Source: a virus
Reading direction: 5' to 3' (one strand)
IMG/VR virus record: IMGVR_UViG_3300027791_000026
Coordinates: 1-57,215 of that record
DNA: 57,215 bases
Position numbers and translations under genes: made by a program. Position 1 is the stretch's first letter; every line of letters starts with the position of its first letter. Under the pieces are notes generated by a model. That model ran no database searches. It had not been told where the DNA came from and worked only from the letters and a program-made list of their open reading frames with translations. Shown here in pieces: positions 1 to 57,215 of this stretch.

Positions 1-652
1 TATGAGTGTCTTCATCATCATCGTCTTCGTCGTCTTCTTCAGCTTCTTCAAAGCTTTCAAATCCATTTTCTTCCATTTCAGCAGAATAATCTTCTTCACC
101 ATCTGCATCATCGTCGCCATCTTCTTCTTCGCCCATTGCTGCTTGAAGCATGTCGCAAAGTGACTTGGCCATATCACGATCTAACGTGATTGTAACTTCG
201 TCTGATTCGGTGTCTGCTACTTCGGTATCAATACCAAGCGCATCCAATTCTTGTGTTTCTTGATCTGAGTGCATTTCTTCACCCATAACGTTTTCAAAGA
301 GTTTGTCAAAAGTTGATTTCATATTATTATTTATACTCTCTTTTACCTTTTTCTCTAGTTTTTTATTTTTTTTGTTATATTCTTGTGAAGAATATATCTC
401 ACTATTATATAATTCATCTTCTACTCCGTTATGTTTAGGGTCTATAACGTTGCCATATATTTCTCCTTTATCAGCATTTTCTGGACCAGAACTATTATCA
501 TTAGCAAAGCCATGTTTAACATCGTTAGGCTTAGCAGGTGGTTTACCCGGTTTAGTACCCATTTTAGCTGCTTTTTCACCTGGTGCATTTTCAGATAAAA
601 TATTGTTATTATATGTATTCCATATTTCGGTTAGAGTATTTGATCTTGACAT
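1..652 (-). CDS. Acidic scaffold/prohead-core-like protein (3' end outside window)
   Basis: The frame is open from the ATG at 652 leftward to the window edge (217 codons seen), so the C-terminus is missing. In order the protein has an amphipathic N-terminal segment (residues 6-21, TLTEIWNTYNNNILSE), a Gly/Pro/Lys-rich linker, a strongly basic helix near 95-108, a second amphipathic segment after Met111 (MKSTFDKLFENVMGEE), and from about residue 170 an almost pure Asp/Glu tail. Such charge-segregated, low-complexity proteins next to the terminase in T4-like phages are typically prohead core or scaffold components. The ILSE-N step resembles the (L/I)-x-E site cut by T4 prohead protease, which would fit a cleavable capsid-targeting peptide; this is inference. 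The start was chosen because TATAAATA lies 5 nt upstream. Met111 is a possible internal start. No catalytic motif is visible. Confidence 0.6.
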   Translation of the reverse strand, partial: MSRSNTLTEIWNTYNNNILSENAPGEKAAKMGTKPGKPPAKPNDVKHGFANDNSSGPENADKGEIYGNVIDPKHNGVEDELYNSEIYSSQEYNKKNKKLEKKVKESINNNMKSTFDKLFENVMGEEMHSDQETQELDALGIDTEVADTESDEVTITLDRDMAKSLCDMLQAAMGEEEDGDDDADGEEDYSAEMEENGFESFEEAEEDDEDDDDEDTH

Positions 653-666
653 GTAAATATTTATAG
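653..666. promoter_or_regulatory. Divergent late promoter shared by scaffold-like gene and terminase
   Basis: Only 18 bp separate the two divergent start codons. The minus strand reads TATAAATA (665-658) then TTTAC then the ATG at 652. The plus strand reads TAAATA (654-659) with an 11-nt gap to the ATG at 671, so the rightward mRNA would have a leader of only a few nt. The block is nearly palindromic. Confidence 0.65.
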
Positions 667-670
667 CAAA

Positions 671-2356
671 ATGCATAAAGATAAACAAAATTACATGAAC
701 AATCCAAATCTACCCACAAACAGGGCTGAATTTGAATATACTCCAGCGATGGTAAAAGAGTTAAAAAAATGCGAAAAAAATATTTTGCATTTTGCCGAAA
801 AGTTTTTTTATATAATATCATTAGATGAAGGTAAGAAAACTATTGACCTACATTATTGTCAAAAAAGAGCTTTACGTAAAATGCGAGATAATAGATTTTT
901 TATATTATTAGCTTCAAGACAGATTGGTAAGACAACAATGATGACAATATATGCTTTATGGGTTGCATGCTTTAATAATGATCAACGCATACTTATTGTA
1001 GCTAATAAAGAAGGTACTGCATTAGAAATAATGAGTAGAATTAGATTAGCATATGAAGAATTACCTAATTGGTTAAAACCTGGTGTAAAAGAATACGGTA
1101 AAACATCTATTGTACTAGCCAACGGTACAAGAATAGGCATATCTACTACTACTGGTACAGCAGCTCGTGGTCAATCAGTCAATTGTTTAATACTTGACGA
1201 GTTAGCCTTTATCGAACCTCATTTAGTAGATGATTTCTGGAAATCAGTGTATCCTATCGTTTCATCGTCAAAAAAATCGAAAATTTTTATAGCATCTACT
1301 GCTAATGGTACAGATAATTTATTTTATAAGTTATATTCAGGTGCTGAATCGTCTGAAAACGGGTGGGCCTCTGATAAAATTTTGTGGAATGAAATACCTG
1401 GTAGAAATGAAAAATGGAAACTAGAAACTATTAATAGCATTGGTAGCTTTGAAGCCTTTCAGCAAGAATTTAACTGCGAGTTTATCTCTAATAGTGAAAG
1501 TTCTTTGGATAATGAGTTGTTCGAAAAATTAAAGAGTAAGACTAATGAACCTAAATTTGTTTTTGATGATGGTAAATATCTTTTATGGGATGAACCTAAA
1601 GAAGATAGAATATATGTAGTAAGTGTAGATACTAGTGAAGGTTTAGGTAAAGATGCTTCTGTTGTACAAGTTTTAGATTATACCGATCTTACCCATATCA
1701 ATCAAGTTGCAGTTTACCATAATAGTGAAATATCACCATATAATTTTACTGAAAAAGTCCACGAAATATTGCAACATTGGGGAAACCCTTTAGTTTGTGT
1801 TGAAAGGAATAATAGCGGAGGTCAGATAGTTGATATTTTAAAAAATACTCACGATTATGAAAATATAGTTTCGTGGGGGAGTGCAGTAGCAAATAGAAAA
1901 AAACAGCAACTAGGTATTATATCCCACACTAATACTAAATATAAAGCGGTAACTAATATGAGGTACTGGATAAATGAGCTTGAATCAGTACAAATAAATG
2001 ATTCAAGGACCGTAAAGGAGTTAAAAAACTATGTGAAAGCTCCAAATGGTACATGGAATGCAAAGAAGGGGTATCACGATGATTTAGTCACCTCACTGAT
2101 GTGGAACCTTGTAATATTAATTGATGACATGGTTGAACAATATTTTGAAGTAATAAAAAGAGACACAAATAATAGACCTTTAGAGTTACAACAAATGGAT
2201 TTTGGTATTAAATATTTTATGAACCCGACTTCTTTATATACAAATGAAAAATCAGGTTTATCCAATACACTACCAGTTATTATAGGCAACGCTTCAAATA
2301 CAGATAGTGAAATAGATAATTTACAAACACAAGGTTATAAAATATGGCAGCAATAA
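671..2356 (+). CDS. Terminase large subunit, T4 gp17-like
   Basis: ATP-driven DNA packaging motor and headful nuclease that docks at the portal of the prohead. The N-terminal ATPase has Walker A at residues 81-90 (ASRQIGKTTM), Walker B at 172-178 with D176-E177 (CLILDEL) and the coupling motif STANGT at 209-214. The C-terminal RNase H-like nuclease shows its acidic residues in VVSVDTSEG (D320), CVERN (E378) and GYHDD (about 468-471). At 561 residues it is slightly shorter than T4 gp17 (610). A second in-frame ATG at 695 is possible. The 3' end overlaps the next gene by 13 nt. Large-terminase identity is very secure; the closest subfamily is not resolved here. Confidence 0.96.
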   Translation: MHKDKQNYMNNPNLPTNRAEFEYTPAMVKELKKCEKNILHFAEKFFYIISLDEGKKTIDLHYCQKRALRKMRDNRFFILLASRQIGKTTMMTIYALWVACFNNDQRILIVANKEGTALEIMSRIRLAYEELPNWLKPGVKEYGKTSIVLANGTRIGISTTTGTAARGQSVNCLILDELAFIEPHLVDDFWKSVYPIVSSSKKSKIFIASTANGTDNLFYKLYSGAESSENGWASDKILWNEIPGRNEKWKLETINSIGSFEAFQQEFNCEFISNSESSLDNELFEKLKSKTNEPKFVFDDGKYLLWDEPKEDRIYVVSVDTSEGLGKDASVVQVLDYTDLTHINQVAVYHNSEISPYNFTEKVHEILQHWGNPLVCVERNNSGGQIVDILKNTHDYENIVSWGSAVANRKKQQLGIISHTNTKYKAVTNMRYWINELESVQINDSRTVKELKNYVKAPNGTWNAKKGYHDDLVTSLMWNLVILIDDMVEQYFEVIKRDTNNRPLELQQMDFGIKYFMNPTSLYTNEKSGLSNTLPVIIGNASNTDSEIDNLQTQGYKIWQQ

Positions 2357-2958
2357 ATCAATCACAGTTTAATAAAAGTAGATTAGATAAGTTTTTACTT
2401 ATATTAAATTTACCACCTGTTCTTAAAGATATAAGTAAAAAAGATCTTGGTAGTCGAGATAATAAGGTTGTTATAGAAAATAGCTTACAATTTTCAGTAT
2501 ATGGAGCCGTTGTACCATCTGTTACAGTACCTGCAGAAGATCTTTATTATGGAGGACAAACCCTTAAAATATCTAAACATACAAGACCTGTTTATGAAAA
2601 CGTTCGAGTAAATTTTACTATAGATAATGAATTTAATAATTATTGGGTTTTATATAAATGGTTAGATTTACTTAACGATGAAGAATTATCTAAATTTAAT
2701 GGTAAGGATATAGCTGATACAGTTAAAATGGAACCGGTAAATAATACAACCGGTAAAAGTTTAAGTCCGCAATCATTGTACCAAGCTGATATAACTTTAT
2801 TAGCGTTAGATGAGTTTGATAAAAGTAAAGTAAAATTTGTATATACAAAAGCTTTTCCAATTAGTTTAGGAGGGTTAAATTTTAATTATAGAACTGCTGG
2901 AGAAATTGAAACTACCTTTGAATTTGCATTTTCACAATTGAAAGTTGAACTACTTTAG
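2344..2958 (+). CDS. Tail-tube-like structural protein (gp19/gp54-type fold)
   Basis: A 204-residue protein whose start overlaps the end of the terminase gene. The central segment (PAEDLYYGGQTLKISKHTRP, then VYENVRVNFTIDNEF) and the closing ETTFEFAFSQLKVEL strand follow the beta-sandwich pattern of T4-like tube proteins: a conserved Pro-rich loop after strand 3 and a final strand of alternating hydrophobics. It is distinct from the major tube gene at 6088. The extra tube-fold protein may be a tail terminator or neck-proximal ring, or a baseplate tube starter. The fold assignment is by pattern only; the role is inferred from the location between terminase and sheath. Confidence 0.55.
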   Translation: MAAINQSQFNKSRLDKFLLILNLPPVLKDISKKDLGSRDNKVVIENSLQFSVYGAVVPSVTVPAEDLYYGGQTLKISKHTRPVYENVRVNFTIDNEFNNYWVLYKWLDLLNDEELSKFNGKDIADTVKMEPVNNTTGKSLSPQSLYQADITLLALDEFDKSKVKFVYTKAFPISLGGLNFNYRTAGEIETTFEFAFSQLKVELL

Positions 2959-3002
2959 TCTATATTTATAATTTCATTTAAAAAAAATAGCATTAAAACC
3001 AT

Positions 3003-3008
3003 TAAATA
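3003..3008 (+). promoter_or_regulatory. Late promoter box of sheath gene
   Basis: TAAATA, 5-nt gap (ATTGT), then the sheath ATG at 3014. There is no Shine-Dalgarno sequence. Confidence 0.7.
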
Positions 3009-3013
3009 ATTGT

Positions 3014-5413
3014 ATGCGTACGATACAATCTCCAGGGGTAGAAATAAAAGAAATCGATTTAAGTTTGAGACCTGTTTTTCCAACAGGTACAAACATTATG
3101 GTTGCAGGTTATTCTGATAAAGGACCAACAGATGAAGTTATTCAAGTAACTAGTCAAAGTGAATTTGAACAAATTTACGGGGTTCCAACCACCCCGGCTG
3201 AAAGATATTTTTATCATACAGTAAGACCATTATTTCAATCTCCAGCTAATATTTTAACATATAGATTACCATATGGAACAGAATCCGGTAACGGTTTTGG
3301 TAATGATTACGGTGTTTTAGCCTACCCGGTAAGTGCCATTAATATTGGTAATACAGTAACAGGTGGAGGTGACATTGTATATGGAGGTGGTCTTAGAACA
3401 TTAAACCAATCACCATCTGGTGTAATGTATACACTTGGTAAACCGAAACATTTCTCCTTAACACAAAAGCAATATAATCAGATTTTACAAAAAGATGGTT
3501 TCGATTTTAGTAATATAGGTACTAAAGCAGAAGAATTATCTTCATTTGAAACTTTAGGTAGAGCAGGTTTATTAATCCTTAATAAAGGTCAAACAACTAT
3601 TGATGAAAAGTACCAAGGTTTTTATGTTGGTGCAGTCGATAACACTAATCTTAACCCTGCAACAGACTTTGACGGTATTTTAAATACAAAAACAATTGGA
3701 CAGTCAGCTGCAGTTACGTCAAATTATCTATCGTTACCATCAAGTAGATTAGACTTTACTTTATCGTCAATATCTGACAATAATACAAGTACTTTTGGTC
3801 AAGAAGATGATAGTGTTTCAGAAATAATGGAAAATCTTAGTAAATTTGATATTGCTACTAATGATTTTGATGATACTGTTTCATTAGGTTTATTTAAACT
3901 TAGACAATCACCATTCTCACCCGATACAATTAAATTAAATTACGCATTAAGTGAAACGTATGTCGGTTCATTTGATAGTTTTAGACAAATTAATACATCT
4001 GATGGAGGTACCCCAGTAAGCTTTTATTTAGATACAAAAGAAAATGATTCACCAAATGTGCAGATCTTAACTAATAAGTTTATATCACATGCAGAAGATG
4101 GTGGTACTTGGTTAGATATTAATGGTAAGCCTTCCAATAAAGTAAGATTTACATCAACTAAATTCTCAACAGATGCTAGTGGTATTAAGAATATAGAGAC
4201 GTTATCAGCTTCATATGGTGCTACAACAACAGCTGAAGCGGCGGCGTTATCAGCTTCATTGGTACAAACAACGAACCAACTCGGTGCCGCGGATAGTTTA
4301 TTCCCACTAGGTTCATATGCAAGTCAAGATGCTAAAACTAAGGAGCTTGGTAGTATTCCAGCGAAACTTGATAGATTATTCGATACAGTCGAAAATATTG
4401 ACTTATTTGATATCGATCTAACCTTAGATGGTGGTATTAGTACTATTAATGCAGTTTCTGAATTCTTAGAAAGAACAGGTCAAGGTAAGTATTTTGATGA
4501 TACAGCATCGATTTCAGCTTTCGACGGTTTCTATACATCAGATATTGTTAATAATTTAACAACTGAGGCAAAAGCGTTCAGAAGTGATTGGAAAACAATC
4601 TTTGATAGGTTTGCAGAATTTGCAGAGAAACGTAGAAAAGATCATATGTTTGTTGCTGACTTACCGAAACCAATTTTTATAAAAGGTAAGAGTTTCTTAA
4701 CTTTAGATGATCCTAATAAAAACTTCTCACTCAATATACTTAAACCAATTCAAGCTCATACAAGTATTGTTAATACAAGTTATGCAGCAACTTATGCTCA
4801 ATGGGCACAGGTTTATGATCCATATTTAGATGACCAGTGTTACGTACCATTCTCAGGTTTTGCTGGAGCAGCAATGGCCAATACAGATGCTAATTTCCAA
4901 CCATGGTTTGCACCAGCTGGATTTACTAGAGGTATTGTAACTGGTGTTAATGATCTTGCATTATACCCTAAACAGAAGCAAAGAGATCAACTCTATAAGA
5001 TATCTACTAATCCAGTAGCATTCTTCCCAGGAGAAGGATTTGTAATATTTGGTCAGAAGACATTACTCAAGAAGCCAAGTGCATTTGATAGAATTAATGT
5101 AAGACGTTTATTCTTGAATCTAGAAAAAGCTACTAGGCAGACAGTTAAGTATTTTGTTTTTGAACCTAATACATTACTAACCCGCACAAGAGTGTTGAAT
5201 ACATTAACGCCGATTTTTGATAATGCTAAAAACACAGAAGGGGTTTATGATTTCTTAGTAGTTTGTGATGAAAGGAATAATACACCAACTGTAATTGACC
5301 AAAACGAGCTTATTGTTGATATATATCTCAAACCAGTAAGAGCTGCAGAATTTATTTTAGTTAATTTCTACGCAACCAAAACTGGAGCTGATTTCAATGA
5401 ATTAGTTGGTTAA
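3014..5413 (+). CDS. Contractile tail sheath protein, gp18-like
   Basis: Subunit of the contractile sheath that surrounds the tail tube and drives genome injection. The N-terminus (SPGVEIKEIDLS, residues 6-17) and the C-terminal module (VDIYLKPVRAAEFILVNFYATK split by variable residues, about 765-790) are the conserved interlocking arms of myovirus sheath proteins, and GFAGAAMANTD near 615-625 is the usual inner-core loop. At 799 residues it is larger than T4 gp18 (659); the extra length lies in the middle (about 110-500), rich in Ser/Thr/Asp, probably surface-exposed protrusion domains. It has only two cysteines. It begins its own late transcription unit. Confidence 0.95.
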   Translation: MRTIQSPGVEIKEIDLSLRPVFPTGTNIMVAGYSDKGPTDEVIQVTSQSEFEQIYGVPTTPAERYFYHTVRPLFQSPANILTYRLPYGTESGNGFGNDYGVLAYPVSAINIGNTVTGGGDIVYGGGLRTLNQSPSGVMYTLGKPKHFSLTQKQYNQILQKDGFDFSNIGTKAEELSSFETLGRAGLLILNKGQTTIDEKYQGFYVGAVDNTNLNPATDFDGILNTKTIGQSAAVTSNYLSLPSSRLDFTLSSISDNNTSTFGQEDDSVSEIMENLSKFDIATNDFDDTVSLGLFKLRQSPFSPDTIKLNYALSETYVGSFDSFRQINTSDGGTPVSFYLDTKENDSPNVQILTNKFISHAEDGGTWLDINGKPSNKVRFTSTKFSTDASGIKNIETLSASYGATTTAEAAALSASLVQTTNQLGAADSLFPLGSYASQDAKTKELGSIPAKLDRLFDTVENIDLFDIDLTLDGGISTINAVSEFLERTGQGKYFDDTASISAFDGFYTSDIVNNLTTEAKAFRSDWKTIFDRFAEFAEKRRKDHMFVADLPKPIFIKGKSFLTLDDPNKNFSLNILKPIQAHTSIVNTSYAATYAQWAQVYDPYLDDQCYVPFSGFAGAAMANTDANFQPWFAPAGFTRGIVTGVNDLALYPKQKQRDQLYKISTNPVAFFPGEGFVIFGQKTLLKKPSAFDRINVRRLFLNLEKATRQTVKYFVFEPNTLLTRTRVLNTLTPIFDNAKNTEGVYDFLVVCDERNNTPTVIDQNELIVDIYLKPVRAAEFILVNFYATKTGADFNELVG

Positions 5414-5425
5414 ACATTTATAGTT

Positions 5426-5433
5426 TATAAATA
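5426..5433 (+). promoter_or_regulatory. Late promoter box (full TATAAATA)
   Basis: TATAAATA, the T4 late consensus, 5 nt (TTATT) before the ATG at 5439. Confidence 0.75.
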
Positions 5434-5438
5434 TTATT

Positions 5439-6065
5439 ATGCCAGATACTAAATTAACAGATTTAGAGATAGTAACTCAACCTAAAAATGGAGATATATT
5501 ATATATCGTCGATATTAATAACGATGCGTCGAAACAAATAACTTATAATAACCTAGTAGGTACTAAAATAACTAGTTTAAGTACATCATTTGATAATCTT
5601 AGTGGTGGTTTAATAGTTGATATAGAAGCTAATACCACTAATATTACAACTGCTCAGAATGATATAGTTATTCATTCTACTGATATAAATACACTAAGTA
5701 CTATAACTGGTACATTGTCAACCAAGGTTGCCGAAGTTAGCGCAATGGCTCTTGATTCTGGTTTACTTAGTACAGTAGATGCTAATACATTTAGTTTTGG
5801 TACTGCCATGACGGTAAGTTCAGCAACACCGGTAACACAGCATATAACAACTTTTAATACTGATATCGGTCATATGGGTTCAATAGGTTTAAGTGCATTA
5901 GGTGGTTTAAGCGGGCTACAAACGAATTTTTATCCTATAAGTGCTAATGCATTTGAATTATTATTATTTTCTAGACCTAACGATGATAGAACTATTACAA
6001 TACCTGCAAATACAGTTTTCACGTATTATGTAAAAAAGAATATTTACGGATTTCCAACATCCTAA
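5439..6065 (+). CDS. Small fibre/whisker-like protein with docking-type N-terminus
   Basis: A 208-residue protein between sheath and tube genes. The N-terminus (KLTDLEIVTQPKNGDILYIV, then KQITYNNLVG) matches the docking motif of phage fibres in which a DL turn is followed by a hydrophobic strand and a T/K-I-T strand. Residues about 45-115 are Ser/Thr/Asn-rich with spaced Ile/Leu (ITSLSTSF, DINTLSTITGTLSTK), as in a trimeric coiled coil. The C-terminus forms a small beta-rich tip (RTITIPANTVFTYYVKK). Placing a fibre-like gene inside the sheath-tube block is unusual; a collar whisker or sheath-attached decoration is possible. The function is inferred. Confidence 0.5.
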   Translation: MPDTKLTDLEIVTQPKNGDILYIVDINNDASKQITYNNLVGTKITSLSTSFDNLSGGLIVDIEANTTNITTAQNDIVIHSTDINTLSTITGTLSTKVAEVSAMALDSGLLSTVDANTFSFGTAMTVSSATPVTQHITTFNTDIGHMGSIGLSALGGLSGLQTNFYPISANAFELLLFSRPNDDRTITIPANTVFTYYVKKNIYGFPTS

Positions 6066-6076
6066 CTAACCTAGAT

Positions 6077-6082
6077 TAAATA
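6077..6082 (+). promoter_or_regulatory. Late promoter box of tail tube gene
   Basis: TAAATA, 5 nt (ATTAT), ATG at 6088. Confidence 0.72.
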
Positions 6083-6087
6083 ATTAT

Positions 6088-6633
6088 ATGGCAGACACAA
6101 CACAAACAATTCAAGGTTTTTATACACAAGCACAAGCTAAGGATTTTGCTAGGAATAATCTATTTAGAGTTTTAAATGTCAATTTTGGAGGCGGCACTGA
6201 AGTATCATTTGATGAATCAGATTTAGTCTATGCTACTACAGCTGAATTACCAGGTAAAACAATTGGTAATGTAGCAGTACCTTACATGGGTTTAAATTTT
6301 AATGTACCAGGTACAGTCACATATGATAACAGTGAAGGGTATACATTAACTTTTAGATCAGATGAATCTCATAATTTAAGAGAAAAATTCTTACAGGTTC
6401 AAGCAGATACTTTCGACGATGAAGATAGTACAGGTAACTATTTTATGCCAACAGCTGATGCAGTTATTGATTTAGTACTTTTAAATAAGGAATTAGATAG
6501 AGTGGCTCAATATCAATTAGTAGGTTGTTCTATCCGGAATGTAGGTCCTCAATCATATGATTCTACTGGCACTGGTGAGGTTGTTACATTTACAGCTACC
6601 GTTGCATATCATTACTTTAGAAAGACAGCATAA
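6088..6633 (+). CDS. Major tail tube protein, gp19-like
   Basis: Forms the inner tube rings through which DNA passes. The 181-residue length is close to T4 gp19 (163). Hallmarks are ARNNLFRVLNVNF (about 23-35), the ELPGKTIGNVAVPYMG loop (about 53-68), TVTYDNSEGYTLTFRSDE (about 76-94) and the final strand pattern VVTFTATVAYHYF. It lies in its own late unit and is followed by a strong terminator, as expected for a highly expressed tube gene. Confidence 0.92.
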   Translation: MADTTQTIQGFYTQAQAKDFARNNLFRVLNVNFGGGTEVSFDESDLVYATTAELPGKTIGNVAVPYMGLNFNVPGTVTYDNSEGYTLTFRSDESHNLREKFLQVQADTFDDEDSTGNYFMPTADAVIDLVLLNKELDRVAQYQLVGCSIRNVGPQSYDSTGTGEVVTFTATVAYHYFRKTA

Positions 6634-6655
6634 CATATAAAAAAGATCTAAATTC

Positions 6656-6681
6656 AAAAGCTCTCTTTGAGAGCTTTTTTT
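6656..6681 (+). terminator. Rho-independent terminator after tail tube gene
   Basis: A 10-bp perfect stem (AAAAGCTCTC / GAGAGCTTTT) with a TTT loop is followed by more T. It sits 22 bp after the tube stop codon and directly before the next late promoter box. Confidence 0.88.
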
Positions 6682-6686
6682 ATGCA

Positions 6687-6692
6687 TAAATA
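6687..6692 (+). promoter_or_regulatory. Late promoter box
   Basis: TAAATA (preceded by A), 5 nt (TTATT), ATG at 6698. Confidence 0.72.
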
Positions 6693-6697
6693 TTATT

Positions 6698-7549
6698 ATG
6701 CCAGGTATTTTAAATTCTATAAACAATGCTGTACAAAGTATTGGTAATAAAGCAAATAGTCTTGTAGGTGGTTCATTAGCTCAACCTGGTTTAAGTTTAT
6801 TTGGTACTAATTTACCATTTACACCTTTAATTAGTTTTAGAGATAGATTTTTAGATAGTTTAGATCAATGGAATACATCTATACCATTAAACACTCAGTT
6901 TATTGTTCTAATCGATAATTTTCCACTAGGTTTAACTACTAACGTTTTACAAAATTTAGAACCAATTGTACAACGCACCGGGTTTGATATAAATTTACCT
7001 AAAGCAACTTTAACTAATTATAAAAATCAAGCTATAGTAGGTTGTATTTTTACAAATGGTTTTAATATAGGGGATGATAGTTTAGATTCGGCCGCAGCTA
7101 AAATTGAAAATAATCGAGGTTTTATACAAGGAACAATATTAAAAGATAGATCAGATTTCGCATCAAATAAATTTACCCTTAGTCTTAGAGAAACTAATTC
7201 ATCATTTGTAGATTTTGTAATAAGACCTTGGGTTATAATGGCATCACATTTTGGAATGGTAGCCAGGGATAAAAATAACCCTGCAGAGTTAATAAAAGAT
7301 CCAAAAGTTAATTTAACTGTAGTACAATATACAAGAAGTGATAAAGGTCTATCACAAATACCAAGAAAAACGTGGAGATTTTACAATTGCGTGCCTACTT
7401 CAGTAAGTACAAGAGATTATCAATATGGTGATACCGAAGATGTGAAAAATTTTGACACTCAATGGGTATATGACAGGTATGAAATTAGTAGTAACTTATA
7501 TTTAAATATAGGTGAGCTTATTAAAGCTATTAATCCGTTCCCTTTCTAA
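6698..7549 (+). CDS. Baseplate tail-tube initiator, gp54-like
   Basis: A 283-residue protein with a Gly/Asn-rich N-terminal leader (about 1-40) followed by a tube-like domain: FIVLIDNFP (about 68-76), the IVQRTGFDINLPKATL loop, SNKFTLSLRETNSSFVDFVIRPW split over about 157-180, and KTWRFYNCVPTSVSTRDY near 228-245. The FVIRPW segment and the FYNC-P-S pattern recur in T4-like gp54/gp48-type proteins that start the tube on the hub. It is the first gene of the late operon carrying the hub genes. Family is likely; the exact gp number is uncertain. Confidence 0.7.
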   Translation: MPGILNSINNAVQSIGNKANSLVGGSLAQPGLSLFGTNLPFTPLISFRDRFLDSLDQWNTSIPLNTQFIVLIDNFPLGLTTNVLQNLEPIVQRTGFDINLPKATLTNYKNQAIVGCIFTNGFNIGDDSLDSAAAKIENNRGFIQGTILKDRSDFASNKFTLSLRETNSSFVDFVIRPWVIMASHFGMVARDKNNPAELIKDPKVNLTVVQYTRSDKGLSQIPRKTWRFYNCVPTSVSTRDYQYGDTEDVKNFDTQWVYDRYEISSNLYLNIGELIKAINPFPF

Positions 7550-7550
7550 A

Positions 7551-8312
7551 ATGAATCAATATTTCTATGAAAGTTATGAAATAACTGAATTAAGTTATTT
7601 TGAATATAAAAATTTAGTAAAGAATTTATTTACCGACGACCCATGGGTATTAAATCAAGTTTTTAATAATACTATTAATAATGCAGTTAAAGGTAATAAA
7701 GAAATAGATATTTTTGATAAAGTAAAAATACTTTTATTTTTGAGATCGTTAACTTTAGGGGAAGATTTTGATATAACTTTTAAAGAAAAAAATTATAAAA
7801 TGAATATTAATTCAATTGTGAATAATATATCGATTAACAGTAACGAAATAGTTTCAGATAGGGTAACTTTTAAAAAATCAAATAGTTTTTATGTTGAAAA
7901 TTTATTAAATGAAGTGATTATATCAATTGAAAAAATAGTTTTAGATAACGATGAAATAAATTTTTCTAAATTAACTAACGAACAAAAAGATATTATATTT
8001 AACGAAATTTCAGATTCTAACATATCTCAGATAGTAAATAGTATCGCTGATAATTTAAAACAAGATAATCTTAATTTATTTGATATGAACTTTAATTTAC
8101 ATAATGGAGATATTTTATATTTTTTTAAAAATATATTCAAAACTGATTTAAATAGTTTATATGATCTTGAATACGCATTAATAAAAAATTTAAATTTAAA
8201 TACCGTCGATTTTCAAAATTATTCTTTAAGTGAAATAAAAATTTTATTAAACAAACTAAAGGATGAATATAAAGATAATAAGCAGGGTGGTGTTCCCCAT
8301 AATCAAATGTAA
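7551..8312 (+). CDS. Baseplate hub assembly protein, gp26/gp51-like
   Basis: A 253-residue acidic, Asn/Ile-rich protein. I start it at the ATG at 7551, just after the previous stop codon, rather than at the upstream non-ATG codon. The segment FDKVKILLFLRSLTLGEDFD (about 52-71) matches the conserved D-(x)-(I/L)-(x)-L-(x)-LR core of the T4-like gp26/gp51 hub family. The neighbour at 8322 carries the same core, so the two are probably paralogues that assemble the hub together. It has no signal peptide or enzyme motif. Its TAA stop supplies the first bases of the next late promoter. Confidence 0.5.
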   Translation: MNQYFYESYEITELSYFEYKNLVKNLFTDDPWVLNQVFNNTINNAVKGNKEIDIFDKVKILLFLRSLTLGEDFDITFKEKNYKMNINSIVNNISINSNEIVSDRVTFKKSNSFYVENLLNEVIISIEKIVLDNDEINFSKLTNEQKDIIFNEISDSNISQIVNSIADNLKQDNLNLFDMNFNLHNGDILYFFKNIFKTDLNSLYDLEYALIKNLNLNTVDFQNYSLSEIKILLNKLKDEYKDNKQGGVPHNQM

Positions 8313-8315
8313 ATA
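8310..8315 (+). promoter_or_regulatory. Late promoter box fused to stop codon
   Basis: TAAATA whose first three bases are the stop codon of the 7551 gene; 6 nt (TTTCAA) to the ATG at 8322. Confidence 0.68.
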
Positions 8316-8321
8316 TTTCAA

Positions 8322-9056
8322 ATGGAAAATTTTAATGATATTTTAAGTCAAGTAAAAAGTCTCAAAAAAGAGATTACTTTTTATTCACCTATAAACGATA
8401 AAGAACTAAAAATTTATCCTTTAAGTCTTAAGCAACAAAAAGATATATTAGAAAATACCTTTTCAACTACTTTATCATTATTACATTTTAACAATTGTAT
8501 CTATAATATTATTAAAGAAAATTTTTCTGGAAATATAAAAGATTTAGATACTATTGATAGGGTATCAATTTCATTATCATTGAGAAATAAGATTTCAAGT
8601 TTATATAAATCAGGAGACGTTGAGGTTAACTTATCTGATATTATAGAAAAAAATAAAAATAAAGCAACATTTAAATCCAAAGAAGTTATTAGTGATGAAT
8701 TTACTTTTAAATTAAAAAACCCTAATTTAGAATTAGATAATAAAATCAATAATATAGTCTTAAGAAAATATAAAAATGAAAAAATTACTGAAGACAATGT
8801 TAATAACGTTATTAGTGATTTATACATATATGAACTAGTTAAGTTTATTGATGTGTTTGAATTTGGTGAAAATGTAATTAAAGTAGAGGAAAATATTAAT
8901 AATACAGTTAAAATTTTAAGTGAAATTGATTCGAACAATTTTAACAAGGTATTTGACTATATTAATGAACTTAGAAAAATAGAAACTTCTTTAACTAAAA
9001 TTCCTAATTCAGATGATAGTATTTCTATTACCCCGGACTTCTTTATAGTTCGTTAA
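8322..9056 (+). CDS. Baseplate hub assembly protein, gp26/gp51-like paralogue
   Basis: A 244-residue protein with an N-terminal beta segment (KEITFYSPINDKELKIYPLS, about 15-34) leading into a helical part with the motif IDRVSISLSLRNKIS (about 80-94), the same D-R/K-V-(x)-I-(x)-L-(x)-LR pattern as the preceding gene. Around 125-150 it has a beta segment FKLKNPNLELDN. This N-terminal strand-rich layout resembles T4 gp26. It lies between the tube initiator and the tape measure, which fits hub assembly. Exact orthology is not provable by eye. Confidence 0.52.
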   Translation: MENFNDILSQVKSLKKEITFYSPINDKELKIYPLSLKQQKDILENTFSTTLSLLHFNNCIYNIIKENFSGNIKDLDTIDRVSISLSLRNKISSLYKSGDVEVNLSDIIEKNKNKATFKSKEVISDEFTFKLKNPNLELDNKINNIVLRKYKNEKITEDNVNNVISDLYIYELVKFIDVFEFGENVIKVEENINNTVKILSEIDSNNFNKVFDYINELRKIETSLTKIPNSDDSISITPDFFIVR

Positions 9057-9062
9057 GGTAAT

Positions 9063-9068
9063 TAAATA
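9063..9068 (+). promoter_or_regulatory. Late promoter box of tape measure gene
   Basis: TAAATA, 6 nt (TTATTG), ATG at 9075. The spacing decides for this ATG over the TTG at 9072. Confidence 0.7.
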
Positions 9069-9074
9069 TTATTG

Positions 9075-10949
9075 ATGAACCCAGAAGTCGACCACGCAAA
9101 AATATTATCCCTACTATCAGGGGTTTCAGATAAGTTAACGGATAGGGTCCTAGCTTTAGAGGATGCTGTTAGTAATACTATTGGAATGAGTACTAATAGT
9201 ATTAAAGCTCAACCTGAAAGTATAGTACAAAAAGCTGAACCTGTTATTATAGCTGATATAGGTAAAGAAGCTAAAAAAGATTTTAGAGAAGTTTTAACGA
9301 CTCCGGAATCCAAAGAAGAAGCAGCAGGAGGCGAAGGCGATGGTGGTATAATGGCTTATGTCAAAAAACTAATAGGACCTGCATTAATTATTCTTGGTAG
9401 TTTAGGAGCTTTAGTCGGTGGTCTATTTGCTGGAGGTGGTACTGGTATGCAGGACACTCTCCAAGTTATAGGTAAAGGTGGATTAGCACTTGGGTTAAAA
9501 TTAGCAGCAAAAACAGCAGGTACATTGTTAAAACCAGTACTAGGAAAATTACCTTTAATAGGTTCATTGATTAGCTTTGGATTTGCTTATTCAGCATTTA
9601 AAAATGATGATTTTGTTGGTGGTTTATTTGACTTAGCCAGTGGTTTATCTGGGTTACTTTACTTTGTACCAGGTGGTCAAGCATTTGCATTTCCTTTACA
9701 AATGGGTATTGACACTTTAAGTGCTATGTTAAGTCTTAGTACTACCCAAGAGGAAGGTGAAACAATGGGGCAAGCCAAATCTAGAACATTAAAAGAGTTT
9801 ATGGGTAAAATATTCGAAAAAATGAAGAATATATTTCCTTTAAGAAATTTCATATCATTTGGCACTGGTATTAGTGAAGTATTGTCAGGTAATTTTTCAT
9901 CCGGTATTAGTAAAATGGTTACAGCTTTTCCAATTTTTGATGCGCTAAACTTAATTAATAATTTATTTCTTGGTGGTGATGGGTCGGTTGATGATATGGC
10001 ATCCGGTATGGGTGAAAAAATTAGCAATATAGCAGGTGGGGCTAAGGCATTTGTAGCTGCTTTAATAGAACCTATAAAAGATAAATTTCCTATGAAAAAT
10101 TTTATAGGTATATATGAAGGTGTGGGTAAAGTATTCAAAGGTAATTTTAAAGAAGGTTTAATTCAAATTGGTAAAAATGGCATGCCAGTATTAGCAGCTA
10201 TTGGAGAATTCTTTTTTGGAAGTACAGATGCTGAAACTGGAGAGAAAAAAGATGCTGGTTATAAAAAAGTTTTAGGTACTCTAGGGGGATTTTTTGGCCC
10301 TATAAAGGATAAATTGTTAATGAAAGTTTTAAATATATTACCTGAAAAAATATTAGGGGTTAGTGTTAGAAATAGAGTAGCTGATTTATTGGGAATAAAT
10401 TTAGGTGCAATTGAGGATGACCCAGAGGAAGCTGCAGCTAATGCCGAAGCTGAAAGAGCCCAGGATATGGCTAAAATTGAAAGAAATATCGCTGAGGAAC
10501 GAGCTAGGATTAAAAGAAGTGAAGCCGGTGAAAATGAATATTTTGGTAGAGAAGGGAAAGGTGTAGAAAACTCGCAGGAAAAAATCGCAGAACTAGAAGC
10601 GAAGCTAGCTAAGAGACAAGATGGGGGCCCAGTCAATCGGAATACACCATATATGGTTGGTGAAGCCGGTCCTGAATTATTTATACCTAAAAACAACGGA
10701 GATGTTGTAGATAACAAGACTGTAAATATATTAGAAAATACCTTAGATAGAAAAACTTTCGTAGATATAACTAAAATGAATATTAAGATTAGTAACCAAC
10801 AAATGGATGAACTTAAGAAAAATAATATGTTATTGCAAGCTATATTAGAAAAATCGAACGCTGGAAGCACTATTATAAAGAATCAAAGTAGCAGTGTAGT
10901 AAATAATCAAAGTAGTTCAGGTTTTAGAGATATGCAATTTAATGTTTAA
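9075..10949 (+). CDS. Tail tape measure / hub protein, gp29-like
   Basis: A 624-residue protein close in size to T4 gp29 (590), which sets tail length. Two or three hydrophobic membrane-like segments occur (about 95-125, GPALIILGSLGALVGGLF; about 155-175; about 195-220). The middle contains an imperfect repeat of about 45 residues with the core NFI-x-GxxxVxxGNFxxG (near 260 and 340). The C-terminal part is helical and charged (about 450-510), then NTPYMVGEAGPELFIP (about 520-535), a motif frequent near the end of tape measure proteins, followed by a Ser/Asn-rich tail. Position before gp48- and gp53-like genes supports the call. The TTG at 9072 was rejected as start. Confidence 0.8.
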   Translation: MNPEVDHAKILSLLSGVSDKLTDRVLALEDAVSNTIGMSTNSIKAQPESIVQKAEPVIIADIGKEAKKDFREVLTTPESKEEAAGGEGDGGIMAYVKKLIGPALIILGSLGALVGGLFAGGGTGMQDTLQVIGKGGLALGLKLAAKTAGTLLKPVLGKLPLIGSLISFGFAYSAFKNDDFVGGLFDLASGLSGLLYFVPGGQAFAFPLQMGIDTLSAMLSLSTTQEEGETMGQAKSRTLKEFMGKIFEKMKNIFPLRNFISFGTGISEVLSGNFSSGISKMVTAFPIFDALNLINNLFLGGDGSVDDMASGMGEKISNIAGGAKAFVAALIEPIKDKFPMKNFIGIYEGVGKVFKGNFKEGLIQIGKNGMPVLAAIGEFFFGSTDAETGEKKDAGYKKVLGTLGGFFGPIKDKLLMKVLNILPEKILGVSVRNRVADLLGINLGAIEDDPEEAAANAEAERAQDMAKIERNIAEERARIKRSEAGENEYFGREGKGVENSQEKIAELEAKLAKRQDGGPVNRNTPYMVGEAGPELFIPKNNGDVVDNKTVNILENTLDRKTFVDITKMNIKISNQQMDELKKNNMLLQAILEKSNAGSTIIKNQSSSVVNNQSSSGFRDMQFNV

Positions 10950-10952
10950 TAC

Positions 10953-10958
10953 TAAATA
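10953..10958 (+). promoter_or_regulatory. Late promoter box
   Basis: TAAATA, 6 nt (TTATAA), ATG at 10965. Confidence 0.7.
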
Positions 10959-10964
10959 TTATAA

Positions 10965-12188
10965 ATGGCAATTGATTTATGGAGTTTAAAATTTGGTAAA
11001 GATAATACTATACCAGTTCTTATAAGAGCTGGAACTAATACCAACTCTGCTAATTTAAATTTACAAAATAATGAAGTTTATAGTAAATTAAATGGTGGTG
11101 ATACTCCATATATTCCTATTGATGTTAGGGAAGATTTTCAATGGACGAAGAGCCCTAAAAGCTCAAGACTAGATGTACCTTCTTTATCTCTTAAAGAAAA
11201 ACGTATTATTAAAAATAGTACAGTCACTAATCTAGCTTATTCAGTAAATGCAACAGCTGATTTAGCTAAAACTTTATCAGATAAGATATCTCAAGGGGAT
11301 TTTATATTTTTTAATGAAGATGCTATTAAAGAAGGTTCAATATTAGAGAGTACAACGAATCTGGTAAAGGGTGGTGCATCTACTATTTCTGATACTTTAG
11401 AGGCTACTCAATCCTTAATAAATGAAAAACTCTTAGGTACACAAACATTCAAAAGTAGTGTTTTACAACCATACAATGGATTGTATAGTATTGAAAGTAC
11501 AGGGTTTCAGTATATATTACCCTTTCTAAACGATGAATATAGGGAAATGACTACTTCAATGGGTGAGGATCAAGATAATCTATTTAGTGGTATGCAAAGA
11601 GCTGCTATTGACGCAGCTTCAGAAGTAGCAGGAGCTGTATTTGGTTTAAGACCTGGTGTTTATATAGAAGAATCAAGACAGTTTCAAATGTCTCAGGATG
11701 GAAGATCAATAAACGTTAAAATACCATTATTGAATACCGGCACTTATGAGGATATATTGCAAAACTGGCAGCTTATATTTGGTTTAACTTATCAGAATAG
11801 ACCTGGTAGAATTACTAAAAATTTAGTTGATATACCCGTTATATACGAGGCAATAGTTGAAGATATACTTTTTATGCCTTATGCGTATATATCCAATCTA
11901 TCAGTTAATTTTTTAGGTAATAGGCGTACGATGGAAATAACAGTACCAGTCGAAGGTACCGATGATTCAAATAATTTAACATTAAACGCGACCATACCAG
12001 ATGCTTATGAATTAAATTTAACGTTGAAGGGGTTAAATGAAGAAACGAGAAACTTTATATATGAGAGTATAAACCCAGGAGTAGTGAGATCATCTGAAAC
12101 AACCGGTGGTGCTTCAACCATAGAAGAACCCTCTATACCAAATACAACAAATACCAAAGCAGGTCCAACAATGAGAGGTGGAAATTAA
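10965..12188 (+). CDS. Baseplate tail tube cap, gp48-like
   Basis: A 407-residue protein (T4 gp48 is 364). The N-terminal third is Ser/Thr/Asn-rich; the C-terminal domain has the tube-like signature: PGVYIEESRQFQMSQDGRS (about 225-243), INVKIPLLNTG, then IPVIYEAIVEDILFMPYAYI (about 288-307) and SNLSVNFLGNRRTMEITVPV. This matches the conserved part of T4-like gp48 proteins, which cap the hub and start tube polymerisation together with gp54. It is the first gene of a late operon with gp53- and hub-like genes. Confidence 0.8.
   Translation: MAIDLWSLKFGKDNTIPVLIRAGTNTNSANLNLQNNEVYSKLNGGDTPYIPIDVREDFQWTKSPKSSRLDVPSLSLKEKRIIKNSTVTNLAYSVNATADLAKTLSDKISQGDFIFFNEDAIKEGSILESTTNLVKGGASTISDTLEATQSLINEKLLGTQTFKSSVLQPYNGLYSIESTGFQYILPFLNDEYREMTTSMGEDQDNLFSGMQRAAIDAASEVAGAVFGLRPGVYIEESRQFQMSQDGRSINVKIPLLNTGTYEDILQNWQLIFGLTYQNRPGRITKNLVDIPVIYEAIVEDILFMPYAYISNLSVNFLGNRRTMEITVPVEGTDDSNNLTLNATIPDAYELNLTLKGLNEETRNFIYESINPGVVRSSETTGGASTIEEPSIPNTTNTKAGPTMRGGN
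12176..12181 (+). promoter_or_regulatory. Shine-Dalgarno site for gp53-like gene
   Basis: AGGTGG within GAGAGGTGG ends 9 nt before the ATG at 12191. It is one of the few clear ribosome binding sites here, and it lies inside an operon. Confidence 0.6.
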
Positions 12189-12190
12189 TT

Positions 12191-12574
12191 ATGGAAGGAA
12201 AATTTCAAAATAACATTACCGAGTTACCTGAACTCGAAACTTATAGATATGAAAATATATTTAAAGTTTATGAAACTAAAGATTTAGGTATATCAGGGGA
12301 TAAAAACTTTTTAATGTATAATATAGTTAAAAAGATACATATACCTGATAATCTAGATAATTCGTTTTTCGATTTTTTCACGTTGAATAAAAACTTACCT
12401 TTAACTACGATATCATATCAGATTTATAGTACAACCTATCTTTGGTGGCTTATTATGCTAGTAAACAAAATAATAAACCCGTATAAAAACTTACCTGTAG
12501 GTCAAAAAATTAGATATATTAAGCCTGAATATGTAAAGATAGTTTTAGATGCAATCACTAAACAGCTACAATGA
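12191..12574 (+). CDS. Baseplate wedge subunit, gp53-like
   Basis: A 127-residue protein. The segments FFDFFTLNKNLPLTTISYQI (about 57-76), YLWWLIMLVNKIINP (about 83-97) and LPVGQKIRYIKPEYV (about 101-115) are the core of the gp53 wedge family, including the WW pair and the final LysM-like G-x-x-I-R/K-x-I-x-P stretch that anchors gp53 to its neighbours. T4 gp53 is 196 residues, so this is a short version. It overlaps the next gene by ATGA. Confidence 0.85.
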   Translation: MEGKFQNNITELPELETYRYENIFKVYETKDLGISGDKNFLMYNIVKKIHIPDNLDNSFFDFFTLNKNLPLTTISYQIYSTTYLWWLIMLVNKIINPYKNLPVGQKIRYIKPEYVKIVLDAITKQLQ

Positions 12575-14139
12575 GATACAAATTTTTAGAAGGATTTATT
12601 TATGATGATAAGAAAAAGTTTTTATATGTTGTAGATCAACAAAACTATATTTTTAAAACTTTATTATTTAACCCTGATAGTAACGTATCAGTTTTATCAA
12701 AATCATCTATAAGAAATATTACTATTAAGGATAGCATAATGGACCCATTTTTAAAAGGGTCATTAACTATTTTAAATAATGGTGAATCGTTAGAACGTTT
12801 AGCTACCCCGAAAAACGTTAAAGAGTTTGATGCAAACTCAGATCTTTTAAAAGGTTATACATATAGAGGTGATGGTAGAGATTTATTTTATCTAGAAATT
12901 GTACCAGTAGAAAATGTTGATGAAAGTTTTGGTAAATTAGGCAATAAATTTAACGATACATTTTCATTTAAAAATGTTTTTGCATTAGTTAATGATGAAC
13001 AATTATTTGACGGTACCGATGAATTGAAAAGATTTGATTTTATAGATTTTGATGAAAAATTGTTAAAAGAAAAAAATATATTTTTCTCTACTACAAAATT
13101 ATTAAAAACTGACACCCCAATAGAGTTACTATCTAATAAAGATAGAGAGGTACCTACCGGCGAATGTTTAAAATTAATTTTAAAAGACGGATTGTTTCAA
13201 AATGATATTAATGAAATAATAAAAACAGAAAAAGGTGAAACCCCTGATTTCGACACAGGGGCCAGTAAAATATTCTACACATCACCATCTAGCAGTACTG
13301 CATATAAAGATTTAATGTATATTTACGATAAACATACCACCGATAAAACAGGTCAAGATTTTTCATTTTTGAAAAAGAGATACTATAATGGTCAGTATGA
13401 ACTAATAAGTGTAAAGGAAAAATTTGATAAAGCTTTTAATAAAAACGATGATACAGCCGGAAAATTGAATATGGAAAAACTTGTCATAACAGGTGGTGCT
13501 GGTACGGGTGAAAATGTAGTTCAAAGTAGTAAAAAATCTCCATCTACTATTGCATATTTTGGTGAAAAAGGGAATGTTATAGATTATAAATTTTTTAATG
13601 TTAATGCAAACATTAGTAGTAAAAAAAATAATACAAAAATTGTTCATTCATACAGCCCGGGTGATAAAGCATTTAATTTAGAGCAAAAAGATAGTAATAT
13701 AGTTTCCGCTAAAAATACTTTCGATGAAAATTATGTAAGTAATATGAAAGGTTTTAATAATTCACCTTCACCAAGTTTAGTATTAAATTCATCTAAAACT
13801 ACAAATCTATCATATGAAAACGTTTTTTCTTTATATAGTGGAGATGAATTTATTAGAAAATCAAGCGGTATAAATAAACTCTTAAAAAACCTATTATTAA
13901 CTAATATTGGAGTAGAGCTTACATTGAAAGGTCAAATGTTTAGAAAAGCTGGTAATTTTTTTACTTTAGATAGAAGTGAAAATTATGTAGAAAATAATTT
14001 TGATGATAAACTATTAGGTATATATTTTATAGTAGAAGTTACCCACACTTTTAATAGTGATAATACATATAGTAATAAAATATTTGCAGTTAAAACATAT
14101 AACTTTAAAGATTTAAAATATAAGGAAAATATATTATGA
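12571..14139 (+). CDS. Baseplate central hub protein, gp27-like
   Basis: A 522-residue protein. Residues about 45-67 (SSIRNITIKDSIMDPFLKGSLTI) and the C-terminal strand set (VELTLKGQMFRKAGNFFTL at about 444-462, then LLGIYFIVEVTHTFN, YSNKIFAVKTY) are the barrel elements shared by phage hub proteins: a loop with D-x-x-x-P-x-x-x-G, a G-x-x-F-R/K-x-G-x-x-x-x-L strand and a GxY-x-V-x-x-x-x-H-x-F strand. T4 gp27 is 391 residues; the extra length is in the low-complexity middle (about 200-400). No lysozyme motif is seen, so the spike enzyme must be elsewhere. It overlaps both neighbours by ATGA. Confidence 0.72.
   Translation: MRYKFLEGFIYDDKKKFLYVVDQQNYIFKTLLFNPDSNVSVLSKSSIRNITIKDSIMDPFLKGSLTILNNGESLERLATPKNVKEFDANSDLLKGYTYRGDGRDLFYLEIVPVENVDESFGKLGNKFNDTFSFKNVFALVNDEQLFDGTDELKRFDFIDFDEKLLKEKNIFFSTTKLLKTDTPIELLSNKDREVPTGECLKLILKDGLFQNDINEIIKTEKGETPDFDTGASKIFYTSPSSSTAYKDLMYIYDKHTTDKTGQDFSFLKKRYYNGQYELISVKEKFDKAFNKNDDTAGKLNMEKLVITGGAGTGENVVQSSKKSPSTIAYFGEKGNVIDYKFFNVNANISSKKNNTKIVHSYSPGDKAFNLEQKDSNIVSAKNTFDENYVSNMKGFNNSPSPSLVLNSSKTTNLSYENVFSLYSGDEFIRKSSGINKLLKNLLLTNIGVELTLKGQMFRKAGNFFTLDRSENYVENNFDDKLLGIYFIVEVTHTFNSDNTYSNKIFAVKTYNFKDLKYKENIL
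14122..14126 (+). promoter_or_regulatory. Shine-Dalgarno site (AAGGA)
   Basis: AAGGA, 9 nt before the ATG at 14136, inside the upstream coding sequence. It serves an operon-internal start that has no late box. Confidence 0.55.
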
Positions 14140-14996
14140 GTTACGAATTATCATTATTACCAAGTTATCTGGATACAGTTATTTTACAAAAAACTGATTA
14201 TTATAAAAATAATACTAATTTATTAGAATTATTTGATGATTTTATTGATATGCTAAAACTCAATATAGATTACGAAAAAGGCAAATCATCAGGGGATTTT
14301 ATCAAAGATATATCTAGTATATACGAAAAATTAAACAATAATAAATTTATTTTAGATGGTTATGAAATAGATATTCAAAATAAAAATTATTATATCGAAA
14401 AATATCAATCATTAGCATCTAATTTTAAAATAGTTATAGAAAAAATATTAGGTGATAAAAATACATTTTTTAAAGATCTATCTGATGATGTCGGAACTTT
14501 GTTAGATGTAAATACAATATTTGATGATTCTATATGCCCGTTTTTTGATATATTTTATAACGAATCAAAAAATATTCCTTTGAATATACCTAATACAGTT
14601 TTCAATAAAGTATCTTTACAAAATAAAAAACTTCAAAAAAACTTTTCTTTAATGAATGATGCAATATTAAAGAATAATTTAAAAGATATAGCAAATTATA
14701 CTGAAACTTCGATTTCTAAAACTTCACATAGTAGTAACTTGGTAACTGACTATGATTACTATGAAAGATTATTATCCTTTTCAGAGGAAATTCGACAATC
14801 AATTTTTATTGAGTTAACTGCTGATTTAGGAGAGTATATATACTTTTTAAAGAATTTAAATGTAAGAAATCAACATAATAATAAAGCAGTATTACTACAG
14901 TTTGAAAATACTATAGAAGATGTAGAAGAAAATTTAGATATATTAAAAAATCAAATAGTAAGCAAAGCTTATAAAGATAATAATATTTTAAATTAA
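14136..14996 (+). CDS. Uncharacterised late protein of the baseplate operon
   Basis: A 286-residue acidic, helix-rich protein that I do not recognise. It has long amphipathic stretches (LLELFDDFIDMLKLNIDYEK about 29-48; SDDVGTLLDVNTIFDDSICP; EEIRQSIFIELTADLGEYIY about 220-239) and no membrane segment or catalytic motif. It is translationally coupled (ATGA) to the gp27-like hub gene, so a hub-assembly or hub-peripheral role (T4 gp28 occupies a similar niche) is plausible but unproven. Its stop codon interlocks with that of the leftward gene at 14993. Confidence 0.55.
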   Translation: MSYELSLLPSYLDTVILQKTDYYKNNTNLLELFDDFIDMLKLNIDYEKGKSSGDFIKDISSIYEKLNNNKFILDGYEIDIQNKNYYIEKYQSLASNFKIVIEKILGDKNTFFKDLSDDVGTLLDVNTIFDDSICPFFDIFYNESKNIPLNIPNTVFNKVSLQNKKLQKNFSLMNDAILKNNLKDIANYTETSISKTSHSSNLVTDYDYYERLLSFSEEIRQSIFIELTADLGEYIYFLKNLNVRNQHNNKAVLLQFENTIEDVEENLDILKNQIVSKAYKDNNILN

Positions 14997-15442
14997 GTAT
15001 CTATTTCTATAATTTTAGCATCATCTATAAGTTGCTTTAGTAATTCTTCCCTATTGATAGTTAAACCTAAACGTTGATCGTTTTCTTGAGCTAATTCTTT
15101 TTTACTATCAATATCCATTTGTTTAATCTCTTTTCTACTATCGTTAGTTTTATTAGATATTAAAATTTTATTTAAACTTTCAATTGCTGAAGCAGATGCA
15201 CCTACCAACTTACTTAAAGCTTCAACATCTCTAGAATCTGGAGCTGATGTAATAAACTGTTTTACCTCTTCAACATAATCTACACTATCTTTAATTAGCT
15301 TACCTGAGTATTTTAATAAAAAATCTTCTAACTTATCTTTGTCTAAGTTAAATTCATTTTTTTCAACTTCTTTAGCAGCTAAATTTGCACCCTTTAATTG
15401 AGCAAGTAAATCATCTACAACTATATCAACGTCGTCATCCAT
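14993..15442 (-). CDS. Small terminase-like protein, gp16-like
   Basis: A 149-residue acidic, fully helical protein. The core DYVEEVKQFITSAPDSRDVE followed by ALSKLVGASASAIESLNKIL (about 55-94) matches the T4-like gp16 pattern: a helix, a short D/S-P/S-R turn, an (E/V)-(x)-(L)-(x)-L-(x)-G helix and an N/K-x-x-L helix. A basic coiled-coil segment (RKEIKQMDIDSKKELA) follows. Small terminases recognise DNA and stimulate the large subunit. Here it is 12.6 kb from the large terminase and on the other strand, whereas in T4 the two are adjacent. Similarity is by pattern only; another helical assembly protein is possible. Confidence 0.55.
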   Translation of the reverse strand: MDDDVDIVVDDLLAQLKGANLAAKEVEKNEFNLDKDKLEDFLLKYSGKLIKDSVDYVEEVKQFITSAPDSRDVEALSKLVGASASAIESLNKILISNKTNDSRKEIKQMDIDSKKELAQENDQRLGLTINREELLKQLIDDAKIIEIDT

Positions 15443-15449
15443 ATAAAAA

Positions 15450-15455
15450 TATTTA
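15450..15455 (-). promoter_or_regulatory. Late promoter box of gp16-like gene
   Basis: TAAATA on the minus strand, 7 nt before the ATG at 15442. This is the widest spacing among the clear cases. Confidence 0.6.
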
Positions 15456-15464
15456 TCAATAAAG

Positions 15465-15492
15465 TTGAATAATTAAACTAATATATTATAAT
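15465..15492 (+). promoter_or_regulatory. Sigma70-type promoter of dUTPase operon
   Basis: TTGAAT (15465-15470), 16-bp spacer, TATAAT (15487-15492), then 6 nt to the ATG at 15499. Transcription should begin at or next to the start codon. Confidence 0.65.
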
Positions 15493-15498
15493 AGGTAT

Positions 15499-15960
15499 AT
15501 GGATAAAGTTAATATAACATTTGTAAAGACGCATGACGATGCTGTTCTACCTACTAAAGCTCACGACGGTGATAATTGTTTTGATCTTTATGCGGTGGAA
15601 GATACGGTTATACCTTGTAGTAGTTCCTGGATGGGTGATGTTACTGTAGGTAATGCTATAGTACCTGTTGGTATTACTGTTGCTGATATTACTAAAGGGT
15701 TTGGATTTGTACTACGACCTAAATCAGGTCTCGGGTTTAAAGCTGGTCTTCAACCTCATCTAGGGGAAATTGATAATGGTTATCGAGGCGACTGCGCTGT
15801 TAAAATGTATAACTTTAATTGTAAGTATTATACTGTGAAAAAAGGTGATAAGGTAGCTCAAATTAAAGTTGAAAAGATATATGATACTAAAGTTGGATGG
15901 GCTGGAATGGTTAAAAAAGCTAAACGTGGTAATAAGGGTTTCGGTTCGTCGGGTAAATAA
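15499..15960 (+). CDS. dut: dUTP diphosphatase (dUTPase)
   Basis: Hydrolyses dUTP to dUMP and PPi, keeping uracil out of phage DNA and feeding dTMP synthesis. All five trimeric-dUTPase motifs are seen: I DNCFDLYA (25-32), II RPKSGLGFK (73-81), III GEIDNGYRGDC (89-99, with the uridine-binding Tyr95 and catalytic Asp92), IV GDKVAQ (116-121) and V RGNKGFGSSG (143-152). The 153-residue length is normal. Motif II has an extra Gly-Phe where PRSGLA is common. It heads an early-type operon with two small genes and the clamp loader. Confidence 0.95.
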   Translation: MDKVNITFVKTHDDAVLPTKAHDGDNCFDLYAVEDTVIPCSSSWMGDVTVGNAIVPVGITVADITKGFGFVLRPKSGLGFKAGLQPHLGEIDNGYRGDCAVKMYNFNCKYYTVKKGDKVAQIKVEKIYDTKVGWAGMVKKAKRGNKGFGSSGK

Positions 15961-15962
15961 TT

Positions 15963-16157
15963 ATGGGATATAAAGGATGTAAAGAGCGTGAAGGAGTAGA
16001 TCATGCAAAATATAGAGATAATTATGACTCTATTTTTGGTAATAAAACTAATAGGAACTCAGATATAATTAGTAGTAAGGATAGTTCTAAAAAAATTATT
16101 AGAAAAGGTAAATGTTCGACGAACGGAACAACTAGTCGATATTATACAGATATTTAA
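15963..16157 (+). CDS. Small hydrophilic protein, unknown
   Basis: A 64-residue, Lys/Asn/Ser-rich protein beginning 3 nt after the dUTPase stop codon. It has no hydrophobic core and may be largely disordered. KGCKEREGVDHAKYRDNYD near the N-terminus is its most structured-looking part. I do not recognise the family. Conserved operon spacing and a codon usage like its neighbours support a real gene. Confidence 0.5.
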   Translation: MGYKGCKEREGVDHAKYRDNYDSIFGNKTNRNSDIISSKDSSKKIIRKGKCSTNGTTSRYYTDI

Positions 16158-16159
16158 TT

Positions 16160-16267
16160 ATGGGAAAAGTAACAAGACAAAAGATAACCGAAAGAAAAGT
16201 CGGTAATGCGAAGGTAAGAAAGACAGTAACAGTAACAGTTACGAAGCCATCAAAAAGAAAAAAATAA
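16160..16267 (+). CDS. Very small basic protein (35 aa)
   Basis: It starts with ATG 3 nt after the previous stop codon and ends in TAATG, sharing one base with the clamp-loader start. The product is strongly basic (about 15 Lys/Arg in 35) with a beta-prone alternating TVTVTVT run (22-28) and a KRKK end. It could bind nucleic acid, but no family is recognised. The tight coupling on both sides is the main support. Confidence 0.5.
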   Translation: MGKVTRQKITERKVGNAKVRKTVTVTVTKPSKRKK

Positions 16268-17181
16268 TGTTTAATAACTTATACGTAGAAAAGTATAGAC
16301 CTAAAACGTTATCAGATTTGGTATTATCTGATAGTAATAGAAAGTATTTTGAATCTATTACTGAAGAAATACCAAATCTGCTTTTCGTCGGTACACCTGG
16401 ATTAGGTAAGACCACATTAGCTAGAATATTAGTAAATGATATATTAGGGTGTCAATACCTGTATATTAATGCCTCAGATGAAAATGGTATAGATACTATA
16501 CGCTCCAAGGTAGTTGGCTTTAGTCAGACTAAGTCTCTCGATGGGAAACATAAAGTAGTCATCTTAGATGAGGCTGATGGTATTACCCTTGACGGTCAAC
16601 GCGCACTACGTAATACAATGGAGGAATATAGTGGTATGACTCGTTTTATACTAACAGCAAATTATAAGCATAAAATTATACCTGCCATTCAAAGTAGAAC
16701 TCAATTTTTCGATCTAATGCCGCCGTTTGATGACGTTGTTAAAAGGGTTGTCGATATTGTCAAGCAGGAGGGTATTAAGATCGAAACTGATCAGAAACCT
16801 AATTTTGTTAATGTAATTAAGCAAAGTTATCCGGATATTCGGAAGGTATTGAATAGTATTCAAAAAGCTACTATTAGTAATATATTTACAATTGATCATA
16901 GCGTAGATAGTAAAGATATAGTTATTGTTATACATAAGCATATTGTATCTAAAGATTCTTTAAAGCTTAGAAAGTATCTAATTGAAAATGAAAACGAGTT
17001 TCAAGGTGATTATCATAACTTAATGAAGCAGTACTTAAACCACGTATACACTTCTAGTTTAGATGACAATAAAAAACGTCAATATATAGTTACTATCTCA
17101 GAGAGTATGGTAAATGACGTCTGGGTGCTAGATAAAGAGATTAATGCTTTTGCGTGCTGGGTTAAATTAGAAAGAATTTAG
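16267..17181 (+). CDS. Sliding-clamp loader large subunit, gp44-like AAA+ ATPase
   Basis: Loads the ring-shaped sliding clamp (gp45 in T4) on primer-template DNA for the replisome; in T4 the loaded clamp also activates late transcription. Visible motifs: VEKYRP N-terminus (7-12), Walker A GTPGLGKTT (42-50), Walker B VVILDEAD (97-104), sensor 1 ILTAN (128-132) and the arginine finger SRT (143-145). The 304-residue length compares with 319 for T4 gp44. The small loader subunit and the clamp are not in the window. The start is coupled to the 35-residue gene. Confidence 0.95.
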   Translation: MFNNLYVEKYRPKTLSDLVLSDSNRKYFESITEEIPNLLFVGTPGLGKTTLARILVNDILGCQYLYINASDENGIDTIRSKVVGFSQTKSLDGKHKVVILDEADGITLDGQRALRNTMEEYSGMTRFILTANYKHKIIPAIQSRTQFFDLMPPFDDVVKRVVDIVKQEGIKIETDQKPNFVNVIKQSYPDIRKVLNSIQKATISNIFTIDHSVDSKDIVIVIHKHIVSKDSLKLRKYLIENENEFQGDYHNLMKQYLNHVYTSSLDDNKKRQYIVTISESMVNDVWVLDKEINAFACWVKLERI

Positions 17182-17214
17182 ATCAAAAGATATCTTCAAA
17201 ACAGGATTAAGAGA

Positions 17215-17220
17215 TAAATA
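17215..17220 (+). promoter_or_regulatory. Late promoter box of GIY-YIG gene
   Basis: TAAATA, 5 nt (CTTAT), ATG at 17226. Confidence 0.66.
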
Positions 17221-17225
17221 CTTAT

Positions 17226-17891
17226 ATGAATAGATTCTATGTATATAAGTTAATTAACCCACATAACAACTCATTACTGTATATAGGTAAAGGCACGAAC
17301 AAAAGACGTTTCAATTTCAAGCAGCGAAATAATCATCTCCGTAACAAGTTAAATAAGATCCTCGAAAAATATAATAAAGAAGATATATCTGTTATTATTG
17401 AGGATCATTTAACAAGTGAGCATGCTTATAAACTTGAGATTGAACTAATTGCTAAGTATAATCCTCGTTATAATATTTGCTGCGGAGGTCAAGGTATAGA
17501 TCCAGATTTAGTTAAAGGAGAAAAAAACGTGAATTATAAACAAATAGATAAAAACGAATATATTAAACTCTTATCAGAGGGTAAATCAAATGGAGAGGCA
17601 GCTACAGAATTAGGTGTAAGTCAAAATACACTAAAGAGTAAATTTTACCCAAAATCTACACTAAATCAATTCTGCAAAGATCATACCATACAATATTATA
17701 ATACGCAATCTGGTAATAAAAATGGTAACTATAAAATGTTTCCTAAAGAGAGGTTTGTAGAACTTATTAAAAAAGGAGCAGGTTTGACTCTATTAGAAAA
17801 AGAATTAGGTTTGAGTAAGAGATGTTTAATTGAAAAGTATAGAGAAGAATTTAGTGTCTCTAACTGGAAAGAGCTTCTTGAGAAGGTTTAA
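17226..17891 (+). CDS. GIY-YIG endonuclease, probably a free-standing homing endonuclease
   Basis: A 221-residue protein. The N-terminal nuclease shows FYVYKLI (4-10) and LLYIGKG (17-23), the paired strands of the GIY-YIG fold, a following Arg-rich helix (KRRF) and a helix with the catalytic-type Glu (YKLEIELIAKYNPRYN, about 70-85). Two helix-turn-helix-like repeats follow (GKSNGEAATELGVSQNTLKS and GAGLTLLEKELGLSKRCLIE), typical DNA-recognition modules of phage homing enzymes such as the Seg family. It is free-standing, next to the clamp-loader gene, with its own late box. Its stop interlocks with the leftward neighbour. Confidence 0.88.
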   Translation: MNRFYVYKLINPHNNSLLYIGKGTNKRRFNFKQRNNHLRNKLNKILEKYNKEDISVIIEDHLTSEHAYKLEIELIAKYNPRYNICCGGQGIDPDLVKGEKNVNYKQIDKNEYIKLLSEGKSNGEAATELGVSQNTLKSKFYPKSTLNQFCKDHTIQYYNTQSGNKNGNYKMFPKERFVELIKKGAGLTLLEKELGLSKRCLIEKYREEFSVSNWKELLEKV

Positions 17892-18469
17892 CCTTCAATT
17901 GGCATATACTGCGTAGTATAACTTTCATTAACTGCAGGTGAAGGTGTTGCTGGAGATGAAGGAATCTTAGTATTTTGACGTGCGTTAGATATATTAGTCT
18001 TTTTAAGACTATCACCTTGCTGAGTCATTGTTTGCTGTTGTTCTTCATTTTCTTCAGCTTCGACAGGGTCAATTTGTACTTTATTATCATATTTCTGTGA
18101 ATCTGGTACTGGGTGTCGGTTAATACCTAAATCAATAGGCTCTAACATATCACTTGTAACAGTAACTTGACCTTGTGTATCTGATAACCCGTTAGCTAAT
18201 TCCCTAGCAACTGTAATATAGAAGAAATTACCTCTATTATCACTATTATTCGGGGAGTTTGTAGGGTATTCAGTAGTTACATTTTTTACTAGATAATTAC
18301 TGTCTGAATCAAAATAATCGTCAATATATTTTTGTTGTTCCTTATTTTGATTTTTGTAACCTTCTTTGGATTTATAATTACTAGCTAATTTTACCAATCC
18401 ACCAGTTTGAAACCCACTATTCATCTTAGCAGATATTTGCTCTATTAAATTTAAGAATTTTTTTGCCAT
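17888..18469 (-). CDS. Uncharacterised late protein, possibly structural
   Basis: A 193-residue protein of unknown family. The N-terminal part is helical (KKFLNLIEQISAKMNSGF), the centre beta-like (NFFYITVARELANGLSDTQG, about 81-100), and the C-terminal third is low complexity and rich in Gln, Glu, Ser, Thr and Pro, ending in YTTQYMPIEG. It has no membrane segment or enzyme motif. It has two stacked late boxes and lies divergent to gp25, which argues for a virion or assembly protein. Confidence 0.5.
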   Translation of the reverse strand: MAKKFLNLIEQISAKMNSGFQTGGLVKLASNYKSKEGYKNQNKEQQKYIDDYFDSDSNYLVKNVTTEYPTNSPNNSDNRGNFFYITVARELANGLSDTQGQVTVTSDMLEPIDLGINRHPVPDSQKYDNKVQIDPVEAEENEEQQQTMTQQGDSLKKTNISNARQNTKIPSSPATPSPAVNESYTTQYMPIEG

Positions 18470-18474
18470 AATAA

Positions 18475-18486
18475 TATTTATATTTA
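18475..18486 (-). promoter_or_regulatory. Tandem late promoter boxes
   Basis: Two TAAATA boxes back to back on the minus strand (18486-18481 and 18480-18475). The proximal one is 5 nt from the ATG at 18469. Confidence 0.68.
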
Positions 18487-18506
18487 ATCAACCAACTATC
18501 TATAAT

Positions 18507-18512
18507 TAAATA
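18507..18512 (+). promoter_or_regulatory. Late promoter box of gp25 gene
   Basis: TAAATA, 6 nt (TTTAAA), ATG at 18519. Confidence 0.7.
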
Positions 18513-18518
18513 TTTAAA

Positions 18519-18995
18519 ATGGCTAAATTAAATTTAGATATATTAAAGGGTTCAGGTAAACCAGATGAAAAGATCTTCAGTGATTTAAAGTTAGATCTTG
18601 TTATAGGTAAATTGAAAAGAAATGAAGCTTTACCTAATAAACAAAATATTGATATAGAATCGTCAGATAATTTAGCTGCAATAAGAAACTCTATTATTAG
18701 TATAATAACTACATCTCCAGGAGAAAAAATTCTAAACCCGACATTTGGTCTTAATTTCGGTGATTTACTTTTTCTACCTGTTTCTAAAGTACGAGCACAA
18801 AATATAGGTGAAACGATTGTTAATGGTGTTGAAAAATTTGAACCTCGTATAACTATTACTAGTCTAAAAGTTGAAGCTAATATATCAGAGCAAGAATATA
18901 ATATTGATATAGTATATATTGTACCTAGATTTCCGAACCAAAGTCTCAATATAACGGGTTCAATTAACAAATCAGATTTTACATTTTTTAATTAA
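18519..18995 (+). CDS. Baseplate wedge protein, gp25-like
   Basis: A 158-residue protein (T4 gp25 is 132). It shows the conserved wedge core: SIISIITTSPGEKILNPTFG (about 54-73) with the PGE/R-x-x-x-P-x-x-G turn, a helix, and FEPRITITSLKVE (about 107-119) carrying the EPR motif shared by T4 gp25 and TssE of type VI secretion. It sits at the core of the wedge with gp6 and gp53 and helps start sheath assembly. It is directly upstream of gp6, as in many myoviruses. Confidence 0.92.
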   Translation: MAKLNLDILKGSGKPDEKIFSDLKLDLVIGKLKRNEALPNKQNIDIESSDNLAAIRNSIISIITTSPGEKILNPTFGLNFGDLLFLPVSKVRAQNIGETIVNGVEKFEPRITITSLKVEANISEQEYNIDIVYIVPRFPNQSLNITGSINKSDFTFFN

Positions 18996-18998
18996 ATA
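18993..18998 (+). promoter_or_regulatory. Late promoter box fused to gp25 stop codon
   Basis: TAAATA whose TAA is the gp25 stop; 5 nt (TTTTT) to the ATG at 19004. Confidence 0.7.
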
Positions 18999-19003
18999 TT
19001 TTT

Positions 19004-20836
19004 ATGGCAAACGAAAACCTTACAGATTTCACCCTTTCTAAAAAAAGTTATGCTTCATTCGACGCATTAACGTTAAAACAGCTAATAAAAGATAGGTTAA
19101 ACGAAGAAGGCGTATTTACCGATCAAATATTTGAAGGTAGTAATATATCTTCAATTATTGATATAATTGCTTATTCGTATCATACTTTACTTTTTTATCT
19201 CAATCAGTCATCAAATGAAACTTTATTTAACGAAGCTTCTATATATGAAAATATGAATAGAATTGTTAAACTTATAGATTATAAACCTATTGGTTACCAG
19301 ACATCGTTATTACCATTTAAGGTTTCCGCAAATGCGAATATTGATAGAAATTTATATACATTAAAAAGATATTCATTTTTTATAGTTAACGGTACTTATT
19401 TTTCATTTAAAAATGATATAACTTTTAATAAAACTTTAACTGTTGATGAAGAATTAAAATCATTTTCAGAGGACAATTTACTCTTACAAGGTAGGTATTT
19501 TGAATACCCACCGCAAAGAGCTATAGGTGAAGATTTTGAAATATTTACACTCCTCGTTAAAGATAATATTAACAATGAACCAATTAATATAGAAGACAGT
19601 TCTATAGATGTATATGTTTTAGACCTTAAAAATGGTAAATACACTTATTATACCGAAACTAATAATTTGTTTTTAGAAAATCCTACCTCACCAGTTTATG
19701 AAAAAAGATTAAATGAAAATGGTTTTTATGAAATTAAATTTGGTAATGGGGTATTTGGTAAAAAAGTTGCATCAGGTGATCAAGTTTTTATATACTATCT
19801 AAAAAGTGATGGCGAAAAAGGGGTTATAGAAGCTAATGCATTGAATGGTAAAACAATAAATTATCTTACATCAGTTCAGTTTGAAAGCATTAGTAAAGAT
19901 ATATATAGAGATAAAAATTTCGAATTTTTATCCCCTGATAAATTACAAGATTTAGCATTTACAAATACAATTGAATCAACTTTTCCGAAGGAAAGAGAAA
20001 GTGTTGAAGAAATACAAGTAAATGCACCGAAATTATTTACTGCGCAAGATAGACTCGTAACTAATGAAGATTTTAATAGTTTCATTACAAAGAATTTTTC
20101 AAATATATTAGATTCATATAACGTTGTAAATAATAAAACGTTTATACAAAAATATATTCAATATTTTTATGATTTAGGTTTAGATACACCTAATGAAGAT
20201 CCAAGATTCTTATTTAATCAGGTGAAATTCTCATCATCTGCTGAATTAAACAATATATACCTTTTTGCTGTACCAAAAATTCGAAATGTAGATGAAAATA
20301 ACACTTTATCATTCTTAACATTATCTCAAAAAAATTCTATTATTAATTCCTTAGAAGATAAGAAATTAGTTACAATGGAAGTAATTCCACAAGACCCAAT
20401 TTATATGGGGTTCAATTTAGGTCTTGAAAAAAATAATACTGAAAAAATAAGTACAGATTTTATAGATGATACTTTCCTTGTACTAAAAAGAAAAATTTCT
20501 GAAAGAGTAAGTGAAGAAAGTTTAAAACAACAAACTGATTTAATTTTTAGAAATTACTTTAAATCTTTGAAACTAGGTGAAACAATAAGTTTAAATGAAT
20601 TGAAAGTTTCAATACTTAGTTTAGATGGTATTGATCGTATTTTTACACGAAGAATAAATCCTTCTGATGGTACGACTTTAAATGAAACACCTAATATATC
20701 ATTGGTTGGGTTTAATGCTATATATTCTGATTTAGATATAAAAATATATTCAAATGATACAGAGTTAGAGTTCTTTAAATACCCATTCTTATTCAACGGT
20801 AACATACGCAATAATATAATAGTAGAAGATGCCTGA
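19004..20836 (+). CDS. Baseplate wedge protein, gp6/J-like
   Basis: A 610-residue protein (T4 gp6 is 660). The N-terminus (LTLKQLIKDRLNEEGVFTDQ, about 22-41, then SIIDIIAYSYHTLLFYLNQS) and the tract FYEIKFGNGVFGKKVASGDQ (about 241-260) followed by VFIYYLKSDG are the standard baseplate-J signature. A later EVIPQDPIYMGFNL region is also typical. Two gp6 chains form the wedge core that opens on contraction. It overlaps the downstream PKD gene by 8 nt. Confidence 0.93.
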   Translation: MANENLTDFTLSKKSYASFDALTLKQLIKDRLNEEGVFTDQIFEGSNISSIIDIIAYSYHTLLFYLNQSSNETLFNEASIYENMNRIVKLIDYKPIGYQTSLLPFKVSANANIDRNLYTLKRYSFFIVNGTYFSFKNDITFNKTLTVDEELKSFSEDNLLLQGRYFEYPPQRAIGEDFEIFTLLVKDNINNEPINIEDSSIDVYVLDLKNGKYTYYTETNNLFLENPTSPVYEKRLNENGFYEIKFGNGVFGKKVASGDQVFIYYLKSDGEKGVIEANALNGKTINYLTSVQFESISKDIYRDKNFEFLSPDKLQDLAFTNTIESTFPKERESVEEIQVNAPKLFTAQDRLVTNEDFNSFITKNFSNILDSYNVVNNKTFIQKYIQYFYDLGLDTPNEDPRFLFNQVKFSSSAELNNIYLFAVPKIRNVDENNTLSFLTLSQKNSIINSLEDKKLVTMEVIPQDPIYMGFNLGLEKNNTEKISTDFIDDTFLVLKRKISERVSEESLKQQTDLIFRNYFKSLKLGETISLNELKVSILSLDGIDRIFTRRINPSDGTTLNETPNISLVGFNAIYSDLDIKIYSNDTELEFFKYPFLFNGNIRNNIIVEDA

Positions 20837-21788
20837 TATTAAATACAACTTCGATAAAGGTTATGATAATTTATCAAAAATTAGCGTACCAATAAAAGTT
20901 TTAGATCATTCATTTAATCAATTTTTAGGGAATGTAAAACTATCAGCATATGCGGATTTTACTTCGATAAAAGTTACCCCGGACTTTAATAATGCTGACT
21001 TTGTGGTAAGCGATAATAATTATTTTATTGATTTTGGAGATGGTACTAAATCAACTGAATTGACAGCATCTCACACTTATAAGTACCCAGGCTCTTATAA
21101 TTTAACTTTGGTTGTAACTGATAGCGCTAATAATATTTTTAGAAGTTCAGATGATAAAGTAGTTGAAGTTACTAACTTGATACCAGATAGTATATTTTTA
21201 AATTATCTATCAGCAACTGATGTTGAGCAACATTATTCAGCTTTAAGCGTCGACCCTATATTTTTAACCCGATATAACTCTAAAAGTATGTCACAATTGT
21301 TATCTACTAATAATTTTAAAGTAGACTTATCAGTCGAAGGTAATAGAATGGCTTTTATCACTGAAGATCAATATAATAGTAATAAAAATTTTCATCTTGA
21401 AGGTTGTAGTTTTTTTGCTAATACTAGGGGTAAAGATTTTAAGGTAATTGATAGTGTCGAAACTGATAGTACAAACATATTTGCTGGTATTAGTGGTGGT
21501 GAAATAATTATTAAAACTGGTAAAGCAGATGATATCTCTAATATATTTGTCGGTACATCTGGCTTTGGTACTTTTTACTATTATGAAGATATATTAGAAT
21601 TCGATGCAGATAGTGGTGTAAATAGTATTTTTATTGAAGATCCAGGTGAACCAGAACCTATAGATGAAGTAGAAGTTGTTGAACCAGAACCAGAACCAGT
21701 TGATTGTCCCGATGTTACTGTTTTAATAGATTCTGATCTCGAATATGTTATTGTTGATTCAGATGATAAAATTGAAATTCACGAATAA
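20829..21788 (+). CDS. PKD-domain protein, likely wedge-attached
   Basis: A 319-residue protein. A PKD-like domain occupies about 55-110: NYFIDFGDGTKSTELTASHT (about 65-84) with the FGDGT core, then YKYPGSYNLTLVVTDSANN. The remainder is Asp/Ser-rich, and the C-terminus (about 270-319) is extremely acidic with Glu-Pro runs. PKD domains are beta-sandwich spacers in surface adhesins. The 8-nt overlap with gp6 points to a baseplate-peripheral protein. It is not recognised as a specific T4 gene. Confidence 0.65.
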   Translation: MPDIKYNFDKGYDNLSKISVPIKVLDHSFNQFLGNVKLSAYADFTSIKVTPDFNNADFVVSDNNYFIDFGDGTKSTELTASHTYKYPGSYNLTLVVTDSANNIFRSSDDKVVEVTNLIPDSIFLNYLSATDVEQHYSALSVDPIFLTRYNSKSMSQLLSTNNFKVDLSVEGNRMAFITEDQYNSNKNFHLEGCSFFANTRGKDFKVIDSVETDSTNIFAGISGGEIIIKTGKADDISNIFVGTSGFGTFYYYEDILEFDADSGVNSIFIEDPGEPEPIDEVEVVEPEPEPVDCPDVTVLIDSDLEYVIVDSDDKIEIHE

Positions 21789-21809
21789 TATTAATTAAAT
21801 ACTTCATAA

Positions 21810-21831
21810 CCTCTAACAATTGCTTTAGAGG
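21810..21831. terminator. Hairpin between convergent genes
   Basis: CCTCTAA / TTAGAGG 7-bp stem with an 8-nt loop, in the 152-bp gap between the convergent PKD and fibre genes. There is no U-tract, so bidirectional termination is only likely. The rest of the gap holds a TATAAATA (about 21840) followed by no sizeable frame, and nothing else I can name. Confidence 0.45.
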
Positions 21832-21940
21832 TGGTGTTATAAATATCAGCAGCTGTGCCACCGGTGAGGTTCTTATTTTTCTGGCTTTAGGTAATGGCAT
21901 TTAAGTTAAAGTATTATATCAAATTGCAGGAGAGGGTTCA

Positions 21941-22750
21941 TTAAGATATTACTTGAAAAGCTACTACTGTATAATTTGCTCCAGTGAGGCTGTTTGCGGA
22001 AGCGGGAGTAGCTGCAAATTCAAGCCTTCCAGATGAATCAGTAACTACAACAACAGTTCCTGCTACTTGACCTGAACTACCCGTGTTAACTACTCCTGTA
22101 CCCTTATGACTTGAAGCAGGCGCACCTGATACACCGCCCTTAGCCTGTATTATATAAGTTTGCGTCCCACCAGTCGAGATTGAACCACCCTCTACGTACA
22201 TTATTACCATAGCCTTGTTTGGTCCAACAACACTAGACAGATCTAAGTCGTAAAAAGTATGCGTCTGAGCAACATATAACTTCCCTGTAGCCGCAGCCGC
22301 CGTGCTGGATTGTAGGCCTAAAATAGGTTTAGCATCTACATAAGCCTTGACGCTTCTCTGCGTAGCACCACGAGTAGCTGAACCTCCAGCTGTGTCGCTA
22401 TTGTCAAGCAGGTCATCGTTGTCGAAAAGCAAACCAGCATCTCCACTTGCACCTATAACTACACCTACTTCTTCTACGTTACCCTCGTTAGCAGACGTTC
22501 TACCCAGCACCTTAGCCGTGTCAATGCTTTGAATCTTCGGGAGGGTTACATTAGCATCTTTTATCTTTGCTGTCTCCACTGCATCTGTAGCTAATTCTCC
22601 GGTGTTAATAGAATTTGCATGAATAAAATCATCAACTGTAACGGAGCGTGATTTATTAATACCTGATTTAACTATAAGTAATTTGTCAGACCCGTCAACT
22701 GCACGTGTTATCTGAACTTCTTGTATTTGTTTAGTTTTTGGACATGTCAT
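21941..22750 (-). CDS. Tail-fibre-like protein in a higher-GC segment
   Basis: A 269-residue protein. Residues 1-45 carry a docking-type N-terminus (QEVQITRAVDGSDKLLIV, then SRSVTVDDFI). Next come NTGELATDAVETAKIKDANV (about 51-70), typical of fibre shafts that use short T-x-K-I-x-D-x-x-V/I repeats, a region with RGATQRSVKAYVDAKP (about 127-142), and a C-terminal beta domain (about 150-269) rich in Gly/Ala/Thr that probably forms the tip. Local GC is well above that of its neighbours (sampled lines about 43-58% versus about 28%), suggesting recent acquisition. It has its own leftward late box. Confidence 0.72.
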   Translation of the reverse strand: MTCPKTKQIQEVQITRAVDGSDKLLIVKSGINKSRSVTVDDFIHANSINTGELATDAVETAKIKDANVTLPKIQSIDTAKVLGRTSANEGNVEEVGVVIGASGDAGLLFDNDDLLDNSDTAGGSATRGATQRSVKAYVDAKPILGLQSSTAAAATGKLYVAQTHTFYDLDLSSVVGPNKAMVIMYVEGGSISTGGTQTYIIQAKGGVSGAPASSHKGTGVVNTGSSGQVAGTVVVVTDSSGRLEFAATPASANSLTGANYTVVAFQVIS

Positions 22751-22756
22751 TAGAAT

Positions 22757-22762
22757 TATTTA
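22757..22762 (-). promoter_or_regulatory. Late promoter box
   Basis: Minus-strand TAAATA, 6 nt (ATTCTA) before the ATG at 22750. The resident AT-rich promoter style is kept although the coding region is GC-richer. Confidence 0.68.
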
Positions 22763-22784
22763 ATCGTTATTTACTTCGATTTAT

Positions 22785-22790
22785 TAAATA
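22785..22790 (+). promoter_or_regulatory. Late promoter box
   Basis: TAAATA, 5 nt (TTTTT), ATG at 22796. Confidence 0.7.
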
Positions 22791-22795
22791 TTTTT

Positions 22796-24361
22796 ATGCC
22801 ATTCGTAGGTAACAGAACTATTTTTGCTAATTTCAATCTAAAAGGTCTACAAGACCCTGAGTCTAATTATTATAATTACAATGAAAATCAATTTAATGTA
22901 TTGAATAATGTTACTGAGTCATTAAATTTAAGGGTTGATAAATCTTATGCTCCTTTTTCTTTATCATTTACCACGAATGGGTTGGATGGTATAGGTTTTA
23001 GTGATAATACTTTCAGTTTAAATAAGTTTTATTTTCAGCATCAAAAAATTTATTTTACCGTCCGAGTTAAAAGTATATTCGACACACCAATAAAATACCT
23101 GCCTAAGTTAGTAATTGGTAGTGGTAATAATCAATTATCTTTAACCGCTACAAGTAATGGTGAATATGTAGATACTTACTATTACAGTAATGATAATATT
23201 ATAAATGATAATGCAGGTGGATATTTTAAAGGTTATATTATCTTAGATAAATCATATGACAATGTAAAATTAACAGGTGAAGTAAAAACTACTATAGAAA
23301 ATAATAATGAATTTGCAACTAATGCTGGAAACGGAGTAGTAACTGGAGATTCTTCACTATTTAACGTTTACCCGGTTGAAGGTAAAAATATATACAGAAA
23401 AATAAATGAAGATAATGATCAAAAAGAAAATTATAAAAAATTAATATTTCAAAATATTTTGACTGATAAGGATAATTTCTTTGATAATTTTCTTGGAACA
23501 ATGGTAGGGGATATTAGCGGTGACCCAAATAATCTAGGTACTAAAATTTATGAAAAAATTAGTAATATGCCTTCAAATATTGCAGACGTAAATTACAGTA
23601 ATGTTAGATCTTTAATAAGTATGCTAGAATCTACTGATATAGATGTAGAAAAATACTTTATAAGTATACCACCTAGCCTCCAAAGAATTGTAGATAACCT
23701 ATCTGTACCTGCTTCATTACAAATAGGTTCTATTAATAATTTTAATCAAAATTTTGATAGTAAAGGCTATGAAAATTCTAAAATTTACGGTACTAACAAA
23801 GGAGCAGAGTTAGACTTTAACGCAACTGAATTAAAAACCGGCCCTACCTCAAAACCTATAGTAAGTTATGAAAAATTTAGTAAAAACTATACATTACTAG
23901 ATACCAATTTATTAAGTACTAATGATTTTCGGTATAATAAAATTAATTCAAATACATATAGTCTATCTGACTATGATAGATCATGGGGTTGGAATTTATT
24001 AGTACCTGAAGATATATTTGATAATAGAAACCCTATTGCTTTTGAAGCTAATACATTTAGTAATGAAGGGGTAAGTTTAAGTAGTTCTAAATTTAAATTA
24101 CAAGATAATATCTGGAGATTATTAGATCAAAAATTTGATAATATAAAAGGTGATCCTAATGTTATCAAAAATTTCTATAAATTTTATGAATATAAAGAAG
24201 GTATTGATGGTTCTTATGATCAAAAATTTATAGATTATAGTAACCCAGCTACAGAATTTGAAACTATAACAGCATATAGTCAATTTGAAGATGAAGGTGG
24301 TTTAATAGATCAGTTTGTTATGCAAAATATATATACTGGTTTATCTCTTTTATCTTCATAA
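22796..24361 (+). CDS. Large uncharacterised virion protein
   Basis: A 521-residue, Asn/Asp/Ser/Tyr-rich, beta-prone protein that I cannot assign. The N-terminus (MPFVGNRTIFANFNLKGLQD) leads into strands with LRVDKSYAPFSLSF and KIYFTVRVKSIFDTPIKYLP. The second half has aromatic patches (WGWNLLVPEDIFDNRNPIAF near 400-420) and NFYKFYEYKEG. It has no membrane segment or catalytic motif. It is the promoter-proximal gene of an operon whose second member, 8 nt downstream, is a glycosyltransferase, which makes it a candidate for a modified baseplate or fibre-connector protein. Confidence 0.6.
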   Translation: MPFVGNRTIFANFNLKGLQDPESNYYNYNENQFNVLNNVTESLNLRVDKSYAPFSLSFTTNGLDGIGFSDNTFSLNKFYFQHQKIYFTVRVKSIFDTPIKYLPKLVIGSGNNQLSLTATSNGEYVDTYYYSNDNIINDNAGGYFKGYIILDKSYDNVKLTGEVKTTIENNNEFATNAGNGVVTGDSSLFNVYPVEGKNIYRKINEDNDQKENYKKLIFQNILTDKDNFFDNFLGTMVGDISGDPNNLGTKIYEKISNMPSNIADVNYSNVRSLISMLESTDIDVEKYFISIPPSLQRIVDNLSVPASLQIGSINNFNQNFDSKGYENSKIYGTNKGAELDFNATELKTGPTSKPIVSYEKFSKNYTLLDTNLLSTNDFRYNKINSNTYSLSDYDRSWGWNLLVPEDIFDNRNPIAFEANTFSNEGVSLSSSKFKLQDNIWRLLDQKFDNIKGDPNVIKNFYKFYEYKEGIDGSYDQKFIDYSNPATEFETITAYSQFEDEGGLIDQFVMQNIYTGLSLLSS

Positions 24362-24369
24362 ATTATAGT

Positions 24370-25179
24370 ATGTTTACGGTAGGTATTGCTACTTATGATG
24401 ATTATTCTGGTCTTTATTATACTATACAATCGCTTCGATTATTTCACCCATTAGTTACTGAAGTTGTAGTAATTGATAATAATCCTGAGTCAAAAGATGG
24501 TATATTAAATGAAAAATTGTGTAACCATAAAAGTAATTTAAAGATACAATATATAAAATATACAGAAAAAAAGACTTCATTTTGTAAAGAGCAGGTCTTT
24601 AAATATGCATCTAATGAATATGTTGTTATTTGTGATAGTCATATTTTATTCCTCCCTAATGCTTTTGAAAAATTAAAAAAGTTTTACGAAAATGATCATA
24701 AAAAATATGATTTTGTTCAAGGCCCATTAATTTATGATGATGGTAAAACTATTAGCACCCATTTAGATTCAGAATGGGGTACTAATTTTTACGGTAGATG
24801 GCAAACTAAAATAACTAATGATGAATGGTTTGAAATCCAAGCACAGGGTATGGGTGTATTTTCATGTAAAAAGAATGAATGGTTAGGTTTTAATAAGTTA
24901 TTTTCAGGTTTTGGTGGTGAAGAGCACTATATACATGAAAAGTATAGACAAGCGGGAGGTAGGTGTATATGTGTGAATGATTTTAAATGGATGCATAGAT
25001 TTGATAGACCAGAAGGAGCACCCTTTCCTAATATTTTAGAAGACAGATTTAGAAATTATATCATTGGTCGAATAGAATTAAATTTAGAATATCAAGATGT
25101 TATATTTGCATTTTCAGATAAATTACATGCATTTGCAATGCATAAAATAATACAAGAGGTAAAAATGTGCATTGCATAA
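24370..25179 (+). CDS. GT-A (family 2-type) glycosyltransferase
   Basis: A 269-residue cytoplasmic-type enzyme with no membrane segment. The Rossmann-like N-terminus reads FTVGIATYDDYSGLYYTIQS (2-21), then VVVIDNNPES (about 34-43). The metal/nucleotide motif is VICDSHILFLP (about 91-101, DSH in place of DxD). The acceptor side shows FSGFGGEEHYIHEKYRQAGG (about 178-197), like the GGE catalytic patch of GT2/GT27-type enzymes, and a late FKWMHRFDRP. It transfers a sugar from a nucleotide donor; donor and acceptor are unknown. It lies between two structural genes in a late operon, so virion proteins are plausible acceptors (inference). Confidence 0.85.
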   Translation: MFTVGIATYDDYSGLYYTIQSLRLFHPLVTEVVVIDNNPESKDGILNEKLCNHKSNLKIQYIKYTEKKTSFCKEQVFKYASNEYVVICDSHILFLPNAFEKLKKFYENDHKKYDFVQGPLIYDDGKTISTHLDSEWGTNFYGRWQTKITNDEWFEIQAQGMGVFSCKKNEWLGFNKLFSGFGGEEHYIHEKYRQAGGRCICVNDFKWMHRFDRPEGAPFPNILEDRFRNYIIGRIELNLEYQDVIFAFSDKLHAFAMHKIIQEVKMCIA

Positions 25180-25186
25180 GTTTTAT

Positions 25187-25194
25187 TATAAATA
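25187..25194 (+). promoter_or_regulatory. Late promoter box (full TATAAATA)
   Basis: TATAAATA, 6 nt (CTTTAT), ATG at 25201. Confidence 0.74.
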
Positions 25195-25200
25195 CTTTAT

Positions 25201-26973
25201 ATGGCAGATGGTTTAGATTTTTTTAATAAAGAGTTTGACTCAGTAAATAGAAATGATATTTTCTATACTGAAACTCACCCTATTTGCTCTAATAACTTTT
25301 TAGATTTTAATCAAGCATTAATTGATGTTATAAATGAAAAAAATATTACTTTAAGTGAACTAAGTGCTATACAAGGACCCGTAGTTACATTTGATGAGGT
25401 AGATGTAAATTTATTAGATAGATCAGATTATATTGACTATACGAAAGATGGGGAAAATAATTTAAAACTTCCTTTTGACAATGAATTAGTTGCTAATACT
25501 ATTGGAACTGATTTTTACTATCTATCAACTGATAGTCAATTTAATTCAGTATCTGGGGAGCTGTTTAAAGCAACTAATAAAGTTAATAATCTACTGAACA
25601 TTAATCACCCTACCACCTTATCTATTTCAACGTCTTCTCAAGTATTTGAAAGAGATATATCTTATTATTTTAGACCTACCGATTTTTCGGTATTAAAAAT
25701 GCAAGGTGAATTTGATTTCATACAAAAAGATAATTTAAAAGATAACAACGTTTACATGTTTCCTGACCCAGATAAATATGGAAGCGTTAGTTGGTTAGGT
25801 AAATCACCAAGACCTAGTCCTTTTGATTTTATTTTAAAGGAAGATATTTACAAAAATAAATCCTCTTCATTCGGTGTTAAAAATACAAAAAGTACAAATG
25901 TAAATCAAAATTTTTATTCATATGATACATTAGAACAAAAACGATATAAGCCAAATTATTTAAGTTCATTCCCAACAAAATATCCTGAAAAATTTAATAA
26001 TGGTATTATTGAAAATGTTAACTACGATATATATGGTAATGAATTTATCGAATACGTTAATACAAAAAGTGTTATTGAAAATAAAAATAATGATTCTTAT
26101 ATACAGGATAGAACTATTTTTACGGGTAGTAATACTATAGTAGATCAAGAAAATGTTGACGGTACTATACAAACAAAAAAAGATTTATTAACTAACAAAC
26201 TTTTGATTAAAAACGTTTTTACTTTTAATTTATCTTCAAATAAATTTCAACCTATTAGTGCCGCATTTGATAACGTATTTAAAAAATACAATTATGATCA
26301 AAAACTATACGATGAACTTAATAATTCTATAATTAATATAAATTTATATGAAGATGTTTTTTCTATTACTACACCATCTTATAATGTAATTGATAGTTAT
26401 GTATATAATGGTAAATTTATACAAGATGACTTTCACCCATTAATATTAGAATACGGTTCAGAAGATTCTTTCTTTAACAAAGTGTCTAATGATTATCTAG
26501 TAGGTAGTAAAATTTATAAAGTCGAGACATCTTTATTACCTCAAGCATCTGCAACCAACGATATTTTAATTTATGATATATACAACTATGATATAACTAC
26601 AAATAAAATAGATAAAGTATTAGATAAAAATACAAGGTCTAATAACGAAATAGTTTATGACAATTTTAATCTAGATTTACCAGTAAAACCAAAATATATT
26701 AAAAATATAAATATTACATATAGTTCTAAACTTGAAGTGTTTAATATTACCACACAGTTAAATGACCTTTGTGATAATTTTTATATAAACAGTGTATTAT
26801 ATAAAGTAATCGATGATGTATTTTATTTCTATGAAAATGACTTTTACCAACCAGATAATTTCTTTGCAACTACTAACTTTTATTTAACACAGGACTTTAC
26901 CGGTGCTTATACATTTGCATCCTTAAGCGGTACACCAACTCAAGACAAACCTAATGGAATTTTATATTTATAA
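25201..26973 (+). CDS. Large uncharacterised virion protein
   Basis: A 590-residue Asn/Asp/Tyr/Phe-rich protein of unknown family. Distinctive parts are NNVYMFPDPDKYGSVSWLGK (about 181-200) followed by SPRPSPFDFILKEDIYKNK, and a C-terminal beta stretch ending GAYTFASLSGTPTQDKPNGI. No enzyme motif, coiled coil or membrane helix is seen. It is followed, with a 1-nt TAATG overlap, by a 212-residue protein, so the two are translationally coupled and may form one complex. The late promoter supports a virion role. Confidence 0.58.
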   Translation: MADGLDFFNKEFDSVNRNDIFYTETHPICSNNFLDFNQALIDVINEKNITLSELSAIQGPVVTFDEVDVNLLDRSDYIDYTKDGENNLKLPFDNELVANTIGTDFYYLSTDSQFNSVSGELFKATNKVNNLLNINHPTTLSISTSSQVFERDISYYFRPTDFSVLKMQGEFDFIQKDNLKDNNVYMFPDPDKYGSVSWLGKSPRPSPFDFILKEDIYKNKSSSFGVKNTKSTNVNQNFYSYDTLEQKRYKPNYLSSFPTKYPEKFNNGIIENVNYDIYGNEFIEYVNTKSVIENKNNDSYIQDRTIFTGSNTIVDQENVDGTIQTKKDLLTNKLLIKNVFTFNLSSNKFQPISAAFDNVFKKYNYDQKLYDELNNSIININLYEDVFSITTPSYNVIDSYVYNGKFIQDDFHPLILEYGSEDSFFNKVSNDYLVGSKIYKVETSLLPQASATNDILIYDIYNYDITTNKIDKVLDKNTRSNNEIVYDNFNLDLPVKPKYIKNINITYSSKLEVFNITTQLNDLCDNFYINSVLYKVIDDVFYFYENDFYQPDNFFATTNFYLTQDFTGAYTFASLSGTPTQDKPNGILYL

Positions 26974-27611
26974 TGCAATTTAATAAAACAGTTAAACTAG
27001 AAGCTGATTACCCTTTTTCTGATAGTCAAACGTTAGTTAAAAACTTTTCTGTATCAGATATTACTACAGTAACTTTTGATATCAACGGCGTGGCTAAGTA
27101 TGAAGGTGCTGATTATAGTTTAGGTATTTTAAAAACCATTGCTTATTATGGTGATAATATAATAGAATTTATACCCAGTCAGTTAAATACTACAACCTTA
27201 GGATTTGAACCAGTAAGTTCATTTGACCATACATACCACGTCGCGACGGAGGATAATAAATTATTAGGTAAGGTTGAATTTTTATACAAAAATGGTAATA
27301 CAACTACTATATTCTTATCTGTATTTACTTCTCAAAGTAACAATATAGATTTAGAACTTTATACAGCTAATAACCAATCCTTTTTTAGTAACGGTGAAGT
27401 AAGAGAATTAATTAACTTTACTAATTATGAAAATAATTTATATAGTATGGCTTATACACCTACACCTCTTTACAAATATGATGATAGAACGGGTGATATA
27501 GAATTCTTTACCTTATCAGGATTTGAAGGCAATTTCCTTACCACTGAAAACGATATACCCATATTGTTGAAAGGATTTAGTTATAATGACCAACGAATAT
27601 CCGTAACTTAA
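26973..27611 (+). CDS. Uncharacterised late protein coupled to 25201 gene
   Basis: A 212-residue beta-rich protein. Residues about 1-105 are alternating strands (KTVKLEADYPFSDSQTLVKN; ITTVTFDINGVAKYEGADYS). The C-terminal half includes a propeller-blade-like SMAYTPTPLYKYDDRTGDIE followed by FFTLSGFEGNFL. The family is not recognised. The shared TAATG junction with the upstream gene implies co-translation. Its stop codon interlocks with the convergent oxygenase gene. Probably a small adhesin or tail accessory protein. Confidence 0.52.
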   Translation: MQFNKTVKLEADYPFSDSQTLVKNFSVSDITTVTFDINGVAKYEGADYSLGILKTIAYYGDNIIEFIPSQLNTTTLGFEPVSSFDHTYHVATEDNKLLGKVEFLYKNGNTTTIFLSVFTSQSNNIDLELYTANNQSFFSNGEVRELINFTNYENNLYSMAYTPTPLYKYDDRTGDIEFFTLSGFEGNFLTTENDIPILLKGFSYNDQRISVT

Positions 27612-28234
27612 ACTAATTTCACGTTAAAACAAATTGTAATTCTTAATTCCTCTGATTCATTCTTTTTTACCCTGTGGTAAGTTTCGCTTGTAAAAACAAT
27701 TAAATCATCTTGAACAACGTCTGGTGTAAATTCTTCATTAAAGTAATCTATATCTTTAAATTTAGCGTCTTTTTTAGTGTAATATCTATTTATTACTCTT
27801 CTATTATTACAAAATGTTACTGAGTTATGTAATTTAGGGTCAAATTTAAAAAAATGAATACATGAAAAATTTTCATTATTACCACCATTAGCATGTTGAT
27901 GTATAGAAGCTTCTTTACCTTTATCATAAGCAACATACCATATATCATCTATTTTTACTTCATGCTTTATATTTAAATTTTCTTTATTATAATCATTTAA
28001 ACATTTTTCATATATAGGTATTATTTTATCATAATTTATCTTTTTTAAACCTTCTAAATCAGTAGCTGGTTTTTTTTCATCGGTATTTACACCCCACCAG
28101 GTACAATTGCTATTTTTTAAATTGTAGTTATAAGATATATCACTAAGAATTTCATCCCGTATCAATTTAAAGTCGTCTTTTAAGTTTATCTTTAAGTAAA
28201 ATGGACTAAAAAAATTTATTTTTTTAAAGGGCAT
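27608..28234 (-). CDS. 2OG-Fe(II) oxygenase-like protein
   Basis: A 208-residue protein. The double-stranded beta-helix signature is visible in the second half: the first metal-binding cluster IHQHANGG (about 113-120), the strand SCIHFFKFDP (about 126-135), then DVVQDDLIVFTSETYHRVKK (about 174-193) with the distal His, and the closing Arg of EELRITICFNV that binds 2-oxoglutarate. The canonical HxD is replaced by an H-Q-H arrangement, as in some phage relatives. These enzymes hydroxylate proteins or small molecules using O2, Fe(II) and 2OG. It is the last gene of a leftward late operon with two fibre-associated genes, so hydroxylation of a virion protein is a fair guess. Confidence 0.75.
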   Translation of the reverse strand: MPFKKINFFSPFYLKINLKDDFKLIRDEILSDISYNYNLKNSNCTWWGVNTDEKKPATDLEGLKKINYDKIIPIYEKCLNDYNKENLNIKHEVKIDDIWYVAYDKGKEASIHQHANGGNNENFSCIHFFKFDPKLHNSVTFCNNRRVINRYYTKKDAKFKDIDYFNEEFTPDVVQDDLIVFTSETYHRVKKNESEELRITICFNVKLV

Positions 28235-28643
28235 TTAAGTTATCAAAATCATTTTGGGTAAATGATGTATCATATAAATCTTCAAAAAACGCAGAAGCTC
28301 CTTCATAATATGTAATTATTTCTTCTGCTGATAAGCTATTTTTAAATAAATTATATCTTTTATTTATGGTATTAAATCTTGTACCTAAATTACTTTCAAT
28401 AAGAGGTATATAGGTATTTTTCAATTCAGATCCTGATAAACTTAATATATTATTATTAGCGTCTTTAAATTCTATTTCACCATTAATATTTGATATCATT
28501 TTTAACTTTACTAATGAAGAATCATCAACATCAAAAGGAATACTATCGATTGTTATAGATGAATTTTCAAAAATAACTTTCAATTCACGCAAATTTTCGT
28601 AATCTAAATAAAGGGTTTCTATTAATTTAATATCTATATTCAT
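28224..28643 (-). CDS. Uncharacterised protein downstream of Cys-rich fibre
   Basis: A 139-residue acidic protein. The first 75 residues are beta-like (VIFENSSITIDSIPFDVDDS, then LVKLKMISNINGEIEFKD, NNNILSLSGSEL). The rest is helical (IESNLGTRFNTINKRYNLFK, then LSAEEIITYYEGASAFFEDL). A beta head with a helical C-terminus located just after a fibre gene resembles small fibre-assembly or chaperone proteins, but I do not recognise a named family. It overlaps the oxygenase start by 11 nt. Confidence 0.5.
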   Translation of the reverse strand: MNIDIKLIETLYLDYENLRELKVIFENSSITIDSIPFDVDDSSLVKLKMISNINGEIEFKDANNNILSLSGSELKNTYIPLIESNLGTRFNTINKRYNLFKNSLSAEEIITYYEGASAFFEDLYDTSFTQNDFDNLNAL

Positions 28644-28647
28644 TTTA

Positions 28648-29079
28648 TTAAAGGGCAGTAATGCTGTAGGTGGTTGACGATAAATTATTATATAAGGAAT
28701 TACTAAATTCTAATGTATATACACCGACTGTATCAGTTGTAAAGGTTAATATTCCATCATCGATCGATGGGGCACTTTCAATAATATTGCTATTATATTC
28801 TAATTCAAATTGTGTATTAACCGGTATCGATGAAAATGATATGCTATTTGATGAGCTTATTTCATAAGATAGGGTATTATATTGTATTGGTAAAGTTTGT
28901 AATTCTTTAATTTCTGAACTTGATAAAACAAAATAACTATTTCTTATATCTACCAGTGAGGTTCCTATATCATAAAATGATACTGTATCAGAACTATACA
29001 ATGAAATGTCTTCTTCATGTATAATTCTTAAGGCATTTATACTTCCATCGCTTATATTATATTCTATATATCTTTTCAT
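28648..29079 (-). CDS. Uncharacterised small beta-rich protein of fibre operon
   Basis: A 143-residue Ser/Thr/Tyr-rich protein. An N-terminal module (MKRYIEYNISDGSINALRII, then SYFVLSSSEIKELQTLPI) resembles the start of fibre-assembly-like phage proteins. The C-terminal half looks like an Ig-type sandwich (STPV-like strands IPVNTQFELEYNSNIIESAP, DDGILTFTTDTVGVYTLEFS). Function unknown. It is the first gene of a three-gene leftward unit that ends with the oxygenase. Confidence 0.5.
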   Translation of the reverse strand: MKRYIEYNISDGSINALRIIHEEDISLYSSDTVSFYDIGTSLVDIRNSYFVLSSSEIKELQTLPIQYNTLSYEISSSNSISFSSIPVNTQFELEYNSNIIESAPSIDDGILTFTTDTVGVYTLEFSNSLYNNLSSTTYSITAL

Positions 29080-29084
29080 TATTT

Positions 29085-29090
29085 TATTTA
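29085..29090 (-). promoter_or_regulatory. Late promoter box
   Basis: Minus-strand TAAATA, 5 nt (AAATA) before the ATG at 29079. It also spans the end of the fibre gene at 29088. Confidence 0.66.
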
Positions 29091-31097
29091 TCTCTTATTT
29101 TGTCTAACTTCAATAAACGGGTTAGTAACAGTTACTGTTTGAGTTGATGGTGAAATTGTTTGTACATTATTAATACACGAGAGAAGGCTATGTGTAGACG
29201 TAGTTATTACACCTCCGGTGGTGCTTCTACCATAAGTAAAACTCGCGGTGCATGCACTATTAGTAATAGTACCGTAGTTACGACAAAATTGCGCCTGTAA
29301 TTTATATGTAACACTACCGATACCTGGAGTGGTATCTAAAAAGGTATTAGTATTAGTCGCCGGTAATACAGTACCATTTCTTACCACACGTACTTGAGCT
29401 CCATATGTAAAAAGAGCCGAGTTCATACGGCACATGTTTGTACCATTTCTACCACTTGTATTGTCACATCTTACCGCTGTGGTTGCGCTTTTAGATAAAT
29501 CACCTGCATATCCAACCGATATTGTAGTCGGGCATCCTGCTGATACTACCGTTGCTGTAGCTAAATCTACATATGATCCAAGAGGAGTTAAAGAAGTCCT
29601 GCTCGTCAGGGATCCTACACTAAAAGTTTTATCATTTCCTTGCCCCACAGAACATGAACTAATTGCTTGACCATTTATTTGTAAAGTGTCAACTGAAAGG
29701 TCTTTAATACATGCACCGCACATTCTTACGCAGTTATCAATTACTGAAAAAGGTGATCCGCAATTGCTTCTAGTTTGATCAGCAAGTATAAAACAATCAG
29801 CTTGTATTATCATATCAGAACTACCACCACCTGAATTTAGGCAAAAACCTGAAACAATACCGCAAGTATTTAATTGAACACCATATTTAGCTTGTATTGA
29901 AGCTACACCATTTGAGGCTGCTGTTGCTAATGAACAAGCTTGTGTAATACTACCAGTACCGCTACCTTGAATAGTATTAACATTCGTCGTTAACGTTGAA
30001 ATACTATTTGCCTGCCCGGTAATACAACCATCAATACAGCTAATACAACTATCTAAAGTAGTGTTGTCAGTTTGTAGCTGTGTTATATTAGAGTTAGCAG
30101 TTGATGCTTGAGATTGAAGAGTAGCTATAGATGTACTTTGACTACCTACATCTAGATTAGTAATTTGGGTTTGTAAATTTGCTGTAAGAGTTTGTAAAGA
30201 AGTAACTTTTGAAGATTCAGTTGCAATAGATGACGCTAATGAGCTTATTACGCTAGAATTTGCTTTACCTGTTAAAGTCTCATTAATAGTTGTGATTTCA
30301 TTATTAATGCTAGTAACACTACTTGCAGCTCCGGTTGCCACTCCTTCAGTTGTAGTAATCCTACTTTCTAATGAATTGACACAAGTTGCAGTTGCTGTAG
30401 CATCAACTCTACCATCTAACTCTGATATACACCCATTTATAGTGCAAATACTAGTACCGTTATTACATATATCAGTCTCATTTTTACTTATTCTTTGATT
30501 TAAACAATCAACTGCTATAGCATTACCGCATACATCCAAAGCATTTATCTGACTTTGCATATCAACAATTTTATTAGATTCTGTTTCTACACAACTATCC
30601 AAAGAATTTACTTGACTAAGTAGATTATCTACAGTACTTGCTGATGCTTTTAAAAGGAGCTGACCGTTTATTGTATTAACGCATGAGCTTAAAGTTGTAA
30701 ACCTGGTCCTAACGTTATTAATTGCATTACCATTACTTTCGACCGTATTTCTTAATATATCTGTTTCGGATATACATGATCTTACATCTACACAACCACT
30801 TAAATCAGTTAAACAGCTATATATATTAGTTATATTACTTTGTAAATTGGTTATATCGGTATCATTGCATTCAATTGAAGCACATAATGAAACAGTATCT
30901 GTAATACATTGAGTTATTGTTGCACTTTGTTGTTCAACAATCGTTTCAAACTGATTCGTCCGGTTAGTTGTTTCCTCTAGGAAAGTACTGGCTTTTATCT
31001 TAAAAGTATTGTCATTTATTGATATTGGTATAAAACCATTTGGTACATCAGTAATGTCTTCTTTATTAATTAACTCTGAAATTGAAATACCTGCCAT
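29088..31097 (-). CDS. Cysteine-rich trimeric coiled-coil fibre
   Basis: A 669-residue protein. The N-terminal docking motif is ISISELINKEDITDVPNGFI (4-23) followed by PISINDNTFKIKASTF. A long shaft (about 45-395) has heptad-like hydrophobics and N-x-x-I/L repeats (NLQSNITNIYSCLTDLSG; VTSLQTLTANLQTQITNL). A tip domain (about 400-669) has NDKTFSVGSLTSRTSL and an immunoglobulin-like end. The composition is striking: I count about 32 Cys (nearly 5%) along shaft and tip, against two in the 799-residue sheath. This is a receptor-binding or structural fibre; Cys layers could bind metal or form disulfides after release (inference). Confidence 0.72.
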   Translation of the reverse strand: MAGISISELINKEDITDVPNGFIPISINDNTFKIKASTFLEETTNRTNQFETIVEQQSATITQCITDTVSLCASIECNDTDITNLQSNITNIYSCLTDLSGCVDVRSCISETDILRNTVESNGNAINNVRTRFTTLSSCVNTINGQLLLKASASTVDNLLSQVNSLDSCVETESNKIVDMQSQINALDVCGNAIAVDCLNQRISKNETDICNNGTSICTINGCISELDGRVDATATATCVNSLESRITTTEGVATGAASSVTSINNEITTINETLTGKANSSVISSLASSIATESSKVTSLQTLTANLQTQITNLDVGSQSTSIATLQSQASTANSNITQLQTDNTTLDSCISCIDGCITGQANSISTLTTNVNTIQGSGTGSITQACSLATAASNGVASIQAKYGVQLNTCGIVSGFCLNSGGGSSDMIIQADCFILADQTRSNCGSPFSVIDNCVRMCGACIKDLSVDTLQINGQAISSCSVGQGNDKTFSVGSLTSRTSLTPLGSYVDLATATVVSAGCPTTISVGYAGDLSKSATTAVRCDNTSGRNGTNMCRMNSALFTYGAQVRVVRNGTVLPATNTNTFLDTTPGIGSVTYKLQAQFCRNYGTITNSACTASFTYGRSTTGGVITTSTHSLLSCINNVQTISPSTQTVTVTNPFIEVRQNKR

Positions 31098-31102
31098 AAT
31101 TA

Positions 31103-31108
31103 TATTTA
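31103..31108 (-). promoter_or_regulatory. Late promoter box of Cys-rich fibre
   Basis: Minus-strand TAAATA, 5 nt (TAATT) before the ATG at 31097. An overlapping TAAATAAATA lies just upstream. Confidence 0.68.
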
Positions 31109-31127
31109 TTTAATCGATACTTTACAC

Positions 31128-31133
31128 TAAATA
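31128..31133 (+). promoter_or_regulatory. Late promoter box
   Basis: TAAATA, 6 nt (TTTTAA), ATG at 31140. It is divergent to the fibre promoter; the two ATGs are 42 bp apart. Confidence 0.7.
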
Positions 31134-31139
31134 TTTTAA

Positions 31140-34100
31140 ATGCCTATTAACAAGAAATCATTTAAAACCTTAGAGCCTATTTTCTTTGAAACTCCAGATA
31201 AAGATACTGAAATGGTTAAAGAAACTTTTTCCACGTCTCAAGGGTTAACTCTTAACAAATATAAATTATTTGAAAATTTAAACGATTTAAAAGTTAAAAA
31301 CTTTAGCGTCAATGTTCTTACCGATGAAGTCGATTATAATGATTTCTATAAATACGATTTAGGTAAAAACTTTCAATTTTTAGATTATAACACATCCATT
31401 GCATTTAACGCGTTAAATGATTTATCTGCTAGTTCATTCTTAAGTTTTGATAGATCTAAAAATTTTAATAGTTCACTAACAAATATAGATTTTTATGGTG
31501 GAGGGGATGATCAATCATTTGTATTAGATTTTATTGATGATAAATTATGCACTATAAAAGCTATAGATAATGGTATAATTAAATTTCTTACAGTTATGGA
31601 AGAAGAATCTAATGATATAAAATTTACATCTCTTACAAATAACTACATATCAACCAGTTCATTCATGTTTGAATATGATTTCGATAAAACTAATTTGTTT
31701 ATTACCCTATTTAAAACCTTAACAGGGGGAGGGTTTAAAGTATTAGCCCCGCTAAGTGGTTCTTTATCATTAGAAACCCCTACCAACTCTAGTGTAGATG
31801 CTGGAACAATAAAAATATCTGACCAACAAGCTACAATAACAAAAGATGATTTAAATAGTTTTATTTTTTATGATAAAGAACATAATATTAGTAACGAAAC
31901 TTTAAAAAATCAGAAAAATAATTACATTGGTTGGTACCCGTATGAAATTACAGCTTTGAGTGGAGATGTAAGTGAAGGTCAATCACAAAGATTTATAAAT
32001 GTTATAGATTTCATGAATCTTAGAAATCAAGTGTCTAATGATAATTTTGTGAACCCCGTATTACCGTTATCTGGTAACCAAGTCAGTCAAAAAAAATATA
32101 GCTCTCTTTTAAACGTCGATAATAAAGAATTTGAAAATGAAGAAATGTTATTAGGTTATAATTTCTTTACAAAAGAATATAACTTTTTACCAGATAAATA
32201 TACTAAATTTACTTTACCTGATAGTTTATTTCCGTATAGAAGATTGAATATAAATGATAGTAATTTATCAAAAGCTGGTGCTTATGCTGGAGATTCACCA
32301 TATTTTAGTGATAAAGTATTTAAACTTCTTGATGCTAATAAAAATAAAAATAAGGGGGCTGGTGATTTAGTTAATATTTTCTTACTAGAAGATAGAGGAT
32401 TTTTATTATTACAAAATGGGTTTAGACTGGGTAATGAAAATTATAATGACCCTGGAGATACTGATAATAATGGTTCTTTGCTTTGTTCGTGGTTAAGCGG
32501 CAATAGTTATGAAGAGGGCGTTTGGTTTGATAGATATTACAACCCACAAAAAGTATCATATTTGACAGCTATAACTGGAGTCGAAGAACAAGCGTTTGAA
32601 AAGCAATCACAAGCTAAAAGATATTTTAGACAGAATGGTATTGATTCAGCTTTTTACGATATAAAGAGTAATTTAGTTTTCGAACCAGAGGCTACTTATT
32701 ATTACCAAAGAATCGGTGAAAAATATATCAATAAAATTATAGACGGTATTGATGGTAAATTGATAAAAGATACATTTAATTTAAAACTATCAGGTCAAGA
32801 ATTATTAAATGAACCTGAATTAGTGTTTGATAAAAAAGCATACGATATTACAGATTTTGACCTACTCAATCTGAAAGACTTTAATATAAGTTTTGATCTA
32901 AAATTAGATACTTTAAAATCTTTAGACTCTTATCAAATATTTGGTAATTTATATCAAGATGGATTTGCATTGAAGAATAATTTTTATTTTACCCCATTCA
33001 TATTTATACCTCAAGGAAATAAATTAATAATATATGATAAGGATTTTAATGTATTAACTGAAAATACGTACCCTAGTATAAGCGCCATTAAAGATGTATT
33101 GTATTTAGAACAACATAATAATATAGTGATTGTCGGTAATGATAGAATTATTAAAACAAGCTTTACCGGGGAATTGTTAGATCAAAGATTATTAAATACA
33201 TCTATATTAGGTGATTCTACTATTAATTCAATTGTCAGTTCGTATGATAATAGATATTTTTATGATTATAATAAAGTATTATTTTTAACCAGAGGGGATG
33301 ATAAAATTAAAAGTTTAGATTTAAATAATTTATCTCTTTCAGCCACACTAAATAGCAGGTTATCTTCTGGTTCGTCGATAATTCAAAATGCTTCAGGTAA
33401 TTTTGTACCATTAACAGGGTTTAGAGGTAAATATTTAAACAATGATACAGGTGTATCTTTAACTGATAGAAATACTATTCTCTTTCAGAATATTGAGAAT
33501 TCTATAACGTTAGGTAATTTATCTACTAGTAGACATGTTTATGATATTAACACGTATGATGAAAAATTATATATTCAAAGTTTTACAACTAACCCTGCTA
33601 GCTCAGGTTTTATACATGTGTTTTCTTCAGAAAGAGAATTATTAAGTACTATTAATTTATCTACTTCAGCAGTGTCGGGGGCGAGTTTAGATTTTGTAAA
33701 TGATGATGGTAAAATAAAAATATTATCATTCGGTAAAAGTTCTAGCGGTAATTTAATTGTAGACAAAATCGATGTTGAAGACCCATATAACCTCGAAAAT
33801 ACAAGAACATATTCTTTACCCTTAACTACGAATAATATTAGTTTTGATAACGGGCAACACCCATCGTTTCATTTTAACCCAGTTAATTTTCAAAGCATAT
33901 ATTACAAATATAAAGATAGGCAAAACAAATTACATTTCGTTGTTAGTTTAGATACTTTTTTCGATTCAACTTTAAATAAAACTAAATGGAATACAGCTGG
34001 TTATACATATACTAATCCAAAAGACACATTAAGTGGGTGGGGTGCATCATTTTTAACCACCAGTATTAATAATTTAAAGAGTCAAGAATCTTTTATAGAA

Positions 34101-34646
34101 TTAAAAGATTTAAAACTTAATAATGATATGTCTTTTAATTTTAAATTAAATGATGGTTTAATTGAAGTATTCTTAAATGGTAATTTAGCTGGAACTGTAA
34201 AATTTACACCTAATAGATTAGCTCTTAATAGACTAATTTTTCCAGATATTTTTTATAATACACCTAATATTAAGAATAATCCAATTGATAAATTAATTAC
34301 TACAGATGAATACTATGGTAAGGGTGGTACTATTCGTAATTTTAAATTATATAATAATATACTAGAAGATAATTTTATAAACTTTTTACATTTAAAAGAT
34401 AAAAAAATAGATAATATTAATTTTGATATAACTACTGGTACAAGAAGTAATCTTGAAGAAATGAATAATATATATAACGTTAATTTACCTGGTATAAAAA
34501 ATAACAATGTAAAGATTTATGTTAAAAATGCTAATTTATCTAAAAATGATCAAGAAAAATTTCAAAAGTTTTTAAATAACAAATTAAAAAGAGTTTTACC
34601 TAGTAATATAGATACAATTAAGTATGACTTCGATATAAACATATAA
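31140..34646 (+). CDS. Giant virion adhesin with propeller and LamG-like modules
   Basis: A 1168-residue protein. After an Asn/Phe-rich N-terminal region (about 1-550) comes a LamG-like sandwich (FNISFDLKLDTLKSLDSYQI near 581-600), then blade-like repeats of a beta-propeller (KLIIYDKDFNVLTENTYPSI; NIVIVGNDRIIKTSFTGELL; DKIKSLDLNNLSLSATLNSR; GFIHVFSSERELLSTINLST). A second LamG-like region follows (MSFNFKLNDGLIEVFLNGNL near 1003-1022), then a Lys/Asn-rich end. Such modules bind glycans or proteins. It shares propeller style with the downstream gene, 1 nt away, so the two likely work together. Confidence 0.6.
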   Translation: MPINKKSFKTLEPIFFETPDKDTEMVKETFSTSQGLTLNKYKLFENLNDLKVKNFSVNVLTDEVDYNDFYKYDLGKNFQFLDYNTSIAFNALNDLSASSFLSFDRSKNFNSSLTNIDFYGGGDDQSFVLDFIDDKLCTIKAIDNGIIKFLTVMEEESNDIKFTSLTNNYISTSSFMFEYDFDKTNLFITLFKTLTGGGFKVLAPLSGSLSLETPTNSSVDAGTIKISDQQATITKDDLNSFIFYDKEHNISNETLKNQKNNYIGWYPYEITALSGDVSEGQSQRFINVIDFMNLRNQVSNDNFVNPVLPLSGNQVSQKKYSSLLNVDNKEFENEEMLLGYNFFTKEYNFLPDKYTKFTLPDSLFPYRRLNINDSNLSKAGAYAGDSPYFSDKVFKLLDANKNKNKGAGDLVNIFLLEDRGFLLLQNGFRLGNENYNDPGDTDNNGSLLCSWLSGNSYEEGVWFDRYYNPQKVSYLTAITGVEEQAFEKQSQAKRYFRQNGIDSAFYDIKSNLVFEPEATYYYQRIGEKYINKIIDGIDGKLIKDTFNLKLSGQELLNEPELVFDKKAYDITDFDLLNLKDFNISFDLKLDTLKSLDSYQIFGNLYQDGFALKNNFYFTPFIFIPQGNKLIIYDKDFNVLTENTYPSISAIKDVLYLEQHNNIVIVGNDRIIKTSFTGELLDQRLLNTSILGDSTINSIVSSYDNRYFYDYNKVLFLTRGDDKIKSLDLNNLSLSATLNSRLSSGSSIIQNASGNFVPLTGFRGKYLNNDTGVSLTDRNTILFQNIENSITLGNLSTSRHVYDINTYDEKLYIQSFTTNPASSGFIHVFSSERELLSTINLSTSAVSGASLDFVNDDGKIKILSFGKSSSGNLIVDKIDVEDPYNLENTRTYSLPLTTNNISFDNGQHPSFHFNPVNFQSIYYKYKDRQNKLHFVVSLDTFFDSTLNKTKWNTAGYTYTNPKDTLSGWGASFLTTSINNLKSQESFIELKDLKLNNDMSFNFKLNDGLIEVFLNGNLAGTVKFTPNRLALNRLIFPDIFYNTPNIKNNPIDKLITTDEYYGKGGTIRNFKLYNNILEDNFINFLHLKDKKIDNINFDITTGTRSNLEEMNNIYNVNLPGIKNNNVKIYVKNANLSKNDQEKFQKFLNNKLKRVLPSNIDTIKYDFDINI

Positions 34647-34647
34647 A

Positions 34648-36540
34648 ATGAAAAATAAAAATACAATTTATGAAACAACGGTAAGTGAAAAGGTAGGGTT
34701 TACAACTGGTAACGAATTTGCTTTAACAGGTAGCAATTATATTGGTTATTATAATATTCTTGATAATAAGGCTTATGCAGGAAAATTTGATAGAGATACA
34801 CTTTTACAATCATACGGTACTATTGAATCGATAATTATTTTAAATAAAGATTTAAACTTTGATAGAGTTGTTGAAGATGAAATTTTATTGCCTTTTAAAT
34901 TGGATGAGATTTTATTCCAACCAAACGAAATTGTAAATAAGAATACTCTTAATTTAAAACTTACTCAATTATATGAGAATTTTACGGAAATATTTAGATA
35001 TGGTAAATTTCCAAGCCCTAAGGTACCGGTACAATTTACTGGTTTTGCACTTTTAACGTCGGATGGACCAGCTGGTGGTTATACTAATTCCTTTATTAAA
35101 TGGGTACCAACAAATACTGAGTTAATATCGGCTGCGAGCGAAACTGCAGCGTTTGGTAATTTTAATAGTGTATTTGAAACAACCGATGATATAAATCTTG
35201 ATATCCTAAAGTTTAAATTTGATGATAAATACACTATATTTTTATCTGCAAATGATACTATCTTTTCATTTGAAGTGGATGACCCTGGAATAGGTGAACA
35301 ACATACTACGTTTAATTTTATTGCAAGTGCAAATGCAGTTGGTGATTATAATAGTTTATCATTTAATAAAATTACCAATACCGCAAATAATAGTAGAAAT
35401 ACTTTATTTGTAGCTGATTCTGGTAACAATACTATTACGAAGTTAGATGTTACAAATATAGTTAATTTGGATAGAACCGGTATTAGAGACTTTAAATACA
35501 TCGAACAAATCGGAGGAATAGGAAATAATGAAACTAATTTTACAAACTTAGAAAAAATTATATACGGTGGTAAGTTTATATATACATATGATGCTGGTGA
35601 AAAGGTTATTAAACAATTTACTGAAGATTTAGTTTTTATAAAAAAATATGTAAATAATAAATTATTTAAAAATAATGAATTTGTAAATTTTGCTTATAAT
35701 ATTTTTAACAGAAATCTGTATATATTATTTGCTAATAAAAAAATAGTTGTTGTTGAGACAGAATATTTCCAAACAATAGATGAATATGAATTAGATCAAA
35801 ATAGTTTTAATGAAGAAAAATTAGAAAAAATTATTTTTTCTGAAAATAATTCCAACATATACTATATACAAACTAATTTCGGGGTTTATAAATACCTTTT
35901 AAGTCGTAAAAATAAATTGATAGCTGAATGGCAATTGTTAAAAAATGTAGCTTTTAATGTACCATGGGAACAAACTAATTCATTATATAACTTAAACTTA
36001 GATAAATGGGAAGGATTTATGCAAGGACCTGATAACTACAATTATATTGATATTGATGTTTTACCCTCAAATAATAATTTTGATAAATTGGTGTTTATGT
36101 CTAAAAAGAATATATTAGAATATTCAGAAAATGAAGAATTTTTAACATTATTCAGTAAAGATTCACCGGACCTATATAATCTTAATCAAATATTGTTTGA
36201 ATTTGAATACTTTAATTCGATAACTTTAAATACTGCATTGTATAAGTTATTATACAATCACAATTTAATAGCAAATAGAATATCTAAAAAGGTCTCTTTA
36301 AAATTTGACAAAGGTAGAAAAATATTTGATGATATATCTCATTTAACCCCGGAAGAAAAATTAAAAATAACTCTATCAGGTACAGAAAATTTTTATGCTG
36401 GTGTGAATGAAACAATGTCTACGCTAGTTTTTAACCGAATTTTAAAAAGTTTTCATGACTACCAAATTGATATATTAAAACTATTACAGGTAGAAACTAT
36501 TAATTTAAAAATTCCGCCTTTATCTACTATCACCTTTTAA
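34648..36540 (+). CDS. Beta-propeller (NHL-like) virion protein
   Basis: A 630-residue protein, second gene of the late unit begun at 31140. The middle has NHL-like blades: KYTIFLSANDTIFSFEVDDP (about 192-211), NTLFVADSGNNTITKLDVTN (about 251-270) and KFIYTYDAGEKVIKQFTEDL (about 310-329), then NRNLYILFANKKIVVVETEY. A helical C-terminus (about 530-625) includes SITLNTALYKLLYNHNLIAN and ends in LKIPPLSTITF. The pattern V-A-D-x-x-N-x-x-I-x-x-(L/F) is the NHL signature. Probably a tail adhesin subunit. Confidence 0.6.
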   Translation: MKNKNTIYETTVSEKVGFTTGNEFALTGSNYIGYYNILDNKAYAGKFDRDTLLQSYGTIESIIILNKDLNFDRVVEDEILLPFKLDEILFQPNEIVNKNTLNLKLTQLYENFTEIFRYGKFPSPKVPVQFTGFALLTSDGPAGGYTNSFIKWVPTNTELISAASETAAFGNFNSVFETTDDINLDILKFKFDDKYTIFLSANDTIFSFEVDDPGIGEQHTTFNFIASANAVGDYNSLSFNKITNTANNSRNTLFVADSGNNTITKLDVTNIVNLDRTGIRDFKYIEQIGGIGNNETNFTNLEKIIYGGKFIYTYDAGEKVIKQFTEDLVFIKKYVNNKLFKNNEFVNFAYNIFNRNLYILFANKKIVVVETEYFQTIDEYELDQNSFNEEKLEKIIFSENNSNIYYIQTNFGVYKYLLSRKNKLIAEWQLLKNVAFNVPWEQTNSLYNLNLDKWEGFMQGPDNYNYIDIDVLPSNNNFDKLVFMSKKNILEYSENEEFLTLFSKDSPDLYNLNQILFEFEYFNSITLNTALYKLLYNHNLIANRISKKVSLKFDKGRKIFDDISHLTPEEKLKITLSGTENFYAGVNETMSTLVFNRILKSFHDYQIDILKLLQVETINLKIPPLSTITF

Positions 36541-36541
36541 T

Positions 36542-36547
36542 TAAATA
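36542..36547 (+). promoter_or_regulatory. Late promoter box
   Basis: TAAATA, 6 nt (ATTTAT), ATG at 36554. Confidence 0.7.
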
Positions 36548-36553
36548 ATTTAT

Positions 36554-37249
36554 ATGGCAGGACTAGATTTAACAGGTAATCAAATATCAACCACGTACAA
36601 GTCTTTACTAAAAACTACTGACAACGTTGAACTTCCAACCACTGGTAAAGTTAGAATTACTGACGGTAAGGGTAATGACTCATCTTTATTCATTGCACAA
36701 GGTAGCGGTGGTGTTCAAGTATGTGGTAACTTTAGCGCAACAGGTGATTCATCAGCTACAAATTTAATAGCTACTACTAAAGGTACATTCGGTAATATTC
36801 AAACTACAGGAGCTGCTACTATAGGTGGTGCTGCTACTATAGGTAGTAATTTAGGTGTAAGTGGAACAACAACTTTAGCAAATGTAAATGCTGCTGCTGG
36901 TACCTTTTCTGGTAATATTATCGCTGCCGGTTCAATAACTGCTAGTGGTGACGTTGTAGCTTTTTCTTCATCGGATAAAAAATTAAAAGATAATTTAAAT
37001 AAAATTAACGATTCTGAGAATATTATAAATAGCTTAACAGGTTATACATTCGACTGGAATGATAAATCAGATAGAGAAGGTTCTGATATAGGGGTAATTG
37101 CTCAAGATGTTAAAAAGGTATTACCAACTATTGTTAATGAAAGAGATGATGGTTATCTAGCGGTAGATTATATTAAATTGATACCAGTGTTAATCGAAGA
37201 AGTTAAAAGATTAAATTCGGAAATAAACGAACTAAAAAATAAAAATTAA
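36554..37249 (+). CDS. Trimeric fibre with C-terminal S74 intramolecular chaperone
   Basis: A 231-residue protein. The N-terminal docking module (DLTGNQISTTYKSLLKTTDN about 4-23, then GKVRITDGKGNDSSLFI) is shared with the next gene. A short Ala/Thr/Gly repeat shaft follows (TTGAATIGGAATIGSNLGVS near 88-107). The peptidase S74 domain begins at SSDKKLKDNLNKI (about 139-151), with YTFDWNDKSDREGSDIGVIA and QDVKKVLP, then DYIKLIPVLIEEVKRL and a terminal coiled coil. In endosialidases this domain trimerises the fibre, then cuts itself off at the Ser before the SD-K motif. An upstream duplicate of the gene at 37259. Confidence 0.88.
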   Translation: MAGLDLTGNQISTTYKSLLKTTDNVELPTTGKVRITDGKGNDSSLFIAQGSGGVQVCGNFSATGDSSATNLIATTKGTFGNIQTTGAATIGGAATIGSNLGVSGTTTLANVNAAAGTFSGNIIAAGSITASGDVVAFSSSDKKLKDNLNKINDSENIINSLTGYTFDWNDKSDREGSDIGVIAQDVKKVLPTIVNERDDGYLAVDYIKLIPVLIEEVKRLNSEINELKNKN

Positions 37250-37252
37250 ATA
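37247..37252 (+). promoter_or_regulatory. Late promoter box fused to stop codon
   Basis: TAAATA whose TAA is the stop of the upstream S74 gene; 6 nt (ATATAT) to the ATG at 37259. Confidence 0.7.
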
Positions 37253-37258
37253 ATATAT

Positions 37259-38140
37259 ATGGCAACTTTACAAGATCAGAATATTCAAGATACCTATTTC
37301 GGTTTAATTAAAACTGAAAATAACTGTTTACTCTCTCACCAAGCCGGTAGAATAAATTTAACTGATGGTCATGGTAATTTTTCATCTATAAGTGTAGGTA
37401 AGCAATCAGATTCAGCTGGGTTAGCAGTTTGCGGGGCTTTAATAAGCTCAGGAGCTGCAACTATTAACGGTAGTATAAATGCTGCAGGGTTAATATGCAC
37501 TTCGGGTAAAATTTGTGCTAATGATTGCATTGATACAGATAAAAATTTAGTTGCAAGTGGTGGGGTCTTAGCTAACGGTATATCAATCGGTAAAGATTCA
37601 TTTGGATGTTGTTTAACAGCACCTAGTGAAACTATTCAATTAAATGATAGTAATAGTTTGAGAGTTGTATTCGGAGGGACACAAAGAAGTATATTACAAA
37701 ATAATGGAGATTTTAGCGTAACCGGTAAAGTCACATCAAGTGGAATCTGTTCTACTCAGGCCGCGGTAATTGACGGAAATATAACAGCTTGTAACGCGAC
37801 GTTTAACGGTGATGTAAACGCCTCTGGTGCAATCAGAGCTGACGGTGATGTCATAGCTTTTTATTCTTCGGATAAAAACCTAAAAGATAATGTAAATAAA
37901 ATTGAATCTAATAATGTAATCGATAGCATAGATAGTTATGAATTTGATTGGAATTCAAAATCAGATAGAGAAGGGAAAGGCTTTGGATTTATAGCTCAAG
38001 AAGTTCAAGAGGTATTACCTCACGTAGTTAAACAGAGTAGTAATGGTTATTTAGGGGTAGATTATATCCAGTTTATACCTCTTCTAGTAAAAGAAATTAA
38101 AGATCTTAAGACTAGAGTAAACGAATTAGAAAATAATTAA
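37259..38140 (+). CDS. Second S74-chaperone fibre, Cys-rich shaft
   Basis: A 293-residue paralogue of the previous gene. It keeps the N-terminal module (QDTYFGLIKTENNCLLSHQA about 10-29, then GRINLTDGHGNFSSISVG) and the S74 end (SSDKNLKDNVNKI about 200-212; YEFDWNSKSDREGKGFGFIA; QEVQEVLP; a terminal coiled coil). The shaft differs: it is longer and contains about nine Cys, including a CC pair (GKDSFGCCLTAP). Tandem duplication followed by shaft divergence is the simplest reading. It ends in a TTAA interlock with the leftward propeller gene. Confidence 0.87.
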   Translation: MATLQDQNIQDTYFGLIKTENNCLLSHQAGRINLTDGHGNFSSISVGKQSDSAGLAVCGALISSGAATINGSINAAGLICTSGKICANDCIDTDKNLVASGGVLANGISIGKDSFGCCLTAPSETIQLNDSNSLRVVFGGTQRSILQNNGDFSVTGKVTSSGICSTQAAVIDGNITACNATFNGDVNASGAIRADGDVIAFYSSDKNLKDNVNKIESNNVIDSIDSYEFDWNSKSDREGKGFGFIAQEVQEVLPHVVKQSSNGYLGVDYIQFIPLLVKEIKDLKTRVNELENN

Positions 38141-41100
38141 TAAACGTTAGCTGAATAGGTTATATCTTTAACTGGTAAATTTTGTTCACCGCTATAAGTA
38201 AGACCTATCTTTACACCTCTTGGTACAGATGCTAAATCTATATTAGTCTCGTAACTAACTAAATTAGTATATCTATCGGAAAAATTATCCTTAACGTCAA
38301 AAAATACTCTATTTAAATGTTCTTTAAATCTTACCCTATATACTTTAATAGGTGAATTATATTTAAAAATTTCATCGTTAAAGGTGGTTGATGATAGAAA
38401 ATCATATTGTGATTCAGTTGTACTTAATCTGGTAGTTACTGAAAATGGTCTCGGATTTAAATAGCCTCGGCTACCTGAATCTTTAAATAAGTTTCTTAGT
38501 CCATAAAAACCAGCAAAGTCAAAAGCAATACTCATTATATGACCTGACATAGCTGATAGACTTGTATCATTTGTAGCTAATAACCCTAACCCGGGTCCAG
38601 GTTCACCTCCCACATTATCTAATGGTTGTTCACCTTGCACTAAGAATACCGAAAAACCACTACCTTGAATTAAATCAAACTCACCAATAATATTGATACC
38701 ATCATCAGTAGTTATTTCAACACCACTACCAGGTTCAGTTAACAAATTTACTGCATCTCTATTAGTTTGCAATGATATGCAAATATCTTTTGCTGGGTTA
38801 ATTAATTCTTTTAACACAATACGATTACAAGACTCATCATCTGTAGATTCAGCCGATAACGATGTAACTGGTACAGTTAAAGATTTACCTAAAATTACAT
38901 CTAATGTATGGTCAGGATTTATTCCTTCAGATGGTATATATTGGTCAGGTAAGTTTAATGTAAGAGTTTGTTCTTTATTAACTTGCAGAACATCAATAGA
39001 TATGGTATCAATTACGGAAGTTATAAAATTATTCGATGATGAAAACAATGCATTGTTTTCATCTATATTAACAAAATTTAAATTTACATCAACCGGTTGA
39101 GGTATTATATTAGTTGATAACCTTACGTTAAACGTTTCGCCTTCAAACGCTGATAATCTGTCTGCAGATAATTTAAATTCATTAGTAAATTGAAACTCTC
39201 CATAAGCTAAAGATGCAGAGTCTATGCTTAAACTATTTATTGCAGTATCTACTAAACCTGTTCCCCAATTATCAGCACTTAAACTTAATTGTTCTATTGA
39301 AGAAAAATCATTAAAATTAACCCCTGTTAATTGAGTATAAACTAAATTTCCCACGGTAAGACCTAGCCCAGTTATTAATCCAGGAGCCCCTGCAGAAGAA
39401 AATTGTAATGAAGTATTACCTGATACACCCCCCTGAGGTACTTTAACATTTGCCCAACTTGATAATTTAAAAGTATCAGTACCAGTTAATTGTGTATATC
39501 TTAAAGTATTGCCGTTACCTCTATATCCAATTGCTGGTTTACCATTATATGGAGTTAATTCTAATGAAATTTTATTATCAGCAACATCTCCATTTAAATT
39601 TACACCATCTAGTCTAATGGTCCCCCAATCATTATCGCCTGTACCTGTTAATTCTGAGTAAAAAAGTGATGGACCACCATTAATGTGAGCAACTGCAGGT
39701 ATACCTGATGATAAAAACTGTATAGAAGAATTTTTACCCCCTAATATAAAAGGCGCTGGGTTTTCTTCTGGATCAGGATCAGGTACCTTATATACCCCCC
39801 AGTTACTCATTGAAGTAAAATCTGAACCAGTAAGTTCAGCTATTGCCAAACTTCTATAGCTTTGAAAAGATATAACTGGTTTACTAGATAAATTTAAAGC
39901 TAATGATGTTGCTGAATCAGCTGATAAATTTAACGTTTCATTACCCACAACAACTTTACCCCAGTTAGTAGAATCATAAAAATCAGCACCTGTAAGTTCA
40001 ATATACTTTAATGAATTATCAGTTTGATTTACATAACTTATAGCTGGTCTATTATCAATAGCTTTGAATGAAGTAAACTCTCCAGTATCATTAGTACTGT
40101 CTAGAGTCATTACAGCCCACTCTGATTGCGAAGGAGTACCATCAAAGTCAGCACCAGTTAATTGAGCAAACTTTAAGTCCCCTAAAACGTTATCGTGATA
40201 AGAAATAGCTGGTACTGCACCTGATAAGAATTGTAAAGAAGAAAACTTACCAGGAACATTAGCTGAGTCTACAGTATAAACTCCAAAACTATTATCACTT
40301 GAAAAATCAGTAGCAGTTAATTGAGCATATTTTAATGTATCAGAAGTATCATCAAAATAACTAATACCTACTTTATCTGCTATAGGAAACGTTCTTGGGT
40401 CTTTTAAAGGTAGAAAATCTAAAACTATAGGATCAGGGGCGCTAACTGCCTGGATATAAGTAGTAACGTTTCCTGTTATAAGTGTATCGGAATTTTCTAA
40501 TAATGAATGATTACCCCAATTACCCGAACCCGTTAACGCAAAATAATCTGATCCAGTTAATTGAATAACGTTTACAGTATCATTCACACCTGATATATAA
40601 GATATAACTGGTGAACATGGATAAAAACTATTCTCTGGTTGAAAATTAAAATTACAATAAGATGCAGATACCCCTAAGTTAGTATTTTTCCAATGATTAA
40701 TATTGTGAATACTATCCCCGGTCAAACTAAAATAGTTTAAATTGTTATTTTCATCATAATAAACTATTGCAGGTTTGCTATCTTTGGTAGAAAAATTTAA
40801 TTTAGGCTTATTAACTCCTGATAAGTTTTCAAAGGTTACAAATACAAGGTGGTCTCTATTTTCATAATTTGAACCTGTAAGCTGTACATATGATAGTGTA
40901 CTGTAATATTCATTCCCAGTAGATTTACCCTTACTAGAAGCAAAAGCTACTTTACCTGCTGAATTAAAATCAATGCTAGTATGAATAGGGTTTTCAAGGC
41001 CTGAATCAGATGATAATATTTCAGTTTTGGTGTAAGGACCTCTTATATCGACTCCAGTTAGTTGATAATAGAACAATTCACCACCATATATAGATACTAT

Positions 41101-41685
41101 ACCTGGATTGTCATTTCCTTTAGAAAGAGCTATATCACATGTATATTGATCGAAAACGTAACCGGCTGATTCCCCTATAGGTCCAGAATAAATCCATTGA
41201 TTAGTATTATGTATATCTGACCCAGTTAATTCAATTAATGAAATAAAACTATCATCTACATTTTTTATTATTGGTTTTCCTCCAGTTAAATGTAATAATT
41301 TTGTACTTTTAAACCCGTCAAAACTAATATTATTTAAAAAAGCAAAAGAGTAATGGTTTTTATTAATTAAATCTGAACCTGTTAATATGGTATATACTGA
41401 ACCTGATAAAGTATTATTGAATAAAAAACTTGGTTTACCTGAATAAGTTACTTCATTATCTTCAATATTAAATTTGGGTGCTGAGGAAGAACTGTAACTG
41501 GGTATATTAAAGCTAACTAAAGGAGTTGGATATAACTGGCCACTAACATTTGGAATAGTATCTATAAAATCAAATTTATTAAAATCCATTTCACTATAAT
41601 TTGATATAGATTCAAAAGCTGAACCAGCCGTATTTAAAGTTAATTGTAGATATTTATTACCTTGAGTTGTACCGAACGTATACAT
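38137..41685 (-). CDS. Multi-repeat beta-propeller adhesin (about 14 repeats)
   Basis: A 1182-residue protein. Residues about 60-830 are built of about 14 repeats of 45-60 residues, each with a pattern SLxFxSxGxPAISYxDxx followed by LKYAQLTGxDF and then a W-G or equivalent step. Fourteen would fit two seven-bladed propellers. Residues about 830-980 form Ig-like strands, about 980-1080 a Gly-rich segment, and the C-terminus (about 1085-1182) another beta domain ending VKDITYSANVY. Repeated surface propellers usually bind sugars. It starts from its own late box and ends interlocked with the S74 gene. Confidence 0.65.
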   Translation of the reverse strand: MYTFGTTQGNKYLQLTLNTAGSAFESISNYSEMDFNKFDFIDTIPNVSGQLYPTPLVSFNIPSYSSSSAPKFNIEDNEVTYSGKPSFLFNNTLSGSVYTILTGSDLINKNHYSFAFLNNISFDGFKSTKLLHLTGGKPIIKNVDDSFISLIELTGSDIHNTNQWIYSGPIGESAGYVFDQYTCDIALSKGNDNPGIVSIYGGELFYYQLTGVDIRGPYTKTEILSSDSGLENPIHTSIDFNSAGKVAFASSKGKSTGNEYYSTLSYVQLTGSNYENRDHLVFVTFENLSGVNKPKLNFSTKDSKPAIVYYDENNNLNYFSLTGDSIHNINHWKNTNLGVSASYCNFNFQPENSFYPCSPVISYISGVNDTVNVIQLTGSDYFALTGSGNWGNHSLLENSDTLITGNVTTYIQAVSAPDPIVLDFLPLKDPRTFPIADKVGISYFDDTSDTLKYAQLTATDFSSDNSFGVYTVDSANVPGKFSSLQFLSGAVPAISYHDNVLGDLKFAQLTGADFDGTPSQSEWAVMTLDSTNDTGEFTSFKAIDNRPAISYVNQTDNSLKYIELTGADFYDSTNWGKVVVGNETLNLSADSATSLALNLSSKPVISFQSYRSLAIAELTGSDFTSMSNWGVYKVPDPDPEENPAPFILGGKNSSIQFLSSGIPAVAHINGGPSLFYSELTGTGDNDWGTIRLDGVNLNGDVADNKISLELTPYNGKPAIGYRGNGNTLRYTQLTGTDTFKLSSWANVKVPQGGVSGNTSLQFSSAGAPGLITGLGLTVGNLVYTQLTGVNFNDFSSIEQLSLSADNWGTGLVDTAINSLSIDSASLAYGEFQFTNEFKLSADRLSAFEGETFNVRLSTNIIPQPVDVNLNFVNIDENNALFSSSNNFITSVIDTISIDVLQVNKEQTLTLNLPDQYIPSEGINPDHTLDVILGKSLTVPVTSLSAESTDDESCNRIVLKELINPAKDICISLQTNRDAVNLLTEPGSGVEITTDDGINIIGEFDLIQGSGFSVFLVQGEQPLDNVGGEPGPGLGLLATNDTSLSAMSGHIMSIAFDFAGFYGLRNLFKDSGSRGYLNPRPFSVTTRLSTTESQYDFLSSTTFNDEIFKYNSPIKVYRVRFKEHLNRVFFDVKDNFSDRYTNLVSYETNIDLASVPRGVKIGLTYSGEQNLPVKDITYSANVY
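39240..41450 (-). repeat. Degenerate tandem coding repeats of the propeller gene
   Basis: About 14 diverged repeats of 135-180 bp, most easily seen as recurrences of the codons for QLTG(S/A/T)D. They are too diverged to be recent duplications. Confidence 0.6.
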
Positions 41686-41691
41686 TAAAAA

Positions 41692-41697
41692 TATTTA
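41692..41697 (-). promoter_or_regulatory. Late promoter box of propeller gene
   Basis: Minus-strand TAAATA, 6 nt (TTTTTA) before the ATG at 41685. Confidence 0.68.
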
Positions 41698-41729
41698 TTA
41701 CTTTATTGGCATTATCAAATACATAAAAG

Positions 41730-41758
41730 TTGATTAGTTACTATCTATATTATATAAT
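41730..41758 (+). promoter_or_regulatory. Sigma70-type promoter of GMP reductase operon
   Basis: TTGATT (41730-41735), 17-bp spacer, TATAAT (41753-41758), then 7 nt to the ATG at 41766. It is the best host-type promoter in the window, and its start site should fall at or next to the ATG. Confidence 0.72.
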
Positions 41759-41765
41759 AGAGCAT

Positions 41766-41963
41766 ATGAGTAAGTATAAAGCTATACGAGAGCAACTGCG
41801 CGTAGAGGTAGATAATAAACAACAAGGTACCGTTGATACCTTTTTAAGAGATATAGAACAACGACATATGCAAGATGAATTTTGCGACCAGTATGTTAAA
41901 TTACAAGACGTAGGCTTTAGCCCGTATGATTGTCTAATAGCATTTATGAAAGGAAATAAATAA
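41766..41963 (+). CDS. Small early protein, unknown (65 aa)
   Basis: The promoter position argues for the ATG at 41766 rather than the upstream in-frame ATG at 41730, which lies within the promoter itself. The product is a charged helical protein (KYKAIREQLRVEVDNKQQGT, then VDTFLRDIEQRHMQDEFCDQ) with two Cys and an end FSPYDCLIAFMKGNK. The family is unknown. Its TAA shares an A with the GMP reductase ATG (TAATG), so the two are coupled. Confidence 0.6.
   Translation: MSKYKAIREQLRVEVDNKQQGTVDTFLRDIEQRHMQDEFCDQYVKLQDVGFSPYDCLIAFMKGNK
41950..41954 (+). promoter_or_regulatory. Shine-Dalgarno site for GMP reductase
   Basis: AAGGA, 8 nt before the ATG at 41963; an operon-internal ribosome binding site. 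Confidence 0.55.
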
Positions 41964-42982
41964 TGAATACATTTTATAGTTATAAAGATATAGTACTGCA
42001 ACCTGCGTACTCTGAAATTAAATCGAGATCATCCTTAGATGCATCAGTAAAGTTTTTGGGTAAAACATTTGAAAGCGCTGCTATACCAGCCAATATGAAA
42101 TGCACTATTAATTTTAATAAAGCTAGAGAGTTAAGTGAAGCTGGTTATTTTTATGTGCTGCATAGATTTTACGATTACGATAAAATCTTAGATTGGATGA
42201 TCGAAAATAAAGATATGAAAACTATTTCAATATCTGTAGGTGTAAATAAAAAAGATCGAGAGTTTATTGATAAGATTGCAGTAAAAGGTATAAGTGTTGA
42301 TTTCATTACTATTGATGTTGCTCATGGTCATCATGTATTAGTGAAAAATATGATTACTTATATTAATAATAAATTAAGAGTTAATGTTATTGCTGGTAAT
42401 GTAGGTACCTGGGAGGCTGCAAAAGACTTATATGATTGGGGAGCTGATGCAGTTAAAATTGGATTGTCGATGGGTAAGAGCTGCACTACGTATAACTGTA
42501 CGGGGGTAGGTACCCCTATGTTCAGTGCAGTCTCATCTATTGCTAAACAGAAATTTAGTAAGTATGTAGTTCATAAGCAAGGCGGGTTAGCTGGTGAGTA
42601 TAAAGATATATCAATACCTATTATAGCTGATGGACAAATAAGAGAAGTCGGTGACGTTTGTAAAGCATTAGTTGCTGGAGCTAATATGGTAATGATTGGT
42701 AGTGAGTTTGCAAAGTGTGAGGATAGCCCTGCTGATATTATGGGAGGACCTGCTATGGGTAATGTTAATAGGAAAGTCTTTTATGGTAGTGCTTCGTCAA
42801 CGAATAAAGGTCATGAAGGGTATGTTGAAGGCCAAACAGTATATATGGATATGAGGAATGAAACATATGTTCAATACTTTAACAGAATTAACCAAGGTAT
42901 TCAAAGTTGTATGAGTTATGCAGGAGTCGATAATATTACTTCCTTATCAGGTATGGAATTCTTTATACATACGAATAATTAA
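41963..42982 (+). CDS. guaC: GMP reductase (IMPDH/GMPR family)
   Basis: NADPH-dependent deamination of GMP to IMP and ammonia. A 339-residue TIM barrel, close to E. coli GuaC (347). Seen: [11 protein letters not shown] (113-123), [20 protein letters not shown] (142-161), the catalytic loop [20 protein letters not shown] (165-184) with the thioimidate Cys174 followed by Thr-Thr, the phosphate-binding [20 protein letters not shown] (220-239), and KVFYGSASS (271-279). Then a Glu-containing HEGYVEG flap that in GMPR replaces the IMPDH Arg-Tyr flap. CBS domains are absent. IMPDH is the alternative, but length and the FYGSAS/flap region favour GMPR. Coupled to the small upstream gene. Confidence 0.88.
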
Positions 42983-42986
42983 TTAA

Positions 42987-43892
42987 ATGCCCACTAAAGA
43001 TAATTATGTAATTTTTAACCCTGAAGGAGGGTTAGGTAAAATTATTGCTTCTACTGCTTTAATTGAACCTATAAAAGAAAAATATCCTGATCATAAAATA
43101 ATTGTATTAACACCATGGGCTGAAGTATTTGTAAATAACCCACATATACATAGAGTTTTTCGATCAGGTGTTACTCCTTATTTTTATAGGGATTATCTTG
43201 AAGGTAGAGAGAGTGTTGTATTAAAAGGTGAACCTTATTTCAATACACCTCACTTATACAGTAAACAGCATTTAATTAAGTCTTGGTGTGAGCTTCACGA
43301 TTTAACTTTTAAAGATACACTAAGACCTCAGATATTTTTTAATGTTGCTGAAAAGACATATTATAGTTCTAATATACAAGCAACTGATAAGCCTATTTTG
43401 ATAATGCAAACCAACGGTGGTCCTTATGATGATGGTCGTTCTTATGCGTGGACAAGAGATTTACCTCATGAACAGTCTCAAATTTTAGTTAACGAATTAT
43501 CTAAACTATATAAGATTTACCACATAACTCGTAAAAACGGTCCTCAATTAGCTGGTGTAGAAAGAGTAGAAGATGTACCTAATAAAAGAATTTTAATATC
43601 ATTGTTACTTAAATCAGAAAAAAGGCTTTTAATTGATAGCTGTTTGCAGCATGCGGCTGCTGCATTAAACCTACCATCTACTGTATGCTGGGTTGGTACT
43701 GATCCGAAAGTATTCGGATATAAAATACATAAAAATATACTACCGGTTAAAGACAAACAAGATATTGGAGGTTGTCATATGATTGATAGTTTATTCTTTG
43801 ATCATGATTTTAATGGACCAGAGCATGAATATCCATACGACGATTTCAATATATTTAACTTACAAGCAATATACGATAGTTTAGCAAAATGA
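42987..43892 (+). CDS. GT9-like (heptosyltransferase-type) glycosyltransferase
   Basis: A 301-residue GT-B protein. The N-terminal domain starts YVIFNPEGGLGKIIASTALI (7-26), then EKYPDHKIIVLTPWAEVFVN, the standard GT9 opening with a G-(x)-G loop, a P-x-x-x-x-L-x-x-x-x-P-type helix and a hydrophobic strand. The C-terminal nucleotide-sugar side shows LIDSCLQHAAAALNLPSTVC (about 215-234), then WVGTDPKVFGYKIH, matching the D-S/T-(x)-(x)-x-H-x-A-A-A-L-x-x-P motif. Donor and acceptor are unknown; family members build lipopolysaccharide cores. It overlaps the sulfotransferase by ATGA. Confidence 0.8.
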   Translation: MPTKDNYVIFNPEGGLGKIIASTALIEPIKEKYPDHKIIVLTPWAEVFVNNPHIHRVFRSGVTPYFYRDYLEGRESVVLKGEPYFNTPHLYSKQHLIKSWCELHDLTFKDTLRPQIFFNVAEKTYYSSNIQATDKPILIMQTNGGPYDDGRSYAWTRDLPHEQSQILVNELSKLYKIYHITRKNGPQLAGVERVEDVPNKRILISLLLKSEKRLLIDSCLQHAAAALNLPSTVCWVGTDPKVFGYKIHKNILPVKDKQDIGGCHMIDSLFFDHDFNGPEHEYPYDDFNIFNLQAIYDSLAK

Positions 43893-44713
43893 AAATAATA
43901 TTTAACTCATCAATGCCTAGAGCCTGTAGTACTTTATTACAAAATATATTCGCTCAAAACCCTAATTTTTATGCAACACCGACCGACGGTCTTATAGAAC
44001 TCTTAGACGGTGGAAGACAACGATTTACTGATAGTGTAGAATTTAAAGCTTCTATGGATCAAGATTTATCATTACAATCATGGCGTAACTTTTGTAGAGG
44101 GGGCATGCAAGGTTATTGTAATACTTTAACCGATAAACCTAATATAGTTTTAAAAGGTAGAGGGTGGAAAGGTAATATAGATTGGGTAGAAAATTTTATG
44201 GGTGAAAAGCCTATAATGTTTTGCATGGTAAGAAATTTAAAAAGTATAGTAGCATCGTTTGAAAAACTGCATAGAAAGAATCCAGATAAAACCTCACAGT
44301 GGTTATTAAATCATGAAGCTAGAGGTACAACAGTTTTTAAAAGAGTAGATATGTATTTAAAAAATATACCTTTAAGTATTAGTTTGGATAGAATTCAAGA
44401 AATTTTAGAAAGAGGTATGGAAGATAAAATTAGATTTATTCGAGCAGAGAATCTTACTTCATCTCCTCATGAAATAATGAATGAAGTTTATGATATATTA
44501 GAAGTAGAAAGATACACACATAACTTTAATAATATCGAGCAAGTGACGAAAGAAAACGATGTTATACATGCTTTAGATAATGACTTACATACAATTAAAA
44601 ATGAAGTCAAACCATTAGTAGACGATTATATGGAAATTTTAGGTAAGGATGCTTGTGATATGATTGATAGAGATTATGCTTGGTATCAAAAATATTTCAG
44701 TTATATAGATTAG
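43889..44713 (+). CDS. PAPS-dependent sulfotransferase
   Basis: A 274-residue cytosolic enzyme moving sulfate from PAPS to an acceptor hydroxyl or amine. The 5'-phosphosulfate loop is NSSMPRACSTLLQNIF (6-21), with Arg11 and Ser14-Thr15 where the family has (S/T)-x-R-S/T-G-S/T-T. The 3'-phosphate motif is MVRNLKSIVASFEKLHRK (113-130), the usual R-(D/N)-P-x-x-x-x-x-S-x-x pattern. FIRAENLTSSPHEIMNEVYD (about 193-212) is the conserved (Y/R)-E-(D/N)-L-x-x-(x)-P-x-x-(x)-(x)-x-x-(I/V)-(x)-x-F/L helix. Coupled to the GT9 gene, so sulfation of a newly built sugar is plausible but unproven. Confidence 0.85.
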   Translation: MKIIFNSSMPRACSTLLQNIFAQNPNFYATPTDGLIELLDGGRQRFTDSVEFKASMDQDLSLQSWRNFCRGGMQGYCNTLTDKPNIVLKGRGWKGNIDWVENFMGEKPIMFCMVRNLKSIVASFEKLHRKNPDKTSQWLLNHEARGTTVFKRVDMYLKNIPLSISLDRIQEILERGMEDKIRFIRAENLTSSPHEIMNEVYDILEVERYTHNFNNIEQVTKENDVIHALDNDLHTIKNEVKPLVDDYMEILGKDACDMIDRDYAWYQKYFSYID

Positions 44714-47457
44714 TGTAAATCTACCCAAGCACCATTTGCATAACCTTGGAATTTATTAGTAGTACTATTATAAATTAACATTCCATTTTCAGCAGTAGTA
44801 CCAAGATCGTTATTTCTTTTAGTTGTGGTAAACTTACCGGTAAATATTGTACCTTGTGAACTAATATTATTAACAAACGTTGTTGCTGATAGGTTACTAG
44901 TTAAGTTTGTACCAATAATAAAAGATGATTCATGACCGGTATCGATTACATTAGACTTACCACCGAATATACCGGAATGCTCACCAGAAGCACTATTTGA
45001 ACTACCACCACCAATAAATGATGCTACACCAGAAACGTTATTAAATTGACCACCACCAATAAATGATGCTGAACCTGATGCTGTATTACTATTACCACCT
45101 ACAATAACATCAGCGGCACTTAAAGTTTTATTACTACCACCACCACCAATAAAACTAACAAGACCAATAGCTTGTTGAAACACCCCACCACCAATAAAAG
45201 CTTGACTACCAGTTGATACATTTATAAATCCACTAGCTACCCCGCCGGCGAAGCCGCATGCAATATTGCTTTGACCACCACCTACAGTTGAATAGGCACC
45301 GATAGCACAATTAGCAATACCGCCGCCGACGCTCGCTTGTGATCCAGTTGCTTTATTACCAATACCACCTACTACGACGGTATTGCTACCTGTGGTAGCA
45401 CAATTATTAACCCCACCTCCAATGAATGAACAAATTGCTGTAGCTTTATTATTTGTACCACCGGCAACGACTGCCCGGTTACCTACAATATTACAATTAC
45501 CACCTCCAACAGACGCGTATGCTGAACCAACAAGCGCAGTATTCCTTGAACCGCCTCCGATAAAATTACCAAAAGTACCATCAGGAATGATATTACTTAC
45601 ACCACCTGTTACAGTTGAGAATTGACCAGCAGCTGTATTATGTTTACCACTACCAACAAATGATGCTGAACCAGCAGCTGTATTCATACAACCTCCACCT
45701 ATAAAATCAAATGTACTTAATGAACAATTATACATACCACCAGTTGCAACTGAACAATTACCATATGCTCTATTTAAATTACCACCGGCAATGACTGCTG
45801 AATAACCTCTAGTGTAATTATATGTACCACCGGCAACGTTCGAATAGTTACCGTTAGTGCAATTAAAAAGACCACTTGCTATAGATGAATAGTTACTAGA
45901 TGCAATATTGCCGAGACCGGATGAAATATTTGCACAATTACCACTAGCTGTATTTTTAAAACCTGCAGTTACAGTAGAACTATTACCACTAGCTATATTA
46001 CCTTCACCACCTCCAACAAATGACCTGATACCTGTAGCTTTACTACTAAATCCTGCTACTACAGTAGAAAATAAACCTGAGGCGATATTGCATGAACCTG
46101 CGCCAACAAATGATGCTGACCCGGAAGCTGTATTGGATTTACCACCACCTATAAAATCAAATGTACTCAATGTTCTATTATTTTGACCACCTCCAACGAA
46201 TGAATGATGACCCATGGCTGCATTGCTTAAGTTATACCCACCACCACCACCGACAAATGAATTGCAACCGGTTGCGTAATTTATTTGACCACCAGCAACG
46301 GTACTGCTTTGCCCGGTAGCAAAATTTGAATTACCCCCGGCGACTGTTGCGCCATCGCCGCTTGCTCTATTCGCGGTGCCACCGGCAATGGTAGAATTAT
46401 TACCACTAGCAAAATTATATTGACCACCACCTATGTTCGAATACGACCCCTGTGCGTTATTATCCAGACCTCCAACAACAGATGAACCATTACCAGTAGA
46501 TTTATTTAACTGACCACCTCCAACGAATGTACGATTACCACTAGCTGTATTATTATCACCTCCAATTATTTTATTTGCTGTTAAACTTACTGCTGATAAA
46601 CTATTAAGAACTTGATCAGATACAGTCACCCCTCCGGTAAATATATTTCCAGTAGCAGATATATTACCTACTACAGTAAGCTTTTCATTAGCAGATAAAG
46701 CACCTAAAACAATATTACCATTATCATTGAAAATAATATCCCCTCCATTTACGTCGATGAAATGTGCTATCGGTTCACTTCCATTTTGCTGTACATATAA
46801 AGCAGGTCCTGTACCATCATTAGTAACACTTAAAGAAGAAGTAGTTGTTGTAACTGTGTTAAAAATTACTTCATCTCCTAATACTGATAAGTTTTGAGTA
46901 ACAAGAAAATCAGTAACTTTAATTGTAGGTGAAGAAAATTTACTCATTACCGATAAATTATCTACATAAGTAAAATCTGGAATTGTAGTTTGTATACCTG
47001 AACCTCCCAATATAACTGTACCACTATGGCTTATTGTGTTCGAGCAACCACCAATCATAACACTATTACAATTATCAGGGTCGCAATTATTAATTAAATT
47101 ACTATTACCTCCAATAATAACTGAATTTTCAGCACAGTTAAAATTATTAACACCTCCAGCCACTAGTGAATTACTCTTATCTACTCTATTTAAATTACCT
47201 CCAATGATAGTGCCGTAAGTACCAGATGCATAATTAGATGATCCACCAAAGACAACAGCTTTAGTTCCAGGGTTTTGATTAGAATGTGGATTGGTAACTA
47301 TTGTACCAGCAGATAAATCTGCCATCTCTAGAGTACCTAATACTGCAGTAGATAATGAAGTTTTTCTTGTTGTACCATTTTCAACTATCGGTATTACTTG
47401 AGAACCGTTTTGAGATAATGAACAAGTTAGGTTAGAAATTTTAATACCAGTGGACAT
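44710..47457 (-). CDS. YadA-head-like trimeric fibre, about 40 repeats
   Basis: A 915-residue protein. The N-terminal docking motif is GIKISNLTCSLSQNGSQVIP (4-23), then IVENGTTRKTSLSTAVLG. A connector and second shaft base occupy about 170-300. Residues about 300-830 are near-continuous 14-residue repeats of the form S-x-V/I-(A/G)GG-x-x-N-x-A-S/T-G, the left-handed trimeric beta-roll of YadA-type adhesin heads. A neck-like region (ESSFIIGTNLTSNLSATTFV) and the end module GTTAENGMLIYNSTTNKFQG YANGAWVDLH (read as one tail) close it. Asn-Cys pairs recur in the repeats. It is a receptor-binding fibre with a late box and a stop interlocked with the sulfotransferase. Confidence 0.85.
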   Translation of the reverse strand: MSTGIKISNLTCSLSQNGSQVIPIVENGTTRKTSLSTAVLGTLEMADLSAGTIVTNPHSNQNPGTKAVVFGGSSNYASGTYGTIIGGNLNRVDKSNSLVAGGVNNFNCAENSVIIGGNSNLINNCDPDNCNSVMIGGCSNTISHSGTVILGGSGIQTTIPDFTYVDNLSVMSKFSSPTIKVTDFLVTQNLSVLGDEVIFNTVTTTTSSLSVTNDGTGPALYVQQNGSEPIAHFIDVNGGDIIFNDNGNIVLGALSANEKLTVVGNISATGNIFTGGVTVSDQVLNSLSAVSLTANKIIGGDNNTASGNRTFVGGGQLNKSTGNGSSVVGGLDNNAQGSYSNIGGGQYNFASGNNSTIAGGTANRASGDGATVAGGNSNFATGQSSTVAGGQINYATGCNSFVGGGGGYNLSNAAMGHHSFVGGGQNNRTLSTFDFIGGGKSNTASGSASFVGAGSCNIASGLFSTVVAGFSSKATGIRSFVGGGEGNIASGNSSTVTAGFKNTASGNCANISSGLGNIASSNYSSIASGLFNCTNGNYSNVAGGTYNYTRGYSAVIAGGNLNRAYGNCSVATGGMYNCSLSTFDFIGGGCMNTAAGSASFVGSGKHNTAAGQFSTVTGGVSNIIPDGTFGNFIGGGSRNTALVGSAYASVGGGNCNIVGNRAVVAGGTNNKATAICSFIGGGVNNCATTGSNTVVVGGIGNKATGSQASVGGGIANCAIGAYSTVGGGQSNIACGFAGGVASGFINVSTGSQAFIGGGVFQQAIGLVSFIGGGGSNKTLSAADVIVGGNSNTASGSASFIGGGQFNNVSGVASFIGGGSSNSASGEHSGIFGGKSNVIDTGHESSFIIGTNLTSNLSATTFVNNISSQGTIFTGKFTTTKRNNDLGTTAENGMLIYNSTTNKFQGYANGAWVDLH
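44960..46570 (-). repeat. 42-bp coding repeat array of YadA-like fibre
   Basis: Successive 42-bp units encode 14-residue beta-roll repeats; on the plus strand they appear as recurring CCACCACCAATAAA-like blocks. The unit length is well conserved while the bases vary. Such arrays can expand or shrink by recombination. Confidence 0.75.
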
Positions 47458-47463
47458 ATTAAT

Positions 47464-47469
47464 TATTTA
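47464..47469 (-). promoter_or_regulatory. Late promoter box of YadA-like fibre
   Basis: Minus-strand TAAATA, 6 nt (ATTAAT) before the ATG at 47457. It includes the last bases of the upstream 80-residue gene. Confidence 0.7.
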
Positions 47470-47709
47470 TTCATCATACACATCTATTATCTGGGGTACA
47501 CATGCAAGAATGGTTAATATATTTTTTTGAATTTCCTTTTCAAAAATAATTTCTAAGGATAACCAGTTATTTTTAATTATTTTGACAATTTCGTCCAAAT
47601 AATCTTTACGTACTTCTAAGAGAATACTTTCTCTCTCATAGTCGATATATAATATATCAGTAAATTCATCTAACCTAGATTTTATATCAAAAAACATATC
47701 CTCTTCCAT
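47467..47709 (-). CDS. Small acidic protein, unknown (80 aa)
   Basis: Start set at the ATG at 47709 because a minus-strand TAAATA lies 5 nt upstream; the longer frame to 47748 would run through both promoters. The product is an acidic alpha/beta protein: MEEDMFFDIKSRLDEFTDIL, then a strand-helix-strand part with YERESILLEVRKDYLDEIVK and NILTILACVPQIIDVYDE. The layout is reminiscent of a small ferredoxin-like fold, but no family is recognised. Confidence 0.55.
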   Translation of the reverse strand: MEEDMFFDIKSRLDEFTDILYIDYERESILLEVRKDYLDEIVKIIKNNWLSLEIIFEKEIQKNILTILACVPQIIDVYDE

Positions 47710-47714
47710 GTAAT

Positions 47715-47720
47715 TATTTA
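47715..47720 (-). promoter_or_regulatory. Late promoter box back to back with middle promoter
   Basis: Minus-strand TAAATA, 5 nt (ATTAC) before the ATG at 47709. The base at 47720 is shared with the AGGAAC box of the rightward promoter. Confidence 0.68.
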
Positions 47721-47736
47721 GGAACTGTGATATAAT
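47720..47736 (+). promoter_or_regulatory. AGGAAC/TATAAT promoter 1
   Basis: AGGAAC, 5 nt (TGTGA, giving an extended -10 TGA), TATAAT (47731-47736), then 5 nt to the ATG at 47742. Confidence 0.7.
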
Positions 47737-47741
47737 AATAT

Positions 47742-48158
47742 ATGGCAAGAAAGAAAAAAGTATTTAATTATCAATTTATTGATTGTGAAAAATCGTTCTC
47801 ATCTTCAATTGAAGTTATCTGCACGCAAACTAAAGAAAAGGTACGTATGTATCATAAGCAGTTGGCTAGGTTAATAGAAAACAAATACCGGAATAACTAT
47901 AGCGTATTTAAAGCTACTTATATTAAAAAGGGTAATAAACCTGAGGAAAGTAATAGAGATGAAAACGGAGAGTATAACACCGCTCCAGAAGGTTATAGGC
48001 AATATCTTGTCACAAGCTATATGTTTACTAAAAATGATAACTTAATGGAAGATTCTGAGCGGTCAGGTAAGTTAAACTTTTTAAGTGAATGTTATTTAAA
48101 AAGGTATAAAAATAGTCTAGATGAAGTAGTTAAGTTAGCGGAACAGTCATATAATTAA
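47742..48158 (+). CDS. Uncharacterised early/middle protein (138 aa)
   Basis: A basic, hydrophilic protein of unknown family. The N-terminus MARKKKVFNYQFIDCEKSF leads to a strand-helix part (SIEVICTQTKEKVRMYHKQL, ARLIENKYRNNYSVFKATYI), then a Lys/Glu/Asn loop and a C-terminal helix (FLSECYLKRYKNSLDEVVKL). It has no zinc-finger pattern or catalytic motif. It heads a unit with a small membrane protein and precedes the RadA-like gene, so a DNA-metabolism accessory role is possible. No other evidence. Confidence 0.55.
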   Translation: MARKKKVFNYQFIDCEKSFSSSIEVICTQTKEKVRMYHKQLARLIENKYRNNYSVFKATYIKKGNKPEESNRDENGEYNTAPEGYRQYLVTSYMFTKNDNLMEDSERSGKLNFLSECYLKRYKNSLDEVVKLAEQSYN

Positions 48159-48161
48159 AGA

Positions 48162-48338
48162 ATGAGAAAATTTCTATACGAACTTGCTGCAGCCGCAACT
48201 GTAGTTTTTGGAATGATTCCTATGTGTATAGTTGCTGGAGGGTATTCTGCATATCTAACAATAGTCGAAACAGTAAAAATTTTTCCGGCACAAATATACG
48301 TCCTATTTGAGATTTGGTACCTGGATAAGGAACAGTGA
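48162..48338 (+). CDS. Small membrane protein (58 aa)
   Basis: It starts 3 nt after the previous stop. Residues about 8-33 (AAAATVVFGMIPMCIVAGGY, then SAYLTIV) form one strong hydrophobic helix, preceded by MRKFLYEL, positive at the N-side; a second, weaker hydrophobic stretch (IYVLFEIWYL) follows near 45-55. It could be a small inner-membrane protein, for example acting on host envelope or lysis control, but nothing shows a specific role. The last codons overlap the AGGAAC/TATAAT promoter of the RadA-like gene. Confidence 0.6.
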   Translation: MRKFLYELAAAATVVFGMIPMCIVAGGYSAYLTIVETVKIFPAQIYVLFEIWYLDKEQ

Positions 48339-48344
48339 TATAAT
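48328..48344 (+). promoter_or_regulatory. AGGAAC/TATAAT promoter 2
   Basis: AGGAAC, 5 nt (AGTGA), TATAAT (48339-48344), then 6 nt to the ATG at 48351. It overlaps the end of the small membrane-protein gene. Confidence 0.7.
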
Positions 48345-48350
48345 TATAGC

Positions 48351-49256
48351 ATGAACCTAAATTATACAAATACTAACTTCAAGACAGTAAGTGATATCGA
48401 GATACCTGATATTTTCTACCGCAGATATAAAAGCGGTATCTTAGTAATGGATGAACTATTCGGCGAGGGCATTCTTCCTGGTAGTTCGGTAACGATGTGT
48501 GCTGCAGCAGGTTGTGGTAAGACTACTCTACTTCTTCAGTTGTTAGAAGGCTTGAGTAGGAATGGATACAACGTTGGCTATTCTTCAGGTGAAGAGAATA
48601 CCTATCAGTTAGCTTTTACTTGTGATCGTATTGGTGTTAAGAAGGTAGCAGTTGCTAATATGACCGATATAGATGAATTAGTAGATGCAATGGATGATTT
48701 AGATGTTCTTGTGGTAGATAGCTTTCAGGCTTTAACTACTACTAAGAAGATGAATAGTAGAGCTCTAGAAAAGTATGCTGTTAGTAAGCTTACTAGAGCT
48801 GCAAAAGATAAAGAGTGTACTGTATTCTTTATTATGCATCTTACTAAAGATGGTAAGCTTAAAGGTGGTACTATTGTACCTCATACCGTTGATGTTAATA
48901 TGAACATTGAAATTGATGGTGAAATCGATGATAATGCTCGTAAGATATTCTTTACTAAGAATCGTTTCGGTCCTCTAAATGAGTTAACTCTATTTATTGG
49001 AGCTAATGGTTATGATTTTTCTACTCCTATTGTAGTTGAGCCTGAGACTAAAGCTAAGAGTAAGAAGAGTAAAAAGAAAGATGAGCTCGATACTATTCTT
49101 AATATGATAGAGCCGCCTTTGATTGATACCAATCGCGTAATGAAGACTTTAAATATTGACTATATGAGAGCTAGCTATTTGCTAAGAGACTTAGTTAATA
49201 ATAATAAAATGGCAAAGTATGGTAAGGGTAAGACCGCCATATATAAATTGATTTAG
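48351..49256 (+). CDS. RadA-like RecA-fold ATPase with winged-helix C-terminus
   Basis: A 301-residue protein. RecA core: Walker A AAGCGKTT (52-59), GYSSGEEN (76-83, the RadA/Sms loop after Walker A), Walker B VLVVDS (119-124), IMHLTKDGKLKGG (161-173) and the RadA signature KNRFG (203-207). Bacterial RadA has an N-terminal zinc finger and C-terminal Lon-like domain; both are missing. Instead a Lys-rich linker (about 234-245) leads to a helix-turn-helix/winged-helix module (LDTILNMIEPPLIDTNRVMK, then YLLRDLVNNNKMAKYGKGKT). Likely a branch-migration helicase or recombination ATPase. A DnaB-like or UvsX-like role is less likely because of KNRFG. Confidence 0.8.
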   Translation: MNLNYTNTNFKTVSDIEIPDIFYRRYKSGILVMDELFGEGILPGSSVTMCAAAGCGKTTLLLQLLEGLSRNGYNVGYSSGEENTYQLAFTCDRIGVKKVAVANMTDIDELVDAMDDLDVLVVDSFQALTTTKKMNSRALEKYAVSKLTRAAKDKECTVFFIMHLTKDGKLKGGTIVPHTVDVNMNIEIDGEIDDNARKIFFTKNRFGPLNELTLFIGANGYDFSTPIVVEPETKAKSKKSKKKDELDTILNMIEPPLIDTNRVMKTLNIDYMRASYLLRDLVNNNKMAKYGKGKTAIYKLI

Positions 49257-49297
49257 GTTCATGACCTAGGCAAGTCGTAAAACTGCCTAATCAATTT
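49245..49297. terminator. Large hairpin spanning two convergent stop codons
   Basis: Outer arms AAATTGATTTAGG (49245-49257) and CCTAATCAATTT (49286-49297) pair with one bulge, and contain the TAG stops of both convergent genes. An alternative inner stem TAGGCA-AGT / ACT-GCCTA (49267-49289) shares the right arm. There is no U-tract. Probably a bidirectional terminator or 3'-end protector. Confidence 0.55.
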
Positions 49298-51140
49298 GTA
49301 CAGCTGATAGTTGATAACCTTCTCTACCTAAAGCATCCATTCCAGCATTTATACGATCATGAAAACCTTGAGTATGGTAACCGGGACCACCACCCCTCCA
49401 CCCACCGCCGCCGTAAGTAGTAGTGAAGTTAAAAGTAGTTAAAAGTAGTATTTCATTATTGTATATAAGAAATGCTGGGCTACTACTATCACCGCCAGCT
49501 AAAGACCTTTGTGGTAATCCTAATTTTTTATTTTCGAATACCGAAGAAACACTTTGTAAGGATGTATAATCTACAAAAATGTTCGCAGTACCGGAAAGCG
49601 TACCGCGCAAAAAATACGTTGAACCAAACGCAGCAAATTCATCCCCAGTACCGTATGAAGGGTTACCAGTAAACTCCGGGCTTCTTAATTTACCTAAACT
49701 GTAGTTACCTGATTGATAAAAGGCTGGAAATACCTTTTCCCTTTTAATATCTGAAGTAATTCTAGGTAACCTATAAAGTTTTATATTACCTCCAGATAGA
49801 GTAGTTAAGTCGTGCTCATATTTTTCTACCCTACAGTCTTGGCCAACATCTTTTCTTCCTACTATTGTTGTGGTAAGTAAATTATTATCTCTATCTAAAA
49901 ATCTAATTGTTGTACCGACCGGTTTAGAGCTAAAATGGGTATTTGTAAGTCCAAATTTACCAGCAATTAATGTCGAGTTATCATCTCCAGCCAAGGGGGA
50001 CTCCCCTTGAAAAGACACACCTGATAGGTCATATATATCCCTATATGGATATAAAAACCATGCTGTATTCCAAGTAGGTGTATCAGTTGTTCTATTATTA
50101 ACATACCTATATTTGGTTCTAATTGCTTCATTAGTTGCGTTATCTAATGCATCATCAAAATGCTGATCAGCATTAGGTCTAAAAAATTCTTGTTGATAGA
50201 AGAATTTACCAGTGCCACTTTCAATCGTCGCTCTAGATGCATCTGTATCATATATATGGACTCCTGATAATGTGGGATATTCATCTAAAGGGTTGGATAA
50301 GGATGATATTGTAGTCCATGTTGTATGTATACTATTAACTACCGCATCCGTATAAGGAGCAGCACTTATATTAATACTTAAACTTTTTGTACTTTCATAA
50401 AGACCAGTAACATTATCAAATCTACTAGTAGAAAGAGTTAAAGTATAATTTTCATCTATAAACGGGGCAATTAAAGATATAGGTACAATATAATTAAACG
50501 TGGATAGTGTGTTAAAAGTCGCTAACGATGTATTGTTTTTATCCTGAAGACCATAATTAACAAAATTTTCTAATAATCTTCCATTTTCATGAACTGCAGA
50601 TACTTCAATAGTAAATGTTCCGTCATCGTTAGTACCGGTAAACCCATCTATATTAGTTGATAAATTAACTTGTAAATTACTAAAATCATAAGTTGTTAAT
50701 ATAACTGTTTGACTTTCTATTTCACTATCATAATTGTAAAACTCTCGTTTAAAAGTATTTTCTCCTATATTATCAATAACACCATTAAAGTTAATACTTT
50801 TTTGTATATATGTATTGTTTATAAAATATAAACTATCAAAAAGATAATCAGTTGTTGTAATAAACCTATAGTTATTATAAAATTCAAATACAGGGTAATC
50901 TATAAATTTATTTAAATTTAAAAAATCTAATTGATCTCCATTAGATGTACCTATTTCATCTCCAGAAGCTACATAATTTGAATTTATACCTAAAAAATTA
51001 AAAGTAAAGTTAGGTACGGTTAATGATGGTATATCAAAAAAAACCGGTTTACCAATACCTATAATTTTACTTCTTTTTTGTAGTAAATTATTTATATTTC
51101 TTGACCTTTTTAAGTCATTAAATGTAGGAGGATTTATCAT
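49287..51140 (-). CDS. Virion protein with a trypsin-like serine protease domain
   Basis: A 617-residue protein. Residues 1-280 are beta-rich and Asn-rich, probably attachment. Residues about 370-600 look like a chymotrypsin fold: His402 in GLTNTHFSSK (cf. LTAAHC), Asp444 in KYEHDLTTLSGGNIKLYRLP (cf. DIALLKL) and Ser552 in GGDSSSPAFLIYNNEILLL (cf. GDSGGP). Order and spacing (42 and 108 residues) fit an S1-like triad. A Gly-rich segment (TTYGGGGWRGGGPGYHTQG) and a C-terminal helix close it. No signal peptide is seen. It lies 1 nt after the YadA-like fibre gene at 51142, in the same late unit. The catalytic role is inferred from motifs. Confidence 0.7.
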   Translation of the reverse strand: MINPPTFNDLKRSRNINNLLQKRSKIIGIGKPVFFDIPSLTVPNFTFNFLGINSNYVASGDEIGTSNGDQLDFLNLNKFIDYPVFEFYNNYRFITTTDYLFDSLYFINNTYIQKSINFNGVIDNIGENTFKREFYNYDSEIESQTVILTTYDFSNLQVNLSTNIDGFTGTNDDGTFTIEVSAVHENGRLLENFVNYGLQDKNNTSLATFNTLSTFNYIVPISLIAPFIDENYTLTLSTSRFDNVTGLYESTKSLSINISAAPYTDAVVNSIHTTWTTISSLSNPLDEYPTLSGVHIYDTDASRATIESGTGKFFYQQEFFRPNADQHFDDALDNATNEAIRTKYRYVNNRTTDTPTWNTAWFLYPYRDIYDLSGVSFQGESPLAGDDNSTLIAGKFGLTNTHFSSKPVGTTIRFLDRDNNLLTTTIVGRKDVGQDCRVEKYEHDLTTLSGGNIKLYRLPRITSDIKREKVFPAFYQSGNYSLGKLRSPEFTGNPSYGTGDEFAAFGSTYFLRGTLSGTANIFVDYTSLQSVSSVFENKKLGLPQRSLAGGDSSSPAFLIYNNEILLLTTFNFTTTYGGGGWRGGGPGYHTQGFHDRINAGMDALGREGYQLSAVQID

Positions 51141-51141
51141 A

Positions 51142-52110
51142 TTAAGAAAGACCTGTTATAATACCATCAGTAATTACCAAAGACTTATCACCTGCTGTAC
51201 TTGATATTGACACTGTACCGGTAAAACCATTACCTGCATGTAATGAACATTGTGAACTTAAATTGTTGACAAATGTTGTACAATTTGCATTTGCAGTTAG
51301 GCAACTTCCAATAATAAATGAATCACTACCAGATAGACTGTTGCAATTGCCTCCTAAAATTGATGACCTAGACCCTGTCGCTATAGTATTGTTTTGCCCA
51401 TTAACTATACTATTTAAAGTTCCAATGCATATTTTGTTCTGAATACCATTTCCTATAAACCCATTATGAGCAGAAAATATACAATTTAAGGTCCCTGAAC
51501 CAACAACCCCATTATTAGTGTGACAAGTGATATTTAATGAACCACTACCAATAACATTATGACCACCATTATATATAAAAGCACTACCATTTAATATAGT
51601 ATTGGTACTCGTAGGTATATTGGTTTTCCAAATATAACTGCTACTACCATTTAATATAGTATTGCCGTAATTAGATGTTGAATTAATTATATTAAAAGAA
51701 CCACCTATAATAGAATATTTACCTCCAGATAGACAATTGGACCTACCATTTATAACTGAGAATTCAGTATCTCCATCTGCAATAGATACAATGAAATTAT
51801 CTTGGCCGCCTAAAATTGTACTGTGACAATGCGATAAATTGCAATTATCTTTACCATTAAGTATACTGTTATATTGACCACTGTTTATACAATTGTTATT
51901 ACCTTGTGCTATAACTCCAAAACTACTTAAAGATTTATTATTTAAACCAGCTAAAACAGATGCTTGTTGTCCAGATGTTACTGAACCTATACCACCACCA
52001 ATAGCTGATATTGCAGTTCGTTTTGTTGTACCGTTTTGACTTACTGGAAAGATTTCAGAACCTGATAATGTATCAGCATCTGGCAAGTTGAATAAAGAAA
52101 TAATGGCCAT
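51142..52110 (-). CDS. YadA-like trimeric fibre (shorter, Cys-rich)
   Basis: A 322-residue protein with the docking N-terminus IISLFNLPDADTLSGSEIFP (3-22), then VSQNGTTKRTAIS. Residues about 40-270 are beta-roll repeats (for example SSFGVIAQGNNNCINSGQYN; NSILNGKDNCNLSHCHSTIL), with at least 11 Cys, mostly in N-C steps. It shares with the 915-residue fibre the neck-like SGSDSFIIGSCLTANANCTT and FVNNLSSQ. The tip (about 285-322) is short. It is the promoter-proximal gene of a unit whose second gene is the protease-like protein, suggesting they are built into the same appendage. Confidence 0.82.
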   Translation of the reverse strand: MAIISLFNLPDADTLSGSEIFPVSQNGTTKRTAISAIGGGIGSVTSGQQASVLAGLNNKSLSSFGVIAQGNNNCINSGQYNSILNGKDNCNLSHCHSTILGGQDNFIVSIADGDTEFSVINGRSNCLSGGKYSIIGGSFNIINSTSNYGNTILNGSSSYIWKTNIPTSTNTILNGSAFIYNGGHNVIGSGSLNITCHTNNGVVGSGTLNCIFSAHNGFIGNGIQNKICIGTLNSIVNGQNNTIATGSRSSILGGNCNSLSGSDSFIIGSCLTANANCTTFVNNLSSQCSLHAGNGFTGTVSISSTAGDKSLVITDGIITGLS

Positions 52111-52115
52111 GAAAT

Positions 52116-52121
52116 TATTTA
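52116..52121 (-). promoter_or_regulatory. Late promoter box of short YadA-like fibre
   Basis: Minus-strand TAAATA, 5 nt (ATTTC) before the ATG at 52110. It directly abuts the AGGAAC box of the divergent promoter. Confidence 0.7.
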
Positions 52122-52138
52122 AGGAACTTACATATAAT
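52122..52138 (+). promoter_or_regulatory. AGGAAC/TATAAT promoter 3
   Basis: AGGAAC, 5 nt (TTACA), TATAAT (52133-52138), 6 nt (TACAAT), ATG at 52145. It sets the start of the small gene. Confidence 0.65.
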
Positions 52139-52144
52139 TACAAT

Positions 52145-52381
52145 ATGTTAACTGAGGAAAAGCTAATGGATTCGAGATATCATATAATACTCTTACAAGA
52201 AAAGCAAGAAAAGCTTTTTGAGGAACTATTGGATGAAATTAAAGATAAACATAAAGAAATGTTTCCGGATTTAGAAGCTCAGTTAGTAGATTTTTGCTAT
52301 AATAATGTGTACTATTCAGCAAAAGATATAAATAAATTCATAAATGAATTATATTCTAAGGAAGTACTCCTTGAAATTTAG
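52145..52381 (+). CDS. Small helical protein, unknown (78 aa)
   Basis: Start chosen at 52145 from the promoter spacing. The in-frame ATGs at 52088 and 52106 would lie inside the oppositely oriented fibre gene and upstream of the promoter. The product is charged and helical (MLTEEKLMDSRYHIILLQEK, QEKLFEELLDEIKDKHKEMF, then DINKFINELYSKEVLLEI), coiled-coil-like, with one Cys. The family is unknown; early/middle expression is inferred from the promoter. Confidence 0.58.
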   Translation: MLTEEKLMDSRYHIILLQEKQEKLFEELLDEIKDKHKEMFPDLEAQLVDFCYNNVYYSAKDINKFINELYSKEVLLEI

Positions 52382-52398
52382 AGGAACAGTGATAAAAT
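52382..52398 (+). promoter_or_regulatory. AGGAAC/TAAAAT promoter 4
   Basis: AGGAAC, 5 nt (AGTGA), TAAAAT (52393-52398). It overlaps the stop of the preceding gene. The next ATG is 16 nt downstream (52414) and the DUF932 ATG 46 nt downstream, so unlike the others this transcript has a leader. Confidence 0.6.
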
Positions 52399-52413
52399 AA
52401 TAGTATAAGTTTT

Positions 52414-52437
52414 ATGAAAAGTAACAATAAAGTGTAA
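52414..52437 (+). other. Possible 7-codon leader reading frame (MKSNNKV)
   Basis: ATG to TAA, seven sense codons, 6 nt before the DUF932 start. It could be a leader peptide that affects translation of the next gene by termination-reinitiation. It is very short, so chance is a real alternative. Confidence 0.3.
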
Positions 52438-52443
52438 TAAAAA

Positions 52444-53445
52444 ATGCATAATATAACAGAAAGAGATGCTCAAGTAGGTTTGAGCCAAGCATGGCACGGT
52501 TTAACCGATGTCGTTGATAAAATCGACGTTAGTGATAACGTCTTGACTAAATGGGACGTAGAGCGTAAGCCGCTTACATACGTCGATGTAGATGGTAATG
52601 AACAAGAGACAGGGTATGGAATCTTAGTTGGTTCTGATGACGATAAGATTATCGGACGTCCTATGACCCCTTCTTACAAAGCTATCAGTAATGAGAAGTT
52701 TTTAGATCTTGTTAGTGATGCTATGAATAAGCTACCTAAAGCTAAAATTGAATCTATTGGTTCAGTTTGCAATCGAGGTAAAGTATTCGTAACTGTAAGC
52801 TTGGATGGTAAGAGTAATTATAAAGTAGGTGATAGAGAGTTTAAAGACTATCTTAACTTTGGTAATGCTCATGATCAAACTTCAAAGCTTTGGATCAATA
52901 ATACCAATACATGTACTGTATGTGATAATACATTTACATATAACTTAAATGATAAGTCTAACATGGTAGGTAGTGCAGTTCATAGAGGTGATATTGAGCT
53001 TAAACTTGCCGATCTATCTAATGTAGTAGATGACTTCTTAGGCACTCAAGCAGACTTCCGTGAGAAGTTTACCGGACTACTAAAGAAAAAGATTACCGAT
53101 AAGAAAGCTCAGTCATTGTTTACTGGTTTCTTAATGCGTAATAATCCTAAAGAAGGTCTTAGTACACGCTGTTTAAATACGGTAGATAGCTTGAATACAT
53201 TGTTTAAGCGAGGTGCTGGCAACCGAGGTGAGAACTACGCAGATGCATTCTCTGCAGTAACTGACTACTATACACATAATAGTACTCGTGGTAAGGGTAA
53301 GAATCGTCTTAACCAATATGTATCATCGGAGTTTGGTCTAGGTCGTATGAATAAACAAAGTTTCTGGACTGTTATTAATAATAGGGATCTAGCAGAACGT
53401 ACAATTGAAAGAGGTACAAAGCTTCTTTCTTTGGTAAATCAGTAA
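52444..53445 (+). CDS. DUF932 / TIGR03299-type phage protein
   Basis: A 333-residue protein. The N-terminus LSQAWHGLTDVVD (13-25, the A-W-H-G/x motif), the core ERKPLTYVDVDGNEQETGYG (about 35-54), then GILVGSDDDKIIGRPMTPSY followed by KAISNEKFLDLVSDAM are typical of the DUF932 family found in phages and plasmids. A later segment RCLNTVDSLNTLFKRGAGNR GENYADAFSAVTDYYTH also fits. Biochemical function is unknown; members are often early, highly expressed and linked with replication. Codon choice is somewhat GC-richer than in the fibre genes, as in other early genes here. Confidence 0.85.
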   Translation: MHNITERDAQVGLSQAWHGLTDVVDKIDVSDNVLTKWDVERKPLTYVDVDGNEQETGYGILVGSDDDKIIGRPMTPSYKAISNEKFLDLVSDAMNKLPKAKIESIGSVCNRGKVFVTVSLDGKSNYKVGDREFKDYLNFGNAHDQTSKLWINNTNTCTVCDNTFTYNLNDKSNMVGSAVHRGDIELKLADLSNVVDDFLGTQADFREKFTGLLKKKITDKKAQSLFTGFLMRNNPKEGLSTRCLNTVDSLNTLFKRGAGNRGENYADAFSAVTDYYTHNSTRGKGKNRLNQYVSSEFGLGRMNKQSFWTVINNRDLAERTIERGTKLLSLVNQ

Positions 53446-53455
53446 CCGATAAAGA

Positions 53456-53461
53456 TAAATA
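53456..53461 (+). promoter_or_regulatory. Late promoter box
   Basis: TAAATA, 5 nt (TAATT), ATG at 53467. Confidence 0.62.
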
Positions 53462-53466
53462 TAATT

Positions 53467-53661
53467 ATGCAATTCAAAGAAGTGAGTCAAGGCCATACTT
53501 TCGTTCAAGAAAAAGACGGAATGATACAAGCATATGATACAGTTGGAGATATTTCAAATGTACAACCAGTCTTTATTAGCCAAGTAAGTGTTGATAATCA
53601 AAAAGACTTTGAGGTAGAGATATCTTATATCTTAATGGATCACCTTACGGTAGGTAGCTGA
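53467..53661 (+). CDS. Small unknown protein (64 aa)
   Basis: A beta-rich protein (MQFKEVSQGHTFVQEKDGMI, QAYDTVGDISNVQPVFISQV, ending in DFEVEISYILMDHLTVGS) without membrane or metal motifs. The family is not recognised. It is a single-gene unit between a late box and a strong hairpin terminator, which supports it being expressed. Confidence 0.5.
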   Translation: MQFKEVSQGHTFVQEKDGMIQAYDTVGDISNVQPVFISQVSVDNQKDFEVEISYILMDHLTVGS

Positions 53662-53675
53662 TAACTTTAAATCGA

Positions 53676-53700
53676 GGGTCTCGCGCAAGCGAGACCCTTT
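53676..53700 (+). terminator. Strong hairpin terminator with GCAA loop
   Basis: A perfect 9-bp GC-rich stem GGGTCTCGC / GCGAGACCC closed by a GCAA tetraloop, followed by TTTCCCTTT. It begins 15 bp after the stop of the 64-residue gene. The T-run is interrupted, but the stem is the strongest in the window. Confidence 0.85.
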
Positions 53701-53712
53701 CCCTTTCTAATT

Positions 53713-53883
53713 ATGAAAATAACAGAACATATAACAACAACAATATTATTGAAATTAAAATTAATAAAAAAACAACTCGAAAATAACGAAAAAGAAGAAG
53801 CTCTTTCCGGAGTAAATTCTATCATAGAGAATATAGATAGATTTGGAAGCAATGGACCCGAAAGTAAAAGCAAAGCTAAATAA
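53713..53883 (+). CDS. Small basic protein (56 aa), overlaps next gene
   Basis: ATG 16 nt after the terminator hairpin. The product is helical and Lys-rich (MKITEHITTTILLKLKLIKK, QLENNEKEEALSGVNSIIEN), with a Ser/Lys end. There is no clear promoter box. It overlaps the next frame by 32 nt. Unknown family. Moderate support: good amphipathic pattern and compact placement. Confidence 0.42.
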   Translation: MKITEHITTTILLKLKLIKKQLENNEKEEALSGVNSIIENIDRFGSNGPESKSKAK

Positions 53884-54013
53884 GTTTTTTATTAAAAATT
53901 ATTCAAAGGTATATAACGTAACTCCAGAATTAAAATCTGAGGGTAACGATTATTATTACACAACTAGCAAGAGTAGCAATATTATATGTTTAATTCCCTT
54001 AGGTAAAATATAA
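53852..54013 (+). CDS. Small protein (53 aa) ending in a promoter box
   Basis: It starts inside the previous gene in another frame (MDPKVKAKLNKFFIKNYSKV) and continues YNVTPELKSEGNDYYYTTSK SSNIICLIPLGKI. Its TAA stop forms the first half of the TAAATA box for the VWA gene. The family is unknown; the ending strand SNIICLIPLG looks structured. Moderate support. Confidence 0.42.
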   Translation: MDPKVKAKLNKFFIKNYSKVYNVTPELKSEGNDYYYTTSKSSNIICLIPLGKI

Positions 54014-54016
54014 ATA
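54009..54016 (+). promoter_or_regulatory. Late promoter box (full TATAAATA) fused to stop codon
   Basis: TATAAATA containing the stop TAA of the 53852 gene; 5 nt (AATAT) to the ATG at 54022. Confidence 0.72.
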
Positions 54017-54021
54017 AATAT

Positions 54022-55947
54022 ATGCCTAATAGTTACAGTTTCAATAGTTATGGAGAAGTGCAAGTATTATTTTCTATAACTAATAACCTTGACGATGAAA
54101 AGAAAGATTCTGTAAAACCATTTTCCTTTATCGAGTTTATAGATAATTCTAGACAAACTCAGAAAGATAGTAATACGATAGATTTATATAAAATTTATTT
54201 ACAAAATTGGAATCAACTTAATAATAAATCTAATACTGAAAGTAATAATATTGTTAAAGAACAGTTTATAAATCTTTTTAAAGAAATAACATTAAAGTTT
54301 ACATCTCCGGAAGAAAAAAGATATTTACAAAATATAGATTTTTCAGATGAAGAAAATATTTCAATTGCTGTACCATTTTTCTCTAGTAAAATAAAAGAGA
54401 TAATTTTATATTATCAAGAAAGACGTAAAACTCATACTAAAGATTTAAAAGAAATACAATCAAAAGGTAATAAAACTAATGTATCAAATTATATTAAAAG
54501 TAAATTACTTGATTTTGTAGAAAATAATGAGAGTGAAGATGTTCAAACAATAACGCAAAAATTATCTTCTATACAAAAGTTTGTTGAAATAGATATAGAA
54601 GATAGTTATGATATATACAATGACTATTTTGATATAGACCCAACTAAGCCGCCAGAATTTTATGCTGGTAGTGATACATTTACATTACCAACCATTACAT
54701 TTTTAGAAGAAATACCAAAGACTACTACAACTACAACTACAACACCAGAACCGTTACCTGTAGTGGATCCATTACCTCCAGTAATAGATTTCAAGTTTAT
54801 TAGTAATACAAACGACGTCGTTGTAATTGCAGGTCAAGAAAACCTTCCACCGGTCATAAATGAAGCAACTGAAGTGAATATATTCTTTGATTCTTCTGGA
54901 TCAATGGACTCAACATTAGCTCCCTTACAGGAGATGCAGGCTACTATACTAGATTCTGCATTAATGCCATTCTATAATAATGATAGAGATCTTTATAATG
55001 AAAAAGTTAATGTTATATCGGACCCTTCCGAACGGACCTTCGACTATTTATCTACTCCTAATACTAATCCTATTGCTGATGTATTGAATATTGTATTCCA
55101 AGATGAATCATCACCTTATAATGCCGATGGAAGTGGTGGATTTGAACCTCCAACATCACAATATCTATCTGATATAGCTACAGCAAGATCTAATCTTTTA
55201 AATAGAGTCAATAATAGATATATTATATTCCAAGTGGTAACTAACGCTAGTGGTTACTCACCGATATTTGCAGCATTCTTAGCGGCAGTAGAAAATGGTA
55301 CCGGTAGTTATTCTGGTAGTAATGGCCTAAGTGAAAGTGAATATTCTGATAAAATAAAATTTGCATATAATATTAATCCTGGGTCAACGCCTATTTATTA
55401 TGCTAATTTAATAATTGATGAAATGCAATTCTTTAAATTCGATGTACCAGATCTACCGAATTTTATAATTGGACCTATTAACGATGTTGAAGTAAATGCA
55501 AGTAATGAATTTGGACTTACTTTAAGTCAAAGTAATAATATTGTACTTAATGAGGCAAGTACAATATTTAAATTAATTGAAAATGATAATAGTGTAATTG
55601 TTAACCAATCGATTAGTTTAGATATTGAAGAAATATCCAACTTTAATAATATAAATGTTAACTCAGCAACTACGATCGTTGTTAATGAAATATCCAATAC
55701 AAATAGTGTTCTTGTTAATTCATCAATTGATTCTACAAAACTTATATCCAATACAAATAGTGTTCTTGTTAATTCATCAATTGATCTAGTAAATAACATA
55801 GCTAATTCAAATAGTATTGGTGTTAATTCATCAATTGATCTAGTAAATAACATAGCTAATTCAAATAGTGTTCTTGTTAATTCATCAATTGATCTAGTAA
55901 ATAACATAGCTAATTCAAATAGTATTGGTGTTAATGCTGCTGCTTAA
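54022..55947 (+). CDS. VWA-domain virion adhesin with tandem C-terminal repeats
   Basis: A 641-residue protein. The N-terminal half (1-230) is helical (about 40-200). A Thr-run hinge (residues 234-241) and a Pro-rich linker lead to a von Willebrand A-like domain from about 284: VNIFFDSSGSMDS with the metal site D290-x-S292-x-S294, and downstream strands (RYIIFQVVTNASGY; KIKFAYNINPGSTPIYYANL). The last about 100 residues are 18-residue repeats of the type N-S-N-S-(V/I)-(L/G)-V-N-S-S-I-D-L-V-N-N-I-A. VWA domains bind ligands through Mg. A fibre or decoration adhesin is likely. Confidence 0.72.
   Translation: MPNSYSFNSYGEVQVLFSITNNLDDEKKDSVKPFSFIEFIDNSRQTQKDSNTIDLYKIYLQNWNQLNNKSNTESNNIVKEQFINLFKEITLKFTSPEEKRYLQNIDFSDEENISIAVPFFSSKIKEIILYYQERRKTHTKDLKEIQSKGNKTNVSNYIKSKLLDFVENNESEDVQTITQKLSSIQKFVEIDIEDSYDIYNDYFDIDPTKPPEFYAGSDTFTLPTITFLEEIPKTTTTTTTTPEPLPVVDPLPPVIDFKFISNTNDVVVIAGQENLPPVINEATEVNIFFDSSGSMDSTLAPLQEMQATILDSALMPFYNNDRDLYNEKVNVISDPSERTFDYLSTPNTNPIADVLNIVFQDESSPYNADGSGGFEPPTSQYLSDIATARSNLLNRVNNRYIIFQVVTNASGYSPIFAAFLAAVENGTGSYSGSNGLSESEYSDKIKFAYNINPGSTPIYYANLIIDEMQFFKFDVPDLPNFIIGPINDVEVNASNEFGLTLSQSNNIVLNEASTIFKLIENDNSVIVNQSISLDIEEISNFNNINVNSATTIVVNEISNTNSVLVNSSIDSTKLISNTNSVLVNSSIDLVNNIANSNSIGVNSSIDLVNNIANSNSVLVNSSIDLVNNIANSNSIGVNAAA
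55690..55935 (+). repeat. 54-bp tandem repeat in VWA gene
   Basis: About four and a half copies, nearly identical over long stretches (two copies share a run starting ATATCCAATACAAATAGT at 55690 and 55744). From the third copy, two unit variants alternate (encoding SVLVN and SIGVN), giving a 108-bp higher-order period. Low divergence points to recent duplication. Confidence 0.88.
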
Positions 55948-55989
55948 AAATAAATAAAAAATTTTTATTGTATTACTTTTAAAGATTAT

Positions 55990-55995
55990 TAAATA
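55990..55995 (+). promoter_or_regulatory. Late promoter box
   Basis: TAAATA, 5 nt (ATTAT), ATG at 56001. Confidence 0.7.
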
Positions 55996-56000
55996 ATTAT

Positions 56001-56912
56001 ATGTTCGAACTATTTTCAGAAGGCTATAGAGCTTTAATTAGAAACAATACAACCTCTCTTTCATCTGGTTTAAGCGCAGTTTTTTTAACTGATACAGCAT
56101 CTAGTCCCACTAGTGAAAGTAATGCAAATATGACTTATGTTAGAGCTAATACTGCTTCTAATTTACAGTTTACCTTTACTGATTTAGGATATGAAGATTC
56201 TGTATCGACTTCTGGAAGTACAAGTTATATATATTTAACATCTTCAGGATTAGCAGTACCAGCTGGTACAGGCGCTACTGCTAATACATTTGCTAATGAT
56301 GTAACTCAGTACGGTCATATAATTAGTGAGGCTGATGACTTAGTATATGGTTATTTTAGAGCTTCAGATACTTCTAAAACGTTTATGAATGCAGGTTTGA
56401 CATTTACTTGGACCACTAACCGGTTAGGTCAATTAAGTATTGGTGATGAAAATTTATCAGGCTATGATGCATTTTATAAGACCGGAGTAGATTTAGATCT
56501 TTTAAATAAGGCTCGTATAGCGTTGGTAAGAAACGTAGCAGGTTCTAATTCAAGTACTTTTCATGATACTATCGATGAAATGGTAAACCTAGGTCAAATT
56601 GGATCAGGTACAGTACCAGGTGCAGGTGATGATAGTAGAGCTACAATAACAATGCTTACTTCCGGACACGAATTATCAGGTCTTAACTTTGGTTCAGGCA
56701 CTAGTAAGTTTTTAACTGCTGGTGAAATGGTTATACCAGCTGCTGGTACACATACAAATGTAGTAATAATGCTTTATTCAGAATTAGGGGCTTTAAATGA
56801 TAGTGGAGCTAATGCAATTCCACTGGCAATGTTCACCGATGATTTCAGCTTTACATTCTCAGAAAATGCGTTTGTGAAACCAACCACTAGTGGTATTATT
56901 GGATTTAGTTAA
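56001..56912 (+). CDS. Uncharacterised virion-like protein (303 aa)
   Basis: A Ser/Thr/Gly/Ala-rich, beta-prone protein with few charged residues and a composition typical of capsid decoration or fibre-tip proteins. Segments: MFELFSEGYRALIRNNTTSL; ANTASNLQFTFTDLGYEDSV; SSGLAVPAGTGATANTF; a central helix LDLLNKARIALVRNVAGSNS; ending AMFTDDFSFTFSENAFVKPT and TSGIIGFS. The family is not recognised. It has its own late box and no neighbour in the same unit. A decoration protein or small adhesin is plausible. Confidence 0.55.
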   Translation: MFELFSEGYRALIRNNTTSLSSGLSAVFLTDTASSPTSESNANMTYVRANTASNLQFTFTDLGYEDSVSTSGSTSYIYLTSSGLAVPAGTGATANTFANDVTQYGHIISEADDLVYGYFRASDTSKTFMNAGLTFTWTTNRLGQLSIGDENLSGYDAFYKTGVDLDLLNKARIALVRNVAGSNSSTFHDTIDEMVNLGQIGSGTVPGAGDDSRATITMLTSGHELSGLNFGSGTSKFLTAGEMVIPAAGTHTNVVIMLYSELGALNDSGANAIPLAMFTDDFSFTFSENAFVKPTTSGIIGFS

Positions 56913-56921
56913 AAATTAATT

Positions 56922-56938
56922 AGGAACCGTGATATAAT
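56922..56938 (+). promoter_or_regulatory. AGGAAC/TATAAT promoter 5
   Basis: AGGAAC, 5 nt (CGTGA), TATAAT (56933-56938), then 6 nt (AAAAGG) to a GTG at 56945. The constant spacing supports GTG as the start. Confidence 0.68.
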
Positions 56939-56944
56939 AAAAGG

Positions 56945-57215
56945 GTGTCGAAGTTAAGTCAAGACCCTAAAAGAAAAAAATTTATCAAGCAAGGTGAATA
57001 TGAAGTATGGAAATGTCTAGACTATAAGACATTTTATATGACAGTTCGATTACAATCTACAGAAATGGATAAGAAAAATAATCGAGATCCTAATAAATTT
57101 ACATTATATATGAGTTCCACGGAAATATTTCCTGATATCGATACATCCGAAGAAGCTATTAAAAAAGGTTATAAAAGAGCCGCTGAATTATATGAAATGC
57201 GCTTGAAATCTAGAC
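56945..57215 (+). CDS. Unknown early/middle protein, GTG start, 3' end outside window
   Basis: Ninety codons are seen and the frame is open to the edge. It begins GTG-TCG (fMet-SKLSQDPKRKKFIKQGEY), then EVWKCLDYKTFYMTVRLQS, a Lys/Asn/Asp-rich loop, FTLYMSSTEIFPDIDTSEEA and a C-side helix (IKKGYKRAAELYEMRLKSR). Basic, small alpha/beta. The family is not recognised. The GTG start rests on promoter spacing and on the absence of a nearer in-frame ATG. Confidence 0.55.
   Translation, partial: MSKLSQDPKRKKFIKQGEYEVWKCLDYKTFYMTVRLQSTEMDKKNNRDPNKFTLYMSSTEIFPDIDTSEEAIKKGYKRAAELYEMRLKSR

Follow-up and report, generated by a model that had tools for sequence, protein, structure and literature searches.

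As described in the review of Geiduschek and Kassavetis (2010, PMC2988020), the late promoter box of phage T4 lies at −13 to −6, approximately one helical turn upstream of the transcription start. In our counts, the T4 late boxes, which belong to the gp55/gp33/gp45 system, mostly lie 21–29 nt before the called starts (20 of the 36 boxes found at gaps of 0–49, the gap being the number of nucleotides between box and start codon). The T4-like cyanophages Syn9 and P-SSM2, the latter with gp55, also carry TAAATA boxes, mostly 20–28 nt from the start in Syn9 (20/28 boxes) and with a peak at 20–25 nt in P-SSM2. At gaps of 5–7, boxes occur in 0/166 genes of Syn9 (control 2.1) and in 6/280 genes of P-SSM2 (control 4.2; four of the six at gap 5). 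For bacteria, Zheng et al. (2011, PMC3160421) state that leaderless genes are marked by a signal resembling a −10 box roughly 12 bp ahead of the start codon, and that such genes average 19.2% of the genome in Actinobacteria and 39.4% in Deinococcus-Thermus.

The window analyzed here is the whole stretch of 57,215 nt of virus record IMGVR_UViG_3300027791_000026. It is 70% A+T and 96% coding with tight gene packing, and 48 genes were called with our own simple caller (first ATG, promoter-blind), no published gene finder being used. PHROG matches include T4-type terminase, sheath, tube, baseplate, and clamp-loader genes, and the terminase is 33–39% identical to those of the 40 best cultured phages listed. 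Judged by these matches, the source phage is a member of a deep T4-like lineage whose terminase is about 35% identical to those of cultured phages. Seven long relatives were compared, G001 (185 kb), G002, G003, G004, G005, G006, and G009. Shine-Dalgarno (SD) signals were counted as SD-like tetramers at −20 to −4 and compared with a control interval. Like T4, the window and its relatives have TATAAATA-type boxes before virion genes of both strands, but the gap here is 5–7.

Late boxes and start codons in the window

The sequence-only reading had listed 28 start codons preceded by TAAATA, and the core is present at the proposed gap before all 28, with 16 at gap 5, 11 at gap 6, and one at gap 7; the full octamer TATAAATA occurs at five. 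At gap 5 on the plus strand, the boxes lie at 3003–3008 (ATG 3014, tail sheath), 5428–5433 (ATG 5439, octamer), 6077–6082 and 6687–6692 (ATG 6088 and 6698, both of the tail tube family), 17215–17220 (ATG 17226, homing endonuclease family), 18993–18998 (ATG 19004, baseplate wedge), 22785–22790 (ATG 22796), 53456–53461 (ATG 53467), 54011–54016 (ATG 54022, octamer), and 55990–55995 (ATG 56001). On the minus strand, gap-5 boxes lie at 658–663 (ATG 652, octamer), 18475–18480 (ATG 18469, octamer), 29085–29090 (ATG 29079), 31103–31108 (ATG 31097), 47715–47720 (ATG 47709, an 80-aa ORF with an alternative upstream TTG), and 52116–52121 (ATG 52110). The gap is 6 for the plus-strand boxes at 8310–8315 (ATG 8322), 9063–9068 (ATG 9075, with an alternative upstream start at TTG 9072), 10953–10958 (ATG 10965), 18507–18512 (ATG 18519, baseplate wedge), 25189–25194 (ATG 25201, octamer), 31128–31133 (ATG 31140), 36542–36547 (ATG 36554, tail fibre and baseplate families), and 37247–37252 (ATG 37259), and for the minus-strand boxes at 22757–22762 (ATG 22750), 41692–41697 (ATG 41685), and 47464–47469 (ATG 47457). 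The single gap-7 box lies at 15450–15455 on the minus strand (ATG 15442). The listed ATG is the first possible start (ATG, GTG, or TTG) of its ORF in 25 of the 28 cases, the exceptions being 652−, 47709−, and 9075, and each of the 11 gap-6 ATGs follows an in-frame stop no more than 12 nt upstream.

A further octamer TATAAATA, missing from that list, lies at 328–333 on the minus strand, at gap 5 to an in-frame internal ATG (322−) within gene 652−. This box also occurs in G001, G002, and G003.

The frequency of the arrangement is well above chance. TAAATA-N5/6-ATG occurs 33 times on both strands; 100 dinucleotide shuffles average 7.7 and never exceed 15, and the remaining 14 TAAATA anagrams score 2–18 in the same count. 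With promoter-blind first-ATG starts, 26 of the 48 called genes have a box at gap 5–7, whereas shuffling the 60 nt upstream of these genes 200 times gives 0.8 on average and at most 5. The box precedes 21 of the 28 transcription-unit heads and 5 of the 20 internal genes. These counts fall short of the earlier claim that almost all virion genes are leaderless, and in the window the box is absent at genes 671 (terminase), 2344 (tail tube), 12191, 12571, 14136, and 20829.

Absence of SD sites had been claimed for the listed genes, and a tetramer is indeed found at only one of the 28 (9075); however, this near-absence is not specific to late-box genes. Box-less genes of G001 are at chance (16/145 vs 15/145 in the control interval), while box-less genes of the window have 4/23 vs 1. 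Across all genes, the tetramers number 20 vs a control of 19 in the 220 genes of G001, compared with 155 vs 22 in the 238 called genes of T4, and are somewhat above the control in the window (5 vs 1 of 48), G002 (12 vs 6 of 122), and G009 (12 vs 7 of 57). Because the absence is genome-wide in G001, it says little by itself about late genes. The cultured Pelagibacter phage HTVC008M provides a better argument. This phage has TAAATA at gap 5–7 in 14 genes with a sharp peak at gap 5, a gp55 homologue, and a relative of the csgG-like gene of G001. In contrast to the genomes studied here, SD tetramers occur in 94 of its 160 other genes, compared with 2 of its 14 late-box genes (Fisher 0.0016); that is, its box genes largely lack SD sites and most of its other genes have them.

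Conservation of the box and the late sigma factor in relatives

The late box at gap 5–7 exceeds chance in all seven long relatives (shuffle maxima 2–7), with 70/220 genes in G001, 36/122 in G002, 34/101 in G003, 37/168 in G004, 49/183 in G005, 23/137 in G006, and 15/57 in G009. The peak in G006 is weak when counted start-blind (11 at gap 5 and 14 at gap 6 vs at most 12 elsewhere). Of the 35 loci with 53–60% identity in the terminase, TAAATA-N5/6-ATG is found at least once in 34 and the N13/14 spacing in 13; relatives share the close spacing down to a terminase identity of about 55%. Between G001 and G003, identity is 67–96% at −11 to −6 and 30–56% at −30 to −14. Moreover, possession of the box is shared with G001 orthologues in G004 (Fisher 2e-7), G005 (3e-8), G009 (1e-3), and G006 (0.013). 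Orthologues retain the box but often not the exact gap (8/18 in G005 and 10/15 in G004), and GTG and TTG are over-represented at gap 5 in G004 and G005.

Applied to gap 5, the published T4 geometry would make the A of the ATG the +1 position. At gap 5, T occupies −1 in 34/41 genes of G001, 35/44 of G002 and G003, and 42/51 of G004–G006 and G009. In the same three groups, A occupies −1 in 11/19, 10/14, and 16/32 gap-6 genes and −2 in 4/8, 6/9, and 15/21 gap-7 genes; in some groups, this A frequency at the predicted start is close to the local A content.

It had been suggested that a gp55-like late sigma factor be sought elsewhere in the genome. Profile matches to gp55 are present in six of the seven long relatives, and neither G009 nor the 57-kb window gave a match. 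In G001, there is also a PHROG late sigma factor match at 7e-29. The gp45 sliding clamp is weakly recognized, with profile E values of 1e-6 in G003 and 1e-4 in G005 only, and the G001 relative of these candidates had no PHROG match at 0.01.

Sigma70-type and GGAAC-N5-TATAAT promoters

The proposed close placement stood for the late boxes, but it is not confined to late genes, as sigma70-type and GGAAC-type promoters are placed alike in G001–G003. In the window, sigma70-type sequences lie on the plus strand at 15465–15492 (TTGA...TATAAT, gap 6 to ATG 15499, dUTPase) and 41730–41758 (TTGATT...TATAAT, gap 7 to an ATG). The rigid GGAAC-N5-TATAAT class, likewise often at gap 6, is found on the plus strand at 47721–47736 (gap 5 to ATG 47742), 48140–48155 (gap 6 to an ATG), 48329–48344 (gap 6 to ATG 48351, helicase-like), 52123–52138 (gap 6 to an ATG, back-to-back with the late box of 52110−), and 56923–56938 (gap 6 to GTG 56945). 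Two further copies, at 16054–16069 (plus) and 57103–57118 (minus), have no ATG or GTG within the next 30 nt.

Among the 145 box-less genes of G001, 17 have TATAAT exactly at −12 and 17 have TTGA at −34. Of 24 TATAAT genes in G001, 4 start with GTG. Before ATG, TTG...TATAAT occurs 11 times at gap 6 in G001 and 0–4 times at other gaps, save 7 at gap 28. The peak lies one base beyond the late-box gap of 5, as the two promoter geometries predict if +1 is the ATG. G001 thus combines a −10-like signal close to the start with the lack of an SD excess, the features that PMC3160421 associates with leaderless genes of Actinobacteria and Deinococcus-Thermus; those are bacterial genes, whereas here the genome is that of a phage and a phage-type late promoter is placed likewise.

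The window and the distant relatives show the sigma70 class only weakly. It is not significant in the window alone (3 genes, shuffle maximum 3) or in G006 and G009, and the joint pattern in G004 occurs 3 times at gap 6 and also 3 times at gap 2. In 71 loci around the terminase, the joint pattern shows no gap-6 peak (0, 3, and 2 contexts in three groups), and TATAAT before any ATG, counted start-blind in G001, gives no clear peak (21 at gap 6, and 22 at gaps 16, 19, and 22). In HTVC008M, in contrast to G001, TATAAT at gap 5–7 is not above shuffles (1 gene). Heads that lack both perfect motifs at the leaderless position number 4/28 in the window and 31/103 in G001 and form the majority in G004–G006 and G009.

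Competing explanations and meaning for the lineage

The boxes could be real late promoters even if most translated copies derive from longer transcripts initiated upstream, in which case the genes would be only partly leaderless. We consider this improbable. The back-to-back boxes at the divergent pairs 18469−/18519, 22750−/22796, and 31097−/31140 argue against it, and no second box peak is present farther upstream in the window or G001; in its favor are the tight, 96% coding packing of the window and the 17 of 70 late-box genes of G001 that lie inside units. Late units of T4-like phages are, moreover, often polycistronic. Read-through from upstream promoters would in any case add leadered AUG copies.

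Still less probable is that TAAATA is an A/T-rich, Kozak-like translation-initiation signal, rather than a promoter, in a host that does not use SD sites. SD tetramers are at or near chance in the genomes, and according to PMC6847099, Bacteroidota lack SD sites and tune initiation by the bases near the start. However, the T4 late box is this same hexamer, and in T4 and Syn9 it lies mostly 20–29 nt from the start, so the box follows transcription. It is also enriched at unit heads of G001 (53/103 vs 17/117 internal genes), and close relatives have the second motif with its matching −35 element and one-base offset. The clade shows no enrichment of the Bacteroidota promoter TAnnTTTG between its genes (1.0/kb between genes vs 1.8 in genes in G001), yet this promoter is enriched between genes of Tenacibaculum phage PTm1 (4.1 vs 1.8 in genes). 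The marine T4-like contig TARA_ERS488589_N000003, as described in PMC7198788, resembles G001 in length (~180 kb), low G+C, and queuosine and curli genes (identified by eye in G001). Its authors list it as a putative Bacteroidetes virus, whereas the promoter type of G001 argues against a Bacteroidota host for G001. Finally, chance in a 70% A+T window with 177 TAAATA on its two strands, or starts misplaced by picking ATGs near boxes, is practically negligible given the shuffles, the anagrams, the box-blind start calls, the 25/28 first possible starts, and the conservation.

Promoters abutting start codons, and hence leaderless mRNAs, in this T4-like lineage are very probably the best explanation. 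The core of the sequence-only reading, namely T4-type late promoters with +1 at the A of the ATG or 1–2 bases before it, is supported by the spacing, the conservation, the initiator bases, the one-base-offset second class in close relatives, and the T4 and cyanophage controls, while its claims of scope required correction. Many promoters would be set directly against start codons, a gp55-type sigma factor reading the T4-type late promoters with +1 at the A of the AUG (gap 5) or 1–2 bases earlier (gaps 6 and 7). In close relatives, sigma70-type (TTG-N19..21-TATAAT) and GGAAC-N5-TATAAT promoters would put +1 on the AUG at gap 6. With promoters abutting the start codons, the majority of transcription units in both the window and G001 are predicted to yield mRNAs with leaders of 0–2 nt, and the ribosome would bind the 5′-terminal AUG and translate without SD pairing.

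Leaderless mRNAs and T4 late promoters were already known separately; among the open-access papers listed by our literature searches, none described a T4-like phage that relies on leaderless mRNAs with several promoter classes. We lean slightly towards a lineage-wide loss of leaders across the phage-type late class, the sigma70 class, and the new, probably middle, GGAAC-N5-TATAAT class, with ribosomes entering via 5′-terminal AUGs and with HTVC008M as a cultured intermediate in which the change is limited to the late-box set. HTVC008M, whose 14 late-box genes stand apart from its other genes, offers a cultured test case. If the reading is true, start sites would be predictable to the base from sequence and gene calling for such aquatic phages would be improved. 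Furthermore, the lineage would point to hosts not dependent on SD sites and would constitute a natural system that fuses transcription start and translation start in one signal.

Late boxes next to start codons in the window and its clade

As far as the searches show, the window, a 57-kb virus record with T4-type terminase, sheath, tube, baseplate, and clamp-loader genes, derives from an uncultured phage. Its terminase is approximately 35% identical to those of cultured T4-like phages. No tRNAs were found in the window, and Rfam gave no match there at gathering scores. Among the contigs of relatives (G numbers), a 185-kb relative (G001, terminase 96% identical to that of the window) and six more long contigs, with terminase identities from 84% down to 56%, were covered in full. 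G007, G008, and G010-G013 were covered by pattern searches and some families, S-PM2 by pattern search, Melnitz to base 140000 of 141548, and P-RSM4, phiM9, Xanthomonas phage X1, and C48C1 in the region around the terminase. Judging from the listed matches, G011 may overlap G003, and G007 may be opposite in orientation to G008 (the contig of locus L062).

All 28 sites at which the sequence-only reading had placed the T4-type late box, TAAATA, just upstream of a start codon are correct when checked against the sequence. The spacing also exceeds chance: the window contains 17 TAAATA-N5-ATG and 16 TAAATA-N6-ATG, 33 in all, whereas 100 shuffles average 7.7 (approximately 4 per gap, the gap being the nucleotides between box and start codon) and never exceed 15. 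When each gene is taken to start at its first ATG, irrespective of promoters, a late box lies at gap 5-7 in 26 of 48 window genes, vs a mean of 0.8 and at most 5 in shuffles. Moreover, a 29th site, the full TATAAATA at 328-333 (-), lies at gap 5 to the in-frame ATG 322- inside gene 652-, and the same place is occupied in G001, G002, and G003; ATG 322- is thus a candidate internal leaderless start that would yield a C-terminal product of this gene. Late boxes precede 21 of 28 transcription-unit heads in the window, with TATAAT at 3 more, and 53 of 103 heads in G001, with TATAAT at 19. Within units, they precede 5 of 20 genes in the window and 17 of 117 in G001, so that internal genes are mostly without one. 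A homing-endonuclease-family gene at 17226-17891, 3' of the clamp loader, carries its own late box. Long adhesin-like repeat proteins, named by eye, lie among the fibre genes at 44710-47457 and 51142-52110, both on the minus strand.

The terminase-locus grouping used 71 of 80 loci, some of which (e.g., L006-L008) share 100% terminase identity with the window and so are not independent. L009, L029, L030, L060, L063, L071, and L085, which are parts of fully covered contigs, were left out, as were L031 (on G011) and L061 (on G007). At 53-60% terminase identity, 34 of 35 loci have at least one TAAATA-N5/6-ATG, compared with 13 for N13/14. All 36 loci of higher identity, some of them near-copies of the window, have one, compared with 15 for N13/14. 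Promoter coverage of heads drops in distant relatives, where either motif is found at 33/93 (G004), 43/99 (G005), 20/50 (G006), and 14/32 (G009) heads. An excess of GTG/TTG was observed at gap 5 after TAAATA in G004 (15) and G005 (20), gaps between 0 and 15 otherwise having 1-12, and leaderless starts in these two contigs may use non-ATG codons too.

Promoter geometry and conservation of the box

According to PMC2988020, the T4 late box starts at -13, about one helical turn upstream of the start site. An octamer starting at -13 ends at -6; therefore, a gap of 5 would put +1 on the A of the ATG. The late-box counts in G001 are 43 at gap 5, 19 at gap 6, and 8 at gap 7, with no more than 4 at any other gap from 0 to 49. 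In contrast, of the 36 boxes that T4 has up to 49 nt from a called start, 20 are at gaps 21-29 and none at gap 5-7. Similarly, 20 of 28 boxes of Syn9, for which a start-site map has reportedly been made, lie at gaps 20-28 and none at gap 5-7, while those of P-SSM2 peak at gaps 20-25, with gap 5-7 in 6 of 280 genes (4 at gap 5; control 4.2). In most gap-5 genes, T precedes the ATG. For gap-6 genes, A occupies -1 in 11/19 (G001), 10/14 (G002 and G003), and 16/32 (G004-G006 and G009), and for gap-7 genes, A occupies -2 in 4/8, 6/9, and 15/21 of the same groups. The bases at the predicted starts thus agree in part, A tending to keep a constant distance from the box, with A frequencies at the predicted start of gap-6 and gap-7 genes close to local A content in some groups.

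Sequence identity between G001 and G003 is 67, 96, 74, 74, 78, and 70% at -11 to -6 and 30-56% at -30 to -14, which shows that the box is conserved where its flanks are not; against G004 and G005, G001 has 89% identity at -10. Orthologues of G001 box genes have a box at gap 4-7 in 15/25 cases in G004, 18/27 in G005, and 11/17 in G009, vs 3/56, 4/56, and 2/20 for box-less genes. For G006, the proportion is only 7/17 vs 5/45 (Fisher 0.013). The exact gap is retained less often than the box itself, in 10 of 15 orthologues with G004 and 8 of 18 with G005.

Other promoter classes and Shine-Dalgarno sites

Of the 145 box-less G001 genes, 17 have TATAAT precisely at -12, and 17 have TTGA at -34. For the joint sigma70 pattern (TTG-N19..21-TATAAT followed by an ATG), the peak is at gap 6 in G001 (11), G002 (6), and G006 (6); G003 has 5 each at gaps 5 and 6, G005 shows 4 at gap 6 with 3 more at gap 19, G004 has 3 each at gaps 6 and 2, and G009 and the window have 1 each at gap 6. 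When one mismatch is allowed in the -10 element and TTGA is required, gap 6 is the maximum in each of G001-G005 (18, 12, 9, 11, and 10). With starts called blind to late boxes, TATAAT at gap 5-7 exceeds the shuffle maximum in G001 (24/220 genes, maximum 8), G003 (13/101, 4), G005 (12/183, 7), G002 (10/122, 7), and G004 (7/168, 4), and does not in the window (3/48, 3), G006 (5/137, 5), and G009 (2/57, 2). The G001 genes with TATAAT at this position include those of gp55 and DNA polymerase, the latter named by eye. Counting TATAAT ahead of every ATG gives no clear peak (in G001, 21 at gap 6 and 22 at each of gaps 16, 19, and 22), and the joint pattern shows no gap-6 peak in the 71 terminase-flanking loci (0, 3, and 2 contexts in three groups); the negative sigma70 results mainly touch distant and terminase-flanking loci. 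Seven joint-pattern promoters of G001 lie at gap 28 before an ATG and point to leaders in a minority of the sigma70 units. The late peak at gap 5 and the sigma70 peak at gap 6 differ as both geometries predict if +1 falls on the ATG, whereas a translation signal in the box would give no reason for this one-base offset.

Additionally, GGAAC-TATAAT occurs seven times in the window, always with spacer 5, at 16054, 47721, 48140, 48329, 52123, and 56923 (+) and 57103-57118 (-); permuted 5-mers give a mean of 0.34 and a maximum of 2. G001 has 17, of which 15 have spacer 5, G002 has 6, and G003 has 10; G004-G006, G009, and 5 of 6 reference phages have 0 or 1 each, and T4 has three with mixed spacers. 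The first ATG/GTG follows GGAAC-N5-TATAAT at gap 5-7 in 5/7 (window), 10/17 (G001), 2/6 (G002), and 8/10 (G003) cases; therefore, placement is looser than in the late class. This promoter-like element, a sub-class with a rigid spacer, is probably a middle promoter, with a putative activator at -23 to -19.

Shine-Dalgarno tetramers at -20 to -4 were counted against a control interval. The observed and control numbers are 5/1 of 48 genes in the window, 20/19 of 220 in G001, 12/6 of 122 in G002, 10/7 of 101 in G003, 24/19 of 168 in G004, 16/16 of 183 in G005, 10/13 of 137 in G006, and 12/7 of 57 in G009. Among other phages, they are 10/22 of 292 in Tenacibaculum phage PTm1, 31/14 of 132 in RM378, 155/22 of 238 in T4, 96/27 of 174 in HTVC008M, 101/22 of 174 in Mosig, 120/9 of 189 in XG4, 124/13 of 177 in Melnitz, 66/22 of 166 in Syn9, and 83/37 of 280 in P-SSM2. 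The absence of these sites at late genes, as first proposed, is therefore real, but the genome-wide counts show that it is not special to late genes. HTVC008M, a cultured Pelagibacter phage (L165-L172), is the telling case: a late box lies at gap 5-7 in 14 genes, vs a mean of 1.0 and at most 5 in shuffles, and a tetramer is found in only 2 of these 14, compared with 94 of the 160 others (Fisher 0.0016). In Mosig, none of 6 such genes has a tetramer, a count of genes barely above the shuffle maximum of 5.

Transcription machinery and host

The late sigma factor gp55, for which the sequence-only reading proposed a search elsewhere in the genome, is present in G001-G006, while the window and G009, both fragments, gave no match. 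The sliding clamp was recognised weakly. The sole sigma70 region-2 match in G001-G006 lies at gp55, so no second sigma factor was found by this test, an insensitive one that leaves T4 itself unmatched. Ribosomal protein bS21 was matched in G004, G005, G007, G008, HTVC008M, and Mosig, which may be relevant to initiation without Shine-Dalgarno sites. It had no match in the window, G001-G003, G006, G009, or T4, and bS21 as a translation switch was rejected.

Leaderless transcripts have been reported in phiKZ. No leaderless T4-like phage was found in an open-access library, among the matches listed. Late-promoter prediction is reported as unsuccessful in pelagimyophages (PMC7029224), and phage transcripts are called "often leaderless" (PMC5312081); further related literature includes PMC3037559, PMC2984593, PMC7198788, PMC3160421, PMC9004378, and PMC6847099.

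An actinobacterial host is not favoured, as none of 14 records, several of which are fragments, had a WhiB match. One of the two Rhodospirillaceae MAGs listed below, low in G+C, is not a host candidate by its start regions: it has Shine-Dalgarno tetramers at 135/389 vs 35, and 400 kb of its sequence show no leaderless peak. A Bacteroidota host, to which the clade's lack of Shine-Dalgarno sites had pointed, is not favoured because TAnnTTTG is not enriched between clade genes; in G001, TTG...TATAAT occurs at 3.0 per kb between genes vs 0.2 in genes. In contrast, Tenacibaculum phage PTm1 shows TAnnTTTG enriched between genes (4.1 vs 1.8 per kb) and TTG...TATAAT only slightly so (0.4 vs 0.1).

In scans of genome contigs, the 339-aa protein at 41963 of the window had no confirmed relative, and a G001 protein that by eye resembles spermidine synthase had 20 loci at 34-43% identity, including Calothrix, Dulcicalothrix, Ignavibacteriales, a Bacteroidetes MAG, a Merdimorpha MAG, and two Rhodospirillaceae MAGs. 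G001 carries a csgG-like gene, also named by eye, that has relatives in G002, G003, and HTVC008M; it suggests a Gram-negative host cell. It lies in the 56.8-61.4 kb region of G001 (L088-L097), where repeat and CHASE2-like proteins, likewise named by eye, are encoded next to it. A host with sigma70-type promoters and no dependence on Shine-Dalgarno sites is expected.
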